Positions 1 to 64,000 of a DNA stretch of 64,000 nt are shown piece by piece; position 1 is the stretch's first letter, and every line of letters begins with the position of its first letter. The notes beneath the pieces were generated by a model. That model did no database searches. It was given only the letters and a program-made list of their open reading frames with translations, and was not told the origin of the DNA. The stretch lies in contig NZ_QJJZ01000002.1 of the NCBI RefSeq assembly GCF_003201775.1, forward strand, positions 62,001 through 126,000, in the 5' to 3' direction. The DNA comes from Arenibacter sp. ARW7G5Y1 (GTDB lineage: Bacteria > Bacteroidota > Bacteroidia > Flavobacteriales > Flavobacteriaceae). Position numbers and translations under genes: made by a program.

Positions 1-398
1 AATTTAAATTCGGTACGTGAAACTTCGCCCTGTACCACTACTTCCTGTAATTGTTCTGCGTCCTCCGAAAGGGCCACATTCCCTAAATCTATCGTTTTCC
101 CCTGGGTTGGTGGTGGTCCAAATGTTTTGGTCCTGAATCCTAAAAAACTTACTTCTATATAGTATTCGGAAGCATCCGTTTCCAAGCTAAAACTGCCATC
201 ATCCTTAGTGGTAGTTCCATTTATGGGCTTTTTGGTTTCGTTATCGCCGACCATAACCGTGGCATAGGCAATGGGCTGTCCATTGGATTCCTCCACTACA
301 GTTCCCTTAATGGTTACCGTGCCTTGTTGCGCCAAGGCAACAGGACAACAGAGCATTAAAGAACCAGCAATTAACATTTGCACCAATATTTTTTTCAT
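1..398 (-). CDS. Outer-membrane beta-barrel/TonB-receptor-like protein, N-terminal part (cut by window edge)
   Basis: Reading leftwards from ATG at 398, the frame is open to the window edge (132 codons). Residues 1-25 form a signal peptide ending ALAQQ. A carboxypeptidase-regulatory-like beta-sandwich follows (GTVVEESNGQPIAYATV, then a DGSFSLET turn and SFLGFRT), and then the junction LQEVVVQGEVSRTEFKL. In the family this precedes a plug-like region of outer-membrane beta-barrel family proteins (the OMP_b-brl_3 type, often EVVVxxxxSxxELKLDK), which suggests that type rather than a SusC. The gene is divergent from the kinase at 611. Substrate cannot be told because the barrel is outside the window. 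Confidence 0.8.
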   Translation of the reverse strand, partial: MKKILVQMLIAGSLMLCCPVALAQQGTVTIKGTVVEESNGQPIAYATVMVGDNETKKPINGTTTKDDGSFSLETDASEYYIEVSFLGFRTKTFGPPPTQGKTIDLGNVALSEDAEQLQEVVVQGEVSRTEFK

Positions 399-610
399 GA
401 CTTGCTTTAATAGATTAAAAATGGATTGTAACAATTGCAAAGATTCATTTTTTTATTGAGAAGGGTGGGGTATTTTCTGTGAACGACAAAAGTATTCCAT
501 TAAACAGCAGTTAGTAGTTTTCATGAAGGGCATGCGCTGTTTAGGGGTTTAATTTTGCCGTTGGCGTAGCACTATTTTTTGAAACGGGGGCAATAGCTTA
601 GATTTGAAGT

Positions 611-1627
611 ATGAAAAAAGCAAGGATATCCAGAAAGGAATTGTTCTTTCAAGTCGTACTCCATATCTTGGTGTTGCTTTTCTATTCCTTTGATAAGAAC
701 AATCCGGGGATTACATTTGCCCAACTGGTTTTCTTTTTGGCCTATACTATTTTTGCCGCTTTTATTACCTACTTTCTAATGCCTAGATTTTTATACCGAA
801 AAAAATATTGGCAGTTTTTAGGATTGGTGGTTTTGGTATTGTTTGGACTTATTTGGGCCGAGGAGCTTTTGGAACTGGTTTTTTATCCAGGAACAAAAAA
901 AGCCATAATTGTACCTGGGATTTATTATGCCATCTTTGATGTGTTGCCGGTAATTGCAATTTTGTCGGGGTTTAAATTTGCTTGGGATGCGATAAGTTCC
1001 CAAAGTGAAGTGGAAAAGTTAAAAATGTCGGCGCAGGAAAATGAACTTCAATTTTTAAAATCGCAGATCAATCCCCATTTCTTGTTTAACAACCTTAACA
1101 ATCTTTATTCTTATGCCATTGACAACTCCCCAAAGACACCTACCATTATTTTGGAACTATCCTCGGTATTGCGTTATATGTTATACGATTGCAAGGAAAG
1201 GTATGTACTCCTATCCAAAGAAATAGAACATTTGAGAAACTATACCCAATTAAGTGAACTGCAAATAGAAAATCGGGGCGTTGTTGATTTTAATACAGAT
1301 ATTACAGGGTCAGGATACCACATTGCACCACTAATATTGACCGTATTCGTGGAAAATGCCTTTAAGCATAGTACCGCTAGCCAATCTGAGGATATTTTTA
1401 TTAGTGTGGATATCAAAGTATCTGAAAATGGCCTTTTACATTTTGAATGCACCAATTCTTTTAGGCGCGAAACCAATACGGATGACCTCTCCCATGGTAT
1501 TGGTCTACAAAACGTGAAAAAGCGCCTTCGGCTTATTTATCCCGCTGCCCATAGTTTATCAATTGATGAAACAGATACCACCTATTCGGTTAAGTTGGGC
1601 ATTGACCTTAAAAAGGACAACACATGA
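611..1627 (+). CDS. LytS/YehU-type sensor histidine kinase
   Basis: A membrane sensor kinase of 338 residues. Four hydrophobic segments lie in the first 125 residues (about 12-26, 37-58, 68-88, 99-125) with no sizeable periplasmic domain. The His_kinase block follows: phospho-acceptor H156 in QINPHFLFNNLNNLY, an N-box at VFVENAFKH (about 246-253) and a G-box GIGLQNVKKRL (296-306). This is the usual Bacteroidota architecture for kinases paired with LytTR regulators. The stop overlaps the ATG of the next gene (ATGA), so the two are translationally coupled. The signal sensed is unknown. The neighbouring outer-membrane protein (1-398) is a possible target, but that is inference from position only. 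Confidence 0.93.
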   Translation: MKKARISRKELFFQVVLHILVLLFYSFDKNNPGITFAQLVFFLAYTIFAAFITYFLMPRFLYRKKYWQFLGLVVLVLFGLIWAEELLELVFYPGTKKAIIVPGIYYAIFDVLPVIAILSGFKFAWDAISSQSEVEKLKMSAQENELQFLKSQINPHFLFNNLNNLYSYAIDNSPKTPTIILELSSVLRYMLYDCKERYVLLSKEIEHLRNYTQLSELQIENRGVVDFNTDITGSGYHIAPLILTVFVENAFKHSTASQSEDIFISVDIKVSENGLLHFECTNSFRRETNTDDLSHGIGLQNVKKRLRLIYPAAHSLSIDETDTTYSVKLGIDLKKDNT

Positions 1628-2331
1628 TTCGTTGTATCATTATAGAGGACCAACCGCCAGCACAGCGTGTACTTCAAAAGTACATAGGTGAAATGAAGAG
1701 TTTGGAGCTCATGGCTACTTTTGCGGATGCCCTCAAAGCCATGGATTACTTAAAGGCCGAAGAGGTAGATCTTATATTTTTGGATATCCATTTACCCAAG
1801 ATTTCTGGGATGGACTTTCTTAGGGCCCTGAACAGGAAACCCCATGTTATTTTAACAACTGCCTTTTCGGAATACGCATTGGAAAGTTATGAATATCATG
1901 TGCTGGATTATTTATTAAAGCCATTTTCGTTTGAAAGATTTGTAATGGCCGTTTCCAAAATCCCGGTTCCTAACTTCCAAAGGCCTTCCATAGAAAAGGG
2001 GCTGGAAAGAAAGACAGTTCCAGAGGTGATTTTTATAAAGTCGGGCTACGAACATCTTAAAATTGCCCTTGCAGATATCTTTTATATCCAATCAGAGGCA
2101 GACTATACCGAAATTTACACGGCTGATAAAAAACATCTCACCTCACACTCCTTAAGGTATTGGTTGCAGACCCTACCCTTGGACCAATTTGCACAGGTAC
2201 ACAAATCCTATATTGTAAATACCCTACAAATTGTGAAGGTATCGGGCAAGCGCATTCTTTTCGACAAAGAAATCCATGTCCCAATAGGTCGTGCCTTTAA
2301 GGAAGGGTTTGTAGAAAAATACCTTAAATAA
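1624..2331 (+). CDS. LytTR-family response regulator
   Basis: A DNA-binding response regulator of 235 residues. The receiver domain occupies residues 1-120, with acidic residues E8/D9, phospho-acceptor D54 in LIFLDIHLP, the TTA switch at about 78-80 and K99 in DYLLKPF. A LytTR DNA-binding domain covers about 135-235 (IFYIQSEADYTEIY and VHKSYIVN are typical). It overlaps the kinase gene by 4 nt, marking a two-gene operon. LytTR proteins bind paired 9-10-bp direct repeats; I did not locate such a pair confidently in either flanking intergenic space. Confidence 0.94.
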   Translation: MIRCIIIEDQPPAQRVLQKYIGEMKSLELMATFADALKAMDYLKAEEVDLIFLDIHLPKISGMDFLRALNRKPHVILTTAFSEYALESYEYHVLDYLLKPFSFERFVMAVSKIPVPNFQRPSIEKGLERKTVPEVIFIKSGYEHLKIALADIFYIQSEADYTEIYTADKKHLTSHSLRYWLQTLPLDQFAQVHKSYIVNTLQIVKVSGKRILFDKEIHVPIGRAFKEGFVEKYLK

Positions 2332-2519
2332 TTGGGAACCTGTCCTTAAACAAATTATACGGTAGATAGAATATTCTCCTAGTCTTCCCTATGGATAAAC
2401 TGCGCTCGGTACAAGGTGTATTTAAGACATGGGATTTCAATGGGCCCAATTTCTAAACTGTAGGACAAGTTAAATTTGATATATAAATTATGTTGAAAGC
2501 CAGAACTTTATTATATTAG

Positions 2520-2533
2520 TACAATCGATTGCA
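2520..2533. promoter_or_regulatory. LacI-type operator upstream of the GH28 operon
   Basis: TACAATCGATTGCA, a near-perfect palindrome centred on CG and one of five copies of the TRYAATCGATTRYA motif in this window. It lies only 14 nt before the GH28 start codon at 2548, just after an AT-rich TATATTAG stretch at 2512-2519 that could be a -7 box. Binding there would block initiation or early elongation. Assignment to the LacI protein at 19939 is inferred from family binding mode (even-length palindrome with central CG) and co-location. Confidence 0.8.
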
Positions 2534-2547
2534 TAAATCTTAATGTT

Positions 2548-3978
2548 ATGAATGTCAGCCTTCGCTTTTTTCTAAATACATCACTCATTATTCTGTTTTT
2601 AGGTTCTGTTGCCACTGCCTGTAAGGAGGCACCAAAAGAGCAAAAGGAGGTTGTGGATGCATTTGCCGCTGCCGATAGGATAATTAAGGATATAGTAGTG
2701 CCTCAATTTCCTGATAGGGATTTTAATATTGTCGATTTTGGTGCCGTAGCAGATGGCGGTACAGATAATACCCAGGCCTTTAAATTGGCCATTGAGAGTT
2801 GTAATAAAGAAGGCGGAGGTAAGGTGATTGTACCGGAAGGAAGTTTTTTAACCGGGCCAATTCACTTGAAAAGTAATGTGAACCTGCACTTGGAGGAAGG
2901 TGCCGTAGTTTTGTTTAGTAAGGATTCCAAAGCGTATTTACCCGTTGTACATACCTCTTACGAAGGGGTGGAGATCATGAATTATTCACCGTTGATTTAC
3001 GCCTATAAACAAAAGAATATCGCTGTAACCGGGAAGGGAGTTTTTAATGGACAGGCAAGCAATACTAATTGGTGGCCATGGTGTGGAGCGGAAAGATATG
3101 GGCATATGGATGGGGAACCGCAACAAAAGGATGGGCATAACTTGCCAAGACTGCGTAAAATGAATGAAGAAGCAACGCCGGTTTCAGAACGTTTGTTTGG
3201 GGAAGGTTACCAATTACGCCCTAGCTTCTTTCAACCTTTTGAGTGTGAAGACATCCTAGTTAAAGGCGTAACCTTCACCAATGCCCCATTTTGGGTTTTG
3301 CATCCCATAAAATGCAACAATGTTACGGTTGATGGTGTAACGGTGAAAAGCCATGGCCCAAACAATGATGGATGTGACCCTGAGTATTCCAAAAATGTGC
3401 ACATTACCAATTGTGTTTTCGATACAGGGGATGATTGTATTGCAATCAAATCCGGTAGAAACGATGAAGGAAGAAGGGTAAATATTCCAAGCGAGAATAT
3501 TGTTATAGAAAACTGTGTAATGAAAGATGGTCATGGGGGTGTGGTCATGGGCAGCGAAATTTCCGCAGGGGTAAGGAATGTGTACGTGAGAAACTGCAAT
3601 ATGGATAGCCCAAACCTTGATAGGGCTATTCGCATAAAAACCAATACGCTAAGGGGAGGTTTTGTTGAAAATGTGTTTGTTAAAAATATCCAAGTAGGGC
3701 AGGTAAAAGAGGCGGTATTAAAAATTAATACCTACTATGCAATTTATGACAATCAAGAAGGGAGTTTTATTCCTACCATCAAGAATATACATTTAGAGGA
3801 TGTTGAGGTGGAAAACGGTGGGGAATATGGAATATTGATAAAAGGAAGGGCCGAAAGCCCAGTTGAAAACGTAACCTTGACCAATGTGAACATAAAGGGA
3901 GCTAAAACTCCATTATCTGTTGAAAATTCGCAACCTATTATATTCAAGAATACTACCATAAATGGAGTAGCGTATTAA
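2548..3978 (+). CDS. GH28 polygalacturonase (lipoprotein)
   Basis: Pectinase of glycoside hydrolase family 28, 476 residues, hydrolysing alpha-1,4-galacturonosyl bonds in homogalacturonan or rhamnogalacturonan. The N-terminus has a hydrophobic segment and lipobox ending at C25 (SVATAC). The family signatures are all present in order: N273-D274 in the NND motif, D295-D296 in DTGDDCIAIK, H329 in GHGG and RIK at 362-364. The rest forms a right-handed beta-helix. An additional NPCBM or CBM was not seen. It is first in an apparent operon with the DUF4861 protein (27-nt gap) and GH105 (3-nt gap), and is preceded by the operator at 2520. Exo versus endo action cannot be decided by eye. Confidence 0.95.
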   Translation: MNVSLRFFLNTSLIILFLGSVATACKEAPKEQKEVVDAFAAADRIIKDIVVPQFPDRDFNIVDFGAVADGGTDNTQAFKLAIESCNKEGGGKVIVPEGSFLTGPIHLKSNVNLHLEEGAVVLFSKDSKAYLPVVHTSYEGVEIMNYSPLIYAYKQKNIAVTGKGVFNGQASNTNWWPWCGAERYGHMDGEPQQKDGHNLPRLRKMNEEATPVSERLFGEGYQLRPSFFQPFECEDILVKGVTFTNAPFWVLHPIKCNNVTVDGVTVKSHGPNNDGCDPEYSKNVHITNCVFDTGDDCIAIKSGRNDEGRRVNIPSENIVIENCVMKDGHGGVVMGSEISAGVRNVYVRNCNMDSPNLDRAIRIKTNTLRGGFVENVFVKNIQVGQVKEAVLKINTYYAIYDNQEGSFIPTIKNIHLEDVEVENGGEYGILIKGRAESPVENVTLTNVNIKGAKTPLSVENSQPIIFKNTTINGVAY

Positions 3979-4005
3979 TCTATAAATAACCACAACGAAT
4001 AAATT

Positions 4006-5010
4006 ATGAAAAAAATAGCTGTACTAAGTTTTGCCCTTTTAGGTTTATTGGCCTGTAAGGATAAATCCGCCAAAAATGAAGCCATGACCCATGCTAGTAA
4101 TGTCGTAGCCGATACACCGCTTAAAACCTATGCCGAAATATCCATAAAGGAGGGCGGGGAATGGATGGGCAGAAAGTATGTGGGTGGAGATGGTTTTAGA
4201 AATGTTCAAGAATTGGAGGTTCCTAAAAATCACACTGACCATTCTTTTTTTATTCGTTACGAGGGCCCGGGATGGGAAAACAATCAAATTGGTTATAGGC
4301 TATATTTGGATTGGAGGAACGCCATAGACATTTATGGCAAGAAGGTAGATTCTTTGGTCTTGCCCTATGTAGGGCAAGATGGTTTCGATTCCTATCACGA
4401 GCCCGCAGATTGGGGACAGGATATTTTGAAGGCCGGAAAATCCATGGGTATAGGCGGTTATGGTAGATTGGTAAATGACACGGTGGCCCATTTTAGAAAT
4501 GTGGACAATACTTCTGTACAAATTGAAAATACGGAGAGTAACTCTACGGTGTATATTGACTACAAGGGTTGGGAAACGGGTAATGAAAGTATTGATTTGG
4601 ATGCCACATTGTCCATTTTTAAGGAAGACAGGTACACACTTGCAACATTGACCCCGTCCAAAGCCATTTCAGGTATTTGTACTGGGATAGTGAAATTCCA
4701 GGATATTGCCCTAAAGAAAAAAGAAGGGATAAAGTGGGGGTATATAGCAACATATGGTGCCCAGACATTAGTGAATGACACCGATAAATTGGGGATGGCT
4801 ATTTTTTATAGGATCGATCAAGTTGCCGAACAGAAAGAGGGAATCAATGATCATCTTGTTGTATTTAAACCAACCACAGATAAAATCGCCTACTATTTGC
4901 TTGGGGCATGGGAACAAGAACCCAATGGCATTAAAGATGAGGCATCTTTCATTTTGGATTTGGACAAAAAATTGGAAAGGCTAAACACTACTAATTCACT
5001 AAACTTATAA
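4006..5010 (+). CDS. DUF4861 lipoprotein
   Basis: Exported protein of 334 residues with lipobox LLGLLAC (C17). The sequence fits DUF4861, a beta-rich family commonly found beside GH28 and GH105 in pectin loci; characteristic stretches are DHSFFIRYEGPGWEN near 80 and YRLYLDWRNAIDIYGK near 100. No catalytic site is established to my knowledge. The trough of aromatic residues and the position between polygalacturonase and unsaturated uronyl hydrolase suggest pectin oligosaccharide binding or modification, which is inference. It sits 27 nt after GH28 and 3 nt before GH105, so co-transcription is very likely. Confidence 0.8.
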   Translation: MKKIAVLSFALLGLLACKDKSAKNEAMTHASNVVADTPLKTYAEISIKEGGEWMGRKYVGGDGFRNVQELEVPKNHTDHSFFIRYEGPGWENNQIGYRLYLDWRNAIDIYGKKVDSLVLPYVGQDGFDSYHEPADWGQDILKAGKSMGIGGYGRLVNDTVAHFRNVDNTSVQIENTESNSTVYIDYKGWETGNESIDLDATLSIFKEDRYTLATLTPSKAISGICTGIVKFQDIALKKKEGIKWGYIATYGAQTLVNDTDKLGMAIFYRIDQVAEQKEGINDHLVVFKPTTDKIAYYLLGAWEQEPNGIKDEASFILDLDKKLERLNTTNSLNL

Positions 5011-5013
5011 AGC

Positions 5014-6261
5014 ATGAAAAATTTAAGAACTTACATTTCTATTTGTGTATTGACTATTGGTTTATCTGTTACTTCGTGTAAGGAGACCAAAGGGGAATCC
5101 AAACAAGTAACAGAGGACACTACTGCCTCGATAATTGTTCCTGAAAACCTTAAGTGGTCCGAAAGAATGCTGATGTCAGAAATTGAGCGTTTTCCGGATC
5201 CAACCAAACTGGATTTTGTAGATAAGCCAAGATGGAGCTATACTAATGGACTGGTGCTATCTGCCGCCATAAAAGTGTATGGGGAAACCAAGAAGCAAGA
5301 ATATTACGATTATATCTATGCTTACGCCAATGATCTAATTGACAGTACCGGAACCATAAAAACGTATTCTTTGGAAGACCAGAATCTAGATATGATAAAG
5401 TCTGGGGATGTTTTATTGTACCTATATGATAAAACCAAGGAAGAAAGGTTTTTAAAGGCCATGCAGATTTTAAGTAGCCAAATGGATTCCCAGCCCAGAA
5501 CATCGGATGGAGGTTTTTGGCACAAGAAGCGTTATCCCTATCAAATGTGGTTGGACGGCTTGTATATGGCAGAACCTTTTCATGCCCACTACACTAAATT
5601 ATTCGAAAAAGATGGGGAGGAGGCAAAAAAAATCTATGATGACATTTTACTACAGTTCGATTTGATCCAAAAGCATTGCCATGATGAAAAAACGGGTCTT
5701 TTGTACCATGGATGGGATGAAAGTAGGGAACAAAAATGGGCAGATAAGAAAACTGGAACCTCACCTCATTTTTGGTCCAGGGCCATGGGTTGGTATGGCA
5801 TGGCACTGGTAGATGTTTTGGACTTCTTACCAAAGGATCACCCAGGACGTGAAAGAATTATTACCTACCTAAATCAATTTGCCGAAGCCGTAACAAAGTA
5901 TCAGGATACCTCAGGATTGTGGTATCAAGTATTGGATCAGGGCGATCGGGAGGGCAATTACTTGGAGGCTTCCGGTAGCTCAATGTTCACCTATACCTTT
6001 GCCAAGGGTGCCCATAAGGGATATTTGCCGGAAAAGTACTTGGGTATTGCGGAAAAGGCATACTCGGGAATATTGGAGAATTTAATATCTATTGAGGATA
6101 ACGGTGTTGTAAACCTCAATAAAGTATGTGGAGTGGCCGGTTTGGGAGGCGACCCATACAGGGATGGATCCTATGAATATTATGTAAATGAAATTATTCG
6201 CTCCAACGACCCAAAGGGAACCGGTCCGTTTATATTGGCCAGTTTAGAATTGAATAAATAA
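5014..6261 (+). CDS. GH105 unsaturated rhamnogalacturonyl hydrolase (lipoprotein)
   Basis: Glycoside hydrolase of family 105, 415 residues, removing the 4,5-unsaturated uronic acid from the non-reducing end of lyase-generated oligosaccharides. A lipobox ends at C22 (LSVTSC). The (alpha/alpha)6 barrel markers are H170 in GGFWHKKRYPYQ and D181 in MWLDGLYMAEPF (matching the catalytic Asp of YteR-like enzymes), and SPHFWSRAMGWYGMALVD near 250-267. Third gene of the GH28-DUF4861-GH105 run. It differs strongly from the second GH105 at 14906, so the two probably handle different products. Confidence 0.93.
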   Translation: MKNLRTYISICVLTIGLSVTSCKETKGESKQVTEDTTASIIVPENLKWSERMLMSEIERFPDPTKLDFVDKPRWSYTNGLVLSAAIKVYGETKKQEYYDYIYAYANDLIDSTGTIKTYSLEDQNLDMIKSGDVLLYLYDKTKEERFLKAMQILSSQMDSQPRTSDGGFWHKKRYPYQMWLDGLYMAEPFHAHYTKLFEKDGEEAKKIYDDILLQFDLIQKHCHDEKTGLLYHGWDESREQKWADKKTGTSPHFWSRAMGWYGMALVDVLDFLPKDHPGRERIITYLNQFAEAVTKYQDTSGLWYQVLDQGDREGNYLEASGSSMFTYTFAKGAHKGYLPEKYLGIAEKAYSGILENLISIEDNGVVNLNKVCGVAGLGGDPYRDGSYEYYVNEIIRSNDPKGTGPFILASLELNK

Positions 6262-6276
6262 ACTGATAAGGAAATA

Positions 6277-6317
6277 ACGGGGGTACTTCTGAGGATAAAG
6301 TTCTTAGGAACCCCCGT
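6277..6317 (+). terminator. Hairpin after GH105
   Basis: Perfect 8-bp arms ACGGGGGT (6277-6284) and ACCCCCGT (6310-6317) enclose a 25-nt loop just after the GH105 stop. No U-tract follows, so it may be a weak terminator, an mRNA-stabilising hairpin or simply the edge of the decayed CE12 copy. Confidence 0.4.
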
Positions 6318-6572
6318 ATGTGTAAAATAAAAAAGGACCAAAATGTTTTAATACAATTTGGTTATAACCACGATGGCCCATCAAATTATGACCCTGGGAT
6401 CAGGGTTGGCATAAGGGGAATTGGGGAGGAAATAGACCGCTCACTTTCGGATAGGCATGTAGTTGTTCATAGTTACGGTTGGTATCTTGGAACAATGGTT
6501 GCAGAAATCAAAGAAAGTGGGGCCATACCCATTATTCGGCCCATGCTTTTGGGTATTGTTCCTTATTTTTAA
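6318..6572 (+). pseudogene. Remnant of a CE12-like rhamnogalacturonan acetylesterase
   Basis: An 84-codon open frame with no signal peptide, whose sequence matches only the middle of SGNH-hydrolase acetylesterases. VLIQFGYNHDG corresponds to the block III motif (QFGHND in the intact CE12 at 17870), and VVHSYGWYLGTMVAEIKESGAIPII matches the following helix-strand. The N-terminal GDS block and the C-terminal DxxH block are absent, and the HND triad has become YNHD. The likely reading is a truncated, non-functional copy left in the operon between GH105 and the esterase. It might be translated, but catalysis is not possible. Confidence 0.7.
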
Positions 6573-6644
6573 ATATGGATATAGTTGAATTGGGATAATA
6601 CCATTTTAATTAGTGCTTATAAGCTGCCTGAATCAACAATTGCC

Positions 6645-7628
6645 ATGAATTTTAAAGTAGACAGAATTTTGATTGGAATAAGATTTTGGCCCTTTTTTGT
6701 GTCCCTTATATTTTTTGGTTCTTCGCTCTGGGCCCAACAAAAACCTCATAAGGTTGAACCCTATACCATTGCTTCCACCTATAAAAAACTGAAAGCCGAA
6801 TACCCTTTTGTTAAACCGATAAAATCTTTACGGTCCAATAAAATTAAATCAAAAAGGAATGTAGTTTATAAGGGGGATGGGACTAAAAAACTAAGGGCCG
6901 ATATGTATTTTCCCAAATCAGGGAAGGGCAAAGTCTTTCCGGCCGTTCTTTTGATTCATGGAGGGGGGTGGATAACGGGAAGCAAGGAAAACTTGGGGGT
7001 ATTGGCACAACATTTGGCGCTAAACGGCTATGTTGCCATAACGGTATCCTATACCTTGAGTACGGAAGCTCCCTATCCGGCCAGTGTTTTGGATCTAAAA
7101 ACGGCCATTGCATGGATGCGTGCCAACGCAAAAAAATATCATTTGGATCCTGCCAAGATTGCAATTTTGGGAACTTCGGCCGGAGCCCAATTGGCTACCC
7201 TTGTAGGACTTACCCCTAATTCTCCCATTTATGGTAATAAAACGTCCTTTTCAGATGAAGTACAGGCCATTATCAATATTGATGGTATCGTATCCTTTGT
7301 ACATCCCGAGGCACATGAGGAAGGAAAATCGGCCGGAATATGGCTTGGTGGGTCGAGAACGGAAAATTGGAAAAATTGGAATGAAGCCTCCCCCTTGGGC
7401 TATGCAGGACAACATTCGCCCCCGATTCTATTTGTCAATAGCGCACAACCCCGTTTTCATGCCGGAAGGGATGATTTGGTAGCCCTTTATAACGACCATG
7501 GCATTTATAGTGAGGTGCATACCATTTTGGATAGTCCCCATTCGTTCTGGTTACTACATCCTTGGTTTGGGACAACGCTTGGTTACACCCTTGGTTTTTT
7601 GGAGAAGGTCTTTGATCCTGGAAAATGA
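6645..7628 (+). CDS. Exported alpha/beta-hydrolase esterase
   Basis: Carboxylesterase-type hydrolase of 327 residues. I place the start at 6645, not at the upstream in-frame ATG 6585, because only then does a signal peptide (residues 1-30, ending SSLWAQQ) sit at the N-terminus. Oxyanion motif HGGGW is at 105-109, nucleophile S178 in GTSAG, and a C-terminal His in DSPHSFWLLHP. This is the BD-FAE/CE10-like group, often acting as an acetyl or feruloyl esterase on pectin or hemicellulose; the exact ester is unknown. It lies at the end of the GH28 cluster and converges with the VCBS gene (17-nt gap). Confidence 0.85.
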   Translation: MNFKVDRILIGIRFWPFFVSLIFFGSSLWAQQKPHKVEPYTIASTYKKLKAEYPFVKPIKSLRSNKIKSKRNVVYKGDGTKKLRADMYFPKSGKGKVFPAVLLIHGGGWITGSKENLGVLAQHLALNGYVAITVSYTLSTEAPYPASVLDLKTAIAWMRANAKKYHLDPAKIAILGTSAGAQLATLVGLTPNSPIYGNKTSFSDEVQAIINIDGIVSFVHPEAHEEGKSAGIWLGGSRTENWKNWNEASPLGYAGQHSPPILFVNSAQPRFHAGRDDLVALYNDHGIYSEVHTILDSPHSFWLLHPWFGTTLGYTLGFLEKVFDPGK

Positions 7629-7645
7629 GGGATTCCTTTAAAGGA

Positions 7646-9226
7646 TCAATCAAAATCCAACAACATTATGGTTGGGGATTTTTGGGCAAATTGCTGTGCC
7701 AATTCTCCTCTTGGGTCGCCGTTGATGGCCATACCGGTAAAGGAACCTAGGAGCAATTCGGGAAAGCCGTTTTGATCAAAATCCGTAGGCTCCATGATGA
7801 GCCATCTTCCCGAAGAAGCTTGTTCAAAAGTGCGAAGATTGCATGTAATGGAATCGCCAAAACTAGTGTTTTCCAAGTATATAAATCCTTCCTTAGGATT
7901 CCGTAATAGATCGGGAAAGAACGATATCATGGCAATGTCTTGGTCCCCATCATTGTCAAAATCGTGATTAATGGCCTTATAGGCACCATTTTGATGTTGA
8001 AAAAAGGCCTCGTTAAAATTGTTTTTGCCATCGTTGAGGTATATCCTGAGCCCGTGATAGGGTTTTAAAAACCTTGAAAAATCGGCATTATCCCCATTAA
8101 CATAAATAATATCCTCATGGCCATCAAGGTTCCAATCTACCAATGAAAATGACACTGAACCGTATGAAGAAGGGAATTTTAATAAGGTACTGACTTTGAA
8201 ATTGCCTTCTCCCAGGTTGTAATGAACATCAATTCTTTCGTTGCCTTGGGACATCAGAACAACAATATCGGGCCGGCCGTCTTGGTTTAGATCCCGTATA
8301 ACCACTGCGGCTGCTCCAGGGTCCGTGGATAATATTTTTCTGGAGTATTCACCGTTGGGGTGTTTAATAAAAAGGCTGAGTTTTCCAGTGTGATTGCCGT
8401 ATTCACAAACGATAATATCCTCTAAATGGTCTCCCGTTAAATCCGTAAAAGTGGTGTGGACCGGTCTTTGTAAGTTTTTTAAGATGCTCATAAAGCCTCG
8501 GTAGTCCTTTTCCCCTGGCCTTTTGAATATCTTTACCACACTTCCAGAAGGGTTGTCGGTGGGCATGAACCCGCCCATCAATGTAGCTATAATGGTGTCC
8601 GATTTACAATCTAAATATGAAATAGGGGAAGGGAGAGCCAAGGTACTAACGGATTTTAAATTATGATCCAATATATTTATGGCGCTATATTCTGTTTTGG
8701 TATCCGCTACATATACTTCATTGAGTTCGGGGTTATATTTAATTGCGGTTACCATTGGAGGGGAAACATGAAACTCGGGTACTTTCACATTAAGTCCCTT
8801 GATTCCCATTTGTATTTTCTTGTTCGGAATGACTAGGCTATCCGGAGCACTATCGATGTAATATTTTTGAATCAGATTCCATTGTTTTATTGATAGGATG
8901 GGCTTTGGGGGAAATATATTTTGCCGCTCAACTAGCTGACCTCCCGGATTGGATTCTATCAGGCTTTGTCTGGTCATATCTTCATATATTCCCATTCTAT
9001 GGCCCATTTGGGGGAGCACTCCTAATTGCCAAGTTTTTTTATCCAACAATTCCGGTTTTGGAAAAACATGGCAGCTGGCACAATGGTTCTTTGCCAAGCT
9101 TTCTCCTGAGAGATTGATTGTTTCCTTATCTTTTGAAACCTCAATGGATTTGGCTTCAGGTTCTCCCTTGCAGGAAACGATCAAAACCTGAAGGCAGCCC
9201 AGGAAAATATATAAGGTATTATGCAT
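7646..9226 (-). CDS. VCBS/FG-GAP repeat lipoprotein with a cytochrome-c-like CxxCH motif
   Basis: 526 residues, lipobox IVSC (C19). A heme-binding type motif CASCH (C49, C52, H53) in AKNHCASCHVFPKP precedes a long beta-propeller region with repeated D-x-(N/D)-x-D-G calcium loops (DLNQDGRPDIVV, DWNLDGHEDIIY, DFDNDGDQDIAM, DFDQNGFPELLL) typical of VCBS/FG-GAP repeats. Whether heme is attached is uncertain, but HCASCHxFPxPxxLDK is recurrent in Bacteroidota proteins of this type. Role is unknown; binding to polysaccharide or a surface redox function are both conceivable. It is transcribed towards the esterase at 6645 and away from SusD. Confidence 0.75.
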   Translation of the reverse strand: MHNTLYIFLGCLQVLIVSCKGEPEAKSIEVSKDKETINLSGESLAKNHCASCHVFPKPELLDKKTWQLGVLPQMGHRMGIYEDMTRQSLIESNPGGQLVERQNIFPPKPILSIKQWNLIQKYYIDSAPDSLVIPNKKIQMGIKGLNVKVPEFHVSPPMVTAIKYNPELNEVYVADTKTEYSAINILDHNLKSVSTLALPSPISYLDCKSDTIIATLMGGFMPTDNPSGSVVKIFKRPGEKDYRGFMSILKNLQRPVHTTFTDLTGDHLEDIIVCEYGNHTGKLSLFIKHPNGEYSRKILSTDPGAAAVVIRDLNQDGRPDIVVLMSQGNERIDVHYNLGEGNFKVSTLLKFPSSYGSVSFSLVDWNLDGHEDIIYVNGDNADFSRFLKPYHGLRIYLNDGKNNFNEAFFQHQNGAYKAINHDFDNDGDQDIAMISFFPDLLRNPKEGFIYLENTSFGDSITCNLRTFEQASSGRWLIMEPTDFDQNGFPELLLGSFTGMAINGDPRGELAQQFAQKSPTIMLLDFD

Positions 9227-9362
9227 AGAAGGTATCAGTGATAATGTTCTTCATATAAAAATGCAACAAATTCGGTACTTATAAAAGGATTTTCCAAAAA
9301 TTTGGACAGGTTCTTCTGTAATGATAGGAGGGTATAATGGTCCCCTTTGTTTTATAAATAAA

Positions 9363-9388
9363 AAAGGGGAGAATTTTATCTCCCCTTT
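9363..9388 (-). terminator. Rho-independent terminator of the first susCD
   Basis: Arms AAAGGGGAGA (9363-9372) and TCTCCCCTTT (9379-9388) are perfectly complementary with a 6-nt loop. On the minus strand the stem is followed by a T-rich stretch (T6, then ATTT). It lies 34 nt after the SusD stop. Confidence 0.85.
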
Positions 9389-9421
9389 AACAACTTTGTT
9401 ATGTTATGGATTTAGAATAGG

Positions 9422-10984
9422 TTAATATCCCGGGTTTTGTACCAGTTTCGGATTCTTGTCCAAGGCTGTCTGGGGCAATGGGAAAATGGTATTATGGTCA
9501 TCAAGCTCATAGAAAGTAAGGTTGGGCGAGTATTGTGCTATTCTGTCCAACAAGGCCTGATCCGGGGTAAATACATCCCCATTGTCATCGTACATGGTAG
9601 GAACCGTATAAGTGGCGTAAGCCGTCTTATTGGACAGTAATTTGCCCTGTCTTACCAATTCCTCATAGTCTTGTCCTTCAAAGCAGAGTTCTTTTCTAAA
9701 TTCGAGATAAATGGCCTCCCTAAGTTCTTCCTTGGTCAAACCTGATAAGTCGTCCAGGCCTGCTCTATCCCGTACCCTGTTCACATATTGGTAGGCATTT
9801 CCTGGACCCTCATCTTCGTTTGTAGCTTCGGCCGCGGTAAGAAGTACGTCGGCAAATCGCAACACCTTGATGTTGTAGGCCATACCATCCCCAACCTTGT
9901 TTTCTGGGTCCCTGTATTTATTTATATGTGGTAGCGGGTAGGTGTTTTCCTGCCATTGTACTAGTTCGCCTCCACCGTTCAGTTTAGGGAATTCTGTTAG
10001 CCATGTAGCCGCTTTTCTTTTATCGTTTTCCTCAAATTGATTGAACCACCAGAGGCTACCGATTATTGTTCCCCATTGTCCGGGCCCATAACCATTGTTA
10101 TTGGGTTCAAAATTGTTGCCCAAAGCATGGCCTTGGGGAGCAACCCCATTGTATTGAACCTCAAATACACTTTCTATGTTATTGTCCACATCGCCATTGC
10201 CCATCCACCAATTGTCTTTTGGGTCTTCCATAAGGTCAAGGCCACTGGGAGAATTTATTACAGCTATGGCATTGGTTTTGGCATTGGCCCAATCTTTTTG
10301 ATAAAGTTGCACTTTGGCCAAAAGCCCTTGTGCAGCTTCTTTGGATGCCCTTCCAACATTGTTGCCGGAATAGGAGGATAGGAGGGGCAATGCGCCCATG
10401 GCCTCCGTTAGGTCTTGGACAATTTGAGTATATACTTCGGCCTCTGTATTACGTGCCACCTGTAACTCTGTAATATCGGAAGACTTGGTTTCGGTTAAAA
10501 TTAAGGGTACACCTCCCCATCTTCGTACCATATTGAAATAGGTCAATGCCCTTAAAAATTTGGCTTCCCCTATGATTCTTGATTTAAGGTTTTCATCCAT
10601 TTCAATATCCGGAACATGGTCAATAACGGCATTGGCTCGGTTAACAGCTTGCCATACTGCTCCCCAAATCGCAATATTATAGCGCGAGCTTTTTACCATT
10701 CCGGCATCGTTCAACTGTATAATTTCGGCCCTATCCGAAGTAGTACCAAGACGGGTAAAGACCCCATCTGATGCCAATGCACTGGACGTCATCCAATATC
10801 TGGAATAATAGTCGTTTACCCTCAAAGCCGCATAGGCACCGTTTACTGCGGATTCGGCATCTTGAGCGGTTTGATAAAAGTTTACCGGCGAAATGGAATC
10901 CTTTGGAATCTCATCGAGATAATCAGAGCATGCGCTTGCAAGGATTGCAATGCATAACAGTATTAAGAATTTTAAATTTTTCAT
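9422..10984 (-). CDS. SusD-family glycan-binding lipoprotein (pectin locus)
   Basis: Outer-membrane surface lipoprotein of 520 residues, the lid/binding partner of SusC. Start chosen at 10984, nine codons inside the longest frame: this gives signal peptide MKNLKFLILL... with lipobox LASAC (C19) and avoids overlap with the SusC stop at 11001. SusD hallmarks are the N-terminal DYLDEIPKDSISP, FLRALTYFNMVRRWGGVPL near 150 with TPR-like helices, and a C-terminal SusD/RagB region ending with NPKLVQNPGY. It follows SusC by 16 nt. Ligand is presumably pectin-derived oligogalacturonides or rhamnogalacturonan fragments, from context. Confidence 0.95.
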   Translation of the reverse strand: MKNLKFLILLCIAILASACSDYLDEIPKDSISPVNFYQTAQDAESAVNGAYAALRVNDYYSRYWMTSSALASDGVFTRLGTTSDRAEIIQLNDAGMVKSSRYNIAIWGAVWQAVNRANAVIDHVPDIEMDENLKSRIIGEAKFLRALTYFNMVRRWGGVPLILTETKSSDITELQVARNTEAEVYTQIVQDLTEAMGALPLLSSYSGNNVGRASKEAAQGLLAKVQLYQKDWANAKTNAIAVINSPSGLDLMEDPKDNWWMGNGDVDNNIESVFEVQYNGVAPQGHALGNNFEPNNNGYGPGQWGTIIGSLWWFNQFEENDKRKAATWLTEFPKLNGGGELVQWQENTYPLPHINKYRDPENKVGDGMAYNIKVLRFADVLLTAAEATNEDEGPGNAYQYVNRVRDRAGLDDLSGLTKEELREAIYLEFRKELCFEGQDYEELVRQGKLLSNKTAYATYTVPTMYDDNGDVFTPDQALLDRIAQYSPNLTFYELDDHNTIFPLPQTALDKNPKLVQNPGY

Positions 10985-11000
10985 ATCGTTTATTTTTTTA

Positions 11001-14000
11001 TTAGAAGTCAAGTTTCAGTCCCATTAAAACGGTCTTGGCCAATGGGTAGGAACTGATGTCCCATCCAAAGGAGCCCCTTACATTGGCACGCCCATTGGTA
11101 TCCGGGTTATAGCCTTTGTAATCTGTTATTGTGAACAAGTTCTGACCGGTAACATAGATTGATGCATTGGCATTTCCCAGTAGTCCTTTGGGCAACTCGT
11201 AGTTAAGGGTAATTTCCTTCATCCTTAGATAAGAAGCGTCTTCCAAGAAAAAGTCAGAATCTCCAAGACTTGCAGAACCACCAATGGAAGGAGGGGTTTG
11301 TATTGGAGTGGGCCATAGGGCATCAACATTGCTTGGAGTCCAATAATCCCCAACTTCCGCCAATACATTCTGACCTCTGGTAACAGTTGAATTAAACCTT
11401 CTCATGGAATTGTAAACAAGTCCACCCTTCTGTCCTTGTAAAAAGAGCCTAAGTTCCAAGCTTTTATAAGATATGGTCGAGTTTATTCCATAGGTAAAAT
11501 CGGCATGCGGACTTCCGAGCACCGTACGGTCATCGGTATCTATTTCCCCGTCGTTGTTCACATCCACATATCTCGTCATCCCGGGAATAACGCCTGGTCT
11601 CAAGGATTGTTCCGCGTCGGCTTCCGCCTGCGAACGATATAGTCCATCTGTTTTATATCCATAGAATACGCCTACAGGTTCTCCAACAGTTACATAAGAC
11701 CTTGGAGTGGAACCGGCAAAAGTAGGTTGTGCTATTTCATAGGATTGATCACCTTCTCCCACTTCCGCGGCAGATCCCAAGGAGGTAATTTTATTTTTGT
11801 TTTGGGAAATGTTAAATCCAAGGTCCCACTTAAAGTCATCATTTTGTACTACAGCTCCGTTCATGGATAGTTCCCAGCCAATATTTTCCATCTCTCCCAG
11901 ATTCTGTACGGAAGGGTCCAAAATACCGGATGTTTCGGGAAGATTAACCTCTAACAATAGGTCTTCGGTCTTTTTTACATAATAATCAAAAGAGGTATTA
12001 AACCTACCTCTAAGCAGGGAGGCATCCAGACCAACATTGGTTTGGCTGGTGATTTCCCATGTTAAGCCCGGTACGGCTACACGTAAGGGGGCAAATCCAC
12101 TTACAATGGTACCATCCCCAAAATTATAGGGATCTGCCTGTAATAGGGCCAAAGACCTATAAGTGGGCAATTCTTGGTTACCAACTTGTCCCCATCCAAT
12201 CCTTAGTTTTAGATTGTCGAAGAAATCCGATTCGGCCATAAAAGCTTCGTTGGAAATCCTCCAAGCTCCTGCTACAGAGGGGAAAAATGCCCATTTATTA
12301 CCTTCTGCAAATTTGGAAGAGCCATCCCGACGTCCTGTTGCGGTAATCAGATAACGATCCTTATAGTTATAGTTGATCCTTCCAAGGAATGACATAATAC
12401 TAAATTCGGCATACTGTGAATCTACAGCTGGGGCCACTGATCCGGCACCCAGGTCATAAGGTCCTGTAATATCGGTGGCAAACCCACTAGCCGTAATCAA
12501 CCTGTATTCTTCGGTTTCCTTTTGTACTGTAAAACCGGCCAACGCCTGTAAATTATGGTCCCCAAAATCTTTATTGTAGTTTAAGGTATTTTCATTTAAT
12601 AGGGAGGTTCTATTTACAGAGCTGACATTGGCGGTATTGATAGGGCTGACAGCATCGAAGAGTGACGTTCTATATACATGCCTGTCACGGTTCTCCAAGT
12701 CGGCCCCAACACTTACCCTAAATTTTAAATCTTCCAGTAAGTCATATTCCCCGAACAGGGAGCCTAGAATTCTAGTGTTGACACTTTCATCAGAAAATTC
12801 ATTGATAAAGGCTAAAGGGTTTCGGGTTCCCTGCGCATCAGGAACGGTCGAGGGCATGTCGTTCAGAACGGAGTAGGAGCCATCAGGTTGGTAGATTGGC
12901 AGTACAGGTGCCATTTGCAAGGCAGTGGCGGTTATACTATTGGTTGCCTCTCCTTCTGTTTCGGCGGCATTGTTTATGGATCTGGATACATTCAGGGAAT
13001 TACCGAATTTTAATCGGTCACTGGCATTGATATCCAGGTTTACCCTTAAGGAATATCTGGTAAAGTCCGATCCTTTTATAATTCCTTCCTGATCAAAAAC
13101 AGCTCCTGATAAACTGTATTGTATGGATTCGGAACCTCCGTTTATCCCAATTTGGTGATTCTGTATCAAGGCACTCCTGAAGATCAAATCCTGCCAATCC
13201 GTATCGTAGGCTGGTGCGTTGCCAAATACTACAGGATCCGGAGTGGGACTATTGGCAGCAGCCTCGTTGTATATGTTTTGATATTGCTCGGCATTCATCA
13301 TATCAATTTTGTTGCTGATGGTCTGTATACCTGCATAACCGTTATAGGATATTTTTGGCAAGCCTTTCTTACCTCTTTTAGTTGTGATCAGAATAACACC
13401 ATTGGCACCCCTAACCCCGTATATTGCGGCAGCCGAGGCATCTTTAAGAATCTCTATCGATTCAATATCGGACGGATTTAGTGCAGCAAGCGGATTTTGG
13501 TTAACCGTGTAGTCTGTACCCGTACTACTATCTAGTCCCCTACCTGCGCTGGTAGCAAATTGCGACTGTCCGGTTACCGGAAACCCATCGATTACATATA
13601 AGGGTTCACTTCCATTCAAAATAGAAGTAGTACCCCTAATTTTTACACTGATTCCACCTCCGGGAGCACCGGAATTGTTCGTTATGTTTACACCGGCTAC
13701 CCTACCTTGTAAGCCTTGCTCCATGGAGGTAATGGGAGCCGCGTTGAGCTCTTCCGAAGAAAGTGACCCAACCGATCCTGTAAGATCACTTTTTTTCTGT
13801 GTTCCATAACCTACAACAACCACTTCCTCGAGCTGGCTGGCATCTTCCAATAAATCTACATTTATGGTGGATTGCCCACCTACCTCAATTTCTTGGGTCT
13901 TAAAACCAATATATCTAAAGACTAAAATGTCATTGTTGCTTGCATCAATGGTGTAATTACCATCGAAATCGGTTGCGGTACCCGTTGTGGTATTCTTAAT

Positions 14001-14144
14001 AATGACCGATACCCCTGGTAATGGGGTTCCAGATTCATCGGAAACGGTACCAGTTACAGTGGAGGTGTCCTGCGCATAAATGGGCAGGTATAATATTACT
14101 CCAAAAAGTAGGAGATAATATTTCATGTTTTTTCTTGTTTTCAT
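11001..14144 (-). CDS. SusC-family TonB-dependent oligosaccharide transporter (pectin locus)
   Basis: 1047-residue outer-membrane importer. Signal peptide (to about 25, IYAQ), CarboxypepD_reg-like domain (GTVSDESGTPLPGVSV), TonB-box region EEVVVVGYGTQKKSDLTG, plug with EPLYVIDGFPV and the SusC motif SAAAIYGVRGANGVILI, then a 22-strand-type barrel ending in an aromatic (LMGLKLDF). It lacks the N-terminal STN domain seen in the second SusC, so it should not signal to a FecR anti-sigma factor. Two LacI-type operators (14246 and 14336) lie upstream. An alternative start is M7. Confidence 0.96.
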   Translation of the reverse strand: MKTRKNMKYYLLLFGVILYLPIYAQDTSTVTGTVSDESGTPLPGVSVIIKNTTTGTATDFDGNYTIDASNNDILVFRYIGFKTQEIEVGGQSTINVDLLEDASQLEEVVVVGYGTQKKSDLTGSVGSLSSEELNAAPITSMEQGLQGRVAGVNITNNSGAPGGGISVKIRGTTSILNGSEPLYVIDGFPVTGQSQFATSAGRGLDSSTGTDYTVNQNPLAALNPSDIESIEILKDASAAAIYGVRGANGVILITTKRGKKGLPKISYNGYAGIQTISNKIDMMNAEQYQNIYNEAAANSPTPDPVVFGNAPAYDTDWQDLIFRSALIQNHQIGINGGSESIQYSLSGAVFDQEGIIKGSDFTRYSLRVNLDINASDRLKFGNSLNVSRSINNAAETEGEATNSITATALQMAPVLPIYQPDGSYSVLNDMPSTVPDAQGTRNPLAFINEFSDESVNTRILGSLFGEYDLLEDLKFRVSVGADLENRDRHVYRTSLFDAVSPINTANVSSVNRTSLLNENTLNYNKDFGDHNLQALAGFTVQKETEEYRLITASGFATDITGPYDLGAGSVAPAVDSQYAEFSIMSFLGRINYNYKDRYLITATGRRDGSSKFAEGNKWAFFPSVAGAWRISNEAFMAESDFFDNLKLRIGWGQVGNQELPTYRSLALLQADPYNFGDGTIVSGFAPLRVAVPGLTWEITSQTNVGLDASLLRGRFNTSFDYYVKKTEDLLLEVNLPETSGILDPSVQNLGEMENIGWELSMNGAVVQNDDFKWDLGFNISQNKNKITSLGSAAEVGEGDQSYEIAQPTFAGSTPRSYVTVGEPVGVFYGYKTDGLYRSQAEADAEQSLRPGVIPGMTRYVDVNNDGEIDTDDRTVLGSPHADFTYGINSTISYKSLELRLFLQGQKGGLVYNSMRRFNSTVTRGQNVLAEVGDYWTPSNVDALWPTPIQTPPSIGGSASLGDSDFFLEDASYLRMKEITLNYELPKGLLGNANASIYVTGQNLFTITDYKGYNPDTNGRANVRGSFGWDISSYPLAKTVLMGLKLDF

Positions 14145-14245
14145 ACGTCTTTGTTTAGTTGAGATTGTTTTTAAATTAATTTAGGTGATTTGAAAGTGTG
14201 TTCTTTTTCTTTCCATTTTTTTGTAATTTTAGTTAAGGTTTTTTA

Positions 14246-14259
14246 TACAATCGATTGTA
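14246..14259. promoter_or_regulatory. LacI-type operator, susC-proximal
   Basis: TACAATCGATTGTA is a perfect palindrome (extends to 16 bp, 14245-14260) about 100 bp before the susC start. With the copy at 14336 the centre-to-centre distance is 90 bp, compatible with looping by a tetrameric or paired regulator. Confidence 0.85.
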
Positions 14260-14335
14260 TTTTTTTCTAGGTATTTTAACTTGATGTACGTTTTCCTCGG
14301 CTATAGAAAAATGTACAATAAGTCCATTCAACTAA

Positions 14336-14349
14336 TGCAATCGATTGTA
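14336..14349. promoter_or_regulatory. LacI-type operator, second copy in the susC/GH105 region
   Basis: TGCAATCGATTGTA matches the TRYAATCGATTRYA consensus. It could serve the divergent GH105-esterase/GH43 unit as well as susCD, though it is 556 nt from the GH105 start. Confidence 0.82.
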
Positions 14350-14722
14350 CTAAAGTAATTAAAATATCATATCTTACAAAGAATTTGGAAAAAAATGAAG
14401 GTACTTTTTGAGGATTAGACAATTATCCTCCCGTAAAAATATCATTATAAAGGGCTAAAAGTCTTATGTCAATTGGGGTTTTTGGTTTTTATGACAGCCC
14501 TAAGGTTTTAAGATTTACTTTTCTTTTTTTCGATTTTAAAAGATGTTAATTGATAAAAAACTTAATTATTCACATAATTCATGGTCACCAAGGATATTAG
14601 GGAATAATAAATCATCTGTTCCGGACAGATTGCGTTACACTGTAATTTCCTAAAATAATGTATTGATCCTGAGACTTGCATAAAAATGTTAAAAGTAGAT
14701 AATAGGGCTTTATAGTAATGAG

Positions 14723-14740
14723 TGGGAATATATATTCCCA
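14723..14740. promoter_or_regulatory. 18-bp perfect palindrome upstream of the second GH105
   Basis: TGGGAATATATATTCCCA reads identically on both strands. It does not match the LacI-type motif and lies 166 nt before the GH105 start. It may be a site for another regulator or an RNA hairpin; only one copy was noticed. Confidence 0.4.
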
Positions 14741-14905
14741 GTCTAAGATACCGTTTTGGCCCCTTCATCGAGACAACTGGACAACAGTGTACAGGAGCCC
14801 TAAAAAGATAATGGGAATGATCGTGGAATTCAAATGAAGCATCATTTCGTAAGTTCTGGTTTTGCTCCATTAAAATTGAATTAAAAACAAAAAAACAATA
14901 ACCAA

Positions 14906-16030
14906 ATGAAAAAACAATTCTTATTAATATGTGTTACGGTAATATCGGTACAATCCATTCGTGCCCAAATTTCCGATAAATCCAACGTATTGGAGCATAT
15001 GCAATTGGCCAATGAATACTTTATGAACAAATGGCCCGATGTTGGGAAAACGATCATTACCAACAAGGAGCGCCCTAGCAATATTTGGACCCGCGGGGTA
15101 TATTATGAAGGACTTATGGCATTACATGATATTTATCCCAAAGAAGCGTATTATGATTACGCCTATGATTGGGCAGAGTTTCACGGATGGGGCTTTAGAA
15201 ATGGCAACGCCAATCGCAACGCCGATGATTATTGTGCTGCCCAAACCTATATAGATCTGTACAATTTGGAGCCAGACCCCAAGAAATTGAAGAACACCAA
15301 GGCATGTATCAATATGTTGTTGAACACTCCACAAATGGACGATTGGTCCTGGATAGATGCTATACAGATGGGAATGCCGGTGTTTGCAAAATTGGGTGTT
15401 TTGGAGAAGGACCATCGCTATTATGAAAAAATGTATGGGATGTATATGTTTACAAGGGACAAACATGGCGATAAGGGCCTTTTTAACCCTATAGATGGCC
15501 TGTGGTGGCGGGATGCCGATTTTGATCCGCCATATAAAGAACCCAATGGTGAGGATTGCTACTGGAGCCGCGGTAACGGATGGGTAATTGCAGCACTTGC
15601 TAAGGTTTTAAGTATAATCCCCAAGGATGCCCCCCATAGGGATCAGTATATTAAGGACTTGAAATCTATGGCGGAAGCCTTGGTCCCCATTCAGAGAAAA
15701 GACGGATTTTGGAACGTAAGTTTGCACGACCCTAAACATTTTGGGGGAAAAGAGTTTTCTGGAACCGCACTTTTTATCTATGGGATGGCTTATGGCGTTA
15801 ACAGCGGAATTTTGGATAAGGAAACCTATCTTCCCATAATAGAAAAAGGTTGGAAAGCTATGACCGAAGAAGGCTTGCATACGAGTGGATTTTTGGGATA
15901 TTTGCAGTCTACCGGAAAAGAGCCAAAAGACGGTCAGCCCCTATCCTATGACAAGGTCCCCGATTTTGAGGACTATGGACTGGGCTGTTTTTTGTTGGCG
16001 GGAAGTGAAATATATAAAATGAAATTATGA
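14906..16030 (+). CDS. GH105/GH88-type unsaturated uronyl hydrolase
   Basis: 374-residue exported (alpha/alpha)6-barrel enzyme with a type I signal peptide (SIRAQ, about 21). Typical features are DDWSWIDAIQMGMPVFAKLG (catalytic-Asp region near 145), GLWWRDADFDPPY, and YWSRGNGWVIAALAKVLSI followed by DGFWNVSLHDP. It belongs to family 105 in a subgroup distinct from the lipoprotein at 5014, and would release unsaturated galacturonate from rhamnogalacturonan or galacturonan oligomers in the periplasm. The stop overlaps the next start (ATGA), so it is coupled to the esterase-GH43 fusion. Confidence 0.9.
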   Translation: MKKQFLLICVTVISVQSIRAQISDKSNVLEHMQLANEYFMNKWPDVGKTIITNKERPSNIWTRGVYYEGLMALHDIYPKEAYYDYAYDWAEFHGWGFRNGNANRNADDYCAAQTYIDLYNLEPDPKKLKNTKACINMLLNTPQMDDWSWIDAIQMGMPVFAKLGVLEKDHRYYEKMYGMYMFTRDKHGDKGLFNPIDGLWWRDADFDPPYKEPNGEDCYWSRGNGWVIAALAKVLSIIPKDAPHRDQYIKDLKSMAEALVPIQRKDGFWNVSLHDPKHFGGKEFSGTALFIYGMAYGVNSGILDKETYLPIIEKGWKAMTEEGLHTSGFLGYLQSTGKEPKDGQPLSYDKVPDFEDYGLGCFLLAGSEIYKMKL

Positions 16031-17847
16031 TTCGGAAAAGAGGAGTAAAATTATGTTTTTATGTAATAATTGCATTTTTTTCTTTTGCAGAGGAAGTAAG
16101 TATATATGCCCAGGAAGTGCTACCAGTTTGGCCTAATGGAGTGCCAAATTCGTTACTGAATAAGGAATATAACGAGGTATTGACTTATGATGAAGCCAAT
16201 GAAATTAGAGGGGTAAGTAAGGTGACCAACTCTAGCTTGACCGTTTATTTGGCAGAGGGGAACAAATCCAATGGTGCTGCCGTAGTTATTTGTCCCGGAG
16301 GGGGATATTCGCATTTAGCTATCAATAAGGAGGGGTATAAGGTTGCCAAATGGTTCAATAGTATTGGAGTTTCAGCCTTCGTTTTAAAATACAGACTGCC
16401 CAATGATTTGATTATGAACGACAAATCCGTAGGACCTTTACAAGATGCACAGGAAGCTATAAGATTGGTGAGGCGTAATGCGGTTCAGTGGAAGATAAAT
16501 CCGAATAAAATTGGGATTATGGGCTTTTCGGCAGGCGGTCATCTTGCCTCCACGCTTTCCACCCATTACAATGAAAAAGTGTATGATTCTGGGCCCCTTA
16601 GTGCCCGACCGGATTTTTCCATTTTGATCTATCCGGTTATTTCCATGGAAGATGGGGTTACCCACCATGGTTCCAAAAGAAATTTGCTGGGAGAGAAGGT
16701 CAGAGCTGACTTAGTTGATAAATTCTCCAATGAAAAGCAAATAGATGCCAACACCCCTCCTACTTTTCTGATCCATGCTGTGGATGATAAGGCTGTTCCC
16801 GTTGAAAATAGTATTAATTACTTGCTAAGGCTAAAAGAGAATAATGTACCTGCCGAATTACATATTTATGAAAAAGGGGGGCATGGTTTCGGATTGGGCA
16901 GGGAAGGTACCAGTACTTATTGGCCCGAGTCCCTCAAAACCTGGTTGAGTGCCAATGATTTTATATTGGATGAATCGGTGCTTTTATTTTCATATTTTAA
17001 GGGAAACGGAGAGGATGGTTTACACTTGGCTTACAGTAATGACGGTTATAAGTGGAGAGCTCTAAAAAATGACACCTCATTCTTGACTCCAGAAGTTGGG
17101 AAAGATTCTTTAATGAGGGATCCATGTATTATTAAAGGTGGAGACGGCAATTATCATATGGTCTGGACAGTAAGTTGGACCGATAAAGGAATTGGATATG
17201 CTTCTTCCAAAGACTTGATCAATTGGTCCAAACAGAAATTTATTCCGGTAATGAAACACGAAAAAGGAACCCGAAATACCTGGGCTCCAGAGATAACCTA
17301 TGATGAAGATACGAAGGTGTATATGATTTATTGGGCGTCCACCATTAGTGGGCATTATCCGGAAACCCAATCCAAAGAGGAAAATGGGTATAATCATAGA
17401 ATGTATTACACCACTACCCAGGATTTTAAATCCTTTGGTAAAACACAATTATTGTATGAACCTGGTTTTAATGTAATTGATGCGCATATTTTAAAACACG
17501 ACAATAAATATGTAATGTTCTTAAAAGATGAAACGAAGGAACCGGCTGAAAAAAATATTAAAATAGCCTATAGTGATAATTTAACAGGACCTTATTCCAA
17601 AGCCAGTGAGCCCATTACCGGGGACTATTGGGCCGAGGGTCCAACGGCCATTCAAGTGGATGGCCAATGGATGGTATATTTTGATAAGTACATGGATGGA
17701 AAGTACGGTGCGGTACGTTCCAAAGATTTAAAAAATTGGAACGATGTATCGGACAAAATTGATTTTCCTAAGGGATCAAGACATGGAAGTGTTTTTAGAA
17801 TTTCCTTAGATGAGTTTAAAGCAATTCAGAAGAAGTTAGGGGAGTAG
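16027..17847 (+). CDS. Two-domain enzyme: alpha/beta-hydrolase esterase fused to a GH43-like propeller
   Basis: 606 residues. After a signal peptide (about 1-29), residues 35-310 form an alpha/beta-hydrolase esterase: CPGGGYSHLA (oxyanion, 89-98), nucleophile S168 in GFSAGGH, acid DD at 253-254, H286 in GGHGFGLG. Residues 320-606 form a GH43-type five-bladed propeller with the three expected acids: D365 (RDPCII), D485 (VIDAHILK) and E537 (WAEGPTA). One chain could thus deacylate and remove arabinose, galactose or a related side-chain sugar. The esterase half closely resembles the separate protein at 38934. It overlaps GH105 by 4 nt and converges with the CE12 gene. Substrates are inferred from locus context. 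Confidence 0.9.
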   Translation: MIRKRGVKLCFYVIIAFFSFAEEVSIYAQEVLPVWPNGVPNSLLNKEYNEVLTYDEANEIRGVSKVTNSSLTVYLAEGNKSNGAAVVICPGGGYSHLAINKEGYKVAKWFNSIGVSAFVLKYRLPNDLIMNDKSVGPLQDAQEAIRLVRRNAVQWKINPNKIGIMGFSAGGHLASTLSTHYNEKVYDSGPLSARPDFSILIYPVISMEDGVTHHGSKRNLLGEKVRADLVDKFSNEKQIDANTPPTFLIHAVDDKAVPVENSINYLLRLKENNVPAELHIYEKGGHGFGLGREGTSTYWPESLKTWLSANDFILDESVLLFSYFKGNGEDGLHLAYSNDGYKWRALKNDTSFLTPEVGKDSLMRDPCIIKGGDGNYHMVWTVSWTDKGIGYASSKDLINWSKQKFIPVMKHEKGTRNTWAPEITYDEDTKVYMIYWASTISGHYPETQSKEENGYNHRMYYTTTQDFKSFGKTQLLYEPGFNVIDAHILKHDNKYVMFLKDETKEPAEKNIKIAYSDNLTGPYSKASEPITGDYWAEGPTAIQVDGQWMVYFDKYMDGKYGAVRSKDLKNWNDVSDKIDFPKGSRHGSVFRISLDEFKAIQKKLGE

Positions 17848-17869
17848 TTCCATTCTACTATATATGCAT

Positions 17870-18625
17870 TTAGAATTTTATATGTTGCTTTTCCAATTCG
17901 TCAAGGGCTAACTGGGCAACCAAGGTTGCTCCAATTACCGATAGGTGGGTATTGTCCACAATGCCATTTGGCCTGTGGGGATTTTCTCCTGGGGCAAAAT
18001 GAAGATGGAGTTTTTTGGACCCTTCAACACCATATGATATTTCCATTTGTTCTGTCAATAATTGTAAGTCAATAAATGGCACTTTTAAATCCTTGGCCAC
18101 CATTCGTGTAACTAAGGGGTAGGCACCATGAGTGTCTATCAACACCCCATTTTCGTTAAAATTTCGTCTTGTTATAGAGCTAAAAAGAATGGGAAATGCC
18201 TCTTTACTCCTAGCTTCTTTTACAAAACGTTCAAGGTTATAACGGTATTGGGTATAAGGGTTGGTATATCGCGATGAATCTTGGCGCTTTTGGTCATTAT
18301 GCCCAAATTGAATAAAAATATAGTCTTTGGGTTTCAGCGAATCCAATACTTTTTGCCAGCGTCCCTCAGCTATAAAGCTACGACTGCTCCTGCCGTTAAC
18401 AGCGTGGTTGTGTACATGCACAGATTCTCCCAATAATTCGGGAAGCATTTGTCCCCACCCACGTTCCGGATTATTTGTTGGATCGGGTTTGTTGGCCATG
18501 GTAGAATCACCGATTAGGTAAAGGCATGTTTTCTCTTGGGAGTGATCCGTTGTTTCATGCTTCTGGGCACTGACCACAACTGAAAAAACAAATAGGATCC
18601 ATTGAAATATATTTTTCATATCCAC
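17870..18625 (-). CDS. CE12 rhamnogalacturonan acetylesterase
   Basis: SGNH-type esterase of 251 residues that removes O-acetyl groups from galacturonate in rhamnogalacturonan or homogalacturonan. Signal peptide to about 20 (VVVSAQ). Block I GDSTMA carries nucleophile S41, block III is QFGHND (107-111), and block V is DNTHLSVIGA near the C-terminus with Asp and His. Start could also be M3 (18619). It lies 5 nt after the CE8 stop, so CE8 and CE12 form a de-esterification operon. The intact triad contrasts with the remnant at 6318. Confidence 0.93.
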   Translation of the reverse strand: MDMKNIFQWILFVFSVVVSAQKHETTDHSQEKTCLYLIGDSTMANKPDPTNNPERGWGQMLPELLGESVHVHNHAVNGRSSRSFIAEGRWQKVLDSLKPKDYIFIQFGHNDQKRQDSSRYTNPYTQYRYNLERFVKEARSKEAFPILFSSITRRNFNENGVLIDTHGAYPLVTRMVAKDLKVPFIDLQLLTEQMEISYGVEGSKKLHLHFAPGENPHRPNGIVDNTHLSVIGATLVAQLALDELEKQHIKF

Positions 18626-18630
18626 GTGTA

Positions 18631-19647
18631 TTAGGATTTAAAATTTAAATACCACTCCAACGGTTTATCTTGGACCTTTTCACCCAGTATATTTTTTGTG
18701 GTGTATTCTTTTGCCTGTGATTTTGTTAATTGGCGGCTCCATGAAACCCTTTGGGAGGGTTTGTATCCCGGTCCAAAACAACCGTACTCGCCATAAAAAG
18801 ATTGTTTTTCAGCCTCTGTGTTGGACCAATTGTCCCATCCTATGGGGAGAATATGTTGACCCATGTAGCAATTAATGAAAACTGTTTTGGCATGGGTTCT
18901 CCATGGTCTTCCCAAATACACTTGGTCGGTCTGTGGATCTGCGGTTAGCCTACAGTCTATGAACACATATCCGAAGTCCATTCCTCTTGGGGTGGATGCA
19001 GCGGTAATAAAGGAATTGGATTTACTATGTATGGTACATTTTTCAAAAACTACAGTAGCGTTGCCAAAAATAAAATCCGTTGTTCCTTCTATAAAACAAT
19101 TTTTGTAAAACTGTTTAAATCCCTCGCCAGAAGTATAAAGTGTATCTTGATTTCCAATTATCTTACAGTTTTCCACACGGGCTCTGTTCGCATTCACAGC
19201 AAGGGCTACTGCTTGTCCTACTGCTCCTGCCGTATTTTGAATGGTTAGGTTGCTGGCGTAGAAATCGTTGCCCTCAACAAGAAGGGTAGGAGTATGAAAA
19301 GTGCTGTTCCTGCCCAAATTAATCTTGTCAAAATAATCATCATAGGTAATAATGGTATTTTCCCGGTCCTGACCTATTAATGATATTTTGGGATTCCAGG
19401 AATATACGTTTACCTTCTCATAGTAAACGCCGTTCTTTATATGGATCAAGACTCTTTGGTCTGGATAGGCTTTGGCAGAATTAATGGCCTCTTGAATGGA
19501 AGTATAATCTCCACTACCATCTTTGGCCACGCTAATGTTATATCCTTTAAGGGATGCTGAAGTGCCTACAGGGTTGTTTTGAGCTAAAACGGATAGGTCT
19601 GCAAAGAATGTCAGAAGTAATAAAGTAAGGATAAACGAATTATTCAT
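18631..19647 (-). CDS. CE8 pectin methylesterase
   Basis: Exported beta-helix enzyme of 338 residues hydrolysing methyl esters of homogalacturonan, giving methanol and polygalacturonate for GH28. I use ATG 19647, 13 codons inside the longest frame, because the signal peptide (LLTFFADLSVLAQ) then starts the protein. Family motifs: GSGDYTSIQEAI near 45, GNQDTLY with D168, DFIFGNA with D191 and YLGRPWR with R247. The LacI-type operator at 19712 is 64 nt upstream. It heads the CE8-CE12 operon and is divergent from the LacI gene. Confidence 0.94.
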   Translation of the reverse strand: MNNSFILTLLLLTFFADLSVLAQNNPVGTSASLKGYNISVAKDGSGDYTSIQEAINSAKAYPDQRVLIHIKNGVYYEKVNVYSWNPKISLIGQDRENTIITYDDYFDKINLGRNSTFHTPTLLVEGNDFYASNLTIQNTAGAVGQAVALAVNANRARVENCKIIGNQDTLYTSGEGFKQFYKNCFIEGTTDFIFGNATVVFEKCTIHSKSNSFITAASTPRGMDFGYVFIDCRLTADPQTDQVYLGRPWRTHAKTVFINCYMGQHILPIGWDNWSNTEAEKQSFYGEYGCFGPGYKPSQRVSWSRQLTKSQAKEYTTKNILGEKVQDKPLEWYLNFKS

Positions 19648-19711
19648 AATGACTCTTATGGTCCGGTCCACAGTATCTGAAACCAAGGGATTACATTTTT
19701 CAAATCTTTAA

Positions 19712-19725
19712 TGTAATCGATTACA
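19712..19725. promoter_or_regulatory. LacI-type operator between CE8 and the LacI gene
   Basis: TGTAATCGATTACA is a perfect palindrome in the 291-nt divergent space. The location suits control of CE8-CE12 and possibly autoregulation of lacI (213 nt from its start). Confidence 0.87.
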
Positions 19726-19938
19726 CGAATATAGATAAAATATTATATCTTGTCAAGGTCGTATTTAATGATGGGATTTTTTAGGATGGTTATGGTAAAG
19801 TATATGGAATATTTGGTCCATATAATCTACATGTATTGGCTATATCCTTTAATTTTGCCCCAATTTAAATAGTAAACTAAGTTATCAATTTTCAGTGAAC
19901 ATTAGTGGTATTGTTATAAAAACCAAGTTAAATAATTC

Positions 19939-20976
19939 ATGAAAAAGAAAACGACCATATATGACATAGCGGCAAAACTTGGTCTCACTGCTGCTACAGT
20001 CTCTAGGGCCCTGAACAACAATACCAAAATTAGTTTAAATACACGGAAGCTGGTTCTGGAGACTGCCTTGGAAATGAATTATGAGCAGAACAAGTTGGCT
20101 TTGGCTTTAAAAAGCGGTAAGAGCTATAATGTTGGTGTCATTGTTCCTAGAATAGATAGTAATTTCTTTTCGTCCGTTATACGGGGTATTGAAGAAGAAT
20201 TGTACCCCAAGGGTTACCATGTTATAATCTGCCAGACCCATAATCAGGAAAATATAGAAGTCGAAAAAATAAATTCCCTTGTAAATGTACAGGTGGATGG
20301 TATTTTAATGTCTATTTCCAATGCCAATCTGGAAGAAAATAAGGGTTTTAATAAACTTCTAAAAAATAAAAATACCCCTTTGGTTTTTTTTGATAGGAAG
20401 AAAGATATTAAGGGTGTCAGTTCCGTAACCATAGATGATTTTAAAGGTGGTTATGATGCTACCCAACATTTGTTGGACCAAGGTTGTAGGCGTATAGCGC
20501 ACTTATCCAACGACCGTAAGTTTGAAATTTTTAGGAATAGGTATTTGGGATATAGGCAGGCTTTATTGGACAATGGTATTGAATTTGATGAAAGCCTGGT
20601 CATTGAGACACATAGTAGTGTTCTTGATGGTAGAAGGGCGGCACGCCTTCTTTTGGATATGGAAACCCCACCGGACGCTATTTTTTCTTCCAGTGATTTC
20701 GCTGCTTTGGGTGTTATTCAGGAAATTAAGGAAAGTGGACTACATATTCCAGAAGATATTTGTGTTGTTGGCTTTTCCAATGAGCCATTTACCAGGTTTA
20801 TGGAACTTACGACCATTACGACTGTTGATCAATATCCGTTGGAAATGGGAAGAAAGGCCGCCCAAGTTTTTTTGGAAGAAGTGGGCAATACAGAAGATGC
20901 CAAAACAACCCAGAATATAGTGCTTACCCCGGAATTGATCGTTAGGAGGTCATCTTCAAAAAAATGGAAAGGTTGA
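19939..20976 (+). CDS. LacI/GalR-family transcriptional regulator of the pectin locus
   Basis: 345 residues. The N-terminal helix-turn-helix is TIYDIAAKLGLTAATVSRAL (residues 5-24) and the hinge region LALALKSGKS is near 55-64. A periplasmic-binding-protein-like effector domain follows (YNVGVIVPRIDSNFFSSVI, DGILMSI, PDAIFSSSDFAALGVI). LacI proteins insert the hinge helix at the central CG of a palindrome, which fits the TRYAATCGATTRYA sites found before GH28, susCD, CE8 and uxaB. The effector is likely a galacturonate catabolite. An alternative is that it controls only CE8-CE12 and the sites belong to another family member elsewhere. Confidence 0.93.
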   Translation: MKKKTTIYDIAAKLGLTAATVSRALNNNTKISLNTRKLVLETALEMNYEQNKLALALKSGKSYNVGVIVPRIDSNFFSSVIRGIEEELYPKGYHVIICQTHNQENIEVEKINSLVNVQVDGILMSISNANLEENKGFNKLLKNKNTPLVFFDRKKDIKGVSSVTIDDFKGGYDATQHLLDQGCRRIAHLSNDRKFEIFRNRYLGYRQALLDNGIEFDESLVIETHSSVLDGRRAARLLLDMETPPDAIFSSSDFAALGVIQEIKESGLHIPEDICVVGFSNEPFTRFMELTTITTVDQYPLEMGRKAAQVFLEEVGNTEDAKTTQNIVLTPELIVRRSSSKKWKG

Positions 20977-21003
20977 AGAAATGGAACAATTTCTTCAACC
21001 TTT
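20968..21003 (+). terminator. Hairpin terminator after lacI
   Basis: Perfect 15-bp arms AAAGGTTGAAGAAAT (20968-20982) and ATTTCTTCAACCTTT (20989-21003) around a 6-nt loop. The lacI stop codon (20974-20976) lies inside the left arm. The T-run is better on the minus strand (T7 after CCA), so it may act in both directions. Confidence 0.7.
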
Positions 21004-21857
21004 AATTGGATCATGCCTAATTGTTGTTTTTATGTAAAAAATGGGATTATTAGGAATTGTCGTGTATTTTGATTTTAGGTTTTATTTATTGGTAAAAATC
21101 AAATTAAACTTATGTGGAAATTATTCTATCATTTTACTCAATTGGTTGTTATTGTTTTTTATCGGATTTCGTGAATCTTCGATTTCTTTGCTTTCCAATG
21201 AAACCGACGCAGGAGGTTCATAAATACCTTATTATAAAATAGAATGGCAATGAATAAAACGAAACCGCAGGTTCACGAATTCATCTTTAAGAAAATAACC
21301 AGCCATGAGCTAAATAAACCCGCCTTGCCGTCGGGCAGGAGAAAATACCATTCTTCACTAGGTGGCCCCTAAAATCGTGGGATTTTATGGACCAATGCCA
21401 TGGCCTAAATTATTTCCAAGGCTTCAATAATTCTTGGCGGCCATGTCCTCTCCACTACGGAAGAAGATCGCCCTAACATTGCACTTTGGAGAAGATGTTC
21501 AACGGTATTCAGTAACGGTCAATGATTTATCGGAATTGGTTAGGTTGCAGGAACAAAGGACCGGCCTATTTTTATTTTAGTAGTAAATCAAGGGGTTTTC
21601 ACACGGGGTGCCGGTAGGCGTCCAAAGAGCATTTCACCCTAGTGAAAGCGGTCTGGACGCTGCGGCCGTGAGAAGTCCGTAGATTTCAAGAAAAGAAAAA
21701 TCAGCCTAGCGTTTTTTGGTTCGTTTTTTGGGCGATGCAAAAAATGAACAGAACATGAACTCTGGAATTGATTATTCTATCTTTTTCTAATTAACTCACA
21801 ACTTTTGAGATAGATCTATTTAATTATTGAATATTCAGTGAAATAGTCCAAAATAAA
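20977..21857. other. 881-nt intergenic region with repeat-like hairpins
   Basis: Between lacI and the uxaA end I see no convincing gene. It includes the lacI terminator, a GC-rich segment about 21329-21351 with a CTTGCC/GGCAGG dyad, a 45-codon plus frame at 21443-21580 without a family match, and the REP-like hairpin at 21720-21750. Composition is patchy and partly GC-richer than the neighbours, suggesting repeat debris rather than promoter sequence. Confidence 0.5.
21720..21750. repeat. REP-like hairpin element
   Basis: GTTCGTTTTTT and AAAAAATGAAC pair (one G-U) around the loop GGGCGATGC, preceded by a CAGCCTAGCG context. Short hairpins of this design (T-run arm, GGGC loop, A-run arm) are, from my knowledge, scattered through Bacteroidota genomes. 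Only one copy was seen here, so the repeat status is inferred. Confidence 0.45.
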
Positions 21858-23468
21858 TTATAAAGACACGCCTCTACGCCATGGAATAAAATCATTTTGA
21901 TTTAACAATTTTGCCTTGGTCTGAATTTTTCCACTGGCCACTTCGATTATAAAGTCCAACATTTCCCCCGCCATTTCCTCGATGGTTTTTTCACCTCGTA
22001 TTACCGCACCGGTTTCAATATCAATTATATCGGGCATTCTTTCCATTAGTTCGGTATTGGAGGAGACTTTTATAATTGGGGCAATAGGATTGCCTGTTGG
22101 TGTTCCCAGACCTGTTGTAAACAAGACAACATTGGCTCCTGAACCTACCATGGCCGTAGTGCTTTCCACATCATTTCCTGGAGTACACAAGAGGTTAAGC
22201 CCCGGCTTGGTAATGTATTCGCCATAATCCAAAACATCTTGAATGGGGGAGGTGCCTCCTTTCTTAGCGGCACCTGCAGATTTCATGGCATCGGTAATTA
22301 ATCCGTCCTTAATATTTCCTGGTGAAGGGTTCATATCAAAACCAGATCCGGCATCCACCACCGACTTTTCGTAGGCCTTCATTAACTTTAGAAACTTTTG
22401 GCCCTTATCGTCCTCAACACATCGGTTTACCAATTCCTGTTCCACACCACATAGTTCCGGAAATTCGGATAGTATGGCAGTACCATTCAAGGCTGCCAAT
22501 AAATCTGAAACGGCCCCTAAAGTGGGATTAGCCGATATCCCTGAAAATCCATCCGATCCCCCACATTCCAAGCCAACTCGTAATTTGGACAGTGGTGCCG
22601 GTTTACGTTCGGTATTATTGGCTTTTTTAATGGCTTCAAAGGACTCTTTGACAATGGTGGACAACATTTCATCCACTGTGCCCATTTGTTGTTGTTCAAA
22701 AATGAGTACAGGTTTATTTAGGTTGGGATTAATGGATTTTAAGGCATCTTTAAATACACTTATTTGGAGGTTTTGGCAACCTAAACTCAATACTGTGGCT
22801 CCTGCAACATTAGGGTTGTTTACGTAACCTGCCAGGAGTTTTGCCAAACTTTCGGAATCCTGTCTTATACCGCCACAACCTCCTGGGTGTGTAATGAACT
22901 TTACATCAATATTGTTGAACACATTGCTGGAATTAAGATCTGCCGCAGTTTCTTCTATAGTATTGTTCACCAAAGATCGCAGTAACATTTGATGTGGGTT
23001 TACTTTCTGTTGCAACAACTCCTTTTCAAAAACTTCCTTCAAAACTTCTATGTTCCTATTTTCGCAGAAAACCAAGGGAAAAAAAAGCCATACGTTTTCT
23101 GTACCAACCTGTCCGTCTTCCCGATGGTACCCTAAAAATGTTCTGTCTTTCCACTTCTCCACATTAGGGGTGGTCCAACCAATGGTGCCCGTTTTTTCAA
23201 ATACTTTTTCACTTTGGTGTTTAACATTTTCAGTAGTAAGTACATCTCCTTTTTCTATAAAACCATTGGCGCTCCCTACGAGAACACTATACATAATAAT
23301 ACGATCCCCGGATTCAAATTTTTGTAGGGCAATTTTATGCTTTGATTTTGTATCCGATACCACGGTGATTTCCTCACCTTCAAATGAAATTACTTCCCCA
23401 GCTTTTAAATCGACCAAAGCAACTGCTACGTTGTCCGTTGAATTTACCTTTATAATTTTACTTTTCAT
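21858..23468 (-). CDS. uxaA: Altronate dehydratase (UxaA, fused SAF and catalytic domains)
   Basis: 536-residue cytosolic enzyme converting D-altronate to 2-keto-3-deoxy-D-gluconate. An N-terminal SAF domain (about 1-95, KAGEVISFEGEEI) precedes the catalytic UxaA region with conserved Cys motifs HPGGCGGIRQD (near 187-197), LSLGCQN and LECGGSDGFSG, fitting the iron-dependent family. It is 34 nt after uxaB in the same direction. The later steps (KDG kinase, KDPG aldolase) and uronate isomerase UxaC are not in this window. Confidence 0.95.
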   Translation of the reverse strand: MKSKIIKVNSTDNVAVALVDLKAGEVISFEGEEITVVSDTKSKHKIALQKFESGDRIIMYSVLVGSANGFIEKGDVLTTENVKHQSEKVFEKTGTIGWTTPNVEKWKDRTFLGYHREDGQVGTENVWLFFPLVFCENRNIEVLKEVFEKELLQQKVNPHQMLLRSLVNNTIEETAADLNSSNVFNNIDVKFITHPGGCGGIRQDSESLAKLLAGYVNNPNVAGATVLSLGCQNLQISVFKDALKSINPNLNKPVLIFEQQQMGTVDEMLSTIVKESFEAIKKANNTERKPAPLSKLRVGLECGGSDGFSGISANPTLGAVSDLLAALNGTAILSEFPELCGVEQELVNRCVEDDKGQKFLKLMKAYEKSVVDAGSGFDMNPSPGNIKDGLITDAMKSAGAAKKGGTSPIQDVLDYGEYITKPGLNLLCTPGNDVESTTAMVGSGANVVLFTTGLGTPTGNPIAPIIKVSSNTELMERMPDIIDIETGAVIRGEKTIEEMAGEMLDFIIEVASGKIQTKAKLLNQNDFIPWRRGVSL

Positions 23469-23502
23469 TTTATCAACCTCTAATTAGTTTTAGTTTAATG
23501 GC

Positions 23503-24948
23503 TTAAAACCTTTTACTGTAATTGGCATACCCTACTTCAATTCCATTTGTTTCAATTTCCTCCAGGGCTAGGGCAACTGCTTCGGAGAGATTTTTAACTT
23601 GCGTTAAATCCTCCCCCCAATAGGATTTGTTGCCCAAGGTTTTATTGGCGATTTCCAAATAATTATTGGATTCCCATATTTTGGCAAAGGCCTCCACTAT
23701 TTCATCACTGTCATTTACGGGTAAATTTTCACCCTTCCAAGTTCCTTTGTAAAAACGTATTAGCGCAGCAAAGGAAAAAGTTAAGTTGGTAGGTATTTTT
23801 TTATGAATGTCCATATACTCCAATAAACTTGGCAGTACCCTTACCTTAAATTTTGAAATTGAATTTAAGGCAATACTGGATAAGTTATGAATAATAAAGG
23901 GATTTCTAAATCGGTCCAAAACCTCTTCCGCAAAGCTGTCGAGTTCTTCCTTGGCCATTGGTAGGGTGTGGTTTATTTCATTAAATATGGCATTGTTTAC
24001 GAATTGGCCGGTAAAGTGGTTGTCTACCGTTTGTTTAACCGTAGTATTCCCATATAAAAGGGAAAATGGTACCATGGCGGTATGCGCACCGTTTAAGATC
24101 CTTACCTTCCTAGTTCTATAGGGCTGCATATCGTTTACAATCTTAACGTCCAGATCTGTTTTGTGAAAGGGTAATTTTTCTTTTAGAGCTTCATCCCCTT
24201 CAATGACCCACAGCAGAAATGTTTCGGCAGCGACTATTAAATTGTCCTTATAGGATAGTTGGGCATTGTACTCTTCAATTTCATCCTTTGGGTACCCCGG
24301 TACTATGCGGTCTACCAAGGTGTTATGAAACGAGGAATGTGTAGTAAGCCAATTCTTAAAGTCTTCACCAAGATTCCAGTCATCGGAGTATTTTAAAATT
24401 ATTTCCTTTAAGGTGTCCGAATTATGATTTATCAGCTCACAGGGAATTATAGTTAAACCTTTACCGGGATCGCCCTTGAAGTGTTTGAAACGTTCATACA
24501 ATAGTACCGTTAATTTGGCCGGAAATGAATTCGGCGGCTGCATTTCCATTGTGTCCGTGTCAACATAGGCAATACCGGCCTCCGTAGTATTGGAAATAAT
24601 AAACTGAAGGGCCTCTTCCTTGGCTAAATTTAAGTATTCCGTGAAATTGCTGTAAGGGTCAACTCCCTTTACAATATTGGTGATAAGCTCTTTATGCTGA
24701 ATTTCCTTGCCTTTCTGAATTCCCTTTAAAAACAAGGTATAAAGTCCATCCTGCCCATTAAGCATATTTACCAAACCGCGTTCAATAGGTTGTACCACCG
24801 CTATGCCGGCATCAAAATTTCCTTCTTGGTTTAATTTTTGGAATGCATAATCCACAAATGCCCTTAGAAAATTTCCTTCTCCAAATTGTACTACCTTAAT
24901 GGGCGATGTCGATTTTAAATGGGTAACTGTTCTGTTTAATGGTTGCAT
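23503..24948 (-). CDS. uxaB: Tagaturonate reductase (UxaB)
   Basis: 481-residue NAD-dependent long-chain polyol/mannitol-dehydrogenase family member reducing D-tagaturonate to D-altronate. Rossmann entry VVQFGEGNFLRAFVDYAFQ is at about 19-37. Family residues include NHNSDTLKEI near 170, VDRIVPGYP near 215 and KVRILNGAHTAMVPF near 279, which is characteristic of this family. First gene of uxaB-uxaA, with a LacI-type operator 86 nt upstream (25034). No alternative start is needed. Confidence 0.95.
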   Translation of the reverse strand: MQPLNRTVTHLKSTSPIKVVQFGEGNFLRAFVDYAFQKLNQEGNFDAGIAVVQPIERGLVNMLNGQDGLYTLFLKGIQKGKEIQHKELITNIVKGVDPYSNFTEYLNLAKEEALQFIISNTTEAGIAYVDTDTMEMQPPNSFPAKLTVLLYERFKHFKGDPGKGLTIIPCELINHNSDTLKEIILKYSDDWNLGEDFKNWLTTHSSFHNTLVDRIVPGYPKDEIEEYNAQLSYKDNLIVAAETFLLWVIEGDEALKEKLPFHKTDLDVKIVNDMQPYRTRKVRILNGAHTAMVPFSLLYGNTTVKQTVDNHFTGQFVNNAIFNEINHTLPMAKEELDSFAEEVLDRFRNPFIIHNLSSIALNSISKFKVRVLPSLLEYMDIHKKIPTNLTFSFAALIRFYKGTWKGENLPVNDSDEIVEAFAKIWESNNYLEIANKTLGNKSYWGEDLTQVKNLSEAVALALEEIETNGIEVGYANYSKRF

Positions 24949-25268
24949 ATTATTTTTTTATTATGTTACTATGGCTTTAACGGATTACCAGGGGAAGCTC
25001 CTAAAAGCATTTTAGTTCATCCCATCATAAAAATGTAATCGATTGCACAAATGTAGTATAATTTATGTTATCTACAATTTATTTCATCTTGGTTCTGATA
25101 GATTTTTTTTGATTGAAGGTATTATGAGTCCAGTAAATAAAAGGTGTTCAGCTTCAGGCTTTTCCCAAACGCCGATTGTGTGCATGCCTTGTTGGACGCT
25201 GTTGAATTTATTCAACACCAATCTATTTGTCAGAGGCAGGCAATACCCGTTTCAAAATTAGTTCCTAT
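24949..25268. promoter_or_regulatory. 320-nt region carrying the uxaBA promoter
   Basis: Contains the operator at 25034-25047, a GTTGAAT/ATTCAAC dyad at about 25201-25216, and an open minus frame at 25084-25251 without an ATG at its start that may be gene debris. Nothing else is recognisable. Confidence 0.5.
25034..25047. promoter_or_regulatory. LacI-type operator upstream of uxaBA
   Basis: TGTAATCGATTGCA matches the shared motif and lies 86 nt before the uxaB ATG, linking uronate catabolism to the same regulator as the depolymerising enzymes. Confidence 0.83.
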
Positions 25269-26312
25269 CTATAATTCCACGACCCTCTTTTCCTTGTCGC
25301 TTTGCAGGGCCGCCTCGATTATTTTTATAACGTTCATACCATCTGTGGCGGATACCGGGACCGACTTATTATTTCTTAAAGCTTGGTAAATACCTTCGTA
25401 ATACGCCATATAGTCTCCATTTAGAGTTGGGACGTATTCCCTGATAATTTTACCGTTCTTCTCTGTATGCAACAATCCTTTTTCTTTTTCCGGTTCGGCT
25501 CCCCAGTCCTTTGTATCCGGTGTTTTCCCGGCCTGTAGGGAAGCCTCCTGTACATCGGCTTTGGATTTAATAAAGGACCCCTTGGTTCCGTGCAGTATAT
25601 TTCCCGGTAAAATTTCACGAACGTAATAGCTGGATTTTAATGTTACCCGGTGTGTACCATAAATTAATTTCACATCAAAATAATCTTCTACCTTGGAATT
25701 TGGGCGAAAAGTATCCAAATCGGCATATATGGCATTTGGCATGCCAAACAATACCAGTGCCTGATCAATTAAATGGGAGCCAAGGTCATACAGACATCCG
25801 ACTGCAGCTGTGGGGGTTTCTTTGTGTACTTTGTAACTTAGACCTGGGTCATAACGATCATAATGGATCTCCGCCTCAACAATGGCTCCTAACCAGCCTT
25901 CGTCCAATATTTTTTTCACCGTTCTAAAATCACTATCATATCTTCTATTGTGATACACAGAAAGTGTTACATTTTTTTCCTTGGCCAATTGGATCAATTC
26001 TTCCGCTTGTGCAACTGTGGCGGTAAAAGGTTTTTCCACGATTACGTTTTTCCCTGAAATTAAAGCCTGTTTGGTAAAATCATAATGTGTTACACTTGGG
26101 GTATTCACCACTACCAATTCTATGTTTTCATCTTCCAGCATAACTTCCAGGTGTCGGAAGGTTTTTATATGGGGATATTTGGCTTGGGCATTATTTTTTG
26201 TTCTTTCCCAAACTCCATATAAATTGAATGCTGGATGTACCTCGATGAAGGGAGCGTGAAAAACGTATCCACTCATTCCAAATGAGCATAAGGCTGTGTT
26301 TATAGGTTTCAT
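25269..26312 (-). CDS. Gfo/Idh/MocA-family oxidoreductase
   Basis: 347-residue NAD(P)-dependent dehydrogenase. The N-terminal nucleotide-binding fold (ALCSFGMSGYVFHAPFI, about 6-22) lacks the canonical GxGxxG, as in several YvaA/GalG-like members. The VNTPSVTHYDF and NVIVEKPFT motifs (catalytic-Lys EKP near 97) and a C-terminal beta-sheet domain follow. It lies between uxaBA and the TRAP genes in the same orientation, so a role with an uronate or sugar acid is suggested, but the substrate is not determinable. The last residues read EKRVVEL. Confidence 0.88.
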   Translation of the reverse strand: MKPINTALCSFGMSGYVFHAPFIEVHPAFNLYGVWERTKNNAQAKYPHIKTFRHLEVMLEDENIELVVVNTPSVTHYDFTKQALISGKNVIVEKPFTATVAQAEELIQLAKEKNVTLSVYHNRRYDSDFRTVKKILDEGWLGAIVEAEIHYDRYDPGLSYKVHKETPTAAVGCLYDLGSHLIDQALVLFGMPNAIYADLDTFRPNSKVEDYFDVKLIYGTHRVTLKSSYYVREILPGNILHGTKGSFIKSKADVQEASLQAGKTPDTKDWGAEPEKEKGLLHTEKNGKIIREYVPTLNGDYMAYYEGIYQALRNNKSVPVSATDGMNVIKIIEAALQSDKEKRVVEL

Positions 26313-26471
26313 AAGCTTAAATTTTAAGTATACTAATTTATAGGTTTTAGATAATGACCAATTGAATAGTGGTCATTTGTACATTTTTTTAAGTTTCATT
26401 TTGGCGCCTGAAATATTAATACTTCCATAATTTCACAATAAGGATGAAACCTCAACCAAACTAGTTACAAA

Positions 26472-27746
26472 TTAATCGATAACCAGGTTTGGCAACGCCA
26501 AGGAGAGCCACGGAAATAAAGTGACCAAAATTAGCACCAAAAAGCTTACCAACAGAAAAGGTAGTCCGGCCTTACTAACTTCCCCAATGGAAATCTTCCC
26601 AATGCTCGATGCCACAAAAAGACAGACCCCTACAGGGGGGGTGGTTAACCCAATAATTAAATTCAATACGGCGATTACTGCAAAGTGAATAGGGTCTACA
26701 TCCACGGCAAGGGCTACCTTTAACAAGATTGGAAAAAGTATAAGCAAGGCTGCAATGGTTTCCATAAAGGTGCCCACCACTATCAATAAAAGATTGATCA
26801 ATAGTAAAACCACATATTTATTGTCGGAAAAGCCCAGGATTTCATTGGATATGCTTTGTGGAATTTGCTCCGTAATCAAGATATAGCCAAAAAGGTTGGC
26901 AAAACCTACCAAGACCATCAAGGAGGCCGAAGTCTTCATGCTATCCAAAATAATGACCTGTGTATTTTTTAAATTCAATTTTTTATAAACGAATTTGCCT
27001 ATGATCAGCGCATAGACCACTGCAATAATTGAGGCTTCCGTTGGTGTAAAGATACCCCCAACAATACCATAAAGGATAATAAAGGTCATCAACAACGACC
27101 AGAAGGTATCCACAAAACTATTTGCAACATCCCTAAGGCTGCTCCGCTTATGCTTGGGGTATTTTTTTCGTTTGGATATAAAATATGCCGTAAACAAAAG
27201 TCCAACCCCTAATAACAAACCAGGAAGCGCTCCCGCCAAAAATAATTTCCCTACGGACAGGCCACTCAAGGTGGCGGCTATGATCATGGGCACGCTGGGG
27301 GGGATTATAGGTCCTATAGTTGAGGAAGCTGCGGTAACGGCACAGGAAAAGTCCGTGTCGTAACCTTCTTTTTTCATCGCAGGTATCATTATAGACCCCA
27401 TACTGGCCGTATCCGAGATGGCCGTACCGGAAATTCCAGCAAAAAGCATGGAAGCGCCAATATTCACTAGGGAGAGTCCGCCCCGAATATGACCCAAAAG
27501 ATGGTTGCAGAACTTAATTATTTTTTCGGTGAGCCCGCCCTGGTTCATCAAATTTCCTGCAAGGATGAATCCAGGAACACTAAGTAGGACAAAAACGTCT
27601 ATGCCCGAGTACATTTTCATGGGTACTATGATCAAAGGGACCCCTTTGACCACCAAATAGCTTAAACAGGCCAGTCCTAGGGCGAAGGCAATAGGAAAGC
27701 GAAGTATCAGACCAAGAATAAAAACGATAACCAATATCCAAATCAT
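26472..27746 (-). CDS. TRAP transporter large permease (DctM type)
   Basis: 424-residue inner-membrane protein with about 12 hydrophobic segments, matching DctM/SiaM length. Recognisable stretches are RFPIAFALGLACLSYLV, GPIIPPSVPMIIAATLSGLS and LIIGLTTPPVGVCLFVASSI, the paired GxIxPPS/TPPVG motifs of the family. It uses a sodium or proton gradient for uptake of carboxylates. The ATG overlaps the dctQ stop (ATGA). In this context the substrate is likely galacturonate or an unsaturated/keto uronate released in the periplasm. Confidence 0.95.
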   Translation of the reverse strand: MIWILVIVFILGLILRFPIAFALGLACLSYLVVKGVPLIIVPMKMYSGIDVFVLLSVPGFILAGNLMNQGGLTEKIIKFCNHLLGHIRGGLSLVNIGASMLFAGISGTAISDTASMGSIMIPAMKKEGYDTDFSCAVTAASSTIGPIIPPSVPMIIAATLSGLSVGKLFLAGALPGLLLGVGLLFTAYFISKRKKYPKHKRSSLRDVANSFVDTFWSLLMTFIILYGIVGGIFTPTEASIIAVVYALIIGKFVYKKLNLKNTQVIILDSMKTSASLMVLVGFANLFGYILITEQIPQSISNEILGFSDNKYVVLLLINLLLIVVGTFMETIAALLILFPILLKVALAVDVDPIHFAVIAVLNLIIGLTTPPVGVCLFVASSIGKISIGEVSKAGLPFLLVSFLVLILVTLFPWLSLALPNLVID

Positions 27747-28195
27747 GGTCTTGTATTTTTTATAATTTTCATAACTTTTCTTAGGAGGTAATAACTTATA
27801 GACGCGGACATAATAAACATGCCAAAGAAGGCTATGCCCATATTGAAGCCCATGCTAGGGGATTTTTCCGGGATTCCCAAAATCACGAATTTAATGGCAT
27901 AAATGGCCATAACAACAAAAAGAATCAGACTCATTGTGGGCACCGTTATATTTAATATTTTTTTTATCCTTTCCGGGAGTCGATTGTAGAACATATCCAA
28001 GTGCACATAAAATTCATTTTTCATAGCCAGACCTGAAGCGAAAGACATGGCATAGATAAAGAAAATGCGTGAAGCTTCCTCCGTCCAATGCGGAGTGTTG
28101 AAGGGTGTAAAGCGGCAAATAATCTGAAGTAATACAGTGAATATAAGTCCCCATGTACTAAGTAAAGTACCAATTTTCAAGATACGGCCTATCAT
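27743..28195 (-). CDS. TRAP transporter small permease (DctQ type)
   Basis: 150-residue membrane protein with four hydrophobic helices and the family motif TPHWTEEASRIFFIYAMSFA. The longest frame begins at 28315 inside dctP; I choose ATG 28195 (MIGRILKIG), which follows the dctP stop by one nucleotide (TAAAATG) and gives the normal DctQ length. ATG 28210 (MLFNKMIGR) is also possible. Confidence 0.88.
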   Translation of the reverse strand: MIGRILKIGTLLSTWGLIFTVLLQIICRFTPFNTPHWTEEASRIFFIYAMSFASGLAMKNEFYVHLDMFYNRLPERIKKILNITVPTMSLILFVVMAIYAIKFVILGIPEKSPSMGFNMGIAFFGMFIMSASISYYLLRKVMKIIKNTRP

Positions 28196-28196
28196 T

Positions 28197-29210
28197 TTAT
28201 TGAACAACATCTTCCACCTTTTTAAATTCGCGATATATTTTCTGCATGTTAGGAGACAGACTTTCAAAAATGGCCCTTTCGCTTTTTTTAGCAAAGGCTT
28301 CTTGGTCCACCTCAATAAATTGCATGCCCTCGGCCTTCAATTGTTCTTGTACGTTCTTTTCGTTTTCTAGGTAGAGGTGGTGCTCATAGGCCTGCATTTC
28401 TTTGCCCGCCTTTAGCAATATTTCCTGTAGGTCCGGAGGAAGTTTTTGAAATTGTTTTTCGCCCACAACAGGATATACCCAACTTATGACATGACCGGTT
28501 AAGTTGAGGTATTTCTGTACTTCCGAGAAACCAGCATTATGGATCATGGCGAATGGATTTTCTTGTGCTTCGATGGTGCCCTGTTGTAGGGAGGTAAACA
28601 CTTCGGAAAAGGCCATAGGTGTTGGTTTGGCGCCGAGCGCACTCCATGTGGTTACAAATGCGGGCACATTGGGTACCCTAATGATGAGTCCTTTTAGGTC
28701 GTCTGGATGTCTTATTGGTCGGTTGGAAGTTAAGTGCCGAGGCCCCCTTTCAAAATGGCCGAGGGAGCGTAACCCGGCCTTTTTGATCATTTCCTCTTCC
28801 ATTAACTGTCCTATAGGGCCATTAATATAGCGATTCATATCCGTTGAGTCGCGCATTAGAAAGGGTAGCTCACAAAATGTAGCAACCTCGAACCAATTCG
28901 TTAAAGTGGATCCAGTAGCGGTCATGTCGATGACTTCGGCCTGGATCAGGCGAATGGCCTCGATCTCTTTGGCCAATTGTTCCGAGGGGTAAATCTCTAT
29001 TTGGATACGACCTTTTGAGCGTTCCTCCACAATTTCTGCAAAATAAGCGAAGGCCTTGTACCAGGTATGGTCTTCATTGACCAAAAGTGCCGCCCGCATT
29101 AAAAACTCAGGGCCTTTTTTTTGAGGTTCGCAACTGCTGAATAGGAATATGGAGAATAAAGAAAGTACAAATGTAGCACAGAAACAGGCCATCCGAAGAG
29201 GGTTATTCAT
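28197..29210 (-). CDS. TRAP transporter substrate-binding lipoprotein (DctP type)
   Basis: 337-residue solute receptor. Lipobox LFSSC (C27) would anchor it to the membrane, unlike the soluble DctP of proteobacteria. DctP features are KGRIQIEIYPSEQLAKEIEA near 65-85, the conserved Arg region LTSNRPIRHPDDLKGLIIRV near 155-175 whose Arg usually contacts the ligand carboxylate, and TPMAFSEVFTSLQQGTIEAQENP. First gene of dctPQM. No LacI-type operator was found in the 206-nt upstream space. Confidence 0.94.
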   Translation of the reverse strand: MNNPLRMACFCATFVLSLFSIFLFSSCEPQKKGPEFLMRAALLVNEDHTWYKAFAYFAEIVEERSKGRIQIEIYPSEQLAKEIEAIRLIQAEVIDMTATGSTLTNWFEVATFCELPFLMRDSTDMNRYINGPIGQLMEEEMIKKAGLRSLGHFERGPRHLTSNRPIRHPDDLKGLIIRVPNVPAFVTTWSALGAKPTPMAFSEVFTSLQQGTIEAQENPFAMIHNAGFSEVQKYLNLTGHVISWVYPVVGEKQFQKLPPDLQEILLKAGKEMQAYEHHLYLENEKNVQEQLKAEGMQFIEVDQEAFAKKSERAIFESLSPNMQKIYREFKKVEDVVQ

Positions 29211-29416
29211 GGTTTTGGTCCTAAAGTGATTATTCCATATAAATATAACTATTTAGTTTTAACGGCCATAAAAGTTATATGGTTACAATATGGGGCGTAT
29301 ATTTTCAGGAATTCAGGGATAACCTTGTTGCAAGCCGATTTATTAGAGGAATTAGTATAAGCACTTGGGATTACTGCTATGGTATAGGGCAAAAGTCCTT
29401 GGATCAAAGCTTATAA

Positions 29417-30043
29417 TTATGCAATAAATTCATTCATTATTGTTATGGCTTCCTCATCGGAAACCTGATCGAAATCCATATAAAATTGTCCCACGGCCTG
29501 AAAATTAAAGGGTGTTTCCAAACATACCACCTCGTCAATATAGGGGGCTGCCTGTAATTTTTGTACCGTTAATTTGGGGGCTACTGGTATGGCGACCACT
29601 ATTTTTTTTGGCTTTTGGTCATAGGCCAACTGTGCGGTGACCCGTATAGTGTTACCTGTGGCGATACCGTCATCGACAATGATTACCATCTTATCTTTTA
29701 AGGGAATGGGAGACTTATTTTTAAAGTATTTGGTTTGATTTTTTTTTAGCTTTTCGCGAAGACGTTTTTTTTCTTTCTCGATATATTCGATCGAAATTTC
29801 AATGTTGTCGTCCAGGACAATATTGTGGAGGCTAAGAGCCCCAATGGCAAATTCCTTGTTGAACGGATGCCCTATTTTTTTGGAAAGGGCAACATCCAAT
29901 TTTGCGTTTAATGATCTGGCCACAATAGCGCCCAAGGGCAATCCGCCCCTAGGGATTGCCAAAATTACTACATTTCCCTTATCCCTGTATGGATGTAACT
30001 TGTTGGCTAGTTGCTTCCCGGCATCAATTCTATCCTTGAACAT
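29417..30043 (-). CDS. Phosphoribosyltransferase-family protein
   Basis: 208 residues, cytosolic. The PRPP-binding loop is VIIVDDGIATGNT (about 119-131), and an N-terminal DRxxAGxxLA start (MFKDRIDAGKQLANKL) and IPRGGLPLGAIVA are typical of the stand-alone PRTase-like proteins related to ComF/Rv0571c rather than of a classical purine salvage enzyme. Substrate unknown. It is separated from the TRAP operon by 206 nt and probably unrelated to pectin use. Confidence 0.85.
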   Translation of the reverse strand: MFKDRIDAGKQLANKLHPYRDKGNVVILAIPRGGLPLGAIVARSLNAKLDVALSKKIGHPFNKEFAIGALSLHNIVLDDNIEISIEYIEKEKKRLREKLKKNQTKYFKNKSPIPLKDKMVIIVDDGIATGNTIRVTAQLAYDQKPKKIVVAIPVAPKLTVQKLQAAPYIDEVVCLETPFNFQAVGQFYMDFDQVSDEEAITIMNEFIA

Positions 30044-30455
30044 TTTTTATGGGATTTTAGTTAACAACCATTCTCCTAGGCTAGAATACGGAGAGTTCGG
30101 CTATTTTTCCAGCTTTCCCGCCTAGTCAAAAAGTCGGCCTGCATCCGAAATGGTTTCAATTTTACCTTCGCATTCCATTTTAACAAAGACCCGGATAGTC
30201 CTAGTACTGCCCAATCCTTTTCTCCAATTACAAATATTGATGCAGTAACCTTGGGTATTTCCTCAATGACAAGGTAGGGTATTTCGTTTTCTATAACATG
30301 ACATTTAATAAAATAAAGTAATTATAAGTGTAAAACAATGATAAGGGTCATATACCAAAATCAACCATAAAAAAACCCTTGGGATCAAGGGCTTTTAATT
30401 GGAATGTCTTTTGCCGTGCTGCACGATTTATTAGCACAGGTGCTATATTGACCTA
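30044..30455. other. 412-nt intergenic region with a possible decayed short gene
   Basis: On the minus strand, ATG at 30304 opens a frame to 30122 that is interrupted by one TGA at codon 14. The downstream part reads GLGSTRTIRVFVKMECEGKI, which looks coding-like but matches no family I know. The terminator of the 30456 gene (30376-30391) is also here. Confidence 0.3.
30376..30391 (-). terminator. Rho-independent terminator of the small exported protein gene
   Basis: CCCTTG (30376-30381) and CAAGGG (30386-30391) with a 4-nt loop; on the minus strand it is followed by a T-run (TTTTTTTAT). It lies about 65 nt after the stop at 30456. Confidence 0.75.
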
Positions 30456-30821
30456 CTAAAGTCTGACCAGCTCCTCTGTGTCAATAGCTTCCTTAAGCCT
30501 GGCTTTTATATAGCTATGGCTATTAAAAAAGCGTTTCCCGTTTTGTCTCTTAAGGTGCACTAATTTGCTACCATCGGGCATCACTATCATTTTGGAAACG
30601 ATTACTTTGCTTTGGAAAAGGGTTTTGTAGTTTGGGATGCCCCCTTTCTTAATGACAAAATTCATCCTTGGAACTTCTATATGTTCATATAGATTTGCCG
30701 AAGGACTTCCAATCATTAATACCGAGCCAACTTCCAAATCATCAATTTCGTTTGTTGTTGTCGATGCTTGTAGTAATGTAATTCCCAAAAAGAAATAAAT
30801 TGCTGTTAATACTGTTTTCAT
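30456..30821 (-). CDS. Small exported protein of unknown function
   Basis: 121 residues with a signal peptide (MKTVLTAIYFFLGITLLQAS). The mature part is rich in Lys/Val and beta-strand-like (VPRMNFVIKKGGIPNYKTL; VIVSKMIVMPDGSKLVHLKR) and ends with a charged helix. I recognise no family. A clear start, an export signal and its own terminator make it a credible gene. It is probably a single-gene transcript. Confidence 0.65.
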   Translation of the reverse strand: MKTVLTAIYFFLGITLLQASTTTNEIDDLEVGSVLMIGSPSANLYEHIEVPRMNFVIKKGGIPNYKTLFQSKVIVSKMIVMPDGSKLVHLKRQNGKRFFNSHSYIKARLKEAIDTEELVRL

Positions 30822-31233
30822 AGTTTTACAGTTGTTTTTTAATTGTTTTAATCATTTTTACCGCTTAAAAATACTAATAATGGAATATTTTATTTCTTAA
30901 GATTTTCATAAATCGGTTGAAACAAAATCCAAAGGGAGGGTCAGTGATTTTACAATGCTTTTTGGCGGACTCCGCTTATAACTATAGCGCTGTGGGGTCG
31001 AGAACGGGTAAATTGTTTTCATCCGGGAGTGCCATAGTAGTATATGGCAAAAGGATAAAGGGGGATTGGATAATTGGGGAAAAATAGGCCTTTGGTCTAA
31101 AGGCCATGACGATTAAATTTACCATAAACACCACTGGGCGAATTGAAATGGATCAATATCGCCCAGTAGGGCTTATAGCGCCATTATCCTTTGGAGGATT
31201 ATTTATAAAGGATATTTGGCCTCTCCGCCAAGA
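30822..31233. other. 412-nt intergenic region
   Basis: No gene. It holds dyads GGCCTTT/AAAGGCC (31087-31105) and ACTGGGCGA/TCGCCCAGT (31133-31167); the latter could terminate or protect the transcript of the gene at 31234. The rest is AT-rich sequence upstream of the small protein gene. Confidence 0.45.
31133..31167 (-). terminator. Hairpin downstream of the sorbosone-dehydrogenase-like gene
   Basis: 9-bp perfect arms ACTGGGCGA (31133-31141) and TCGCCCAGT (31159-31167), 67 nt after the stop. No strong T-run follows, so the terminator role is tentative. Confidence 0.4.
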
Positions 31234-32499
31234 TTAATACGTTATTTTGTATATGGAGCCGTTTAGATCATCGCTTACATACAATTCACCGTCCGGTCCT
31301 TGCGCCAATCCACAGGGTCTGTGCTCAATTGGGCCACTGGGATTTGCGAGATCTATACCGGAAAAGTTATCTGCAAATACTTCCCAATTTCCATTGGGTT
31401 CGCCATCTTTAAAAGGTACAAAGGCCACGAAATATCCTTTTTTTAACTCAGGGGACTGTCCATGGAAGGCAACAAAAGCACCGTGTTTATATTTTTCAGG
31501 GAACATATTCCCGGTATAGAAAAGAAGATCGTTTGGGGCCAAATGTGCAGGGAAGGCCATTATAGGGTCTATAGCGTTTTCGCCGGCTGTTATTGCCCCG
31601 TCCCCACCATATTCCGGAGCTAGCATTTTCTTCTTCTTAAATTGATCGTAGTAGATATAGGGCCAACCCGCATCGTCACCATCATGAAGTTCATATAATG
31701 TTTCTGCAGGCAGCTCTGCACTGTGCTTGGCGGTATAGTGGTCAGGATAAAAATCATGGAAAGCCCCCCGTCCATGAACAGCAGCAAACAGGGAGTTGGT
31801 TTTGTAATTCCAAGCTATGGCCACGGCGTTTTTTACTCCGGTGGCATAGCGTTTACCATCGGCAAAGGTCTGGTTTAATTTGTTGGCCTTGAATTGCCAT
31901 ATACCACCTGCAGAATCCAGAATAGCACAGGGCATAATCCCATTTCCGGTACCCTCCTCACGACAGGAATCGTTCCATGAGCCTATGGTAACATAAAGGT
32001 TGGCATCATCATCCATTGTAAACGATTTGGCATTGTCACGTCCTTTATCAGCCAATCCGTCTACGATGTTCTCTGGATTTTCAATATCGATGATTTCTTC
32101 CTTTTCATTTAATTTGTAACGATAGACCCCAGAATTGGAGGAGGTATATAAATAATCATTTTTGATCAATATTCCTGTTCCAGGGAGATTGCCAAATGAT
32201 TGTTCCATATCAATTTTTCCATCATTGTCAGTGTCCCTTAAGTGTATGATTCCTTTTTCATCTTTCAACTTGGATCTATTAACATAGATCTCCCCATTTT
32301 TTGAGACGGTCATATGTCTTAGGTTTCCCAAATCCTTGGCCATAAGTTCAACGGAAAATCCATCAGGAACCTCTATATTGGTATCATTGATAGGTTCTGC
32401 TTTTTTTGGGGATTTTTGCTTGCATTGGGTTGTAAGTGCCCCCAGCAAAACAATCATGGACAATGACTTAATGAGAGGGAAGGAGATTGCGTTCTTCAT
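31234..32499 (-). CDS. Sorbosone/glucose-dehydrogenase-like beta-propeller lipoprotein
   Basis: 421 residues, lipobox LTTQC (C26). The fold is the six-bladed propeller of PQQ-dependent soluble aldose/L-sorbosone dehydrogenases: IEVPDGFSVELMAKDLGNLR at the N-terminus, FTMDDDANLYVTIGSWND, a YATGVKNAVAIAWNYKTNSLF blade and GLAQGPDGELYVSDDLNGSI at the end. Family members oxidise sugars with PQQ, but many Bacteroidota homologues are uncharacterised, and I cannot confirm PQQ-binding residues. Single gene, divergent from the fusion at 32692. Confidence 0.82.
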   Translation of the reverse strand: MKNAISFPLIKSLSMIVLLGALTTQCKQKSPKKAEPINDTNIEVPDGFSVELMAKDLGNLRHMTVSKNGEIYVNRSKLKDEKGIIHLRDTDNDGKIDMEQSFGNLPGTGILIKNDYLYTSSNSGVYRYKLNEKEEIIDIENPENIVDGLADKGRDNAKSFTMDDDANLYVTIGSWNDSCREEGTGNGIMPCAILDSAGGIWQFKANKLNQTFADGKRYATGVKNAVAIAWNYKTNSLFAAVHGRGAFHDFYPDHYTAKHSAELPAETLYELHDGDDAGWPYIYYDQFKKKKMLAPEYGGDGAITAGENAIDPIMAFPAHLAPNDLLFYTGNMFPEKYKHGAFVAFHGQSPELKKGYFVAFVPFKDGEPNGNWEVFADNFSGIDLANPSGPIEHRPCGLAQGPDGELYVSDDLNGSIYKITY

Positions 32500-32691
32500 G
32501 AATATTTTTTAGTATGGTTTGATCAAGAGCTAAAGATAGTATATCAATCTTATTTTTTGGAAAAAAACCCCAAATTTGGCTTGGGAAGTTTTAATATTTT
32601 AAATTAATTCTCCCCATGGGCCAGTGTAAATAATATGCTTATTTTGGTTGTTGGATTATTTGTTCAAAGGAGCGCTCAGCAAAAACGAACC

Positions 32692-35600
32692 ATGCCAATG
32701 GAGTATAACAAAATTCTAATTACAGCCGATGAGGCCATCAATATTGTCCTTGAAAATTTTAACATTCTAGGAAGCGCTAAACCCTTGCCCGGGGAAATCG
32801 ATTTTAATTTTAAGATCGATGCAGCTGATGGTCGGGAGTATATTTTAAAAATCTCCAGGCCCAATGAGAATGAGGATTATTTGGATTTTCAACAGGAATT
32901 GTTGCTTTACGCCAGGGAACATGACGGAGATTTAAACACTCCCAAGGTCATTGAGGATATAAATGGAAATCCAATATCAGAATTTAAGGATAATTTTGGG
33001 CGGATACGAAAGGTGCGACTCTTGTCTTGGGTAGCCGGCAGGGTCTGGAGTGGGGTGAATCCCCAATTGGAGGAGCTGCGCTATAGCTTGGGGAAACAAT
33101 GTGGGAGACTAACGCAAGCCTTGCAAGGTTTTGACCATCCGGAGGCCCATCGGGAATTTGTTTGGGATGTGGCCCAGGGCAATTGGACCACTGCCCACCT
33201 AAACCTCTTTGAAGGGGAGAAAAGAGAGATTGTTTCCTATTTTCAAAATTTGTTTAAGCTATCCCAGTCTGGTTATTCCCAGTTGCGCAAGGCCGTGGTA
33301 CACAATGATGCCAACGACAATAACGTTATTGTTTCCCAAGACCTTATCGATCCCAAAGTGGTCTCGGCCATAGATTTTGGGGATTCGGTCTATACCCAGA
33401 TTATTAACGATTTGGCCATCGCCTGTGCCTATGCCATTATGGGGCACAAGGATCCGTTGGAGGCGGCATTGCCCATTGTACGCGGCTATCACCATACATT
33501 TCCTTTGGATGAGAATGAACTGGAGCATTTGTATATGGCCATCGCCATGCGTTTGGTGATTTCGGTAACCAAATCGGCCATTAATAAGTTAGAGGAACCG
33601 GACAATGGGTATCTGTTGATCAGTGAAGAACCGGCCTGGGAGCTACTTCGAAAATGGAGGGATATCAATGCGGATTTTGCCCATTTTAGCTTTAGGGGGG
33701 CCTGTGGTTATACCGCTCATCCCAAAGAAGTAAAATTCTTGGCTTGGACCAGAAAGCATATTTTTTCCATGGAAAATCTTTTCCCCACAGTTGGTTCCAA
33801 TACAGTGTTTCCTCTAGACTTAAGTGTGTCCAGCACGTGGATAGGGCATGAAAAGGACTTTAACGATCTGGACTACTTTCAATACAAACTCAATAAACTA
33901 CAGGGAGAACATCCTTCCAAAATATTGGCGGGCGGCTATCTGGAGCCACGCCCTATCTACACCACTTCGTCCTATGATAAAATAGGGAACATGGGCAGGG
34001 AGAATAGGAGTATCCACTTGGGGGTCGATTTTTGGTTGCCGGCTGCAACGCCGGTACATGCTCTTTTTGACGGGGAAGTGGTTACCGCTGTAAATGATGC
34101 AGGGGATAAGCAATACGGCGGACTGGTAATTTTGAGGCATAAAGAGGAAGGCCTGGAGTTTTATACCTTATACGGACATCTATCAGTGGATAGTGCTACC
34201 AGCCATGTGGTGGGTGCTGGGCTAAAGGCTGGCGATACGATTGGGGTTCTGGGCAATCGTGCAGAGAATGGTAATTGGGCCCCTCATCTTCATTTTCAGA
34301 TCATGCTTTCCATGCTCCATTTTAAAATCGATTTTCCGGGAGTAGGTTATTACAGTCAGGTGGACCTATGGAGAAGCCTTTGTCCCGACCCCAATATGTT
34401 GTTTAAGGAAAAGGCCTTGGCCCAAAGCGAGTCGGTTTCCAATTCGGACATCTTGGCCTATAGAAAACAGCATTTGGGAAAAAGTTTGAGCCTTCAGTAC
34501 AAGCTGCCCATTAAAATGGTTCGGGGTGCAGGGCAGTACCTATTGGATGAATGCGGTAGAAAATATTTGGATACCGTAAATAATGTGGCCCATGTTGGTC
34601 ATGAACATCCGGCCGTAGTAAGGGCAGGGCAGGAACAAATGGCCTTGATCAATACCAATAGTCGGTATTTGCACGAAAATATAAATGAGCTGGCCAAGGT
34701 GTTGTTGGAGACCCTGCCGCCAGCATTGAGTGTGCTCCATTTTGTAAATTCCGGTAGTGAGGCCAACGAATTGGCAATCCGAATGGTAAGGGCCGCTACG
34801 GGGCAGCGCGACATTATTGCTTCTGAGGTGGGCTATCATGGCAATACCAATATGTGTATCGATATCAGTTCGTATAAGTTTGACGGTAAAGGTGGCCAAG
34901 GCGCTCCGGAACACACCCATATTTTTCCGCTTCCAGATGCCTTTAGGGGCAAGTACCGTGGGGAAAATACCGGAAGATTATATGCAAAAGAGGTAAAGGG
35001 GCAAATAGATAATATACATGCCAAGGGAAGGGGAGTAGGGGCCTTTATCATAGAGCCGATTATTAGCTGCGGGGGCCAGGTGGAATTGCCAGAAGGATTT
35101 TTGGCCCTGGCCTATCGATACGTTAGGGAAGCGGGCGGACTCTGTATTTCGGATGAGGTGCAAGTGGGTTGTGGCCGTATGGGCACTACCTTTTGGGGTT
35201 TCCAATTGCACGGGGTGGTCCCCGATATCATTACCATAGGGAAACCCCTTGGCAACGGACATCCCCTGGCTGCCGTGGCCTGTACCCAAGAAGTAGCGGA
35301 AAGATTTGCCAATGGCATGGAGTATTTTAACACCTTTGGGGGCAATCCCGTATCCTGTGCCATAGGCGCCGAGGTCTTGAGGGTAGTGAAACGGGAGAGG
35401 CTACAGGCACATGCATTGAAGGTTGGAACTTATTTGAAAAAGGAGCTAAGAACTCTGGCAAAGGAGTTTCCTATTATAGCTGATGTAAGAGGTCAGGGGC
35501 TTTTCTTGGGAATAGAGCTGGTAAATGGCCACATGGAACCTTTGGCGGAACAAACCGATTATTTGGCCAACCGTATGAAAGATCACGGTATCCTTATGAG

Positions 35601-35724
35601 TACGGACGGCCCAGACCATAATGTTCTAAAAATAAAACCCCCTATGGTCTTTACCCAAGCAAACGCCGAAGAACTAATTTTTTATCTAAGAAAAATTTTG
35701 GCCGAGGATTTTATGAAATTGTAA
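32692..35724 (+). CDS. Triple fusion: APH-type kinase, M23 (LytM) domain and class-III aminotransferase
   Basis: About 1010 residues from ATG 32692 (the frame opens at 32635; 32698 is also possible). Part 1 (about 10-350) is an APH/hydroxylysine-kinase-like domain with the Brenner motif VHNDANDNN (H204, D206, N211) and metal-binding D228 in AIDFGD. Part 2 (about 435-575) is an M23 lysostaphin-like domain with Zn ligands H442/D446 (HLGVDF) and H534 in HLHF, plus H496 in YGHL. Part 3 (about 600-1010) is a PLP aminotransferase/phospholyase with D821 (SDEVQ) and K851 ([11 protein letters not shown]). The outer parts resemble the human HYKK and PHYKPL/ETNPPL pair, so kinase followed by phospho-lyase chemistry on an amino alcohol or hydroxy-amino acid is plausible. 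No signal peptide is evident. Confidence 0.88.
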
Positions 35725-35861
35725 CTCATTGTCTGCAATTATCCCAATAAACATGATGATTGTACGGTCGAGTCTGTTTGCGGACAAGCAAGGCTCGAGG
35801 AGACGGCCCAAAAGGATCAATCGCGGATATTCAATATTGTAAGCCTCAATGCCTGTATAAA

Positions 35862-37139
35862 CTAATCCATAATAAATTTGGCGCCCAATTCGAATATACT
35901 GGCACTTAGGCCGGTGGTTCTTTCATATTGGTTAAACCTAAAACTAATGCTCTTTAATCCAAATTTCCACACTTTGCTCTGGGTAAAAATGTCCTTGTAG
36001 GTTATGCCGAAACCGTATTGATTGCTATTAAATTCGGACAAGTCATAATCAGAGGTATAGTATTCATAGGTCGATAATGCCGTTTCTTTGGGATAAAAGT
36101 AATCGGAGGCTGTTTGGGTATAATAGCGGTACATGGGAAACACGGTAAACTTTTCCGATATTTTTATGGGGATTTCCAAACTTGCCGTATAGGCGCTAAC
36201 CCCCCAATCGTCATAATAATATCTAAAATAAGCGCGTAGGCTCATTAGATCGTTAAGGTAGTACGAAAGCCTTCCACCAATGGGCAATTTAAATCTGGAA
36301 GTTGGCAATAGTTCCACATTGTCCGCCAACTGAAAATTCTCAATAAAAAAATTGTTCTTATCCTGTAAGTATACTCTTTGGTGGGGAGTAGAAAGTAATC
36401 CATCCTGTAGAACAAAATCCAACGACAGCGACGCTTGAAAACGTTTAGTGATAATCTGTGAAAAATTAAGGGAAAGTGAATAGGAATTTCGGTTCAAGTG
36501 GTTAAACTCATTAAATAATGGAGAATAGGTACCTGTTCCACTAATTCGGTCATCAAAAAAACCTTCCCGTAGTTCTATGGGATATTGTGGCTTATAAGTG
36601 TCCAAATATACTTGTGCACTAATTCCCAATTCTGTATTTTTTTCGTTCATGAGATGGGTATAACCGCCTCCGAACCCCACGGAAAAGTAATCGTACTCTG
36701 CAGAAATGGCTATGTTTCCGCTAAGGATGTTGTTTCTATTCTTGGAACTATGGGTAAAGGTAGGGTGGAAATAGGTAAGGGCATCGCTTTTGGAGGCGCC
36801 TGAAGACTCCACCCATGGGCTGGCGGTCTTGTTGCCGTCAAAAGGATTGATATTGCTGGAGGAAGCGGAAGTATAGGCGGATATTCCCGCATCCAAAGTA
36901 AGAACATTATCCTCTCCCAATGGGATACTGACAATAATGGTCGGGGTCATATCCGTTAATTTTTCTGTTCCCTCCCCACCGGTAACAGCGGCATTGTTCC
37001 CATCTTGACTATAGTAACTATATAGTAGCTCCACTTCAGGAGTTTCCAAGACTTTCTTAACGTATTCCTGATTGTTTCCTTGGGAAAATCCAGCCCATGA
37101 AATCAACCCCAAAAACAATATAGATCCTAATTTCTTCAT
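35862..37139 (-). CDS. DUF3570 outer-membrane beta-barrel protein
   Basis: 425 residues, signal peptide to about 19 (WAGFSQG). It fits DUF3570: an N-terminal YSYYSQDGNNAAVTGGEG, TPTIIVSIPLGEDNVLTL, then alternating amphipathic strands ending LGAKFIMD, as in outer-membrane barrels. Function is unknown. Last gene of a four-gene unit thioredoxin-ApbE-DUF4266-DUF3570, 6 nt after the DUF4266 stop. DUF3570 and DUF4266 are repeatedly seen together. Confidence 0.82.
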   Translation of the reverse strand: MKKLGSILFLGLISWAGFSQGNNQEYVKKVLETPEVELLYSYYSQDGNNAAVTGGEGTEKLTDMTPTIIVSIPLGEDNVLTLDAGISAYTSASSSNINPFDGNKTASPWVESSGASKSDALTYFHPTFTHSSKNRNNILSGNIAISAEYDYFSVGFGGGYTHLMNEKNTELGISAQVYLDTYKPQYPIELREGFFDDRISGTGTYSPLFNEFNHLNRNSYSLSLNFSQIITKRFQASLSLDFVLQDGLLSTPHQRVYLQDKNNFFIENFQLADNVELLPTSRFKLPIGGRLSYYLNDLMSLRAYFRYYYDDWGVSAYTASLEIPIKISEKFTVFPMYRYYTQTASDYFYPKETALSTYEYYTSDYDLSEFNSNQYGFGITYKDIFTQSKVWKFGLKSISFRFNQYERTTGLSASIFELGAKFIMD

Positions 37140-37145
37140 TTCTTT

Positions 37146-37355
37146 TTAATTACATCCACATCCACCACCTGTTTTGCCCCCATTGGCTCCTGCAGCAGCT
37201 TCCCTATATATTTGAAAATTGGTTTCGAAGCGTTCCAGGCTTTTGGTGGCCAAAATCATCTCTTCGTCATTGAGGTAGACTTTGTCGTACTCCCTGACTG
37301 CAACGCAGGAGGATAGTGATAACATGCCCATAATAAGTATAATCAATTGTCGCAT
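37146..37355 (-). CDS. DUF4266 small lipoprotein with C-terminal GCGCN
   Basis: 69 residues from ATG 37355, nine codons inside the longest frame; this start places it 4 nt after the apbE stop and gives a proper signal peptide with lipobox LSLSSC. The mature part has VYLNDEEMILA, ERFETNFQIYREAAAG and the glycine-rich tail GGKTGGGCGCN. The DUF4266 family shares this tail. It has no recognisable flavinylation motif (DGxxGAT type) despite the ApbE neighbour. The two tail cysteines may bind metal or be modified; this is inference. Confidence 0.82.
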   Translation of the reverse strand: MRQLIILIMGMLSLSSCVAVREYDKVYLNDEEMILATKSLERFETNFQIYREAAAGANGGKTGGGCGCN

Positions 37356-37359
37356 AATG

Positions 37360-38349
37360 CTATTGGGTTTTGTTAAGTTCAATATTTTTGGAAGTGTGGA
37401 TGTTGTTCTCGTCGTCTATAATAATACATTCTACCCCTTTTATTTGATTAATTATATATAGGCCCGTTTCCACCCCGGTAATAAAAACGGAGGTAGCCAA
37501 GGCATCACATAATTCCGCACTTGGCGCAAAAATAGTAACACTTAGGATGCCAGTGGAAGGGTATCCTGTTCTTGGGTCAATAATATGGCTATATTTTACA
37601 CCATTGAAGGTAACATATTTCTCGTAATTGCCCGATGTGGCAACGGCGGCATTGACTACCGGGAACCAGGAGAATATGTTGTCCTTGTTAAGGGGGTTGG
37701 TAATGCCCACCATCCAGTCCGTACCATCGGGTTGTTTTCCCCAGGTAGTTAAATCCCCAGAGGCATTTATTATTCCAGACTTTACGCCTTCCGTTTTTAG
37801 CATGGTTCTTACCTTATCAGCTGCATATCCTTTGCCAATGGCCCCAAAACCTATTTTCATACCTTCCAATTTTAGGAATACGGTTTGCGCATTCTTATCC
37901 AGTACAATGTTTTGATAACCAATTTTGGAAACCGAATTGGTTATGGCTTCCTTAGATGGCATTTGGGTCATGCTGCCATCATATCTCCATACCTTATCGA
38001 TGGAGGCATAACTAATATCAAAAGCGCCATCGGTAATTTTCGAGATAGTAATACACCGTTCTATAAGGTCTATTAGTTCCGGATCAACTTTTACAGCTGA
38101 TATGCCAGCATTTTTATTTATTTCAGAGGTTTGTGAGGAAGGATTCCATGAAGAAATCAACTTTTCAATTCTGGTGATTTCTGCAATGGCGGCGTCTATA
38201 TAATGGTCAGCAGCAACCTCATCCTTTGCAACCACAGTTATATCGAACCTACTTCCCATTAATTTAGTGGTTCGCCTATGTGCTATGTCCTGAGCAAAGA
38301 CGAAACATGGGATTAAAACTGCAAATGCAATTAATAATTGGTTTTTCAA
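37360..38349 (-). CDS. apbE: ApbE FAD:protein FMN transferase
   Basis: Exported 329-residue enzyme that attaches FMN from FAD covalently to Thr/Ser of target proteins outside the cytoplasm. Signal peptide ends FVFAQ (about 20). ApbE motifs: RRTTKLMGSRFDITV near 25-40, LISSWNPSSQTSEIN near 62, FGAIGKGYAADKV near 165-178, SHIIDPRTGYPSTG near 255 (Mg/FAD region) and CDALATSVFITG. Its start overlaps the thioredoxin gene by 4 nt. No obvious flavoprotein substrate is encoded in the operon. Confidence 0.93.
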   Translation of the reverse strand: MKNQLLIAFAVLIPCFVFAQDIAHRRTTKLMGSRFDITVVAKDEVAADHYIDAAIAEITRIEKLISSWNPSSQTSEINKNAGISAVKVDPELIDLIERCITISKITDGAFDISYASIDKVWRYDGSMTQMPSKEAITNSVSKIGYQNIVLDKNAQTVFLKLEGMKIGFGAIGKGYAADKVRTMLKTEGVKSGIINASGDLTTWGKQPDGTDWMVGITNPLNKDNIFSWFPVVNAAVATSGNYEKYVTFNGVKYSHIIDPRTGYPSTGILSVTIFAPSAELCDALATSVFITGVETGLYIINQIKGVECIIIDDENNIHTSKNIELNKTQ

Positions 38350-38780
38350 CCTTCAAATGATTTTAAAAGTGCTATGTATTCTTGCACGGATATGTTTTTA
38401 AATCCGGTTTGTCCCAGAATATTACCATTCGGGTCCAGGAGAAGTACCAAAGGGAAATATCCATTTTTATTGTATTTTTCAGCGAGTTGGGCGTTTTTAA
38501 TCTTTTGATCCTCCGGGAGTAGATTCGCTTTTTTTCTGGGAAAATCTGCCCTTAGCATAGTCCAATGGTCCTTGGCATAATCCTGAAATTCGGAGGACTG
38601 CCAAATACTTTTATCCAGTCTAATACAAGGGGCACACCAATCGGAACCAGAAAAGACCAAGAGCACATTTTGGTGGTTTTGTTTGGCCAGGGCGGCAGCG
38701 GCTGTCCAATCGCTTTCCCATTTTTGAGCGGATAGGAAACTAGACAAAAGTAGGGTCATTATTAAAATCCGCTTCTCCAT
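38346..38780 (-). CDS. Exported thioredoxin-fold protein
   Basis: 144 residues from ATG 38780, chosen because the 15 residues before it would block the signal peptide (MEKRILIMTLLLSSFLSAQ). Redox motif CAPC (C49, C52) in FSGSDWCAPCIRLD, a cis-Pro region GYFPLVLLLDPNGN and a GFKNI end are typical of thioredoxin/DUF255-like oxidoreductases. First gene of the operon with apbE, DUF4266 and DUF3570; it probably keeps extracytoplasmic cysteines reduced, perhaps those of the DUF4266 tail (inference). Confidence 0.88.
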   Translation of the reverse strand: MEKRILIMTLLLSSFLSAQKWESDWTAAAALAKQNHQNVLLVFSGSDWCAPCIRLDKSIWQSSEFQDYAKDHWTMLRADFPRKKANLLPEDQKIKNAQLAEKYNKNGYFPLVLLLDPNGNILGQTGFKNISVQEYIALLKSFEG

Positions 38781-38933
38781 TCTATGAGGTTTTAATGATA
38801 AAAGTAAAGTTTTTGGGTCTATCAAAACATGACAACTATCATTAGATTTTGTCGGGCTTATATCAATACCTTACATCTATTGGTCCAAAACCATTGTTAA
38901 AAGAAAGTTCATTTCCAATAGAGTGGAGGATTA

Positions 38934-39845
38934 TCATTTTAAATTGTTTAACCATCCTACCCATTGATTGGTCCATGTGGCCAAATGGGTGTCTTGTAGC
39001 CCCAGGGCAAAACCGTGACCTCCTGTTGGGTAGATATGCATTTCTGTGGGAACCTTATTTTTTATTAGGGCCGTATAGAACAAAAGACTGTTCTCCACGG
39101 GGACAGCGGTGTCGTCCGAGGCATGCAGCAAAAATGTGGGAGGGGTATCGGCAGTAACCTGTAATTCGTTGGAGAAATGTTCAACCATCTGTTGTGAAGG
39201 ATTTTCCCCCAATAAGTTTCTTCTAGAGCCACCATGGGTATTTGGTTCTCCCATGGTAATAACTGGATAGGCCAAGGTCATGAAGTCAGGTCGTGCACTA
39301 AGGTTATCAATGGCATCTTTTTTGGGATATACCTCGTCATTATAGTGGGTACCCAAAGTAGAGGCCAAATGACCACCTGCAGAGAAACCTATTATTCCAA
39401 TATTGGTAGGATCAATATTCCATTCCGAGGCTTTGGACCGCACTGTCCTTATGGCCCGTTGTGCATCCTGTAAGGGTACTTTGTGTATTTCTGTTTGTGA
39501 TTTTAGACTGGGCAAACGATATTTTACTACTATTCCCGCTATGCCTTTGGCGTTAAGGAATTTTGCAAAATCAGTGCCTTCCCAGTCATACGCCAGTATA
39601 CCATAACCACCGCCCGGGAAAATCAATACCGCCTGTCCGGTGGCTATTTTTTTCGCAGGAAGATATACTTCTATTTGTGGTACCTGTACTTTGGCTATCC
39701 TAACAATATCCGCGCTTACTACTTCCTCTTTTTCATCGGTCTTAATGGAGTTGGGTATGTTGTTGGGCCAAAGAGGCAGTACAGTGTTTTGGGCGTAAGT
39801 GGTCATGCTTAGTAAAGTGGAGAAAAGGAAAATAAATGGTTTCAT
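38934..39845 (-). CDS. Exported alpha/beta-hydrolase esterase (paralogue of the fusion's esterase half)
   Basis: 303 residues with signal peptide (SMTTYAQ, about 18). Motifs FPGGGYGILAYDWEG, GFSAGGHLASTLGTHYNDEVY, DDTAVPVENS and GGHGFALG give the Ser-Asp-His triad and oxyanion glycine run. The order and wording of these blocks are nearly the same as residues 35-310 of the protein at 16027, so the two are paralogues, but here no GH43 part follows. Likely acetyl or other ester hydrolase on plant or algal polysaccharide; the linkage is unknown. It stands alone. Confidence 0.88.
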   Translation of the reverse strand: MKPFIFLFSTLLSMTTYAQNTVLPLWPNNIPNSIKTDEKEEVVSADIVRIAKVQVPQIEVYLPAKKIATGQAVLIFPGGGYGILAYDWEGTDFAKFLNAKGIAGIVVKYRLPSLKSQTEIHKVPLQDAQRAIRTVRSKASEWNIDPTNIGIIGFSAGGHLASTLGTHYNDEVYPKKDAIDNLSARPDFMTLAYPVITMGEPNTHGGSRRNLLGENPSQQMVEHFSNELQVTADTPPTFLLHASDDTAVPVENSLLFYTALIKNKVPTEMHIYPTGGHGFALGLQDTHLATWTNQWVGWLNNLK

Positions 39846-40571
39846 TTTAATTTTTGAATAGTTTGATACGGATAAAGATAGAAAATATCGTTGAACAAGA
39901 AGGTTTAAAATTTTTCAGGCACATCTTGGCCCATAAGAAGGTTCGTATAATCAATTTTTGAAGCTGTACGGTCTATATTTTTGATGCCTTGTGGTTATTA
40001 CAAGTGACATATTGATAATTGTATGATATTATTTATTTTATAAAACACTGATTAAGAATTGTTTATATATTTGCTAGACTGCTTAGTTCTCTTTTGGAAA
40101 CATGCCTACAGCATAAGACTCCTTCCCCTAGACAGGGGAAGGTGGATCCTGCATCCAAGCGCAGGAGACGGAAGGGATTGAAAGTCCAAGACAAGTGAAA
40201 TAAGCTTATAGCCAATACAATTCCTTAGGCAAAACCACCGAGCGTTATATTATACATTAAGTTCCAGCCAAGGATGTGCGATTCCTCGTCGTCCCGAAAA
40301 GGGGTTTGGTGTCGAAGTGACTATTGCAGTCATTTCGATCGATAGAGAGAAATCACACAAGTAGCTAATATGCAGTTTAATGAATACCCTTAAGATAAAT
40401 AATCCCTTATCAAAATCACACAACTGGCTACCTTCAAATCTAAGGCTTATTCAAATCCAACAGAAAAGTCAAATATGTACAACTTCTCTCCCTAAGGTAC
40501 CTATCTGGAGTTGCAAAAGGGCAACTCATTTCGAAGTGACTTTGGAGGTTCTTTTTGAGCTTTAATTTATT
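39846..40571. other. 726-nt intergenic region with dispersed-repeat-like hairpins
   Basis: No credible gene; the 61-codon plus frame at 40380 lacks any coding features. Contains two tandem hairpins (40121-40166) and segments resembling dispersed Flavobacteriia repeats (TGTCGAAGTGACTATTGCAG near 40309 and TCATTTCGATCGATAGAGAG near 40334; AAGTGAC recurs near 40535). This looks like a repeat-loaded spacer. Confidence 0.5.
40121..40166. repeat. Tandem REP-like hairpins
   Basis: First hairpin CCTTCCCCT (40121-40129)/AGGGGAAGG (40134-40142) with a 4-nt loop; second TCCTGC (40147-40152)/GCAGGA (40161-40166). The compact double-hairpin arrangement and GC content well above the surroundings are typical of REP/BIME-like elements. 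Genome copy number cannot be tested here. Confidence 0.55.
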
Positions 40572-42689
40572 CTACTCTTTCTTTGTTGCAATCTCTATAA
40601 CCCCGTGTTTACCTAATTTTCCATACTTATTGGAGGTGGATTCACCTGGTGCAAAACTGCCAATGCTTTCAATTTCCGAATACTTCATAGTAGGCACATA
40701 GTTTTTTCCCTTGTTTTCACCGTTGACAAAAATCACAGCTTTTTCCATCCCTTGCTTTCTATATGAACTTAAATCCAATATATCATCTGGGTCGTTCGTG
40801 TTGATACCGTAACCTACTTTCCATTTACTATTTGGAGTTTTGCCATCTTCCCCTTTTATGACCTCATTACTTTCATTGTAGCTCGTTACATTGGTAGTCC
40901 AGTTGGCGTTGGGATGTACGGCATTGTTGTTAGTGGATTGCACCTTCCATCCACTTTTTTTGGTAGTAATCTCTACTACGCCACTTTTTTTTCCTTTGAT
41001 GCCATATTTTTTAAAGGCTGCTTCCCCTTTTAAAACGTCTATGCTTTCAATGGTGCTTGGAAGAATACTTCCCATGTCAAAATCCGAATCTTTTTCTACT
41101 CCATCGATTATAAATAGTGGTTCTTCATCGGACTTAATGTAGAGGTATGGATTATTTTGGGAAGTGTCTGGGGTTGTTTCTGAGACAATGGCATTTTGAT
41201 AATTTTTAGTCGTGATCTCAATTGCCCCATTTTTTGCTTTTTCCCCATATATATTTGTGGCAGTGACTCCTTTTACCACATTAATACTGTGAATGTTCTT
41301 GGGATCTACTTCACTAACCTTGTAATCCTTGGAAACTTCAATGGCATCTATAATAATAAGAGGGTCGTCCGTCGCTACTGAATTTTTCGTCGTAGTGGAC
41401 GCCTTGATACGGATCGTTTCGGAATCATGGTTGGTTTTTTTAATTTGTTGATAGGCCTTAAGTCCATTCATGTTGTCATTTCCCTCCAACGCATGCCCCA
41501 TAGAAATAATTTTATTATCCTTATCGGTTTCAATATATATTGAAAATGGTTTTATACCATTTAGATCCTTAAATGTATTGGTGCCTGTCATGGTCGTCTC
41601 ATCAAGTTTGGAAACTGTAAACGATGATGATATGTTTGTGATTGCCCCATTTTGATTTCGCTCTATGTCTGCGAAAGTTTGGGAAACGCTATAATTTTTT
41701 TTGAGAGTGTTGGAGATTTTCTCCAGGTCTTCTGGCGTACTGGTCTTGTAAATGGTAAATTCAACTTTGGTAGTGTCTGTATTGTTGTTCTCCAATGTTG
41801 ATACCGGTAGGTTGGTCGGGGTACTTACCTGTGTTACCGTTTTGGTATTAAAGGCAACTAAAAAATAGGCAAGGAAAGGTACTACAAGCGTAAATTTCCA
41901 AGCTCTGAGATTGTTTGATCTGCTTTTGTTTAACATGACGATTCGTTTTTTGATTGATGAAGTAAAAAATGGATTGATGATTGATGAATATTGTTGGGCT
42001 GCCGAGGCGTTTTTCAGCAATAAGTATTGATATTCCTTAGAACTTCCCAAGTTATTTGAAACACATTGGTCTGCAATGTACTCCAGATTCTGTGAGACCG
42101 ATTTTTTGTATAACCAGACAAAGGGATTTACCCATTGAAACGCAGAAAATAGATGGACCAACAAAATATCCAAGGAATGCCATTGAAGCGCGTGTATTTT
42201 TTCATGGGCAAGTATTTTTTCCAATTCATCGGGCTGGTGTAGGGCCGGATTGTAAACTATGAGATTGAAAAAGGAAAAGGGGGAGGTATCCGCCTTGGAT
42301 TCTATTAACTTAAAAGCATTGACTTCCATAATTGTTCCCTGTTTTATCAATCGTCTTAAGGATAATAGTTGCATCCCAAGTCGGCCCAGGAAAAAGAGAA
42401 CTCCACCGGCGTAAAGGATGGCAATTATGTTCCACCAATCAAATCCAGGAGTATTTATAGGAATGGATTCCACAGTCGCGGATTCCTCCAAAGTAAAGGG
42501 CAGGGGGTCTACCAGTACAATTTCGGTGAGTGTCCAAAGTGGAAAAAGTAAGGCTATTAAAATCCCAGAAGCCAGGAACACTCTATGTAAGGCAAATAGG
42601 GTTTCCTTTTCCAGGAAAAGTTTATGGCAACACCAAAAAATGGCAAGAACACCACTGCTTTTTATCAGGTAAATAAGGAAGTCTTCCAT
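40572..42689 (-). CDS. BlaR1-like M56 membrane metallopeptidase with plug-like C-terminal repeats
   Basis: 705 residues. Three to four membrane helices (about 5-20, 36-58, 85-108, and one near 265-280 before the extracytoplasmic part). The Zn motif is HEKIH (H162, E163, H166) and the downstream LEYIADQ Glu completes the M56 site. Residues about 440-705 contain three degenerate TonB-plug-like repeats, each ending in (N/S/H)G(A/V)(I/V)EI(T/A)TK. The pairing with BlaI at 42689 (1-nt overlap, TAATG) implies the peptidase inactivates that repressor upon a signal. What the plug repeats sense or bind is unknown. Confidence 0.9.
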   Translation of the reverse strand: MEDFLIYLIKSSGVLAIFWCCHKLFLEKETLFALHRVFLASGILIALLFPLWTLTEIVLVDPLPFTLEESATVESIPINTPGFDWWNIIAILYAGGVLFFLGRLGMQLLSLRRLIKQGTIMEVNAFKLIESKADTSPFSFFNLIVYNPALHQPDELEKILAHEKIHALQWHSLDILLVHLFSAFQWVNPFVWLYKKSVSQNLEYIADQCVSNNLGSSKEYQYLLLKNASAAQQYSSIINPFFTSSIKKRIVMLNKSRSNNLRAWKFTLVVPFLAYFLVAFNTKTVTQVSTPTNLPVSTLENNNTDTTKVEFTIYKTSTPEDLEKISNTLKKNYSVSQTFADIERNQNGAITNISSSFTVSKLDETTMTGTNTFKDLNGIKPFSIYIETDKDNKIISMGHALEGNDNMNGLKAYQQIKKTNHDSETIRIKASTTTKNSVATDDPLIIIDAIEVSKDYKVSEVDPKNIHSINVVKGVTATNIYGEKAKNGAIEITTKNYQNAIVSETTPDTSQNNPYLYIKSDEEPLFIIDGVEKDSDFDMGSILPSTIESIDVLKGEAAFKKYGIKGKKSGVVEITTKKSGWKVQSTNNNAVHPNANWTTNVTSYNESNEVIKGEDGKTPNSKWKVGYGINTNDPDDILDLSSYRKQGMEKAVIFVNGENKGKNYVPTMKYSEIESIGSFAPGESTSNKYGKLGKHGVIEIATKKE

Positions 42690-43048
42690 TAATTCTTATT
42701 TTCTATGAGCTTTATAATTTCTTTCAATTCTTCCACGCTGATCTTGTCCTCGGAGGCAAAATGAGAAACCAGATTCTTATAGGAATTATTAAAATAATCC
42801 TCAATGGCCCCGCTAATAAATTGTTTTCTGTACTCCTCCTTGGCTACCACTGGGTAATATTGGTGTGTGTTTCCATAGGCTTCATGGGACACATATCCCT
42901 TTTCTTCCAAGTTGCGGATAATGGTGGAAAGCGTATTATAATGGGGCCTTTCTTCGGTAAACTTGGCTAGAACGTCCTTTACAAAAGCTTTCTCCAATTC
43001 CCATAGAATTTTCATTACCTCTTCCTCCTTATTGGTCAATTTTTTCAT
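42689..43048 (-). CDS. BlaI/MecI/CopY-family repressor
   Basis: 119 residues: winged helix (LTNKEEEVMKILWELEKAF, then PHYNTLSTIIRNLEEKGYV as recognition helix) and a C-terminal dimerisation segment. The BlaI family is relieved by cleavage by a cognate M56 protein, here encoded immediately downstream. Three 16-bp dyads AACTA-N6-TAGTT upstream (43164-43219) are the likely autoregulatory operators. Targets beyond its own operon are not evident. Confidence 0.92.
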   Translation of the reverse strand: MKKLTNKEEEVMKILWELEKAFVKDVLAKFTEERPHYNTLSTIIRNLEEKGYVSHEAYGNTHQYYPVVAKEEYRKQFISGAIEDYFNNSYKNLVSHFASEDKISVEELKEIIKLIENKN

Positions 43049-43502
43049 GGATCCTTATTTTTTTGTGCGTTACGGCTTAGGCCGTCAGGCTTTACGCTAC
43101 AAGTCCTCGTTCTGGTAGAACTGCGGGCTTTTCACTCCAATCCTTAACGCTATCCAAACATATAACTATTTTTTTAGTTATACAACTATAAAAATAGTTA
43201 AACAACTAAATATGTAGTTTTTATTGGGTAAAGTCAGAATTTTAGAGACTAAATGATCACGAATAATGTAAAATAGAAATGCCATGGGCTAAATCACAAG
43301 TGTAGATAAACCAAATCATTAATTGTGTGAATAGTGTTACTGATACGAACAATAAAAAAAATGTGCCGCGACCAAAACCAAAATATGTGAGACTTCGCTC
43401 CCGATAATCATCGGGAGTCCCAAAAAAGTGAGGCCGTCGAAGTGACTATTTTATACTACACTTGCCTTGTAGTAGAATGAGGTATCTTTGGTTATTCTAT
43501 GG
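43049..43502. promoter_or_regulatory. 454-nt region: BlaI promoter/operators and repeat-like hairpins
   Basis: Holds the triple operator array (43164-43219), upstream of the BlaI start; a REP-like segment at about 43070-43140 including GTTCT/AGAAC (43109-43121); and a CTCCCGAT/ATCGGGAG hairpin (43398-43417) nearer the GH141-like gene, followed by an AGTGAC-type segment also seen near 40310. No gene. Confidence 0.6.
43164..43219. promoter_or_regulatory. Triple BlaI-type operator array
   Basis: Three 16-bp dyads AACTA-N6-TAGTT start at 43164, 43184 and 43204, exactly 20 bp apart (about two helical turns). Spacers are TTTTTT, TAAAAA and AATATG. The half-site resembles the TACT/AGTA-type elements bound by BlaI/MecI. 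They lie 116-171 nt before the repressor start codon. In-phase spacing should put three dimers on one face of the helix. Confidence 0.85.
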
Positions 43503-45347
43503 TTAGTTGGGAGTTGTCGTATGTTTGGATAGCGCTTTTTTTAAGGCATCTTTATAATTGGGGTCATCCGTGCTAATTTTACGGTTTCTTTGCTGATGGA
43601 TATTTTCCGGTAAGGTATTGTTATAGGTTATGGCCGGAGTTTCTCCATTCGTGAATAAATAGTTGTTTTTTACGAAGTTGGTCTGGGCTTTATGAAAGCG
43701 TAAGGGAGATTTTGCTATATTATAGATAAGGTTGTTTTCCACTAGCACGTCTTTGGTTCCTTCATCCAAAAACATCCCGTTGCTTTCAGCCCTCCCCGCA
43801 TTTACCGAAATATCATGAATATGATTGTCAATCAATTTACTTCCTGGTTGTAGGCCCAACATATAAATTCCCCCACCGTCACTAAGTTTTTGCATTACAT
43901 GATGAATATGGTTTTCCGCTATGGTATTGTCCCTACAGGGGGTGGGTTCCGGGCTCCACATCCAACCTATAGAAATACCAGTGTAAGGCAGATTATATAT
44001 TTCATTGTTCTTCAGTATGGTTTCAGCAGTTAATCCGCACCATATACCAACGGCACCGTAAAACTGTGTCCCACAATCTGAAATATCAGAGTCTACAACT
44101 TTGTTTCCAAGAGCTGCTTGGTGCGGGGCAATTTTCCACCAAGGCCCGCCAGAAACCCGTCGGTCTTGTCCTTCGCCTATCATAACTCCATTTCCTGAAA
44201 TATCCCGGATCCTACAACTTGTGATAGTGCTATTTATCGTTCCAGTTCCTAACCAAATGCCACTTCCTCCCAAGGAAGAGAATTCACAATCTTCAAACCG
44301 AATATTGTGGGCCCATGTTGTCCGGATAGCGGTTGGCACCACTGCCCATTCTTTATTGCCCTGTTGCGTATCAAAATTACAGGCCTGTATTCCTGCATAA
44401 GTATGGTTAGGGATATTCCATCTGCAGTGTTTGAAGCTAATCCCTTCAAAGCTAATATTGGATATAGGATTCTGTTCACTGCCCTCCACGATCAATAGGG
44501 ATTCTGCCAGTGGCACCTCTATGGATAGTTGGGAAGGTTCCAAGTCCGTTGGTAATTTTAAATATATTTTGGAGGCCAAGGAGTCCAAATACCATTCATA
44601 TTCCGCATCCAAAAATTCAATATCATTTTCTAAGTAATATCGAGGGTTGGGTTCCCAATTATCCAGATTAAAGAAATTCAAACCTTTTGCCCCGATCGAA
44701 TCCGAAGCGGTAATAGTGTGGGAGTCCAATGATATATCTTTAATCGGAATTCGCGTTATGGACCAATCGTGAAATACCACCAGTTCCACTTCCCCAGGTT
44801 TTTTTGGTTGTGGAAAGTCGCCTATGTGATAAGTGAAGTTGGTTCGTCTATCAGCCCCGACTTCCTTCACCCTAAGATATTCTTTGTTGGGATGTCTGGC
44901 CCGTATAGCGCGTTTGCCTTTAACGAACAATTCCCGAAAAATCCCAAGATTTTCGGGTACCTCGGAAACCCATATGCCATTATCTAAATTAGTCCAATCC
45001 TTGAGTTCCACGGCCCCGGATATTGTAGGACTTGAACCTTCAACCGCCTTAAATTTGAAGGTAGTTCCCCTTTTCTTTACGGTTGAATCTAATACAATGG
45101 CATTGCTTATGCGGTAGACCCCATCATTAAGCCAAACTACAATTTTCTCAAGTTGATGGGAATCCATGGCTCCCAATACAGCAGTTGCCCTACCTAGAGA
45201 TTTAAGAGGTCTTTCAAAGGTTCCCGAATTGTTGTCGTCTCCGGAAGGCGATACATGGATTTCTCTAATTTCCTGTGCCAAGGAAAAGTTGGCCATCAAA
45301 ACAAATACAGCAAAAAAAAGTATTTTAATAGGCGATTCTCTTTTCAT
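43503..45347 (-). CDS. Exported right-handed beta-helix protein, GH141-like
   Basis: 614 residues from ATG 45347 (four codons inside the longest frame), signal peptide ending NFSLAQ. N-terminal VSPSGDDNNSGTFERPLKSL is the typical opening of parallel beta-helix enzymes; repeated N-x-(I/V)-x-x-(C/N) turns follow (ITSCRIRDISGNGVMIGEG, KNNEIYNLPYTGISIGW, ENNLIYNIA). Length and opening match family GH141, characterised as alpha-L-fucosidase on RG-II or as xylanase. Placement next to GH95 and fuconate dehydratase supports fucose release. A pectate-lyase-type activity is the alternative. Confidence 0.72.
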   Translation of the reverse strand: MKRESPIKILFFAVFVLMANFSLAQEIREIHVSPSGDDNNSGTFERPLKSLGRATAVLGAMDSHQLEKIVVWLNDGVYRISNAIVLDSTVKKRGTTFKFKAVEGSSPTISGAVELKDWTNLDNGIWVSEVPENLGIFRELFVKGKRAIRARHPNKEYLRVKEVGADRRTNFTYHIGDFPQPKKPGEVELVVFHDWSITRIPIKDISLDSHTITASDSIGAKGLNFFNLDNWEPNPRYYLENDIEFLDAEYEWYLDSLASKIYLKLPTDLEPSQLSIEVPLAESLLIVEGSEQNPISNISFEGISFKHCRWNIPNHTYAGIQACNFDTQQGNKEWAVVPTAIRTTWAHNIRFEDCEFSSLGGSGIWLGTGTINSTITSCRIRDISGNGVMIGEGQDRRVSGGPWWKIAPHQAALGNKVVDSDISDCGTQFYGAVGIWCGLTAETILKNNEIYNLPYTGISIGWMWSPEPTPCRDNTIAENHIHHVMQKLSDGGGIYMLGLQPGSKLIDNHIHDISVNAGRAESNGMFLDEGTKDVLVENNLIYNIAKSPLRFHKAQTNFVKNNYLFTNGETPAITYNNTLPENIHQQRNRKISTDDPNYKDALKKALSKHTTTPN

Positions 45348-45431
45348 ATTACCGGCCATTTTGGATCTCTCCTTCAGATATGATTGCAGGCATCAAATTA
45401 TTTTGCATATTTATGGAGAGGTTATTATTCA

Positions 45432-47729
45432 CTAAGGTTTAAGCCATATTTCTTGCCCTGGATCGGTTTGTATGATCAGTGTATCGCCATCCCAGGTATG
45501 GGTTATTTTATCGCCAATGGAAATTTCTTTTTTCTGAAAGGGGTTCTTAAGCTTAATTTCCCCACCTCTTTCAGAAACGATCTTTACCCATTTTAGTTTT
45601 CCATCTTGTTTTTGGGCAGATATCAAAAAGGCCCCTTCTGTCCGTAATTTGCTAAATCCAACGTTTTTCCAGTCTGAGGGTATAGCGGGGAAAAGGCGTA
45701 CGGTTCCTGTATGACTCTGTATCAGCATTTCCTGTAAGCCAGCGGCAAAGGCGAAGTTGCCTTCCAAAGTAAATGGTCTGTACGTAAAATTTGATTTTCC
45801 GGTACCCGATTGGTCACCGTTAACGTGAAAACTATTGGGCAGTACAAAGGAGGTGGCAAAATCCTTTAATGCTTTTGCTGCCCCTTCCCCATCAAAAGCC
45901 CTCGCTTTCAGATTTCCCAGCCAACTAAAGGAATAACCAACCCATTGGCTAGAACCAGTTGCGTCCAAGTTGGCAATGGTCTTTTCTATGATCTCCATAT
46001 CTCTTGCGCCATTTGCCGGGTCTATCAATCCAAGAGGATGAATGGCCATTAAATGGGAGAAGTGGCGATGGGATTCATTAAAGGGTAGGCTGGGGGAGAA
46101 CATTAGGCCTGATTCATCAACGGCATAATCCGGCCATTCCTTAAGTGATGCTTTCCATTGTTCCGCTTCCTCCTTTAGCCCCAGTTCCAAGGCCAGTTCT
46201 TCCGCATGGGAATAGGTCCATTTAATCAAGGCAAGGTCAAAATTGGTCATATCGCCAAACCAAGCTTCACGGGAATTATTATGTATTTCAGGGCTGGAAC
46301 TCAAAGGCAGTTTTCTTTTTCCATCCTCATCCAAAATAGATAATTCATTAAAGTGTATGGCCACCTCCTTGATCCAAGGATAGGCCTCGTTTTTAAGAAA
46401 ATCCTTGTCCATGGAATACCGCCAATGCAGATAGAAATGATGCCCCAACCAAGCCCCCACGGTAGGTCCAAAAGAATATTGGATCCAACCGCCCATGGGG
46501 TCTCCCGTTAGAGTGGTCACTCCCGGAACGTTAAGTCCGTTAGTACCATAAAAATCTTTGGTATACTTCTTAAAAGTAGGCTTGTAATGGGAAAGCCAGT
46601 CAATAAACCCCTGTTCCAAATCCAAATGATTTCCCGAATAAGTAGGCCAATAACTTAGTTGTGTATTTAGATCGTGGTGGAAATCACCTTTCCAAGGCGG
46701 CAATTTTCCATTATCTGCCGTCCATACACTCTGAAGTGATATTGGTGGTGCCCCTTGTCTGGCCGCCGACCCCAATTTGTACATTTCCATATACCATTGG
46801 TGCTGCAGAACAGGATCTGGAACCTTAATGGTAGACTTGTTCCAAAAGGAATTCCACCAACCCATATGGCTCTCCATAGCAGATTCAATTCCCTGTTGGA
46901 GCGATTTTGTTACCACCTGTTCCGCGGTTTCTACTGGATCTTTTTCCGAGCCTTGGGAGCTGATGCTCCAACTACCTTGTAACCCTTTTGGTGTAGGTTT
47001 CCACTGGGTGTGCACTTGAAATTTAAAGTCGGACCAACCCTTTTGGTCATAGGTAATAACATGGTCTTTTTGGGTAACCCTACCCCCATCATAATTTAGT
47101 CTTCTAAGGTCTTGCCCTGTTACCGGATTATCTGCGCCGGCCTCCTTTACTGAGACATAGGCAGGTGGAATTATGGTGGGGTTCAGATCTCCGCTAATGT
47201 TTTCAAAGATATACCAGCCCAAAGGTTCAGTGGCATGGACAAAAGTTTTTAAAATGGCGCCATTCTTCCATTTTACTTCGCATATTGCTGAATCCAAATT
47301 TAGCGTTACCGATGCTATCTCTCCCAATCCTTTTACATCAAATTCCAGGGCTCCCCCAGGAATTTTTGAGGGTGCCGGTAATTGGTCGTAGGGAGCATCA
47401 TATCTATCCTGTACATTTTTATAGGTATCCTTTTCCCATTGCTCCTTTACCCAATCAAATCCATAGTTGGCGAAATCTAGATTTTCCATGGGCCGTAGGT
47501 CCCAGAGATCGGCCCGGTCCAGGGAAAGTCGAAGTTTTCCGTCTTTTTCCCAAACCAAGGCTCCTACAGTGCCATTCCCCAAAGGAATGGCTTCGTCCCA
47601 AGTCGTGGCCAGTTGATTGAACTTAAGTTTGTATTTGGGAATTCGGTCGAGCTCCACTTTTTTTGGCGTGGAATCGCAACTTGCCATGAAGAGAATTATG
47701 GCCAAGATGTAAATTGTTTTAGTCGTCAT
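45432..47729 (-). CDS. GH95 alpha-L-fucosidase/alpha-L-galactosidase (lipoprotein)
   Basis: 765 residues from ATG 47729, where the signal peptide and lipobox FMASC (C18) begin and overlap with the upstream gene is avoided. GH95 features: WDEAIPLGNGTVGALVWEKDG near the start, DLNTQLSYWPTYSGN (Asn region of the active site), PYWxxx-like LGHHFYLHWRYSMDKDF, LPLSSSPEIHN and GTGKSNFTYRPFTLEGNFAFAAGLQEML at the C-terminal end. The enzyme removes terminal alpha-1,2-L-fucose or L-galactose by inversion. In a locus with GH141 and L-fuconate dehydratase, fucose is likely released. Confidence 0.87.
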   Translation of the reverse strand: MTTKTIYILAIILFMASCDSTPKKVELDRIPKYKLKFNQLATTWDEAIPLGNGTVGALVWEKDGKLRLSLDRADLWDLRPMENLDFANYGFDWVKEQWEKDTYKNVQDRYDAPYDQLPAPSKIPGGALEFDVKGLGEIASVTLNLDSAICEVKWKNGAILKTFVHATEPLGWYIFENISGDLNPTIIPPAYVSVKEAGADNPVTGQDLRRLNYDGGRVTQKDHVITYDQKGWSDFKFQVHTQWKPTPKGLQGSWSISSQGSEKDPVETAEQVVTKSLQQGIESAMESHMGWWNSFWNKSTIKVPDPVLQHQWYMEMYKLGSAARQGAPPISLQSVWTADNGKLPPWKGDFHHDLNTQLSYWPTYSGNHLDLEQGFIDWLSHYKPTFKKYTKDFYGTNGLNVPGVTTLTGDPMGGWIQYSFGPTVGAWLGHHFYLHWRYSMDKDFLKNEAYPWIKEVAIHFNELSILDEDGKRKLPLSSSPEIHNNSREAWFGDMTNFDLALIKWTYSHAEELALELGLKEEAEQWKASLKEWPDYAVDESGLMFSPSLPFNESHRHFSHLMAIHPLGLIDPANGARDMEIIEKTIANLDATGSSQWVGYSFSWLGNLKARAFDGEGAAKALKDFATSFVLPNSFHVNGDQSGTGKSNFTYRPFTLEGNFAFAAGLQEMLIQSHTGTVRLFPAIPSDWKNVGFSKLRTEGAFLISAQKQDGKLKWVKIVSERGGEIKLKNPFQKKEISIGDKITHTWDGDTLIIQTDPGQEIWLKP

Positions 47730-47746
47730 ATGTTTTGTTTTATCGC

Positions 47747-50557
47747 TTAATAAATTACAAACCAAGTGCTGCCGTTGGCGGGGATTTCCACTTTTAAATC
47801 TATCGAATAATCCCTAGCCAATTTATAGCTTATTTTTTCTCCGTCCTTCTCCTGAATGTTTACTACCTGCGAATGCCCAGTATAATACATGGGGAGTTTT
47901 ATGGTTTGCGACAAGGTTTTGTTGGTTGGGTTAAAGAACAATGCCAACCCTTTTTCGTTCAATTCCGGGTTAACGTGCATTATTCCATCCATGTCCCTTC
48001 CATTCGCTCTTTTAATATGTACTATGGGAGAATTAAGGATGTTACGGTATTTCTTGTACCAATCAACTACCTCTTCGACGGTGTTCTTGGTTTTCTCGGT
48101 GTCGTACAAACGAGGCCCTCTATAACAGGCCTGAACTCCCATGCCATAGTTTTGCACCATATGGGCCTTGTAGGCTTCTAAATGGGTGTCCAATGGCTCT
48201 ATAGTGGCTTCTGCTCCGCCACCGTGGTATTCTGTAAGGGGAACAAAGGTCCAACTCATGCTTGGAAGCCTGTCGTAAGTTCCGTCATACATATTTTGCC
48301 TACCCAGTACCAATTGACGTTCTCGGGGTAGAGACCAATTGACTTCCCTATATCCAATTCCGTTTTTAGTGCTGCCACTTAAATAGTACCAATCTGGGAT
48401 ATTAAGGGAAATTCCTTTTTCATTGCACCACTTGTAGAAATCGGTAATTCGTTTCCAAGATTTCCATTGGGAATCCTCCAACCCCTTATGTCCCACATGA
48501 CTGGTTGAAGCACATAATTGACCAGGGTAGGAACCATCGTGTTCCAAAAGATCAAAACCGGTCTTATTGAAGAAGACCGTTAATTTTTCAAAATAATCAA
48601 TGCCCCACTGGCTATTTAAACACGGGGAACTACCGTGAATTACGCCACCTCTTTTGCCCGTTTCCGGATTAATTACATCTACTTCCTCACTGATCCATCT
48701 GCTGGATAAAAGGGAATATCCACCGAGTTCTATACCCTTGGAATGGGCATAGTCTGCCAAGGCTTTAAATTTATTTATATTGTTATCGGACAGATCTTCC
48801 ATATTTAAACCACTGCCAAAACTTAAAATGACCATTTCATAACCCGTTTCCGCACATTGGTCAATGGCTGCCCTTACTTTGGCATCGTCCGTAGTGGTCA
48901 AATGTAAAAATAGGGGATTTTCCGTAGTCCAAGGGGCTATTAATTTGTACATGGCATTGGTATAAAGGCCCTTGCGCTGTTTGTCATAACTATCAAAGGG
49001 CATTTCCCAGACTCTAAAAGATTCAAAATTGGTTCCTGGGGTTATGGTTTCATTGGGTCCGAGGGGCAATTTACACTCCAACAAACATGGTGTGGACAAT
49101 AAATAGCTGGCTTGTGAAGTATAACGTGGGTCTTTTTCCCAATGAACTACTTTGTTGGCATTTTTCATGGACATGGAATGAAATGCAAAATCGCTTTCCA
49201 CATGAATATTGGGGGTCTCCCAGCCTTTTTGTTTTTCTACCGCACTTTCGGCCTCCACCATCGCCAGGATTTCACTTTTAAAATTGTTTAAGACAACAGG
49301 TTTTGATCCGCTGTTTTCAAGGGTGAACCATTTGCTGATCAAAGGAATGCCATCATAGATTTCATAATGCACTTTTACCAAGAGGTCTTGAAAATCTGGA
49401 TGCGCATAGAAAAAACTTATTTGTTTTCCTTGGGTTGGACTTTTAGGTTGGGAAGACCATCTTTTATTTGGCCACTTAATGCGCTCTTGAATTTCATCAA
49501 CCTTAAAATCGGTAAGTTGAAATGAACCGGCCGGACTCCACATTTGGTCCAACCATTCTTCTTTTAAATAACCGTATTCAATCTGTCCATCCAGACCGCC
49601 CACTGTATATTCCTGCCCGTTTATGGTAAGCATGGCTTCCGGACTTACACCGCGAAGAAGCGATTCTCCAGAAACAAGATTGTCAAAACCTACCGTGGCA
49701 CAGTTTGGGGTGAGTCGGAATGTTCTACTGATCAAGCCGTTGGAGATTACAATTTCCTTTCCGTTGGCCTGTTGATATACCTGGGAAGGGAGACTTACTT
49801 TTTTAACCAACCAATCCGTTTTTATCCCTTCTTTAAATATGTCTTGACCCAGGGGTAATTTTTGTATTAGGGGCTTAATACGGTTATTAAAAATGGCATC
49901 GACGGTCTTTAATTTATTAAAATAGTTGGCATCTACCAGTTGTGGTTTAAAATTGGAATAGTTGATGGTTGCATTCGCCCAAACGGCATGGTCACCGGAG
50001 ACACCATCACCACCATCCTCAACGCTGAGTTCCAAAACCTGGACACCTTGGAGGTTTAGTTCAACTGTTGTAGTTTTGCCCCCACCATTTATTTTTTTAC
50101 TTTTCCACAATAATTTTCCGTCCCCTTTTATTAGGAATCTAACACTGCCTTTGCCCATGTTGTCTTTAGAGTTGGCAATGCCTACAAAGGTTTTATCCCC
50201 TTCGTGTTCGGAATAGAATAATTTATTGCCATCGCTTAGGGTGTTATATTCAACATCCTGCGGAAAGTTTTGCATATCCTGAATGCCTACTTGGGCCTTA
50301 AATTTTTTACTCTTACCATCCAGGAAAAAGAAGAGTTTACTTCCAGACAAGGTCCCAATACCATTTTTAAAAGATACCCCCCCAATTTGAATCGTTGCTC
50401 CGGTGATAGCCTTGTTTTTCTGGGCAGACCACCAAGGTTGTTCTGGTTTTTCAATATCCAATTCGGAAAGGCTTACCAGCTTTTTTTCCGTATGTTGCGA
50501 ATGGGTGGATATGGAAAAAATGAGTAATAACGGTAAATATAGTTTTAGGAATTGCAT
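47747..50557 (-). CDS. NPCBM-domain enzyme with clan-D (alpha-galactosidase-like) catalytic region
   Basis: 936 residues, signal peptide to about 20. Residues 27-200 form an NPCBM-like carbohydrate-binding domain (GVSFKNGIGTLSGSKLFF; ELSVEDGGDGVSGDHAVWA). Residues 260-530 are a beta-sandwich resembling the N-terminal part of GH36-like enzymes, and 545-835 a TIM barrel: YEMVILSFGSGLN, GIELGGYSLLSS, and D674 in TGFDLLEHDGSYPG, which sits where clan-D enzymes have the nucleophile Asp. A C-terminal beta-domain ends the chain. I cannot place it in a numbered GH family; alpha-galactosidase-like hydrolysis is the best guess. The gene ends 17 nt before GH95. Confidence 0.7.
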   Translation of the reverse strand: MQFLKLYLPLLLIFSISTHSQHTEKKLVSLSELDIEKPEQPWWSAQKNKAITGATIQIGGVSFKNGIGTLSGSKLFFFLDGKSKKFKAQVGIQDMQNFPQDVEYNTLSDGNKLFYSEHEGDKTFVGIANSKDNMGKGSVRFLIKGDGKLLWKSKKINGGGKTTTVELNLQGVQVLELSVEDGGDGVSGDHAVWANATINYSNFKPQLVDANYFNKLKTVDAIFNNRIKPLIQKLPLGQDIFKEGIKTDWLVKKVSLPSQVYQQANGKEIVISNGLISRTFRLTPNCATVGFDNLVSGESLLRGVSPEAMLTINGQEYTVGGLDGQIEYGYLKEEWLDQMWSPAGSFQLTDFKVDEIQERIKWPNKRWSSQPKSPTQGKQISFFYAHPDFQDLLVKVHYEIYDGIPLISKWFTLENSGSKPVVLNNFKSEILAMVEAESAVEKQKGWETPNIHVESDFAFHSMSMKNANKVVHWEKDPRYTSQASYLLSTPCLLECKLPLGPNETITPGTNFESFRVWEMPFDSYDKQRKGLYTNAMYKLIAPWTTENPLFLHLTTTDDAKVRAAIDQCAETGYEMVILSFGSGLNMEDLSDNNINKFKALADYAHSKGIELGGYSLLSSRWISEEVDVINPETGKRGGVIHGSSPCLNSQWGIDYFEKLTVFFNKTGFDLLEHDGSYPGQLCASTSHVGHKGLEDSQWKSWKRITDFYKWCNEKGISLNIPDWYYLSGSTKNGIGYREVNWSLPRERQLVLGRQNMYDGTYDRLPSMSWTFVPLTEYHGGGAEATIEPLDTHLEAYKAHMVQNYGMGVQACYRGPRLYDTEKTKNTVEEVVDWYKKYRNILNSPIVHIKRANGRDMDGIMHVNPELNEKGLALFFNPTNKTLSQTIKLPMYYTGHSQVVNIQEKDGEKISYKLARDYSIDLKVEIPANGSTWFVIY

Positions 50558-50885
50558 TGTGATTTAAATCTGGAAATTTGGTGTTCTTTAGGTTATTAGG
50601 GTTTAAGAAAAATATAAATCTCAGTAATAGTGGTCGTGTAAAAGTTGTTTCGCTATTGCTGACTTATGGCTCTTCTCATTCGAATCTATTTGTTTAAGGT
50701 GAAAAAACCTACACTTTACATTATTAAAAATATTGACTCTTTGTTAAGACATTGTGAAAATATCGACCAATAGCGATTTCAGAAAGCTAAGTAACGGAAT
50801 AAAAGCAATAGCTTTTCACTTCATTATGTACGCAGTAAACTCTTAAATAAAGGAATTTGTAATGTTTTGGGAATATTTGGAAAAA
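50558..50885. promoter_or_regulatory. 328-nt region upstream of the GH95 cluster
   Basis: No gene. CGCTATTG (50651-50658) and its inverse CAATAGCG (50768-50775) lie 117 nt apart, and AAAAGC/GCTTTT (50801-50816) forms a small hairpin. The inverted pair could be sites for the AraC regulator at 52550. It holds the promoter of the minus-strand GH genes. Confidence 0.4.
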
Positions 50886-51722
50886 TTAAGGACCTATAAT
50901 TGAAGGAAAATGTTTTATGGATTCGGCAAGGTGATTTTTAATGAACCCATTAATTTCCCATTGATCCCCTAGCGGTATTTTAGTGTTTGCCTTGTATATT
51001 GAATAGGGATGTGGGCCATATTCAGGAGTAACAGTGATATAGGGGCGTTTTTTTGTTTGGGCAGACTTTATCATTAAACACCACCATTCAGTAAACAGGT
51101 CCAACTCAGTTTTATAATTCCCGTCCCGGGGGTCTATGACCTGCGGACTCTGGGCCGAACCTACCCTGGCATGGATGTGATAGGTATGTTCAATGGCCCT
51201 TTGAACTGCTTTGGGCTGATTTTCCAATAAGGATTCGGCAACGCAACACCAATGGGACAGGTCGGAAGTAAGTTTTAGAAAAGGGTATTCCTCCAAATAC
51301 GGTAAACAGGCATGGGCGGCATAGGAAAAACGTGAGCGATGGGTTTCATGGGTAATGATAACCCCGGTTTCCAATTCTACTTTGTGGGCCATTTCAATCA
51401 AAGTGGCATTTTGGGAGTGGGAGAAAAAATCCATTCCGGTATGTGAATTCACGAATAGGGGATGAGCTTCCACGAGATTGTACAAATGCCTTCTGTACTG
51501 TTCTTGATGTTTGGTAAAATCCACCTCCTTGGTTTCCCAATGCTGTGCTACGAAATCTAGCTCCAAATCCTTCAGTATGGAACAAATTTCGTTCTTTTTA
51601 ATGCTTTCTAAGGGAAGGTCTATTTCTACTCCCTCATAACCGGCATTTTTTATCTTGTTTAAAAAAACGGACCACCTTAAATCCGAACTTCCCCAACGTG
51701 GATATATAAATTTAATTTGCAT
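50886..51722 (-). CDS. Sugar phosphate isomerase/epimerase-family TIM-barrel protein
   Basis: 278 residues, cytosolic, xylose-isomerase-like AP endonuclease fold. Metal-ligand type residues are seen in HETHRSRFSY (about 150), LTSDLSHWCCVAES (about 171), HIHARVGSAQSPQV (about 200) and VTPEYGP near the end. Epimerase or isomerase activity on a sugar or sugar acid is likely; the substrate is unknown. It follows the PhyH gene by 13 nt, so both form one unit. Confidence 0.85.
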   Translation of the reverse strand: MQIKFIYPRWGSSDLRWSVFLNKIKNAGYEGVEIDLPLESIKKNEICSILKDLELDFVAQHWETKEVDFTKHQEQYRRHLYNLVEAHPLFVNSHTGMDFFSHSQNATLIEMAHKVELETGVIITHETHRSRFSYAAHACLPYLEEYPFLKLTSDLSHWCCVAESLLENQPKAVQRAIEHTYHIHARVGSAQSPQVIDPRDGNYKTELDLFTEWWCLMIKSAQTKKRPYITVTPEYGPHPYSIYKANTKIPLGDQWEINGFIKNHLAESIKHFPSIIGP

Positions 51723-51735
51723 GCATTGTATTATT

Positions 51736-52464
51736 TTAATTTCTCTGTTTTCTTTCCCCAGTATGATCTACCCCTTGTTCCCTTTCAAATTCGATCATTT
51801 TTTTGGGTCTAAAGTTTAAAATTAATGCTCTTCTTTGGGTTTCGGTAGTGTTGCCTTGGCTAAAGTGAAGCGTAAAACCATCATGAAAAGTACATCCGCC
51901 CGGATTTAAGGGTATGCTTAAGGCCTGTGAGCTGTCGGTTTCGCAATATAGGGCGCCCCCATTGGGTAGGTTTTTGTGGGGAAGAATAGGTATGCCGGTT
52001 GTTTTTGGAATAAACCACATACAACCATTTTTTTCATATACCTCGTCCAATGCAATCCAACAACTGGCCGATCTTTTATCTGGCATAGCTATCCAATAGG
52101 CAGCGTCCTGATGCCATGGCGTAGGGGTATTGGTGTAAGGCGCTTTATTGATCATCATATCGAAATCCAGTTCCATATCATTACCTAAAAGATCTTTGGC
52201 CCATTGTTCCGCCTTTTTATAGGAACTTTTCTCCAGCATTTCAGGAATTAAGGTGCTGGGTCTCATAATTTGGGTTATACGCTCCACCTTCTTGTCGGCA
52301 TTATTGTCTGCGCCCGCAAGATCACTTCTGAGGTGGGCTGTTTTAACTTTGTCCTGTAACAATTCATCGTATATCATTCCAAGGCTGTCCACTTCCTCTG
52401 GTGTGATTAATTGGTCTATTTTAATAAATCCATCCTTGATGAATTTTATTCTTTTTGTTTCCAT
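51736..52464 (-). CDS. Phytanoyl-CoA-dioxygenase (PhyH)-family Fe(II)/2-oxoglutarate enzyme
   Basis: 242 residues. The iron facial triad is visible as H118 and D120 in WHQDAAYW and H200 in FTLHFSQGN, with R near 210 in ETQRRA for 2-oxoglutarate. A double-stranded beta-helix core surrounds them. PhyH proteins hydroxylate various small molecules; in sugar loci some act on sugar or polyol derivatives. Paired with the isomerase gene at 50886 and divergent from an AraC regulator, it probably belongs to a small catabolic unit. Substrate unknown. Confidence 0.85.
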   Translation of the reverse strand: METKRIKFIKDGFIKIDQLITPEEVDSLGMIYDELLQDKVKTAHLRSDLAGADNNADKKVERITQIMRPSTLIPEMLEKSSYKKAEQWAKDLLGNDMELDFDMMINKAPYTNTPTPWHQDAAYWIAMPDKRSASCWIALDEVYEKNGCMWFIPKTTGIPILPHKNLPNGGALYCETDSSQALSIPLNPGGCTFHDGFTLHFSQGNTTETQRRALILNFRPKKMIEFEREQGVDHTGERKQRN

Positions 52465-52549
52465 GTTGCTAATTTAAGTGGATCAAAGATGTAGTTAAAT
52501 TACATTAATATCTATCAATTTTATACTATATTACTTTTTTATACATTTT

Positions 52550-53410
52550 GTGGATATGTCAACTCAGGGTAGAAAGGTGTTTAATCTTCAGGATTTGGGA
52601 ATAAAAAGGGGCTTATCCTTTGGTTATTACCGGTACAAAGAGGTGAAGCCTGGTCTGGTGGGACATCAACACCCAGGGGCTTTGGAAATATGTTTTTGTA
52701 TGAAGGGCCGACAATATTACAGGATAGGGGAGGAATTATTTGAACTAAATGGAAATGACATTTTTGTGGTACCGCCGGATACTGAGCACAGTACCGGTGA
52801 GTTTCCCGAGGATAAAGGGGAATTGTTTTGGCTACAAGTACTTGTAGACAGTTCATATGGGAAACTTTGTAACATGCCCAAAAAGCATTCCGACTTTTTG
52901 ATGGCCGCACTTCTGGATAAATCCAAATATATATTTAAGGGTTCGTTTCAACTAAAATTTATTTTGGAGAAATTGTTGGATCAATTGGGCAAAGGGGATA
53001 CCATGCTCTCCAACATAATGGTAGATCAATTAATTGCCCAACTCTTATTGCACACGGTTATCCTATCCCAAAAGCAGCAACAAAGTCCACCATCCATTAA
53101 GTTAAACACCTTGGAAATATTTATCAGAAAAAATCTGTTTAGAATTATTTATGTGGATGAAATGGCCAGTTTGGTGGAAATGTCCACAGGTTACTTTAAG
53201 GCTTGGTTTAAAAAAGAAACAGGAATGCCCCCAAAGGAATATGTGAACCGACTAAAGATGGAACAGGCCAAAATGGAATTACATACCGCCAAAACGATTA
53301 CGGAAGTGGCATTTGGCCTAGGCTTTGGTTCCTCCCAGTATTTTGCCACCACCTTTAAGAAGTTTACTGGGGTTACGCCCAAATCCTATAGAAGACAGCA
53401 CAGGGAATAA
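52550..53410 (+). CDS. AraC-family transcriptional regulator
   Basis: 286 residues: an N-terminal cupin-like sensor (GHQHPGALEICFCMKGRQYY; VVPPDTEHS) and a C-terminal double helix-turn-helix (EMASLVEMSTGYFKAWFKKE and the final ITEVAFGLGFGSSQYFATTF). It shares an 85-nt divergent promoter region with the PhyH-isomerase unit, which is the most likely target. A terminator follows at 53446. Confidence 0.92.
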   Translation: MDMSTQGRKVFNLQDLGIKRGLSFGYYRYKEVKPGLVGHQHPGALEICFCMKGRQYYRIGEELFELNGNDIFVVPPDTEHSTGEFPEDKGELFWLQVLVDSSYGKLCNMPKKHSDFLMAALLDKSKYIFKGSFQLKFILEKLLDQLGKGDTMLSNIMVDQLIAQLLLHTVILSQKQQQSPPSIKLNTLEIFIRKNLFRIIYVDEMASLVEMSTGYFKAWFKKETGMPPKEYVNRLKMEQAKMELHTAKTITEVAFGLGFGSSQYFATTFKKFTGVTPKSYRRQHRE

Positions 53411-53445
53411 CGAATCATTGATTTAAGCTTTATCATACCAAAAAA

Positions 53446-53477
53446 AAATCCGGAACCTAAAAGGTATCCGGATTTTT
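53446..53477 (+). terminator. Rho-independent terminator of araC (probably bidirectional)
   Basis: AATCCGGA-ACC and GGTATCCGGATT pair with one bulge, loop TAAAA, and TTTTT follows on the plus strand; the A-run preceding it gives a T-run on the minus strand too. Confidence 0.85.
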
Positions 53478-53839
53478 CAAAACTAACTCAACTCAAACTC
53501 TTATCAAGTTCATTCAGAAGAACTTGTAATTTTTAAAACTCAATTTTTCAACAATTTAATTACACTTATTAAATCGTATGCAAGATAAGCAGTTAGTGTC
53601 TATTTGGCTACCTATTTACTGACAAACACTGATAGTTTTTTTGCACTTTTATGTTTACTTGATAGTTTGGGGTATATAATTTTAATGAATATATGAAGAA
53701 ACAAGGTGTAAGCTTTAATGAGATTTGAGCTGGCTCCCTGCCAGAAGTATGGTTTTGGTCATAGTATTTGGAGGGGTAAAATTTAATTACTGATCCAAAG
53801 TTTTGATCAACTACGGATGTACATAGCATAATAAACAAA

Positions 53840-53868
53840 GACACGGGTGGAAATTTCCTGCCCGTGTC
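53840..53868 (-). terminator. Rho-independent terminator of the second susCD
   Basis: GACACGGG (53840-53847) and CCCGTGTC (53861-53868) with a 13-nt loop; on the minus strand the sequence continues TTTGTTTATT. It lies about 118 nt after the SusD stop. Confidence 0.75.
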
Positions 53869-53985
53869 TTGATTAGCCATCTATGTTCTGTAACCTAGTT
53901 AGGCTACAAAAAGAGAATGTTAAGTACTAAATGTTGTTTTGCCCTTGTGGAATAGCTGTTTCCACTTTTCTGGGGGCAGTATTTA

Positions 53986-55494
53986 TTAGTAACCTGTATT
54001 TTGTACTAGATTTGGATTGTTCTGCATTTCTGAGGTTGGTATGGGAAATAGAAGTTCCCTTTCGGTTAGCGATTTATTGGGCAAGTAAGAAAAGTTATGG
54101 CCCACAAAATCTTCCAATGCATTGGTTTCAGGGTTATATGCCTTTCTCCACCTAGCCATGTCGAACCAAGTCTTGTTTTCAAAACTCAATTCGTGAATTC
54201 TTTCTATTCTCACCGCATCTCTAAAGGCGTCTTGTGAAAGGCCCTCCAATTCATCCAGTTCTGCACGATCCCTAATCTCGTTTATAGCGTTATATGCTTC
54301 TGTAGTAGGTCCGCTTTCAGCTTCATTTAAGGCTTCCGCGTACATCAGCAATACATCGGCATATCTATAGATACACCAATTCAAGTCGGATTGGGCGCTC
54401 CCTTCGTTCGCTTCAATATCAAAATGTTTAAAGATATAGGGTGCTCCTAGATTAACACTGCTGTTGCGATCGGCCTCTAACGAATAACTGGTAAAATAGA
54501 ATTGTTTTTCTTCTGTCCGTTTATCACCTAGCTCGTAGGAGTCCACAAAAGCATTTGTTGAAAAGATACCACCGGTTTGGGCCGAATAGGCCGATATTCC
54601 TAAGTTATAGGGTAAAATTCCTGGTTGCCAGTTACCGGATTGAATTCCCGCTGCAAATTGGGTCATAAAGATATATTCCCCTGTGTTTTTGGTGGCAGGG
54701 TCATGTAGTTCGTCATAGGTGTCAAAAAGTGCAAACTCGTCCGAATCCATTACCTGTTTGGCCTTTGCGGCTGCAAGAGCATAATTTTCGGTTTTTTGAA
54801 GAGGGTAACCTGCCATGGTCAAATACACATCTGCCAGTAAGGTTTTAACAGCTCCCATTGATACCCTTCCAGATCCATCCCTCCATGGTAGGTCGGAGTT
54901 CTCTGCATCGGTGAGATCACTGACAATTAAATCATATACCGCTTCAGGGGAAGATTGTTCAGGGTATAATTGTTCCGACCCCAAATCTACCGAATTGGTG
55001 ATGATAGGAATGTTTCCGAACATGCGTACCAAACCAAAATAATAATAAGCCCTAAAGAATTTGGCAGTGGCCAAGTAATTTTGCCTATCGGTCTCATCCA
55101 TATTTATTTCAGGGATTTTTTCTATCGCCAAGTTGGCCCTAGAGATACCGGTGTAATATTCTGTCCAGAAACTGTTTCCATATCCATTGTCCGAATTGTT
55201 AATTAAATCCTTTACCAAATAAATATTGGTGGCCTGCCCCAGTGAAGTGTTGGCCAAACCAGTGGCGAATTCCAGCATCATCCAAGTACCGCCTCCAAAA
55301 CCACTGTTCGTTATAGGTACCAAAGGTTCATATATCCCATTAACAGCACTTTCGGCATGTGCGGCCGTGGTAAAATAGGTGTCTGTTGTGAAGTTGGATT
55401 CATCTTCTTCATCCAAAAAATTACTACATGCCGTTATGCTCGAAATTGTGGTTAAGACGGCTATAGCTCTTATAAAGTTTCTATAGATTTTCAT
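53986..55494 (-). CDS. SusD-family lipoprotein (second locus)
   Basis: 502 residues from ATG 55494 (eleven codons inside the longest frame, after the SusC stop), lipobox ISSITAC (C23). SusD features are NFLDEEDESNFTTDTYFTTA, FFRAYYYFGLVRMFGNIPII near 140 and the terminal NPNLVQNTGY. The pair with SusC at 55514 imports a glycan different from that of the first pair, probably fucose- or galactose-containing, judging by the neighbouring hydrolases. Confidence 0.94.
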   Translation of the reverse strand: MKIYRNFIRAIAVLTTISSITACSNFLDEEDESNFTTDTYFTTAAHAESAVNGIYEPLVPITNSGFGGGTWMMLEFATGLANTSLGQATNIYLVKDLINNSDNGYGNSFWTEYYTGISRANLAIEKIPEINMDETDRQNYLATAKFFRAYYYFGLVRMFGNIPIITNSVDLGSEQLYPEQSSPEAVYDLIVSDLTDAENSDLPWRDGSGRVSMGAVKTLLADVYLTMAGYPLQKTENYALAAAKAKQVMDSDEFALFDTYDELHDPATKNTGEYIFMTQFAAGIQSGNWQPGILPYNLGISAYSAQTGGIFSTNAFVDSYELGDKRTEEKQFYFTSYSLEADRNSSVNLGAPYIFKHFDIEANEGSAQSDLNWCIYRYADVLLMYAEALNEAESGPTTEAYNAINEIRDRAELDELEGLSQDAFRDAVRIERIHELSFENKTWFDMARWRKAYNPETNALEDFVGHNFSYLPNKSLTERELLFPIPTSEMQNNPNLVQNTGY

Positions 55495-55513
55495 TTTTTT
55501 ATCTTTTATATGG

Positions 55514-58500
55514 TTATAGTCCAACATTTAATCCTAACATAAAGGTTCGGGGCCTCGGATAATCGTAAAGGGAGAATCCTTGGTCGAAAGCTTGACTTCC
55601 ATTTGAACTTTCAGGGTCATACCCTGGATATTTGGTGGATACAAAAAAGTTCTGTACCGAGGTATATATCCTGAGACGATTCAAGTGTAAGCGCTCTACC
55701 AATTCTGGTTTGAATACGTAGGATAACATTAAATTTCTTCCTCTTAAAAATGAGGCATCCTTTAATTTTCCTGAATCGTTATTGGTATCATAACCAGCAG
55801 CAATTGGTCTAATCTGGGCAATGTCGGTATCTTGATTGTCCGGAGTCCAGGCATTAAGAACGGTCTTAAAGCTATTGGCAATTGTCTGACGGTCTTCCGC
55901 CGAGTGCTCGTCACGGTACATTATACTGTTGCCATATTGAAATTGTAAGTCTACCAGTAGCTCAAAATTGCCATATCTGAAGGTATTTGAAAAGGTTCCG
56001 AAACCGTCGGCAATACCTTTTCCTATGATGGCCCGGTCATCGCTATTGATGGCGCCATCGTTGTTTAGGTCACGGTATTTGATATCTCCAGGTAATCTAT
56101 CGTAGATGGCGGCCTGGGCTGCCTCATCGGTATTCCATGTGCCTTCATCAATATAACCGAAGAAAGTACCTACAGGTTCACCAACACGGATCAACGTAGA
56201 CCCTAAGAAAATATCGGAACCTCCCGATAGTGCTTTTACTTCATTTTTATTAATTGAAATATTGAAGTTGCTGCTCCAGCCAAAAATTTCATTGTCTACA
56301 TTTATCGTGTTCAAATTAATTTCAACACCCTTGTTTTCCAAACTACCAACGTTTCTAAATACATTGCTGAAACCACTGGAAGATGGAATAGGGGCATTGA
56401 GGAGCATATCCGTGGTCAACTTTCTATACAGATCGATCTCTAAGCCTATACGGTTGTTTAAAAGGCCCAATTCAATACCCGCATCTACCTGTTCCGTTCT
56501 TTCCCATTTTAGATCGGGGTTGGCCATACGGCCCGCTACAGTGTAAGAGGCAAGGGCATCATCAAAGATTACAGTGCCGTTGGATAGGCCTGCCAATGCT
56601 CGGTAGGCAGGTAGTTCAGAGTTACCTGTTGCACCGTAACTGGCTCTAATTTTTAGATTGGAAATGGTTCCATTCTCTCTGAGGAAATCTTCTTCAGAAA
56701 CCCGCCATGCCAATGCTGCCGATGGGAAAAAGGCAAATTGATTTTCCGGTCCAAATTTAGAGGATCCGTCTGCTCTTCCCGTAAGGGTCAACAAATATTT
56801 GTTCATGTAATTATAGTTGACACGCCCAAAGTAAGAGTTGAGTCCGTAAGCGATTTTTTCCGAGGTGGGTGTCTGTGGGTTGGAGCCTGCACCCAGGTTG
56901 TTGAAGCCGTAAAAGTCATCGGCAAATCCTCTGGTCGATGCTGTTGCACTAAACTGGTCTATATGTTGCCAAGAAAGCCCTACCATGGCCGTTAGCGAAT
57001 TATTGCTATCAAAATCCTTGTTATAGGTCAAGTAATTTTCAAATTGCCAAGAATTGTACCGTGCGTTTGTGACACTTGCAGCACCATCGGGCATGGCTAT
57101 ATATCTTAAGTCCTTACCTCCGTAATAATCGTTCCTTTGGTTAATGATATTGGTACCTAGGGTAGTCCTTAATTGAAGGTTTTCATTAAACTCGATATTG
57201 CCGTAAAAATTACCTAGAACAGTTTGGGTTTTAAGGAAATACCGGCGATCGTGTGCAACCGCCACAGGGCTGCCACCACCTTCCATACCCGGATAATGTA
57301 TATTGGATCCCCAGCTGCCATCCTCATAACGTACTGGTATTATAGGCAAGGCTTCGTATACTTGGCGCATGGTGGTGATACCACCGCCCCCAAGTTGGTC
57401 TACCTGCTTTTCGTTTTGGTCGTTATAGCTCAGGCTACCTCCAACTTTTAGCCAGTCGGTAACCTCGGTATCCAAAGTAAATCTACCTGAATAGCGCTTC
57501 AACCATGATTCTACAATTAATCCCTCTTCATCCCTGAAACCCATAAACAATCCGAAATTGGATTTTTGGTTACCACCGGTAAAGGAAAGTTGGTGGTTTT
57601 GGGTAATAGCGTCCCTAATAGCTTCATCTTGCCAATCGGTGTCGTAAAGTGGGTTGCCATTGGTGTCAAAAAGTCTAGGATCGGTTCTTTTTAATCTAGG
57701 ATCGGTATATCTACCACCTGCCCATCCATCCGGATCAAATTTTTCAGCATTGGCATAAGCAATTTCCTCAACGCGAAGAAACTCTTCAGAATTTAAGAGA
57801 TCAAGTTTTTTAGGTAAAGTTCCTATGCTGAAATCCACATCATAATTAAGACGTGTTTCACCAGAAGTAGTGCCTTTTTTTGTGGATACAAGAATTACGC
57901 CATTGGCACCTCTGGCACCATAAATGGCTGTGGCAGAAGCATCTTTTAATACCTCGATGGATTGGATGTCATTGGGGTTCAGGTAATCTATGGGGGTACT
58001 CCCATTGGGTAAGCTGGCGGCATTCAGGATTACACCATCTATTACATAGAGTGGTGTATTGGCGATACTTACCGAGGTATTACCACGGATTCGTACAACG
58101 GTTCTACCCCCTGGTCGTCCAGAGCCGGAAGTTATGTTCACTCCTGCTACCTTTCCGGCCATTGCCTGGTTTAAAGAAGCCGCCGGTCTTTCTGCCAATT
58201 CTTCCGATTTAATAGAACCTACAGCACCGGTAAGGTCACTTTTCTTTTGCGTACCATAACCGATCAATACCACTTCGTCCAATCCTGCGGCACTTTCTTC
58301 CAAACTAACGGCAATAGTGGTTTGTCCGTTAAGAGCTACTTCCTTGGAAGCGAATCCAATATAGCTTATAACCAGTGTAGCATTTTCATTGGCTACATCA
58401 AGGGTGAAATTACCGTCAAAATCGGCAGTAACCCCATTGGTGGTTCCTTTTTCCACAATGTTCGCTCCAGGTAAGGGGGTGCCTTCGGTATCCGAAATGG

Positions 58501-58921
58501 TCCCACTTATAGTATTTTGGTCAATGCTATTATTTGCGTCGGGAATGGTTGTTTCCAGCTTGCCCGTTTTTAAGATAATCTGCTTATTCTTAACAGTGAA
58601 ATAGATATCGGTAGCTTTAAATATCCTGTCCAAAATATTTGAAATGGGTTCCTTTTTTACATTTACGGAAACAATTCTCTTTAAATTAACCTTTTCATGG
58701 TTGTACAGAAACCTAAAATCTGAAAGTGATTCTATTTCTTCAAAAACCTGTTGAACGCTTACGTTTTTTAGGTTTAATGTGATTTTTGTGCTCTGTCCGT
58801 ATGTGTTGGCCTGAATTTTAAAGAGAGAAACTATTAGTAATAAGGTCGTTAGTTTCATCTTTAAATGATGTTTGCTAAGCCAATCCGAACGGAAAGGCCC
58901 TACTAAATTTAATTTTTTCAT
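55514..58921 (-). CDS. SusC-family TonB-dependent transporter with N-terminal STN domain
   Basis: 1135 residues. After a long N-terminus with signal segment (KMKLTTLLLIVSLFKIQ), an STN domain (about 50-120, LKNVSVQQVFEEIESLSDFRF) precedes the CarboxypepD_reg-like domain (GTISDTEGTPLPGANIVEKG), TonB-box LDEVVLIGYGTQKKSDLTG and plug with ATAIYGARGANGVILV. The STN domain contacts a FecR anti-sigma factor, here the gene at 59078, so substrate binding should trigger ECF sigma release. The barrel ends in FMLGLNVGL. This contrasts with the STN-less SusC at 11001. Confidence 0.95.
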   Translation of the reverse strand: MKKLNLVGPFRSDWLSKHHLKMKLTTLLLIVSLFKIQANTYGQSTKITLNLKNVSVQQVFEEIESLSDFRFLYNHEKVNLKRIVSVNVKKEPISNILDRIFKATDIYFTVKNKQIILKTGKLETTIPDANNSIDQNTISGTISDTEGTPLPGANIVEKGTTNGVTADFDGNFTLDVANENATLVISYIGFASKEVALNGQTTIAVSLEESAAGLDEVVLIGYGTQKKSDLTGAVGSIKSEELAERPAASLNQAMAGKVAGVNITSGSGRPGGRTVVRIRGNTSVSIANTPLYVIDGVILNAASLPNGSTPIDYLNPNDIQSIEVLKDASATAIYGARGANGVILVSTKKGTTSGETRLNYDVDFSIGTLPKKLDLLNSEEFLRVEEIAYANAEKFDPDGWAGGRYTDPRLKRTDPRLFDTNGNPLYDTDWQDEAIRDAITQNHQLSFTGGNQKSNFGLFMGFRDEEGLIVESWLKRYSGRFTLDTEVTDWLKVGGSLSYNDQNEKQVDQLGGGGITTMRQVYEALPIIPVRYEDGSWGSNIHYPGMEGGGSPVAVAHDRRYFLKTQTVLGNFYGNIEFNENLQLRTTLGTNIINQRNDYYGGKDLRYIAMPDGAASVTNARYNSWQFENYLTYNKDFDSNNSLTAMVGLSWQHIDQFSATASTRGFADDFYGFNNLGAGSNPQTPTSEKIAYGLNSYFGRVNYNYMNKYLLTLTGRADGSSKFGPENQFAFFPSAALAWRVSEEDFLRENGTISNLKIRASYGATGNSELPAYRALAGLSNGTVIFDDALASYTVAGRMANPDLKWERTEQVDAGIELGLLNNRIGLEIDLYRKLTTDMLLNAPIPSSSGFSNVFRNVGSLENKGVEINLNTINVDNEIFGWSSNFNISINKNEVKALSGGSDIFLGSTLIRVGEPVGTFFGYIDEGTWNTDEAAQAAIYDRLPGDIKYRDLNNDGAINSDDRAIIGKGIADGFGTFSNTFRYGNFELLVDLQFQYGNSIMYRDEHSAEDRQTIANSFKTVLNAWTPDNQDTDIAQIRPIAAGYDTNNDSGKLKDASFLRGRNLMLSYVFKPELVERLHLNRLRIYTSVQNFFVSTKYPGYDPESSNGSQAFDQGFSLYDYPRPRTFMLGLNVGL

Positions 58922-59077
58922 ACTTTTGTAAAGGTTTGGTGATTAAACATTTCGTTTGTTTATATCACTTTCTTATGCCGGGGAATGCGCCAACATTTTC
59001 CGGTTTTTTTGTAAAAGTGATACGTTTAGTGCTCATGTTTTCAGTTAATTTTCATTGGCATCTTCTTTAGGTTAATA

Positions 59078-60295
59078 TTAGTCGAGTATTGTTATTTTTG
59101 AACCTTCCTGTATAAATTCAAAGGGAATGTCTTCCTTGAAGGCTTCCAAGATTTCCTTAATGGTCTCATTTCGAAAAGTGGCCGTGTATATTTGATTTTT
59201 CAATCGACCGCTTCTATCTTCTATGGTAATGTTGAAATGACGTTCCAGTTTTGATTTAATGTTGGAAAAGGGAGAGGCCTTGAATAAAAGATACCCGTCT
59301 TTCCAAGCGGTATAAATGTTGGTGTCCACCTCGTTAATGGTCATGGTATTACTAATCTTATTCCATGCAGCCCTTTGCCCAGGAACCAGCTGGGATGAAG
59401 TGTTTGTATTTATGTCTGCCCCTTCCTTGTAAAGGACTACGGCCCCTTCTACCAATACGGTGCTGATGTCCTCATCTTCCGGATAGTAGGAAAGGTTGAA
59501 CTGTGTACCCAATACCCTAATGTTCATTTCGTCCGCATTTACAATAAAAGGGCGGGTCTCATCTGTGGTAACGTCAAAGTATGCTTCTCCTTTTAAATAG
59601 ACTTTTCTATCCTCTCCTTTAAGGAAGCGCACGGGATATTTAATGGAGCTTCCGGAATTCAATTTTACTTTGGTGCCGTCGGAAAGAACAAGATCGAATT
59701 GTCTTCCATGCGGTATATTAAGAGTGTTGTAAACCAGTTTGTCATGAGCTTCAGCTCCGGTATATTGCAAAGTGTTCCCCTGCTGCGAAGCAACTAAATT
59801 TCCGTTGGTACTGGTAATTTTCCGTTCCCCGTTCTCCGAAATGGTTTCAACCGTACCATTGTCCAATTGTAAAGTAATTGAGTTGGACTTTGGGTTGTTT
59901 TCAATAATAAGTGGCGGGATGGGTACTGTAGTTGTGCCTACAGAATTTTGGTTATAAAAGTAGATGCCCATGAGCAATAAGAATGTCGCTGCCATACCAG
60001 ACCAAAATCCAATATTCGTGTGTGCAAAAAATGGCTTAACTTTTTTTTTCTTTTCAATGTCCTCTATTTTATTTAGAATATTCTGCAATAAAACTTCGGA
60101 ATCACCTTTTATTCTTTTCCTAATGGGCAGATTACCTTCTTTTGCACTATTCCAATGTCTGGCTAAAAGCCCATTCTTAACTTCATCCGGATCGGAACTA
60201 TTAATAAGCTCCATTAAACAATCCAATTCCTTTTCGGAAATGGTATTGTCTACCAATTTCTGGAAGAGCTTGTCCATTTTGTTCTCGTTCTGCAT
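59078..60295 (-). CDS. FecR-type anti-sigma factor
   Basis: 405 residues. Cytosolic N-terminus with sigma-binding region (about 1-90), one TM helix at about 95-115 (GFWSGMAATFLLLMGIYFYN), a FecR domain (GRQFDLVLSDGTKVKLNSGS; about 195-295) and a C-terminal DUF4974 domain (FKASPFSNIKSKLERHFNI). It sits between the ECF sigma gene and the STN-type SusC, the standard order. The start may also be M7. Confidence 0.94.
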   Translation of the reverse strand: MQNENKMDKLFQKLVDNTISEKELDCLMELINSSDPDEVKNGLLARHWNSAKEGNLPIRKRIKGDSEVLLQNILNKIEDIEKKKKVKPFFAHTNIGFWSGMAATFLLLMGIYFYNQNSVGTTTVPIPPLIIENNPKSNSITLQLDNGTVETISENGERKITSTNGNLVASQQGNTLQYTGAEAHDKLVYNTLNIPHGRQFDLVLSDGTKVKLNSGSSIKYPVRFLKGEDRKVYLKGEAYFDVTTDETRPFIVNADEMNIRVLGTQFNLSYYPEDEDISTVLVEGAVVLYKEGADINTNTSSQLVPGQRAAWNKISNTMTINEVDTNIYTAWKDGYLLFKASPFSNIKSKLERHFNITIEDRSGRLKNQIYTATFRNETIKEILEAFKEDIPFEFIQEGSKITILD

Positions 60296-60395
60296 CTACA
60301 TTATTTTAATAGCAATATTATGGGCTATATAAGTAATACACTTCAATAATGCAAAAGTCCCAAATTAAGAACCATTTTTTTACGAAATAGATAAA

Positions 60396-60986
60396 TTAAG
60401 ACGTAATAAGTAAGATTGTTGTAAAAAAACAAATGGTATCAGCCAGATACGGTTTTAATTCCGCCCTGATAATTTGCAGTGTTTTCCAGAGATGGTTTTT
60501 TACTGTTTTTTGCGTAATTCCCAAAAGTTCCGCTATTTCCTCATTGCTTTTTCCCTGTTGTTTGGACAAAATGAAAATGCTGCGTTTTTGAGTGGGAATA
60601 TTTTCTAGGATATCGTTTACCAAATCCTCATATTCGGCAAGGAGAATACTATTTTCGGTTTCTTCGTTTAATGAGCTAATGTTTTTCCAGTATTCCTTTT
60701 TTAAGGATTCCTGGGAGGCAATACTTCTTAAGTAGTTGTAAGCCGAATTTTTAGCAATAGTAAATAGAAAGGCATCAAAAGAATATCTTACATCAATGGT
60801 TTCCTTTTTTGTCCAAATTTTAATAAATACTTCTTGTAGAATTTCCTCGGAGGCATAATCCGACTTTGTAATGGAATGTATGTAATGGTACAACCGTTTT
60901 TCATACAGATCAAATATGGTCTTAAATGCTGTCCTGTTACCTTTTATCAAGGAAGCAATCAATTGGTCTAAGGGTTGTCCTGCCAT
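60396..60986 (-). CDS. ECF-family RNA polymerase sigma factor
   Basis: 196 residues. Region 2 (DYASEEILQEVFIKIWTK, about 43-60; sigma-70 r2 type) and region 4 (LSKQQGKSNEEIAELLGIT, about 145-165, followed by TQKTVKNHLWKTLQII) are clear. It is followed by fecR 100 nt later and the SusC gene, forming a trans-envelope signalling set. The hydrophobic tail ICFFTTILLITS after region 4 is unusual for an ECF factor. Confidence 0.94.
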   Translation of the reverse strand: MAGQPLDQLIASLIKGNRTAFKTIFDLYEKRLYHYIHSITKSDYASEEILQEVFIKIWTKKETIDVRYSFDAFLFTIAKNSAYNYLRSIASQESLKKEYWKNISSLNEETENSILLAEYEDLVNDILENIPTQKRSIFILSKQQGKSNEEIAELLGITQKTVKNHLWKTLQIIRAELKPYLADTICFFTTILLITS

Positions 60987-61211
60987 TTTGAAAAAAGTTA
61001 AAGGATTTGGGTTCTAATAAAATACTTTAGGGTTCTAATCCATAAAGATTTAAATGGTACTTAAAGGGTAACGTTCGAAATTAAGTGGAAATTTCTTTCA
61101 TTTCAACTATAAAATCAACATTTAGCAATACTTTTTTTGCCAATTTTTTGTCCGTATAAAAAAAGATGTATATTTAAAATCTCAATCAAGCCTTTTGTTA
61201 TTTATCTTTTT

Positions 61212-62078
61212 ATGAAATTACACCTTCTTAATAGGTCCAGTTTACAGAACAGCTCCTTTACAGTTACACATAATAGGTATTCCCATTTTTTAAAAATTTG
61301 GCATTACCACCCGGAATTGGAATTGGTATACATTGCACAAAGTACAGGGACCCGTTTTATTGGTGATGGAATTGAGAAATTCTCCCAAGGCGACCTCGTT
61401 TTGATAGGGAAAAATTTACCCCATATGTGGCTCAATGACGAGATTTACTTTGAGGCTGATTCGGGCCTGATTTCCGAGGCCATTGCCATACACTTTAAGG
61501 AAGATTTTTTAGGGTTGGATTTTCTAAATGCCATAGAAATGAAACCAATACTGCAATTGATCAAAAGGGCTAGCCAAGGAATTAAATTTTCCAATATTGA
61601 TTCTAAACTTATTGAAAAAATTGAGAAACTTCAAAACCACGAACCTTTTGATAAGACAATAAAGCTAATTGAAATACTGTACAAATTGGCTAATCATGAG
61701 GAGTATCAATTATTGTCAAGCCCGGGATTTTTGAATTCCTTTAACAAGACGGATAACAAAGGCTTGGATGAAATTTATGAGTTTGTCTTTAAAAATTTCA
61801 ATCAGCCCATAGGGTCCAAGGATGTAGCAGAGATAGCCAAAATGAACCCTTCTGCCTTTAGCAGGTTTTTTAAACGTATCCACAGAAAGACGTTTACCCG
61901 TTATTTAAATGAAATACGAATTGGGTATGCCTGTAAATTATTGATAGAGAACAAAAATAACATTACGCCGGTGTGCTATGAATCCGGTTTTAACAATATT
62001 TCAAATTTTAACCGACATTTTAAGTCCATAACTGGGATGTCTCCCTCCGATTATATTAAACTTCATACTCAAAATTGA
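61212..62078 (+). CDS. AraC-family transcriptional regulator
   Basis: 288 residues from ATG 61212, 25 codons inside the longest frame and the start of the cupin part (KLHLLNRSSLQNSSFTV; WHYHPELELVYI; GDLVLIGKNLPHMW). The C-terminal HTH (DVAEIAKMNPSAFSRFFKRI; CYESGFNNISNFNRHFKSIT) is typical. It is 104 nt before L-fuconate dehydratase, making it a candidate local regulator responding to fucose or a relative. Divergent from the ECF sigma gene. Confidence 0.92.
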   Translation: MKLHLLNRSSLQNSSFTVTHNRYSHFLKIWHYHPELELVYIAQSTGTRFIGDGIEKFSQGDLVLIGKNLPHMWLNDEIYFEADSGLISEAIAIHFKEDFLGLDFLNAIEMKPILQLIKRASQGIKFSNIDSKLIEKIEKLQNHEPFDKTIKLIEILYKLANHEEYQLLSSPGFLNSFNKTDNKGLDEIYEFVFKNFNQPIGSKDVAEIAKMNPSAFSRFFKRIHRKTFTRYLNEIRIGYACKLLIENKNNITPVCYESGFNNISNFNRHFKSITGMSPSDYIKLHTQN

Positions 62079-62181
62079 CAAAAATAGTAATGTTGGCAAA
62101 AAAAGTATTGAAATTGGTACTTCTTGTGGTTGCTATGGATGTGGTTTGGAATTAGTTTTGTCTTGATTAATATTTCACATA

Positions 62182-63507
62182 ATGAACAGCAAAATTATTA
62201 TAACGGATGTTCTGGTTAAAGATGTCCGATTTCCTACCAGCAAATCACTGGACGGATCAGATGCCATGAATCCGGATCCGGACTATTCCGCAGCTTATGT
62301 AATACTGAAGACCGATCATCCAGACGGACTGGAGGGCCATGGATTAACCTTTACCATTGGTAGGGGCAATGAATTGTGTGCTGCGGCCATCCATTCATTG
62401 GCGCCTTTGGTAAAAGGAAAATCTTTGGAGAGTTTTACTGCAAATATGGGGGCGTTTTGGAAGATGATCACCGGGGACAGTCAATTGCGTTGGCTGGGTC
62501 CTGAAAAAGGTGTTATTCATTTGGCAACGGGTGCTGTGGTAAATGCCGTTTGGGATCTTTATGCCAAGGTAGAAAAGAAACCATTGTGGAAATTGCTGGC
62601 CGATATGACACCGGAGGAATTGGTTTCCTGCATAGATTTTACTTACATTACGGACGCCATTACACCTGCAGAAGCTCTGGAACTTTTGAAGGCCAAAGCT
62701 TCTTCCAAGCAGGAGCGTATTGATAAACTTTTAAAGGATGGATATCCTGCATATACCACCTCTGCCGGTTGGCTTGGTTATTCGGATGACAAAATGAGGA
62801 GACTTTGCAAGGAAGCAAAGGCTTCTGGATTTAAGCATATGAAAATAAAGGTAGGATCAGATTTAAAGGATGATATGCGGCGCGCATCCATAATCCGTGA
62901 AGAGATCGGTACCGACCTAAAATTGATGATGGACGCCAACCAGAAATGGGATGTGGACGAGGCCATTGCCAATATGGCTGAGCTAAAAAAGTTTGATCCA
63001 TGGTGGATCGAGGAGCCAACTAGTCCTGACGATATTTTGGGCCATGCGAAAATAGCAAAAGCCGTTTATCCTATAAAAGTGGCAACAGGGGAACACTGTC
63101 AGAATAGGGTTGTATTTAAACAATTAATGCAGGCCGATGCCATTGGTATCTGTCAGATAGATAGCTGCAGGGTAGGTGGGGTAAATGAAATTTTGGCCAT
63201 TCTTTTAATGGCGGCAAAGTTCAATATTCCTGTTTGTCCCCATGCAGGGGGAGTAGGACTCTGCGAATATGTGCAACATCTGTCCATGATAGATTATATT
63301 GCTATAAGCGGTTCTTTGGAAAACCGAATAATAGAATATGTGGATCATTTGCACGAACATTTTTATGACCCTGTGGTAATAAATAATGGGGCCTATATGC
63401 CCCCGTCAATGTCGGGCTATAGCATCACTATGAAAGAACAATCTTTGGAGGATTATAGTTTTCCGGAAGGTGTAATTTGGAAGGATGGTGCAAAGGCCAA
63501 ACAATAG
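62182..63507 (+). CDS. L-fuconate dehydratase (enolase superfamily)
   Basis: 441 residues, cytosolic. The enolase-superfamily catalytic set is visible: KIK (K221, K223), metal ligands D251 (MMDANQKW), E277 (WIEEPTSPDD) and E304 (ATGEHCQNR), and H354 in VCPHAGGVGL. This matches, with a 3-residue offset from memory, the Xanthomonas FucD set. It dehydrates L-fuconate to 2-keto-3-deoxy-L-fuconate; other six-carbon sugar acids are possible. Next is an SDR gene, as in the non-phosphorylated L-fucose pathway. Confidence 0.9.
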   Translation: MNSKIIITDVLVKDVRFPTSKSLDGSDAMNPDPDYSAAYVILKTDHPDGLEGHGLTFTIGRGNELCAAAIHSLAPLVKGKSLESFTANMGAFWKMITGDSQLRWLGPEKGVIHLATGAVVNAVWDLYAKVEKKPLWKLLADMTPEELVSCIDFTYITDAITPAEALELLKAKASSKQERIDKLLKDGYPAYTTSAGWLGYSDDKMRRLCKEAKASGFKHMKIKVGSDLKDDMRRASIIREEIGTDLKLMMDANQKWDVDEAIANMAELKKFDPWWIEEPTSPDDILGHAKIAKAVYPIKVATGEHCQNRVVFKQLMQADAIGICQIDSCRVGGVNEILAILLMAAKFNIPVCPHAGGVGLCEYVQHLSMIDYIAISGSLENRIIEYVDHLHEHFYDPVVINNGAYMPPSMSGYSITMKEQSLEDYSFPEGVIWKDGAKAKQ

Positions 63508-63552
63508 GGAACAAAATAGAATAGTAACCGAGATAAATAACTTTAAGAAAAT

Positions 63553-64000
63553 ATGTCACTTTTTAGTCTAGAAAATAAAACAGCCATTGTTACCGGTGGT
63601 GCCAGTGGTATTGGTGAAGCTATATCCAAAGCCTTTGCCGGCCAGGGAGCGCATGTGCACATCCTGGAATTTAATGTGGAAAACGGAGAACGTGTAGTTG
63701 GGGAAATAGAAGCTAAGGGCGGTAAGGCCAAGTTTCACGCTTGCGATGTTTCCAATAATGCCCAGGTAGCCGAAATTATATCCGCTATTGGCGCCCAGAG
63801 TTATATTAATATTTTGGTGAACAATGCGGGGATAGCCCATGTGGGAAATTTGGAGGGAACCGCAGTAGAGGATATGGATCGCATATATAATGTAAACATC
63901 AAAGGGGTTTATAATTGTATGCATGCCGTTATCTCCAAGATGAAGGAGAAAGGAGGGGTCATTTTAAATATGGCTTCCATTGCCTCCACGGTTGGTATCT
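63553..64000 (+). CDS. Short-chain dehydrogenase/reductase, cut by window end
   Basis: The frame from ATG 63553 is open to the window edge (149 codons). It shows the SDR NAD(P) motif TGGASGIG (14-21), a downstream acidic residue suggesting NAD preference, VNNAGIA and the start of the catalytic-Ser strand ILNMASIAS. It is 45 nt after L-fuconate dehydratase, so the best reading is 2-keto-3-deoxy-L-fuconate 4-dehydrogenase of the fucose pathway. The catalytic YxxxK lies beyond the window, so this remains inference. Confidence 0.85.
   Translation, partial: MSLFSLENKTAIVTGGASGIGEAISKAFAGQGAHVHILEFNVENGERVVGEIEAKGGKAKFHACDVSNNAQVAEIISAIGAQSYINILVNNAGIAHVGNLEGTAVEDMDRIYNVNIKGVYNCMHAVISKMKEKGGVILNMASIASTVGI

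Follow-up and report, generated by a model that had tools for sequence, protein, structure and literature searches.

Candidate operators of two paralogous LacI-family repressors at pectin and uronate genes of Arenibacter sp. ARW7G5Y1

Introduction

A short palindromic sequence recurs in front of the pectin utilization genes of Arenibacter sp. ARW7G5Y1, which raises the question of which regulator reads it. A first-pass annotation of 64,000 nt of this genome (the window) had proposed that one motif serves one switch, operated by the LacI-family protein encoded within the gene cluster (LacIw). In Bacteroides thetaiotaomicron, the LacI regulons UxaR (BT0824) and KdgR (BT0487) have already been predicted (passages covered of PMC3878776 and PMC4052901), and UxaR, UxuR, and KdgR are described as one taxon-specific branch (PMC4052901). 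The results presented below make it probable (about 0.8) that the palindromes serve as operators for a pair of paralogous LacI-family repressors governing pectin and uronate use, namely LacIw and a second protein, LacIc, whose gene lies on contig C4 beside kduI.

Results

Exact copies of the motif lie at pectin and uronate genes

The following genes of the window surround the sites.

2548–6261, plus strand: GH28, DUF4861, and GH88/GH105 genes (Pfam)
9422–14144, minus strand: susD and susC, outer-membrane import genes (Pfam)
14906–17847, plus strand: GH88/GH105 gene and esterase–GH43-like fusion (Pfam)
17870–19686, minus strand: GDSL esterase (CE12 in the first-pass annotation) and pectinesterase CE8 genes (Pfam PF13472, PF01095)
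19939–20976, plus strand: LacI-family regulator LacIw, proposed to read type-A sites (Pfam PF00356, PF13377, and PF00532 above cut-off; co-occurrence with type A)
21858–24948, minus strand: uxaB (tagaturonate reductase; UxaB above NCBIfam cut-off) and uxaA (altronate dehydratase-like; Pfam GD_AH domains)

The consensus TRYAATCGATTRYA matches the window exactly at 2520, 14246, 14336, 19712, and 25034. As annotated, all five copies are intergenic (0/5 inside an ORF of at least 120 aa), and two of them, 14246 and 19712, are perfect palindromes. The gap to the nearest start of a pectin gene, given previously as 14–560 nt, is smallest at GH28 (14 nt, between 2533 and 2548) and largest, at 556 nt, between 14349 and 14906. 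No further copy occurs in the window at zero or one mismatch, and the second PUL (GH141, GH95, NPCBM, susCD, AraC, FecR, ECF sigma) is likewise devoid of the motif, as had been claimed. Two places, 37338 and 60867, match with two mismatches. The resulting seven matches at up to two mismatches compare with a mean of 3.15 and a maximum of 9 in shuffled sequences, 3 of 100 of which reach seven; because this count is only modestly above the shuffles, only exact sites carry weight.

A scan of the whole genome (5,734,699 bases, 5.73 Mb, 46 contigs), which the annotation had called for, yielded six exact copies rather than many far-off sites, and all six are located at pectin or uronate genes. Five lie in a 22.5-kb stretch of the window and the sixth, at C4:176070, is found between kduI and the second lacI gene. 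The reversed pattern, serving as control, gave no exact copy in this genome, and 12 places versus 74 real ones in the set of the 60 nearest genomes. One-mismatch places were dropped as further targets: the genome contains 18 more of them, which is near the background given by the control (10 at up to one mismatch).

All six exact sites are centred on AATCGATT and form an even palindrome with a central CG, of which 14 nt were scored. They thus resemble LacI-type operators, as the annotation had suggested; according to the passages covered of PMC4052901, 1251 of 1303 operators of this family are even palindromes, with lengths of 16–22 nt.

The consensus comprises two operator types

The degenerate consensus is a merger of two predicted operators, type A (TGYAATCGATTRCA) and type B (TACAATCGATTGTA). 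The five candidate operators of the window, each an exact match to the consensus, are assigned as follows.

2520–2533, plus strand: hybrid TACAATCGATTGCA, upstream of the GH28 unit and made up of one B half and one A half
14246–14259, minus strand: type B, TACAATCGATTGTA, in the predicted susC leader
14336–14349, minus strand: hybrid before susC, TACAATCGATTGCA on the susC strand
19712–19725, minus strand: type A, TGTAATCGATTACA, before CE8 in the CE8–lacI divergent interval
25034–25047, minus strand: type A before uxaBA, TGCAATCGATTACA on the uxaB strand

The notion of a single motif for a single switch is not supported. The site 14246 is an exact type-B site, and 2520 and 14336 each combine a half of either type. 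In A. troitsensis (G013), the sites aligned to 2520 and 14336 are pure type A (TGCAATCGATTGCA and TGTAATCGATTACA, respectively), and a type-B copy identical to 14246 precedes susC (L089, 14483). The pair of sites at susC is kept in a second species. Among the 11 Arenibacter genomes with LacIw, an exact type-A site is present upstream of lacI in ten and before uxaB in all 11.

Promoter-like boxes abut four of the five candidate operators

The gene-facing strand was searched for the Bacteroidota −7-like box TAnnTTTG, which has six fixed letters. Such a box abuts four of the five window sites, at a per-position background of 1.2 percent.

2512–2519, plus strand: TATATTAG, abutting the GH28 operator; 5/6 fixed letters, upstream TTG at 16 nt
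14350–14357, minus strand: TACTTTAG, abutting the susC operator; 5/6 letters, TTTG 19 nt upstream
19726–19733, minus strand: TATATTCG, abutting the CE8 operator; 5/6 letters, TTG 20 nt upstream
25048–25055, minus strand: TACATTTG, abutting the uxaB operator; 6/6 letters, TTG 19 nt upstream

No abutting box was found at the type-B site 14246. The susC box and its upstream flank are identical in A. troitsensis. In relatives, with either strand considered, a box abuts 26 of 38 type-A sites, whereas no other offset has one at more than 6 of 38. Because of shared ancestry among these 38 sites, among the 22 B sites, and among the 395 genomes analysed below, significance is overstated in both cases. 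The sample for this geometry consisted of 64 sites from the window, L016, L089–L126, and L137–L149, after removal of duplicate flanks and of sites about 150 bases or less from a locus end. Its 22 type-B sites still include copies from G003, G006, and G011 (L121–L123) at susC-like genes; these were rejected as further targets, because they encode IQSIVQG in susC-like coding sequence and are probably incidental.

Since the box abuts the operator, the latter would lie over the predicted transcription start, as is expected for a repressor. This suggests that four of the five window operators cover a predicted start. It is hardly conceivable that the repeats are due to chance or are of a non-regulatory kind. 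The window count at up to two mismatches and the one-mismatch copies in the genome, both near their controls, would agree with chance; against it stand the six exact sites versus none in the control and the recurrence of sites at the same genes across other genera, in a constant position with respect to the promoter boxes. The box-offset counts and the co-occurrence described next contradict it as well.

Type A and type B follow different LacI paralogs

Co-occurrence was determined in 395 Flavobacteriales genomes, of which 65 contain LacIw, 65 type A, 13 type B, and 8 LacIc. G360 was taken off the LacIc list, as its match is its LacIw (46 vs 58 percent identity). Type A is present in 55 of the 65 genomes with a LacIw ortholog and in 10 of the 330 without, which leaves ten LacIw genomes lacking an exact A site and ten A genomes lacking LacIw. 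Type B is present in 7 of the 8 genomes with LacIc (the exception is G413) and in 6 of the 387 without. Exact B was found in none of the 64 genomes that have only LacIw, and type A in none of the 7 that have only LacIc.

Among the 60 nearest genomes, 16 carry lacIc, and 15 of these have an exact B site in the 400 nt preceding this gene. G007 has LacIc and no site, and G015, G022, G037, and G052 have exact B without LacIc; the copy in G015 overlaps a susC-like match. Exact B occurs between kduI and lacIc in the own genome, in 14 loci of relatives (chosen for having the site), and in six further genomes. A hybrid site precedes kduI in G015, which has LacIw and no LacIc at an E-value of 1e-100, and hybrids also occur with LacIc only (G008). 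The assignment of single hybrids is therefore uncertain.

Could LacIw alone, as originally proposed, bind all five window sites, the A/B difference being tolerated variation? Its gene lies inside the cluster, the hybrids 2520 and 14336 show the same promoter geometry as type-A sites and have pure A as their aligned counterparts in A. troitsensis, and the hybrid before kduI in G015 coexists with LacIw. This reading is nevertheless unlikely, given that exact B is missing from all LacIw-only genomes, that the copy separating kduI from the second lacI gene is of type B, and that 14246, an exact B conserved in A. troitsensis, has no abutting box. Of the original assignment, one part stands: the LacI protein of the cluster is the strongest candidate reader of the TGYAATCGATTRCA sites. 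By co-occurrence and linkage, TACAATCGATTGTA goes with LacIc.

The converse, in which LacIc or another LacI paralog takes the leading role and LacIw has other targets, is very improbable. An exact operator adjoins lacIc and TRYAATCGATTRYA fits it, but type A accompanies LacIw at uxaB, lacI, GH28, susC, and kduI in genomes without LacIc and is absent from the LacIc-only genomes. Moreover, when the 14 own LacI loci were scanned (about 3 kb each), an exact site was found only at those of LacIw and LacIc.

Properties of the two LacI proteins

LacIw and LacIc both match PF00356 and PF13377/PF00532 above cut-off, which corresponds to a LacI helix-turn-helix and a periplasmic-binding-protein-like domain. 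Their closest solved structures are CcpA, PurR, and RbsR. None of the NCBIfam LacI equivalogs (RbsR, CytR, PurR, CcpA) scored above its cut-off (best 221 vs 382 bits for LacIw, 231 vs 436 for LacIc), and naming either protein in this way was dropped. In a tree that includes 12 of the genome's 14 LacI genes (L021 and L023 were left out), the two proteins form separate clades (100/100 and 92/93), and within the own genome they group with a LacI linked to uxaC (93/92). In the recognition helix, the counterpart of LacI residue 18 by alignment is Ala in 30/30 LacIw loci and Ser in 22/22 LacIc loci, a Ser that the own paralogs L028, L029, and L031 share.

LacIw adjoins uxaBA, and this linkage of gene and operator is that of a UxaR-type galacturonate regulator. 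Similarly, LacIc and its operator adjoin the KDG-forming gene kduI (KduI is above the NCBIfam cut-off), which is the linkage of a KdgR-type regulator. The idea that all uronate catabolism is on one switch is not borne out: uxaC is located on another contig next to the third LacI paralog, and its locus was discarded as a target, as 18 kb there contain no exact copy. One copy with one mismatch falls within the neighbouring lacI gene, upstream of which there is a two-mismatch place.

Discussion

Site positions, promoter geometry, the co-occurrence and linkage of motif and paralog, and the conservation of the susC pair are seen in the sequence. Binding, repression, effectors, and the reading of hybrid sites by both proteins are what we infer in the following scheme. 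LacIw would bind type-A sites directly downstream of the −7 box at uxaBA and CE8, act at GH28 and susC via the A/B hybrids, and block transcription until released by an intermediate of the galacturonate pathway. LacIc would bind type-B sites and control kduI, its own gene, and, acting from the susC leader (B site 14246), susCD as well. Accordingly divided, uxaBA and CE8 would belong to LacIw; both proteins may read susCD and, perhaps, GH28.

A more far-reaching and rather doubtful extension is that both sister repressors converge on the pectin PUL promoters, where their inputs are combined. The A-derived site over the susC start and the type-B site about 90 bp downstream would then constitute an AND gate, and the susC and GH28 hybrids would be read by both proteins or by a LacIw–LacIc heterodimer. 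If so, import and depolymerisation would be fully open only when saturated (galacturonate-branch) and unsaturated (kduI-branch) products are present together, and each catabolic branch would answer its own repressor.

As judged from their descriptions, the Bacteroides regulators UxaR and KdgR are likewise LacI-family proteins of Bacteroidota, predicted to control the catabolism of galacturonate/glucuronate and of KDG. Regulons including KdgR are described as containing periplasmic or extracellular proteins in limited number (passages covered of PMC3878776). The Arenibacter case differs from these descriptions in its occurrence in Flavobacteriaceae, in two operators told apart at half-site positions 2–3, and in having, at its PUL promoters, sites that are hybrid or come in pairs. 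The pectin PUL of Gramella flava JLT2011 similarly contains uxaA/uxaB, kduI/kduD, susCD, polygalacturonases, and a regulator annotated as exuR in a figure legend; the passages covered of its account give no operator or regulon reconstruction (PMC5306329). Two regulators have also been predicted on one susCD-type operon in B. thetaiotaomicron, where AraR and an HTCS are assigned to an arabinan operon (passages covered of PMC3878776). These belong to unrelated families, whereas the scheme for Arenibacter involves two LacI paralogs whose operators are almost identical. A literature search found no paper on these operators in Flavobacteriia. The sole literal match to a site sequence, among the texts covered, was in a Staphylococcus CcpA paper.

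With UxaR and KdgR regulons already predicted in Bacteroides, the Arenibacter scheme adds to the same sort of sugar control, with the twist of mixed sites. It provides marine flavobacteria with a testable two-repressor scheme of pectin use that has a fixed operator–promoter geometry, and the half-site rule TGY versus TAC predicts which repressor reads which promoter. The two proteins would represent a natural case of duplicated repressors that have diverged by one or two operator bases and may still share promoters.

Operator sites in the genome

A pattern scan of the window recovered all five copies of TRYAATCGATTRYA that the first-pass annotation had proposed as sites of one LacI switch for a pectin regulon. 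None lies within an ORF of at least 120 aa, in agreement with their description as intergenic. No other match at 0 or 1 mismatch occurs in the window, and the second polysaccharide utilization locus (PUL; 43503-60986) lacks operator copies, as had also been claimed. That locus contains GH141-like, GH95 and NPCBM genes, susCD, an AraC regulator and a FecR/ECF-sigma pair. A single 1029-aa ORF at 32635-35724 fuses APH-type phosphotransferase, M23 peptidase and class-III aminotransferase domains. Because the window count at up to two mismatches is only modestly above that of shuffled sequence, only exact sites were given weight. The window lies on contig C2 of a 5.73-Mb genome (G000). The genome-wide scan suggested as a check yielded six exact copies, all at pectin or uronate genes and five of them inside one 22.5-kb stretch; the reversed pattern, used as a control, has no exact copy in this genome.

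Exact sites, with window sites typed by the letters of each half
2520, GH28 unit: A/B hybrid (one half of each type)
14246, susC: type B
14336, susC: A/B hybrid (one half of each type)
19712, CE8 and lacI: type A
25034, uxaBA: type A
C4:176070 (contig C4): sixth site, between a second lacI gene (lacIc) and a divergent operon

In the divergent operon, kduI scores above its NCBIfam cut-off. The operon also contains DUF4861 and, at the place of kduD, a short-chain dehydrogenase that exceeds the cut-off of a gluconate 5-dehydrogenase model but not those of the KduD models. That all six exact sites adjoin pectin or uronate genes strengthens the predicted pectin regulon, though the sixth site has its own LacI.

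Two operator types and two LacI paralogs

The shared sites at pectin and uronate genes stand, but a single operator is not supported: types A and B, two versions of one degenerate palindrome, track different LacI paralogs, namely LacIw (19939-20976, plus strand) and LacIc, which are 43 percent identical. In a set of 60 genomes, 16 have a LacIc ortholog, and 15 of these (all but G007) carry the exact type B sequence TACAATCGATTGTA at most 400 nt upstream of lacIc; four genomes (G015, G022, G037, G052) contain exact B and no LacIc. The type A sequence TGYAATCGATTRCA precedes uxaB in all 11 Arenibacter genomes having LacIw. Upstream of lacIw it is exact in ten of these, and the site of the eleventh (G011) deviates by one mismatch. 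Among 13 LacIw loci scanned outside Arenibacter, nine have exact A near lacI, GH28, susC, CE8 or further genes for pectin use. In one more, L147 from Tamlana, exact A lies at greater distance and the site at lacI has one mismatch. Exact A is absent from three (no site in L138, one-mismatch sites only in L145 and L146). An A site precedes kduI in Yeosuana and two Winogradskyella, and L141 holds one further exact motif copy, TGTAATCGATTATA, which is neither type A nor type B. Exact B was seen in none of the 13.

Co-occurrence was determined in 395 Flavobacteriales genomes (LacIw ortholog at E <=1e-100; LacIc at E <=1e-90, G360 excluded). Type A occurs in 65 genomes and LacIw in 65, with 55 in common; the values for type B and LacIc are 13, 8 and 7. 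Fisher p-values are 2e-46 (A/LacIw) and 5e-11 (B/LacIc), which are not true probabilities owing to the shared ancestry of the genomes. Type B is found in none of the 64 other LacIw genomes, so that only the Arenibacter genome studied here combines the two, and type A in none of the seven genomes having only LacIc. Both associations have exceptions. Exact A is missing from ten of the LacIw genomes, and ten genomes have A but lack LacIw, nine of them with a single copy. Six B genomes lack LacIc, and a single LacIc genome, G413, has no exact B but carries two copies with one mismatch upstream of lacIc.

In G052, one of these six B genomes, four exact B or hybrid sites lie in one cluster (L171, G052:C83:1-19000) with alpha-L-rhamnosidase-like, PL14 lyase and GH94 genes; these are perhaps under another LacI with a nearly identical operator. 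Genomes of group g40 (e.g. G396, G266, G060) have up to ten exact A sites each, some distant from lacIw, which predicts a LacIw regulon larger than that of Arenibacter. In three species (L121, L122, L123), TACAATCGATTGTA occurs within susC-like coding sequence, encoding IQSIVQG, a warning for motif scans blind to coding DNA.

The orthologs of LacIw fall into one clade (25 rows, support 100/100) and those of LacIc into a separate one (15 rows, 92/93). In a tree with 12 of the 14 LacI genes of this genome, both group with a uxaC-linked LacI of contig C10 (93/92), and an exact site was found at only two of the 14 LacI loci, those of LacIw and LacIc (about 3 kb scanned per locus). Recognition residues take part in base choice. 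The position aligned to LacI residue 18 is alanine in 30/30 LacIw loci read and serine in 22/22 LacIc loci. As serine is shared by some other paralogs of this genome, this difference does not by itself set operator choice. The uxaC-linked LacI is 39 percent identical to LacIc and, at a guess, a UxuR-like third regulator; its 18-kb locus contains no exact operator.

uxaC locus (L158, G000:C10:148000-166000)
6838-7851 and 8895-10370: uxaC and the third LacI paralog, adjacent

Hybrid sites and promoter geometry

The A. troitsensis sites that align with the GH28 site and with the upstream susC site are both pure A, and its downstream susC site is a B letter-identical to that of the window. The susC promoter therefore has two sites, one of type A or hybrid and one conserved type B, spaced 90 bp here and 87 bp in A. 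troitsensis. Hybrids also occur in a LacIw-only genome (G015, before kduI) and in a LacIc-only genome (G008); the latter adjoins a gene whose apparent G012 counterpart, matched by size and arrangement, is GH88-like with a pure B site. This suggests that each repressor tolerates one foreign half-site, and cross-reading of hybrids in a genome with both repressors is therefore plausible but unproven.

At 2520, 14336, 19712 and 25034, the eight bases immediately preceding the operator, read on the strand that faces the structural gene, agree with the Bacteroidota sigma-A -7 box TAnnTTTG in 5 or 6 of its 6 fixed letters; the background in nine intergenic stretches of the window is 1.2 percent per position (102/8588). 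The box is preceded by a TTG, whose end is 19-20 nt away at susC, CE8 and uxaB and 16 nt away at GH28. Considering either strand, 26 of 38 type-A sites have an abutting box (17 perfect), compared to at most six at every other tested offset. Since the box is placed at -12 to -5 in Flavobacterium psychrophilum (PMC9723704), the operator would span about -4 to +10, and a repressor bound there would prevent initiation. For type B, a perfect box starts 12 nt beyond the site in 13/22, and at kduI-lacIc its placement fits the lacIc promoter. No abutting box was found at the type B site 14246, which could act as a road-block or jointly with 14336.

Evolution of the locus

The constant core of the 11 LacIw-bearing Arenibacter genomes is lacIw, uxaB and type-A sites. 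Between the histidine-kinase gene and lacIw, both this genome and A. troitsensis have the complete PUL, the latter with additional DNA between susC and GH105, and G002 and G017 have part of it. This is the variable part of the locus, and it holds the window's B and hybrid sites. GH28, susCD and CE8 had no matches in the stretches fetched from the seven other LacIw Arenibacter genomes. Because the kinase gene is close to lacIw in six of these seven, the two genes appear to be separated by the PUL as a variable insert. A histidine kinase and a LytTR response regulator (611-2331) flank the PUL.

Proposed mechanism and relation to known regulons

Without pectin, LacIw and LacIc, as putative repressors, would both occupy their operators. 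Products of the galacturonate branch, the presumed effectors, would free LacIw from uxaBA, CE8/GDSL, GH28 and susCD, and those of the unsaturated branch would free LacIc from kduI, lacIc itself and the susC leader. Outside Arenibacter, B sites also precede TRAP transporter genes (G019, G123, G404) and GH105-like genes (G404), which fits a role of LacIc as candidate repressor for unsaturated oligogalacturonide use.

For Bacteroides, two reports predict LacI-family UxaR, KdgR and UxuR regulons (PMC3878776, PMC4052901), described as a single branch (PMC4052901). The LacIw/LacIc pair appears to work like these.
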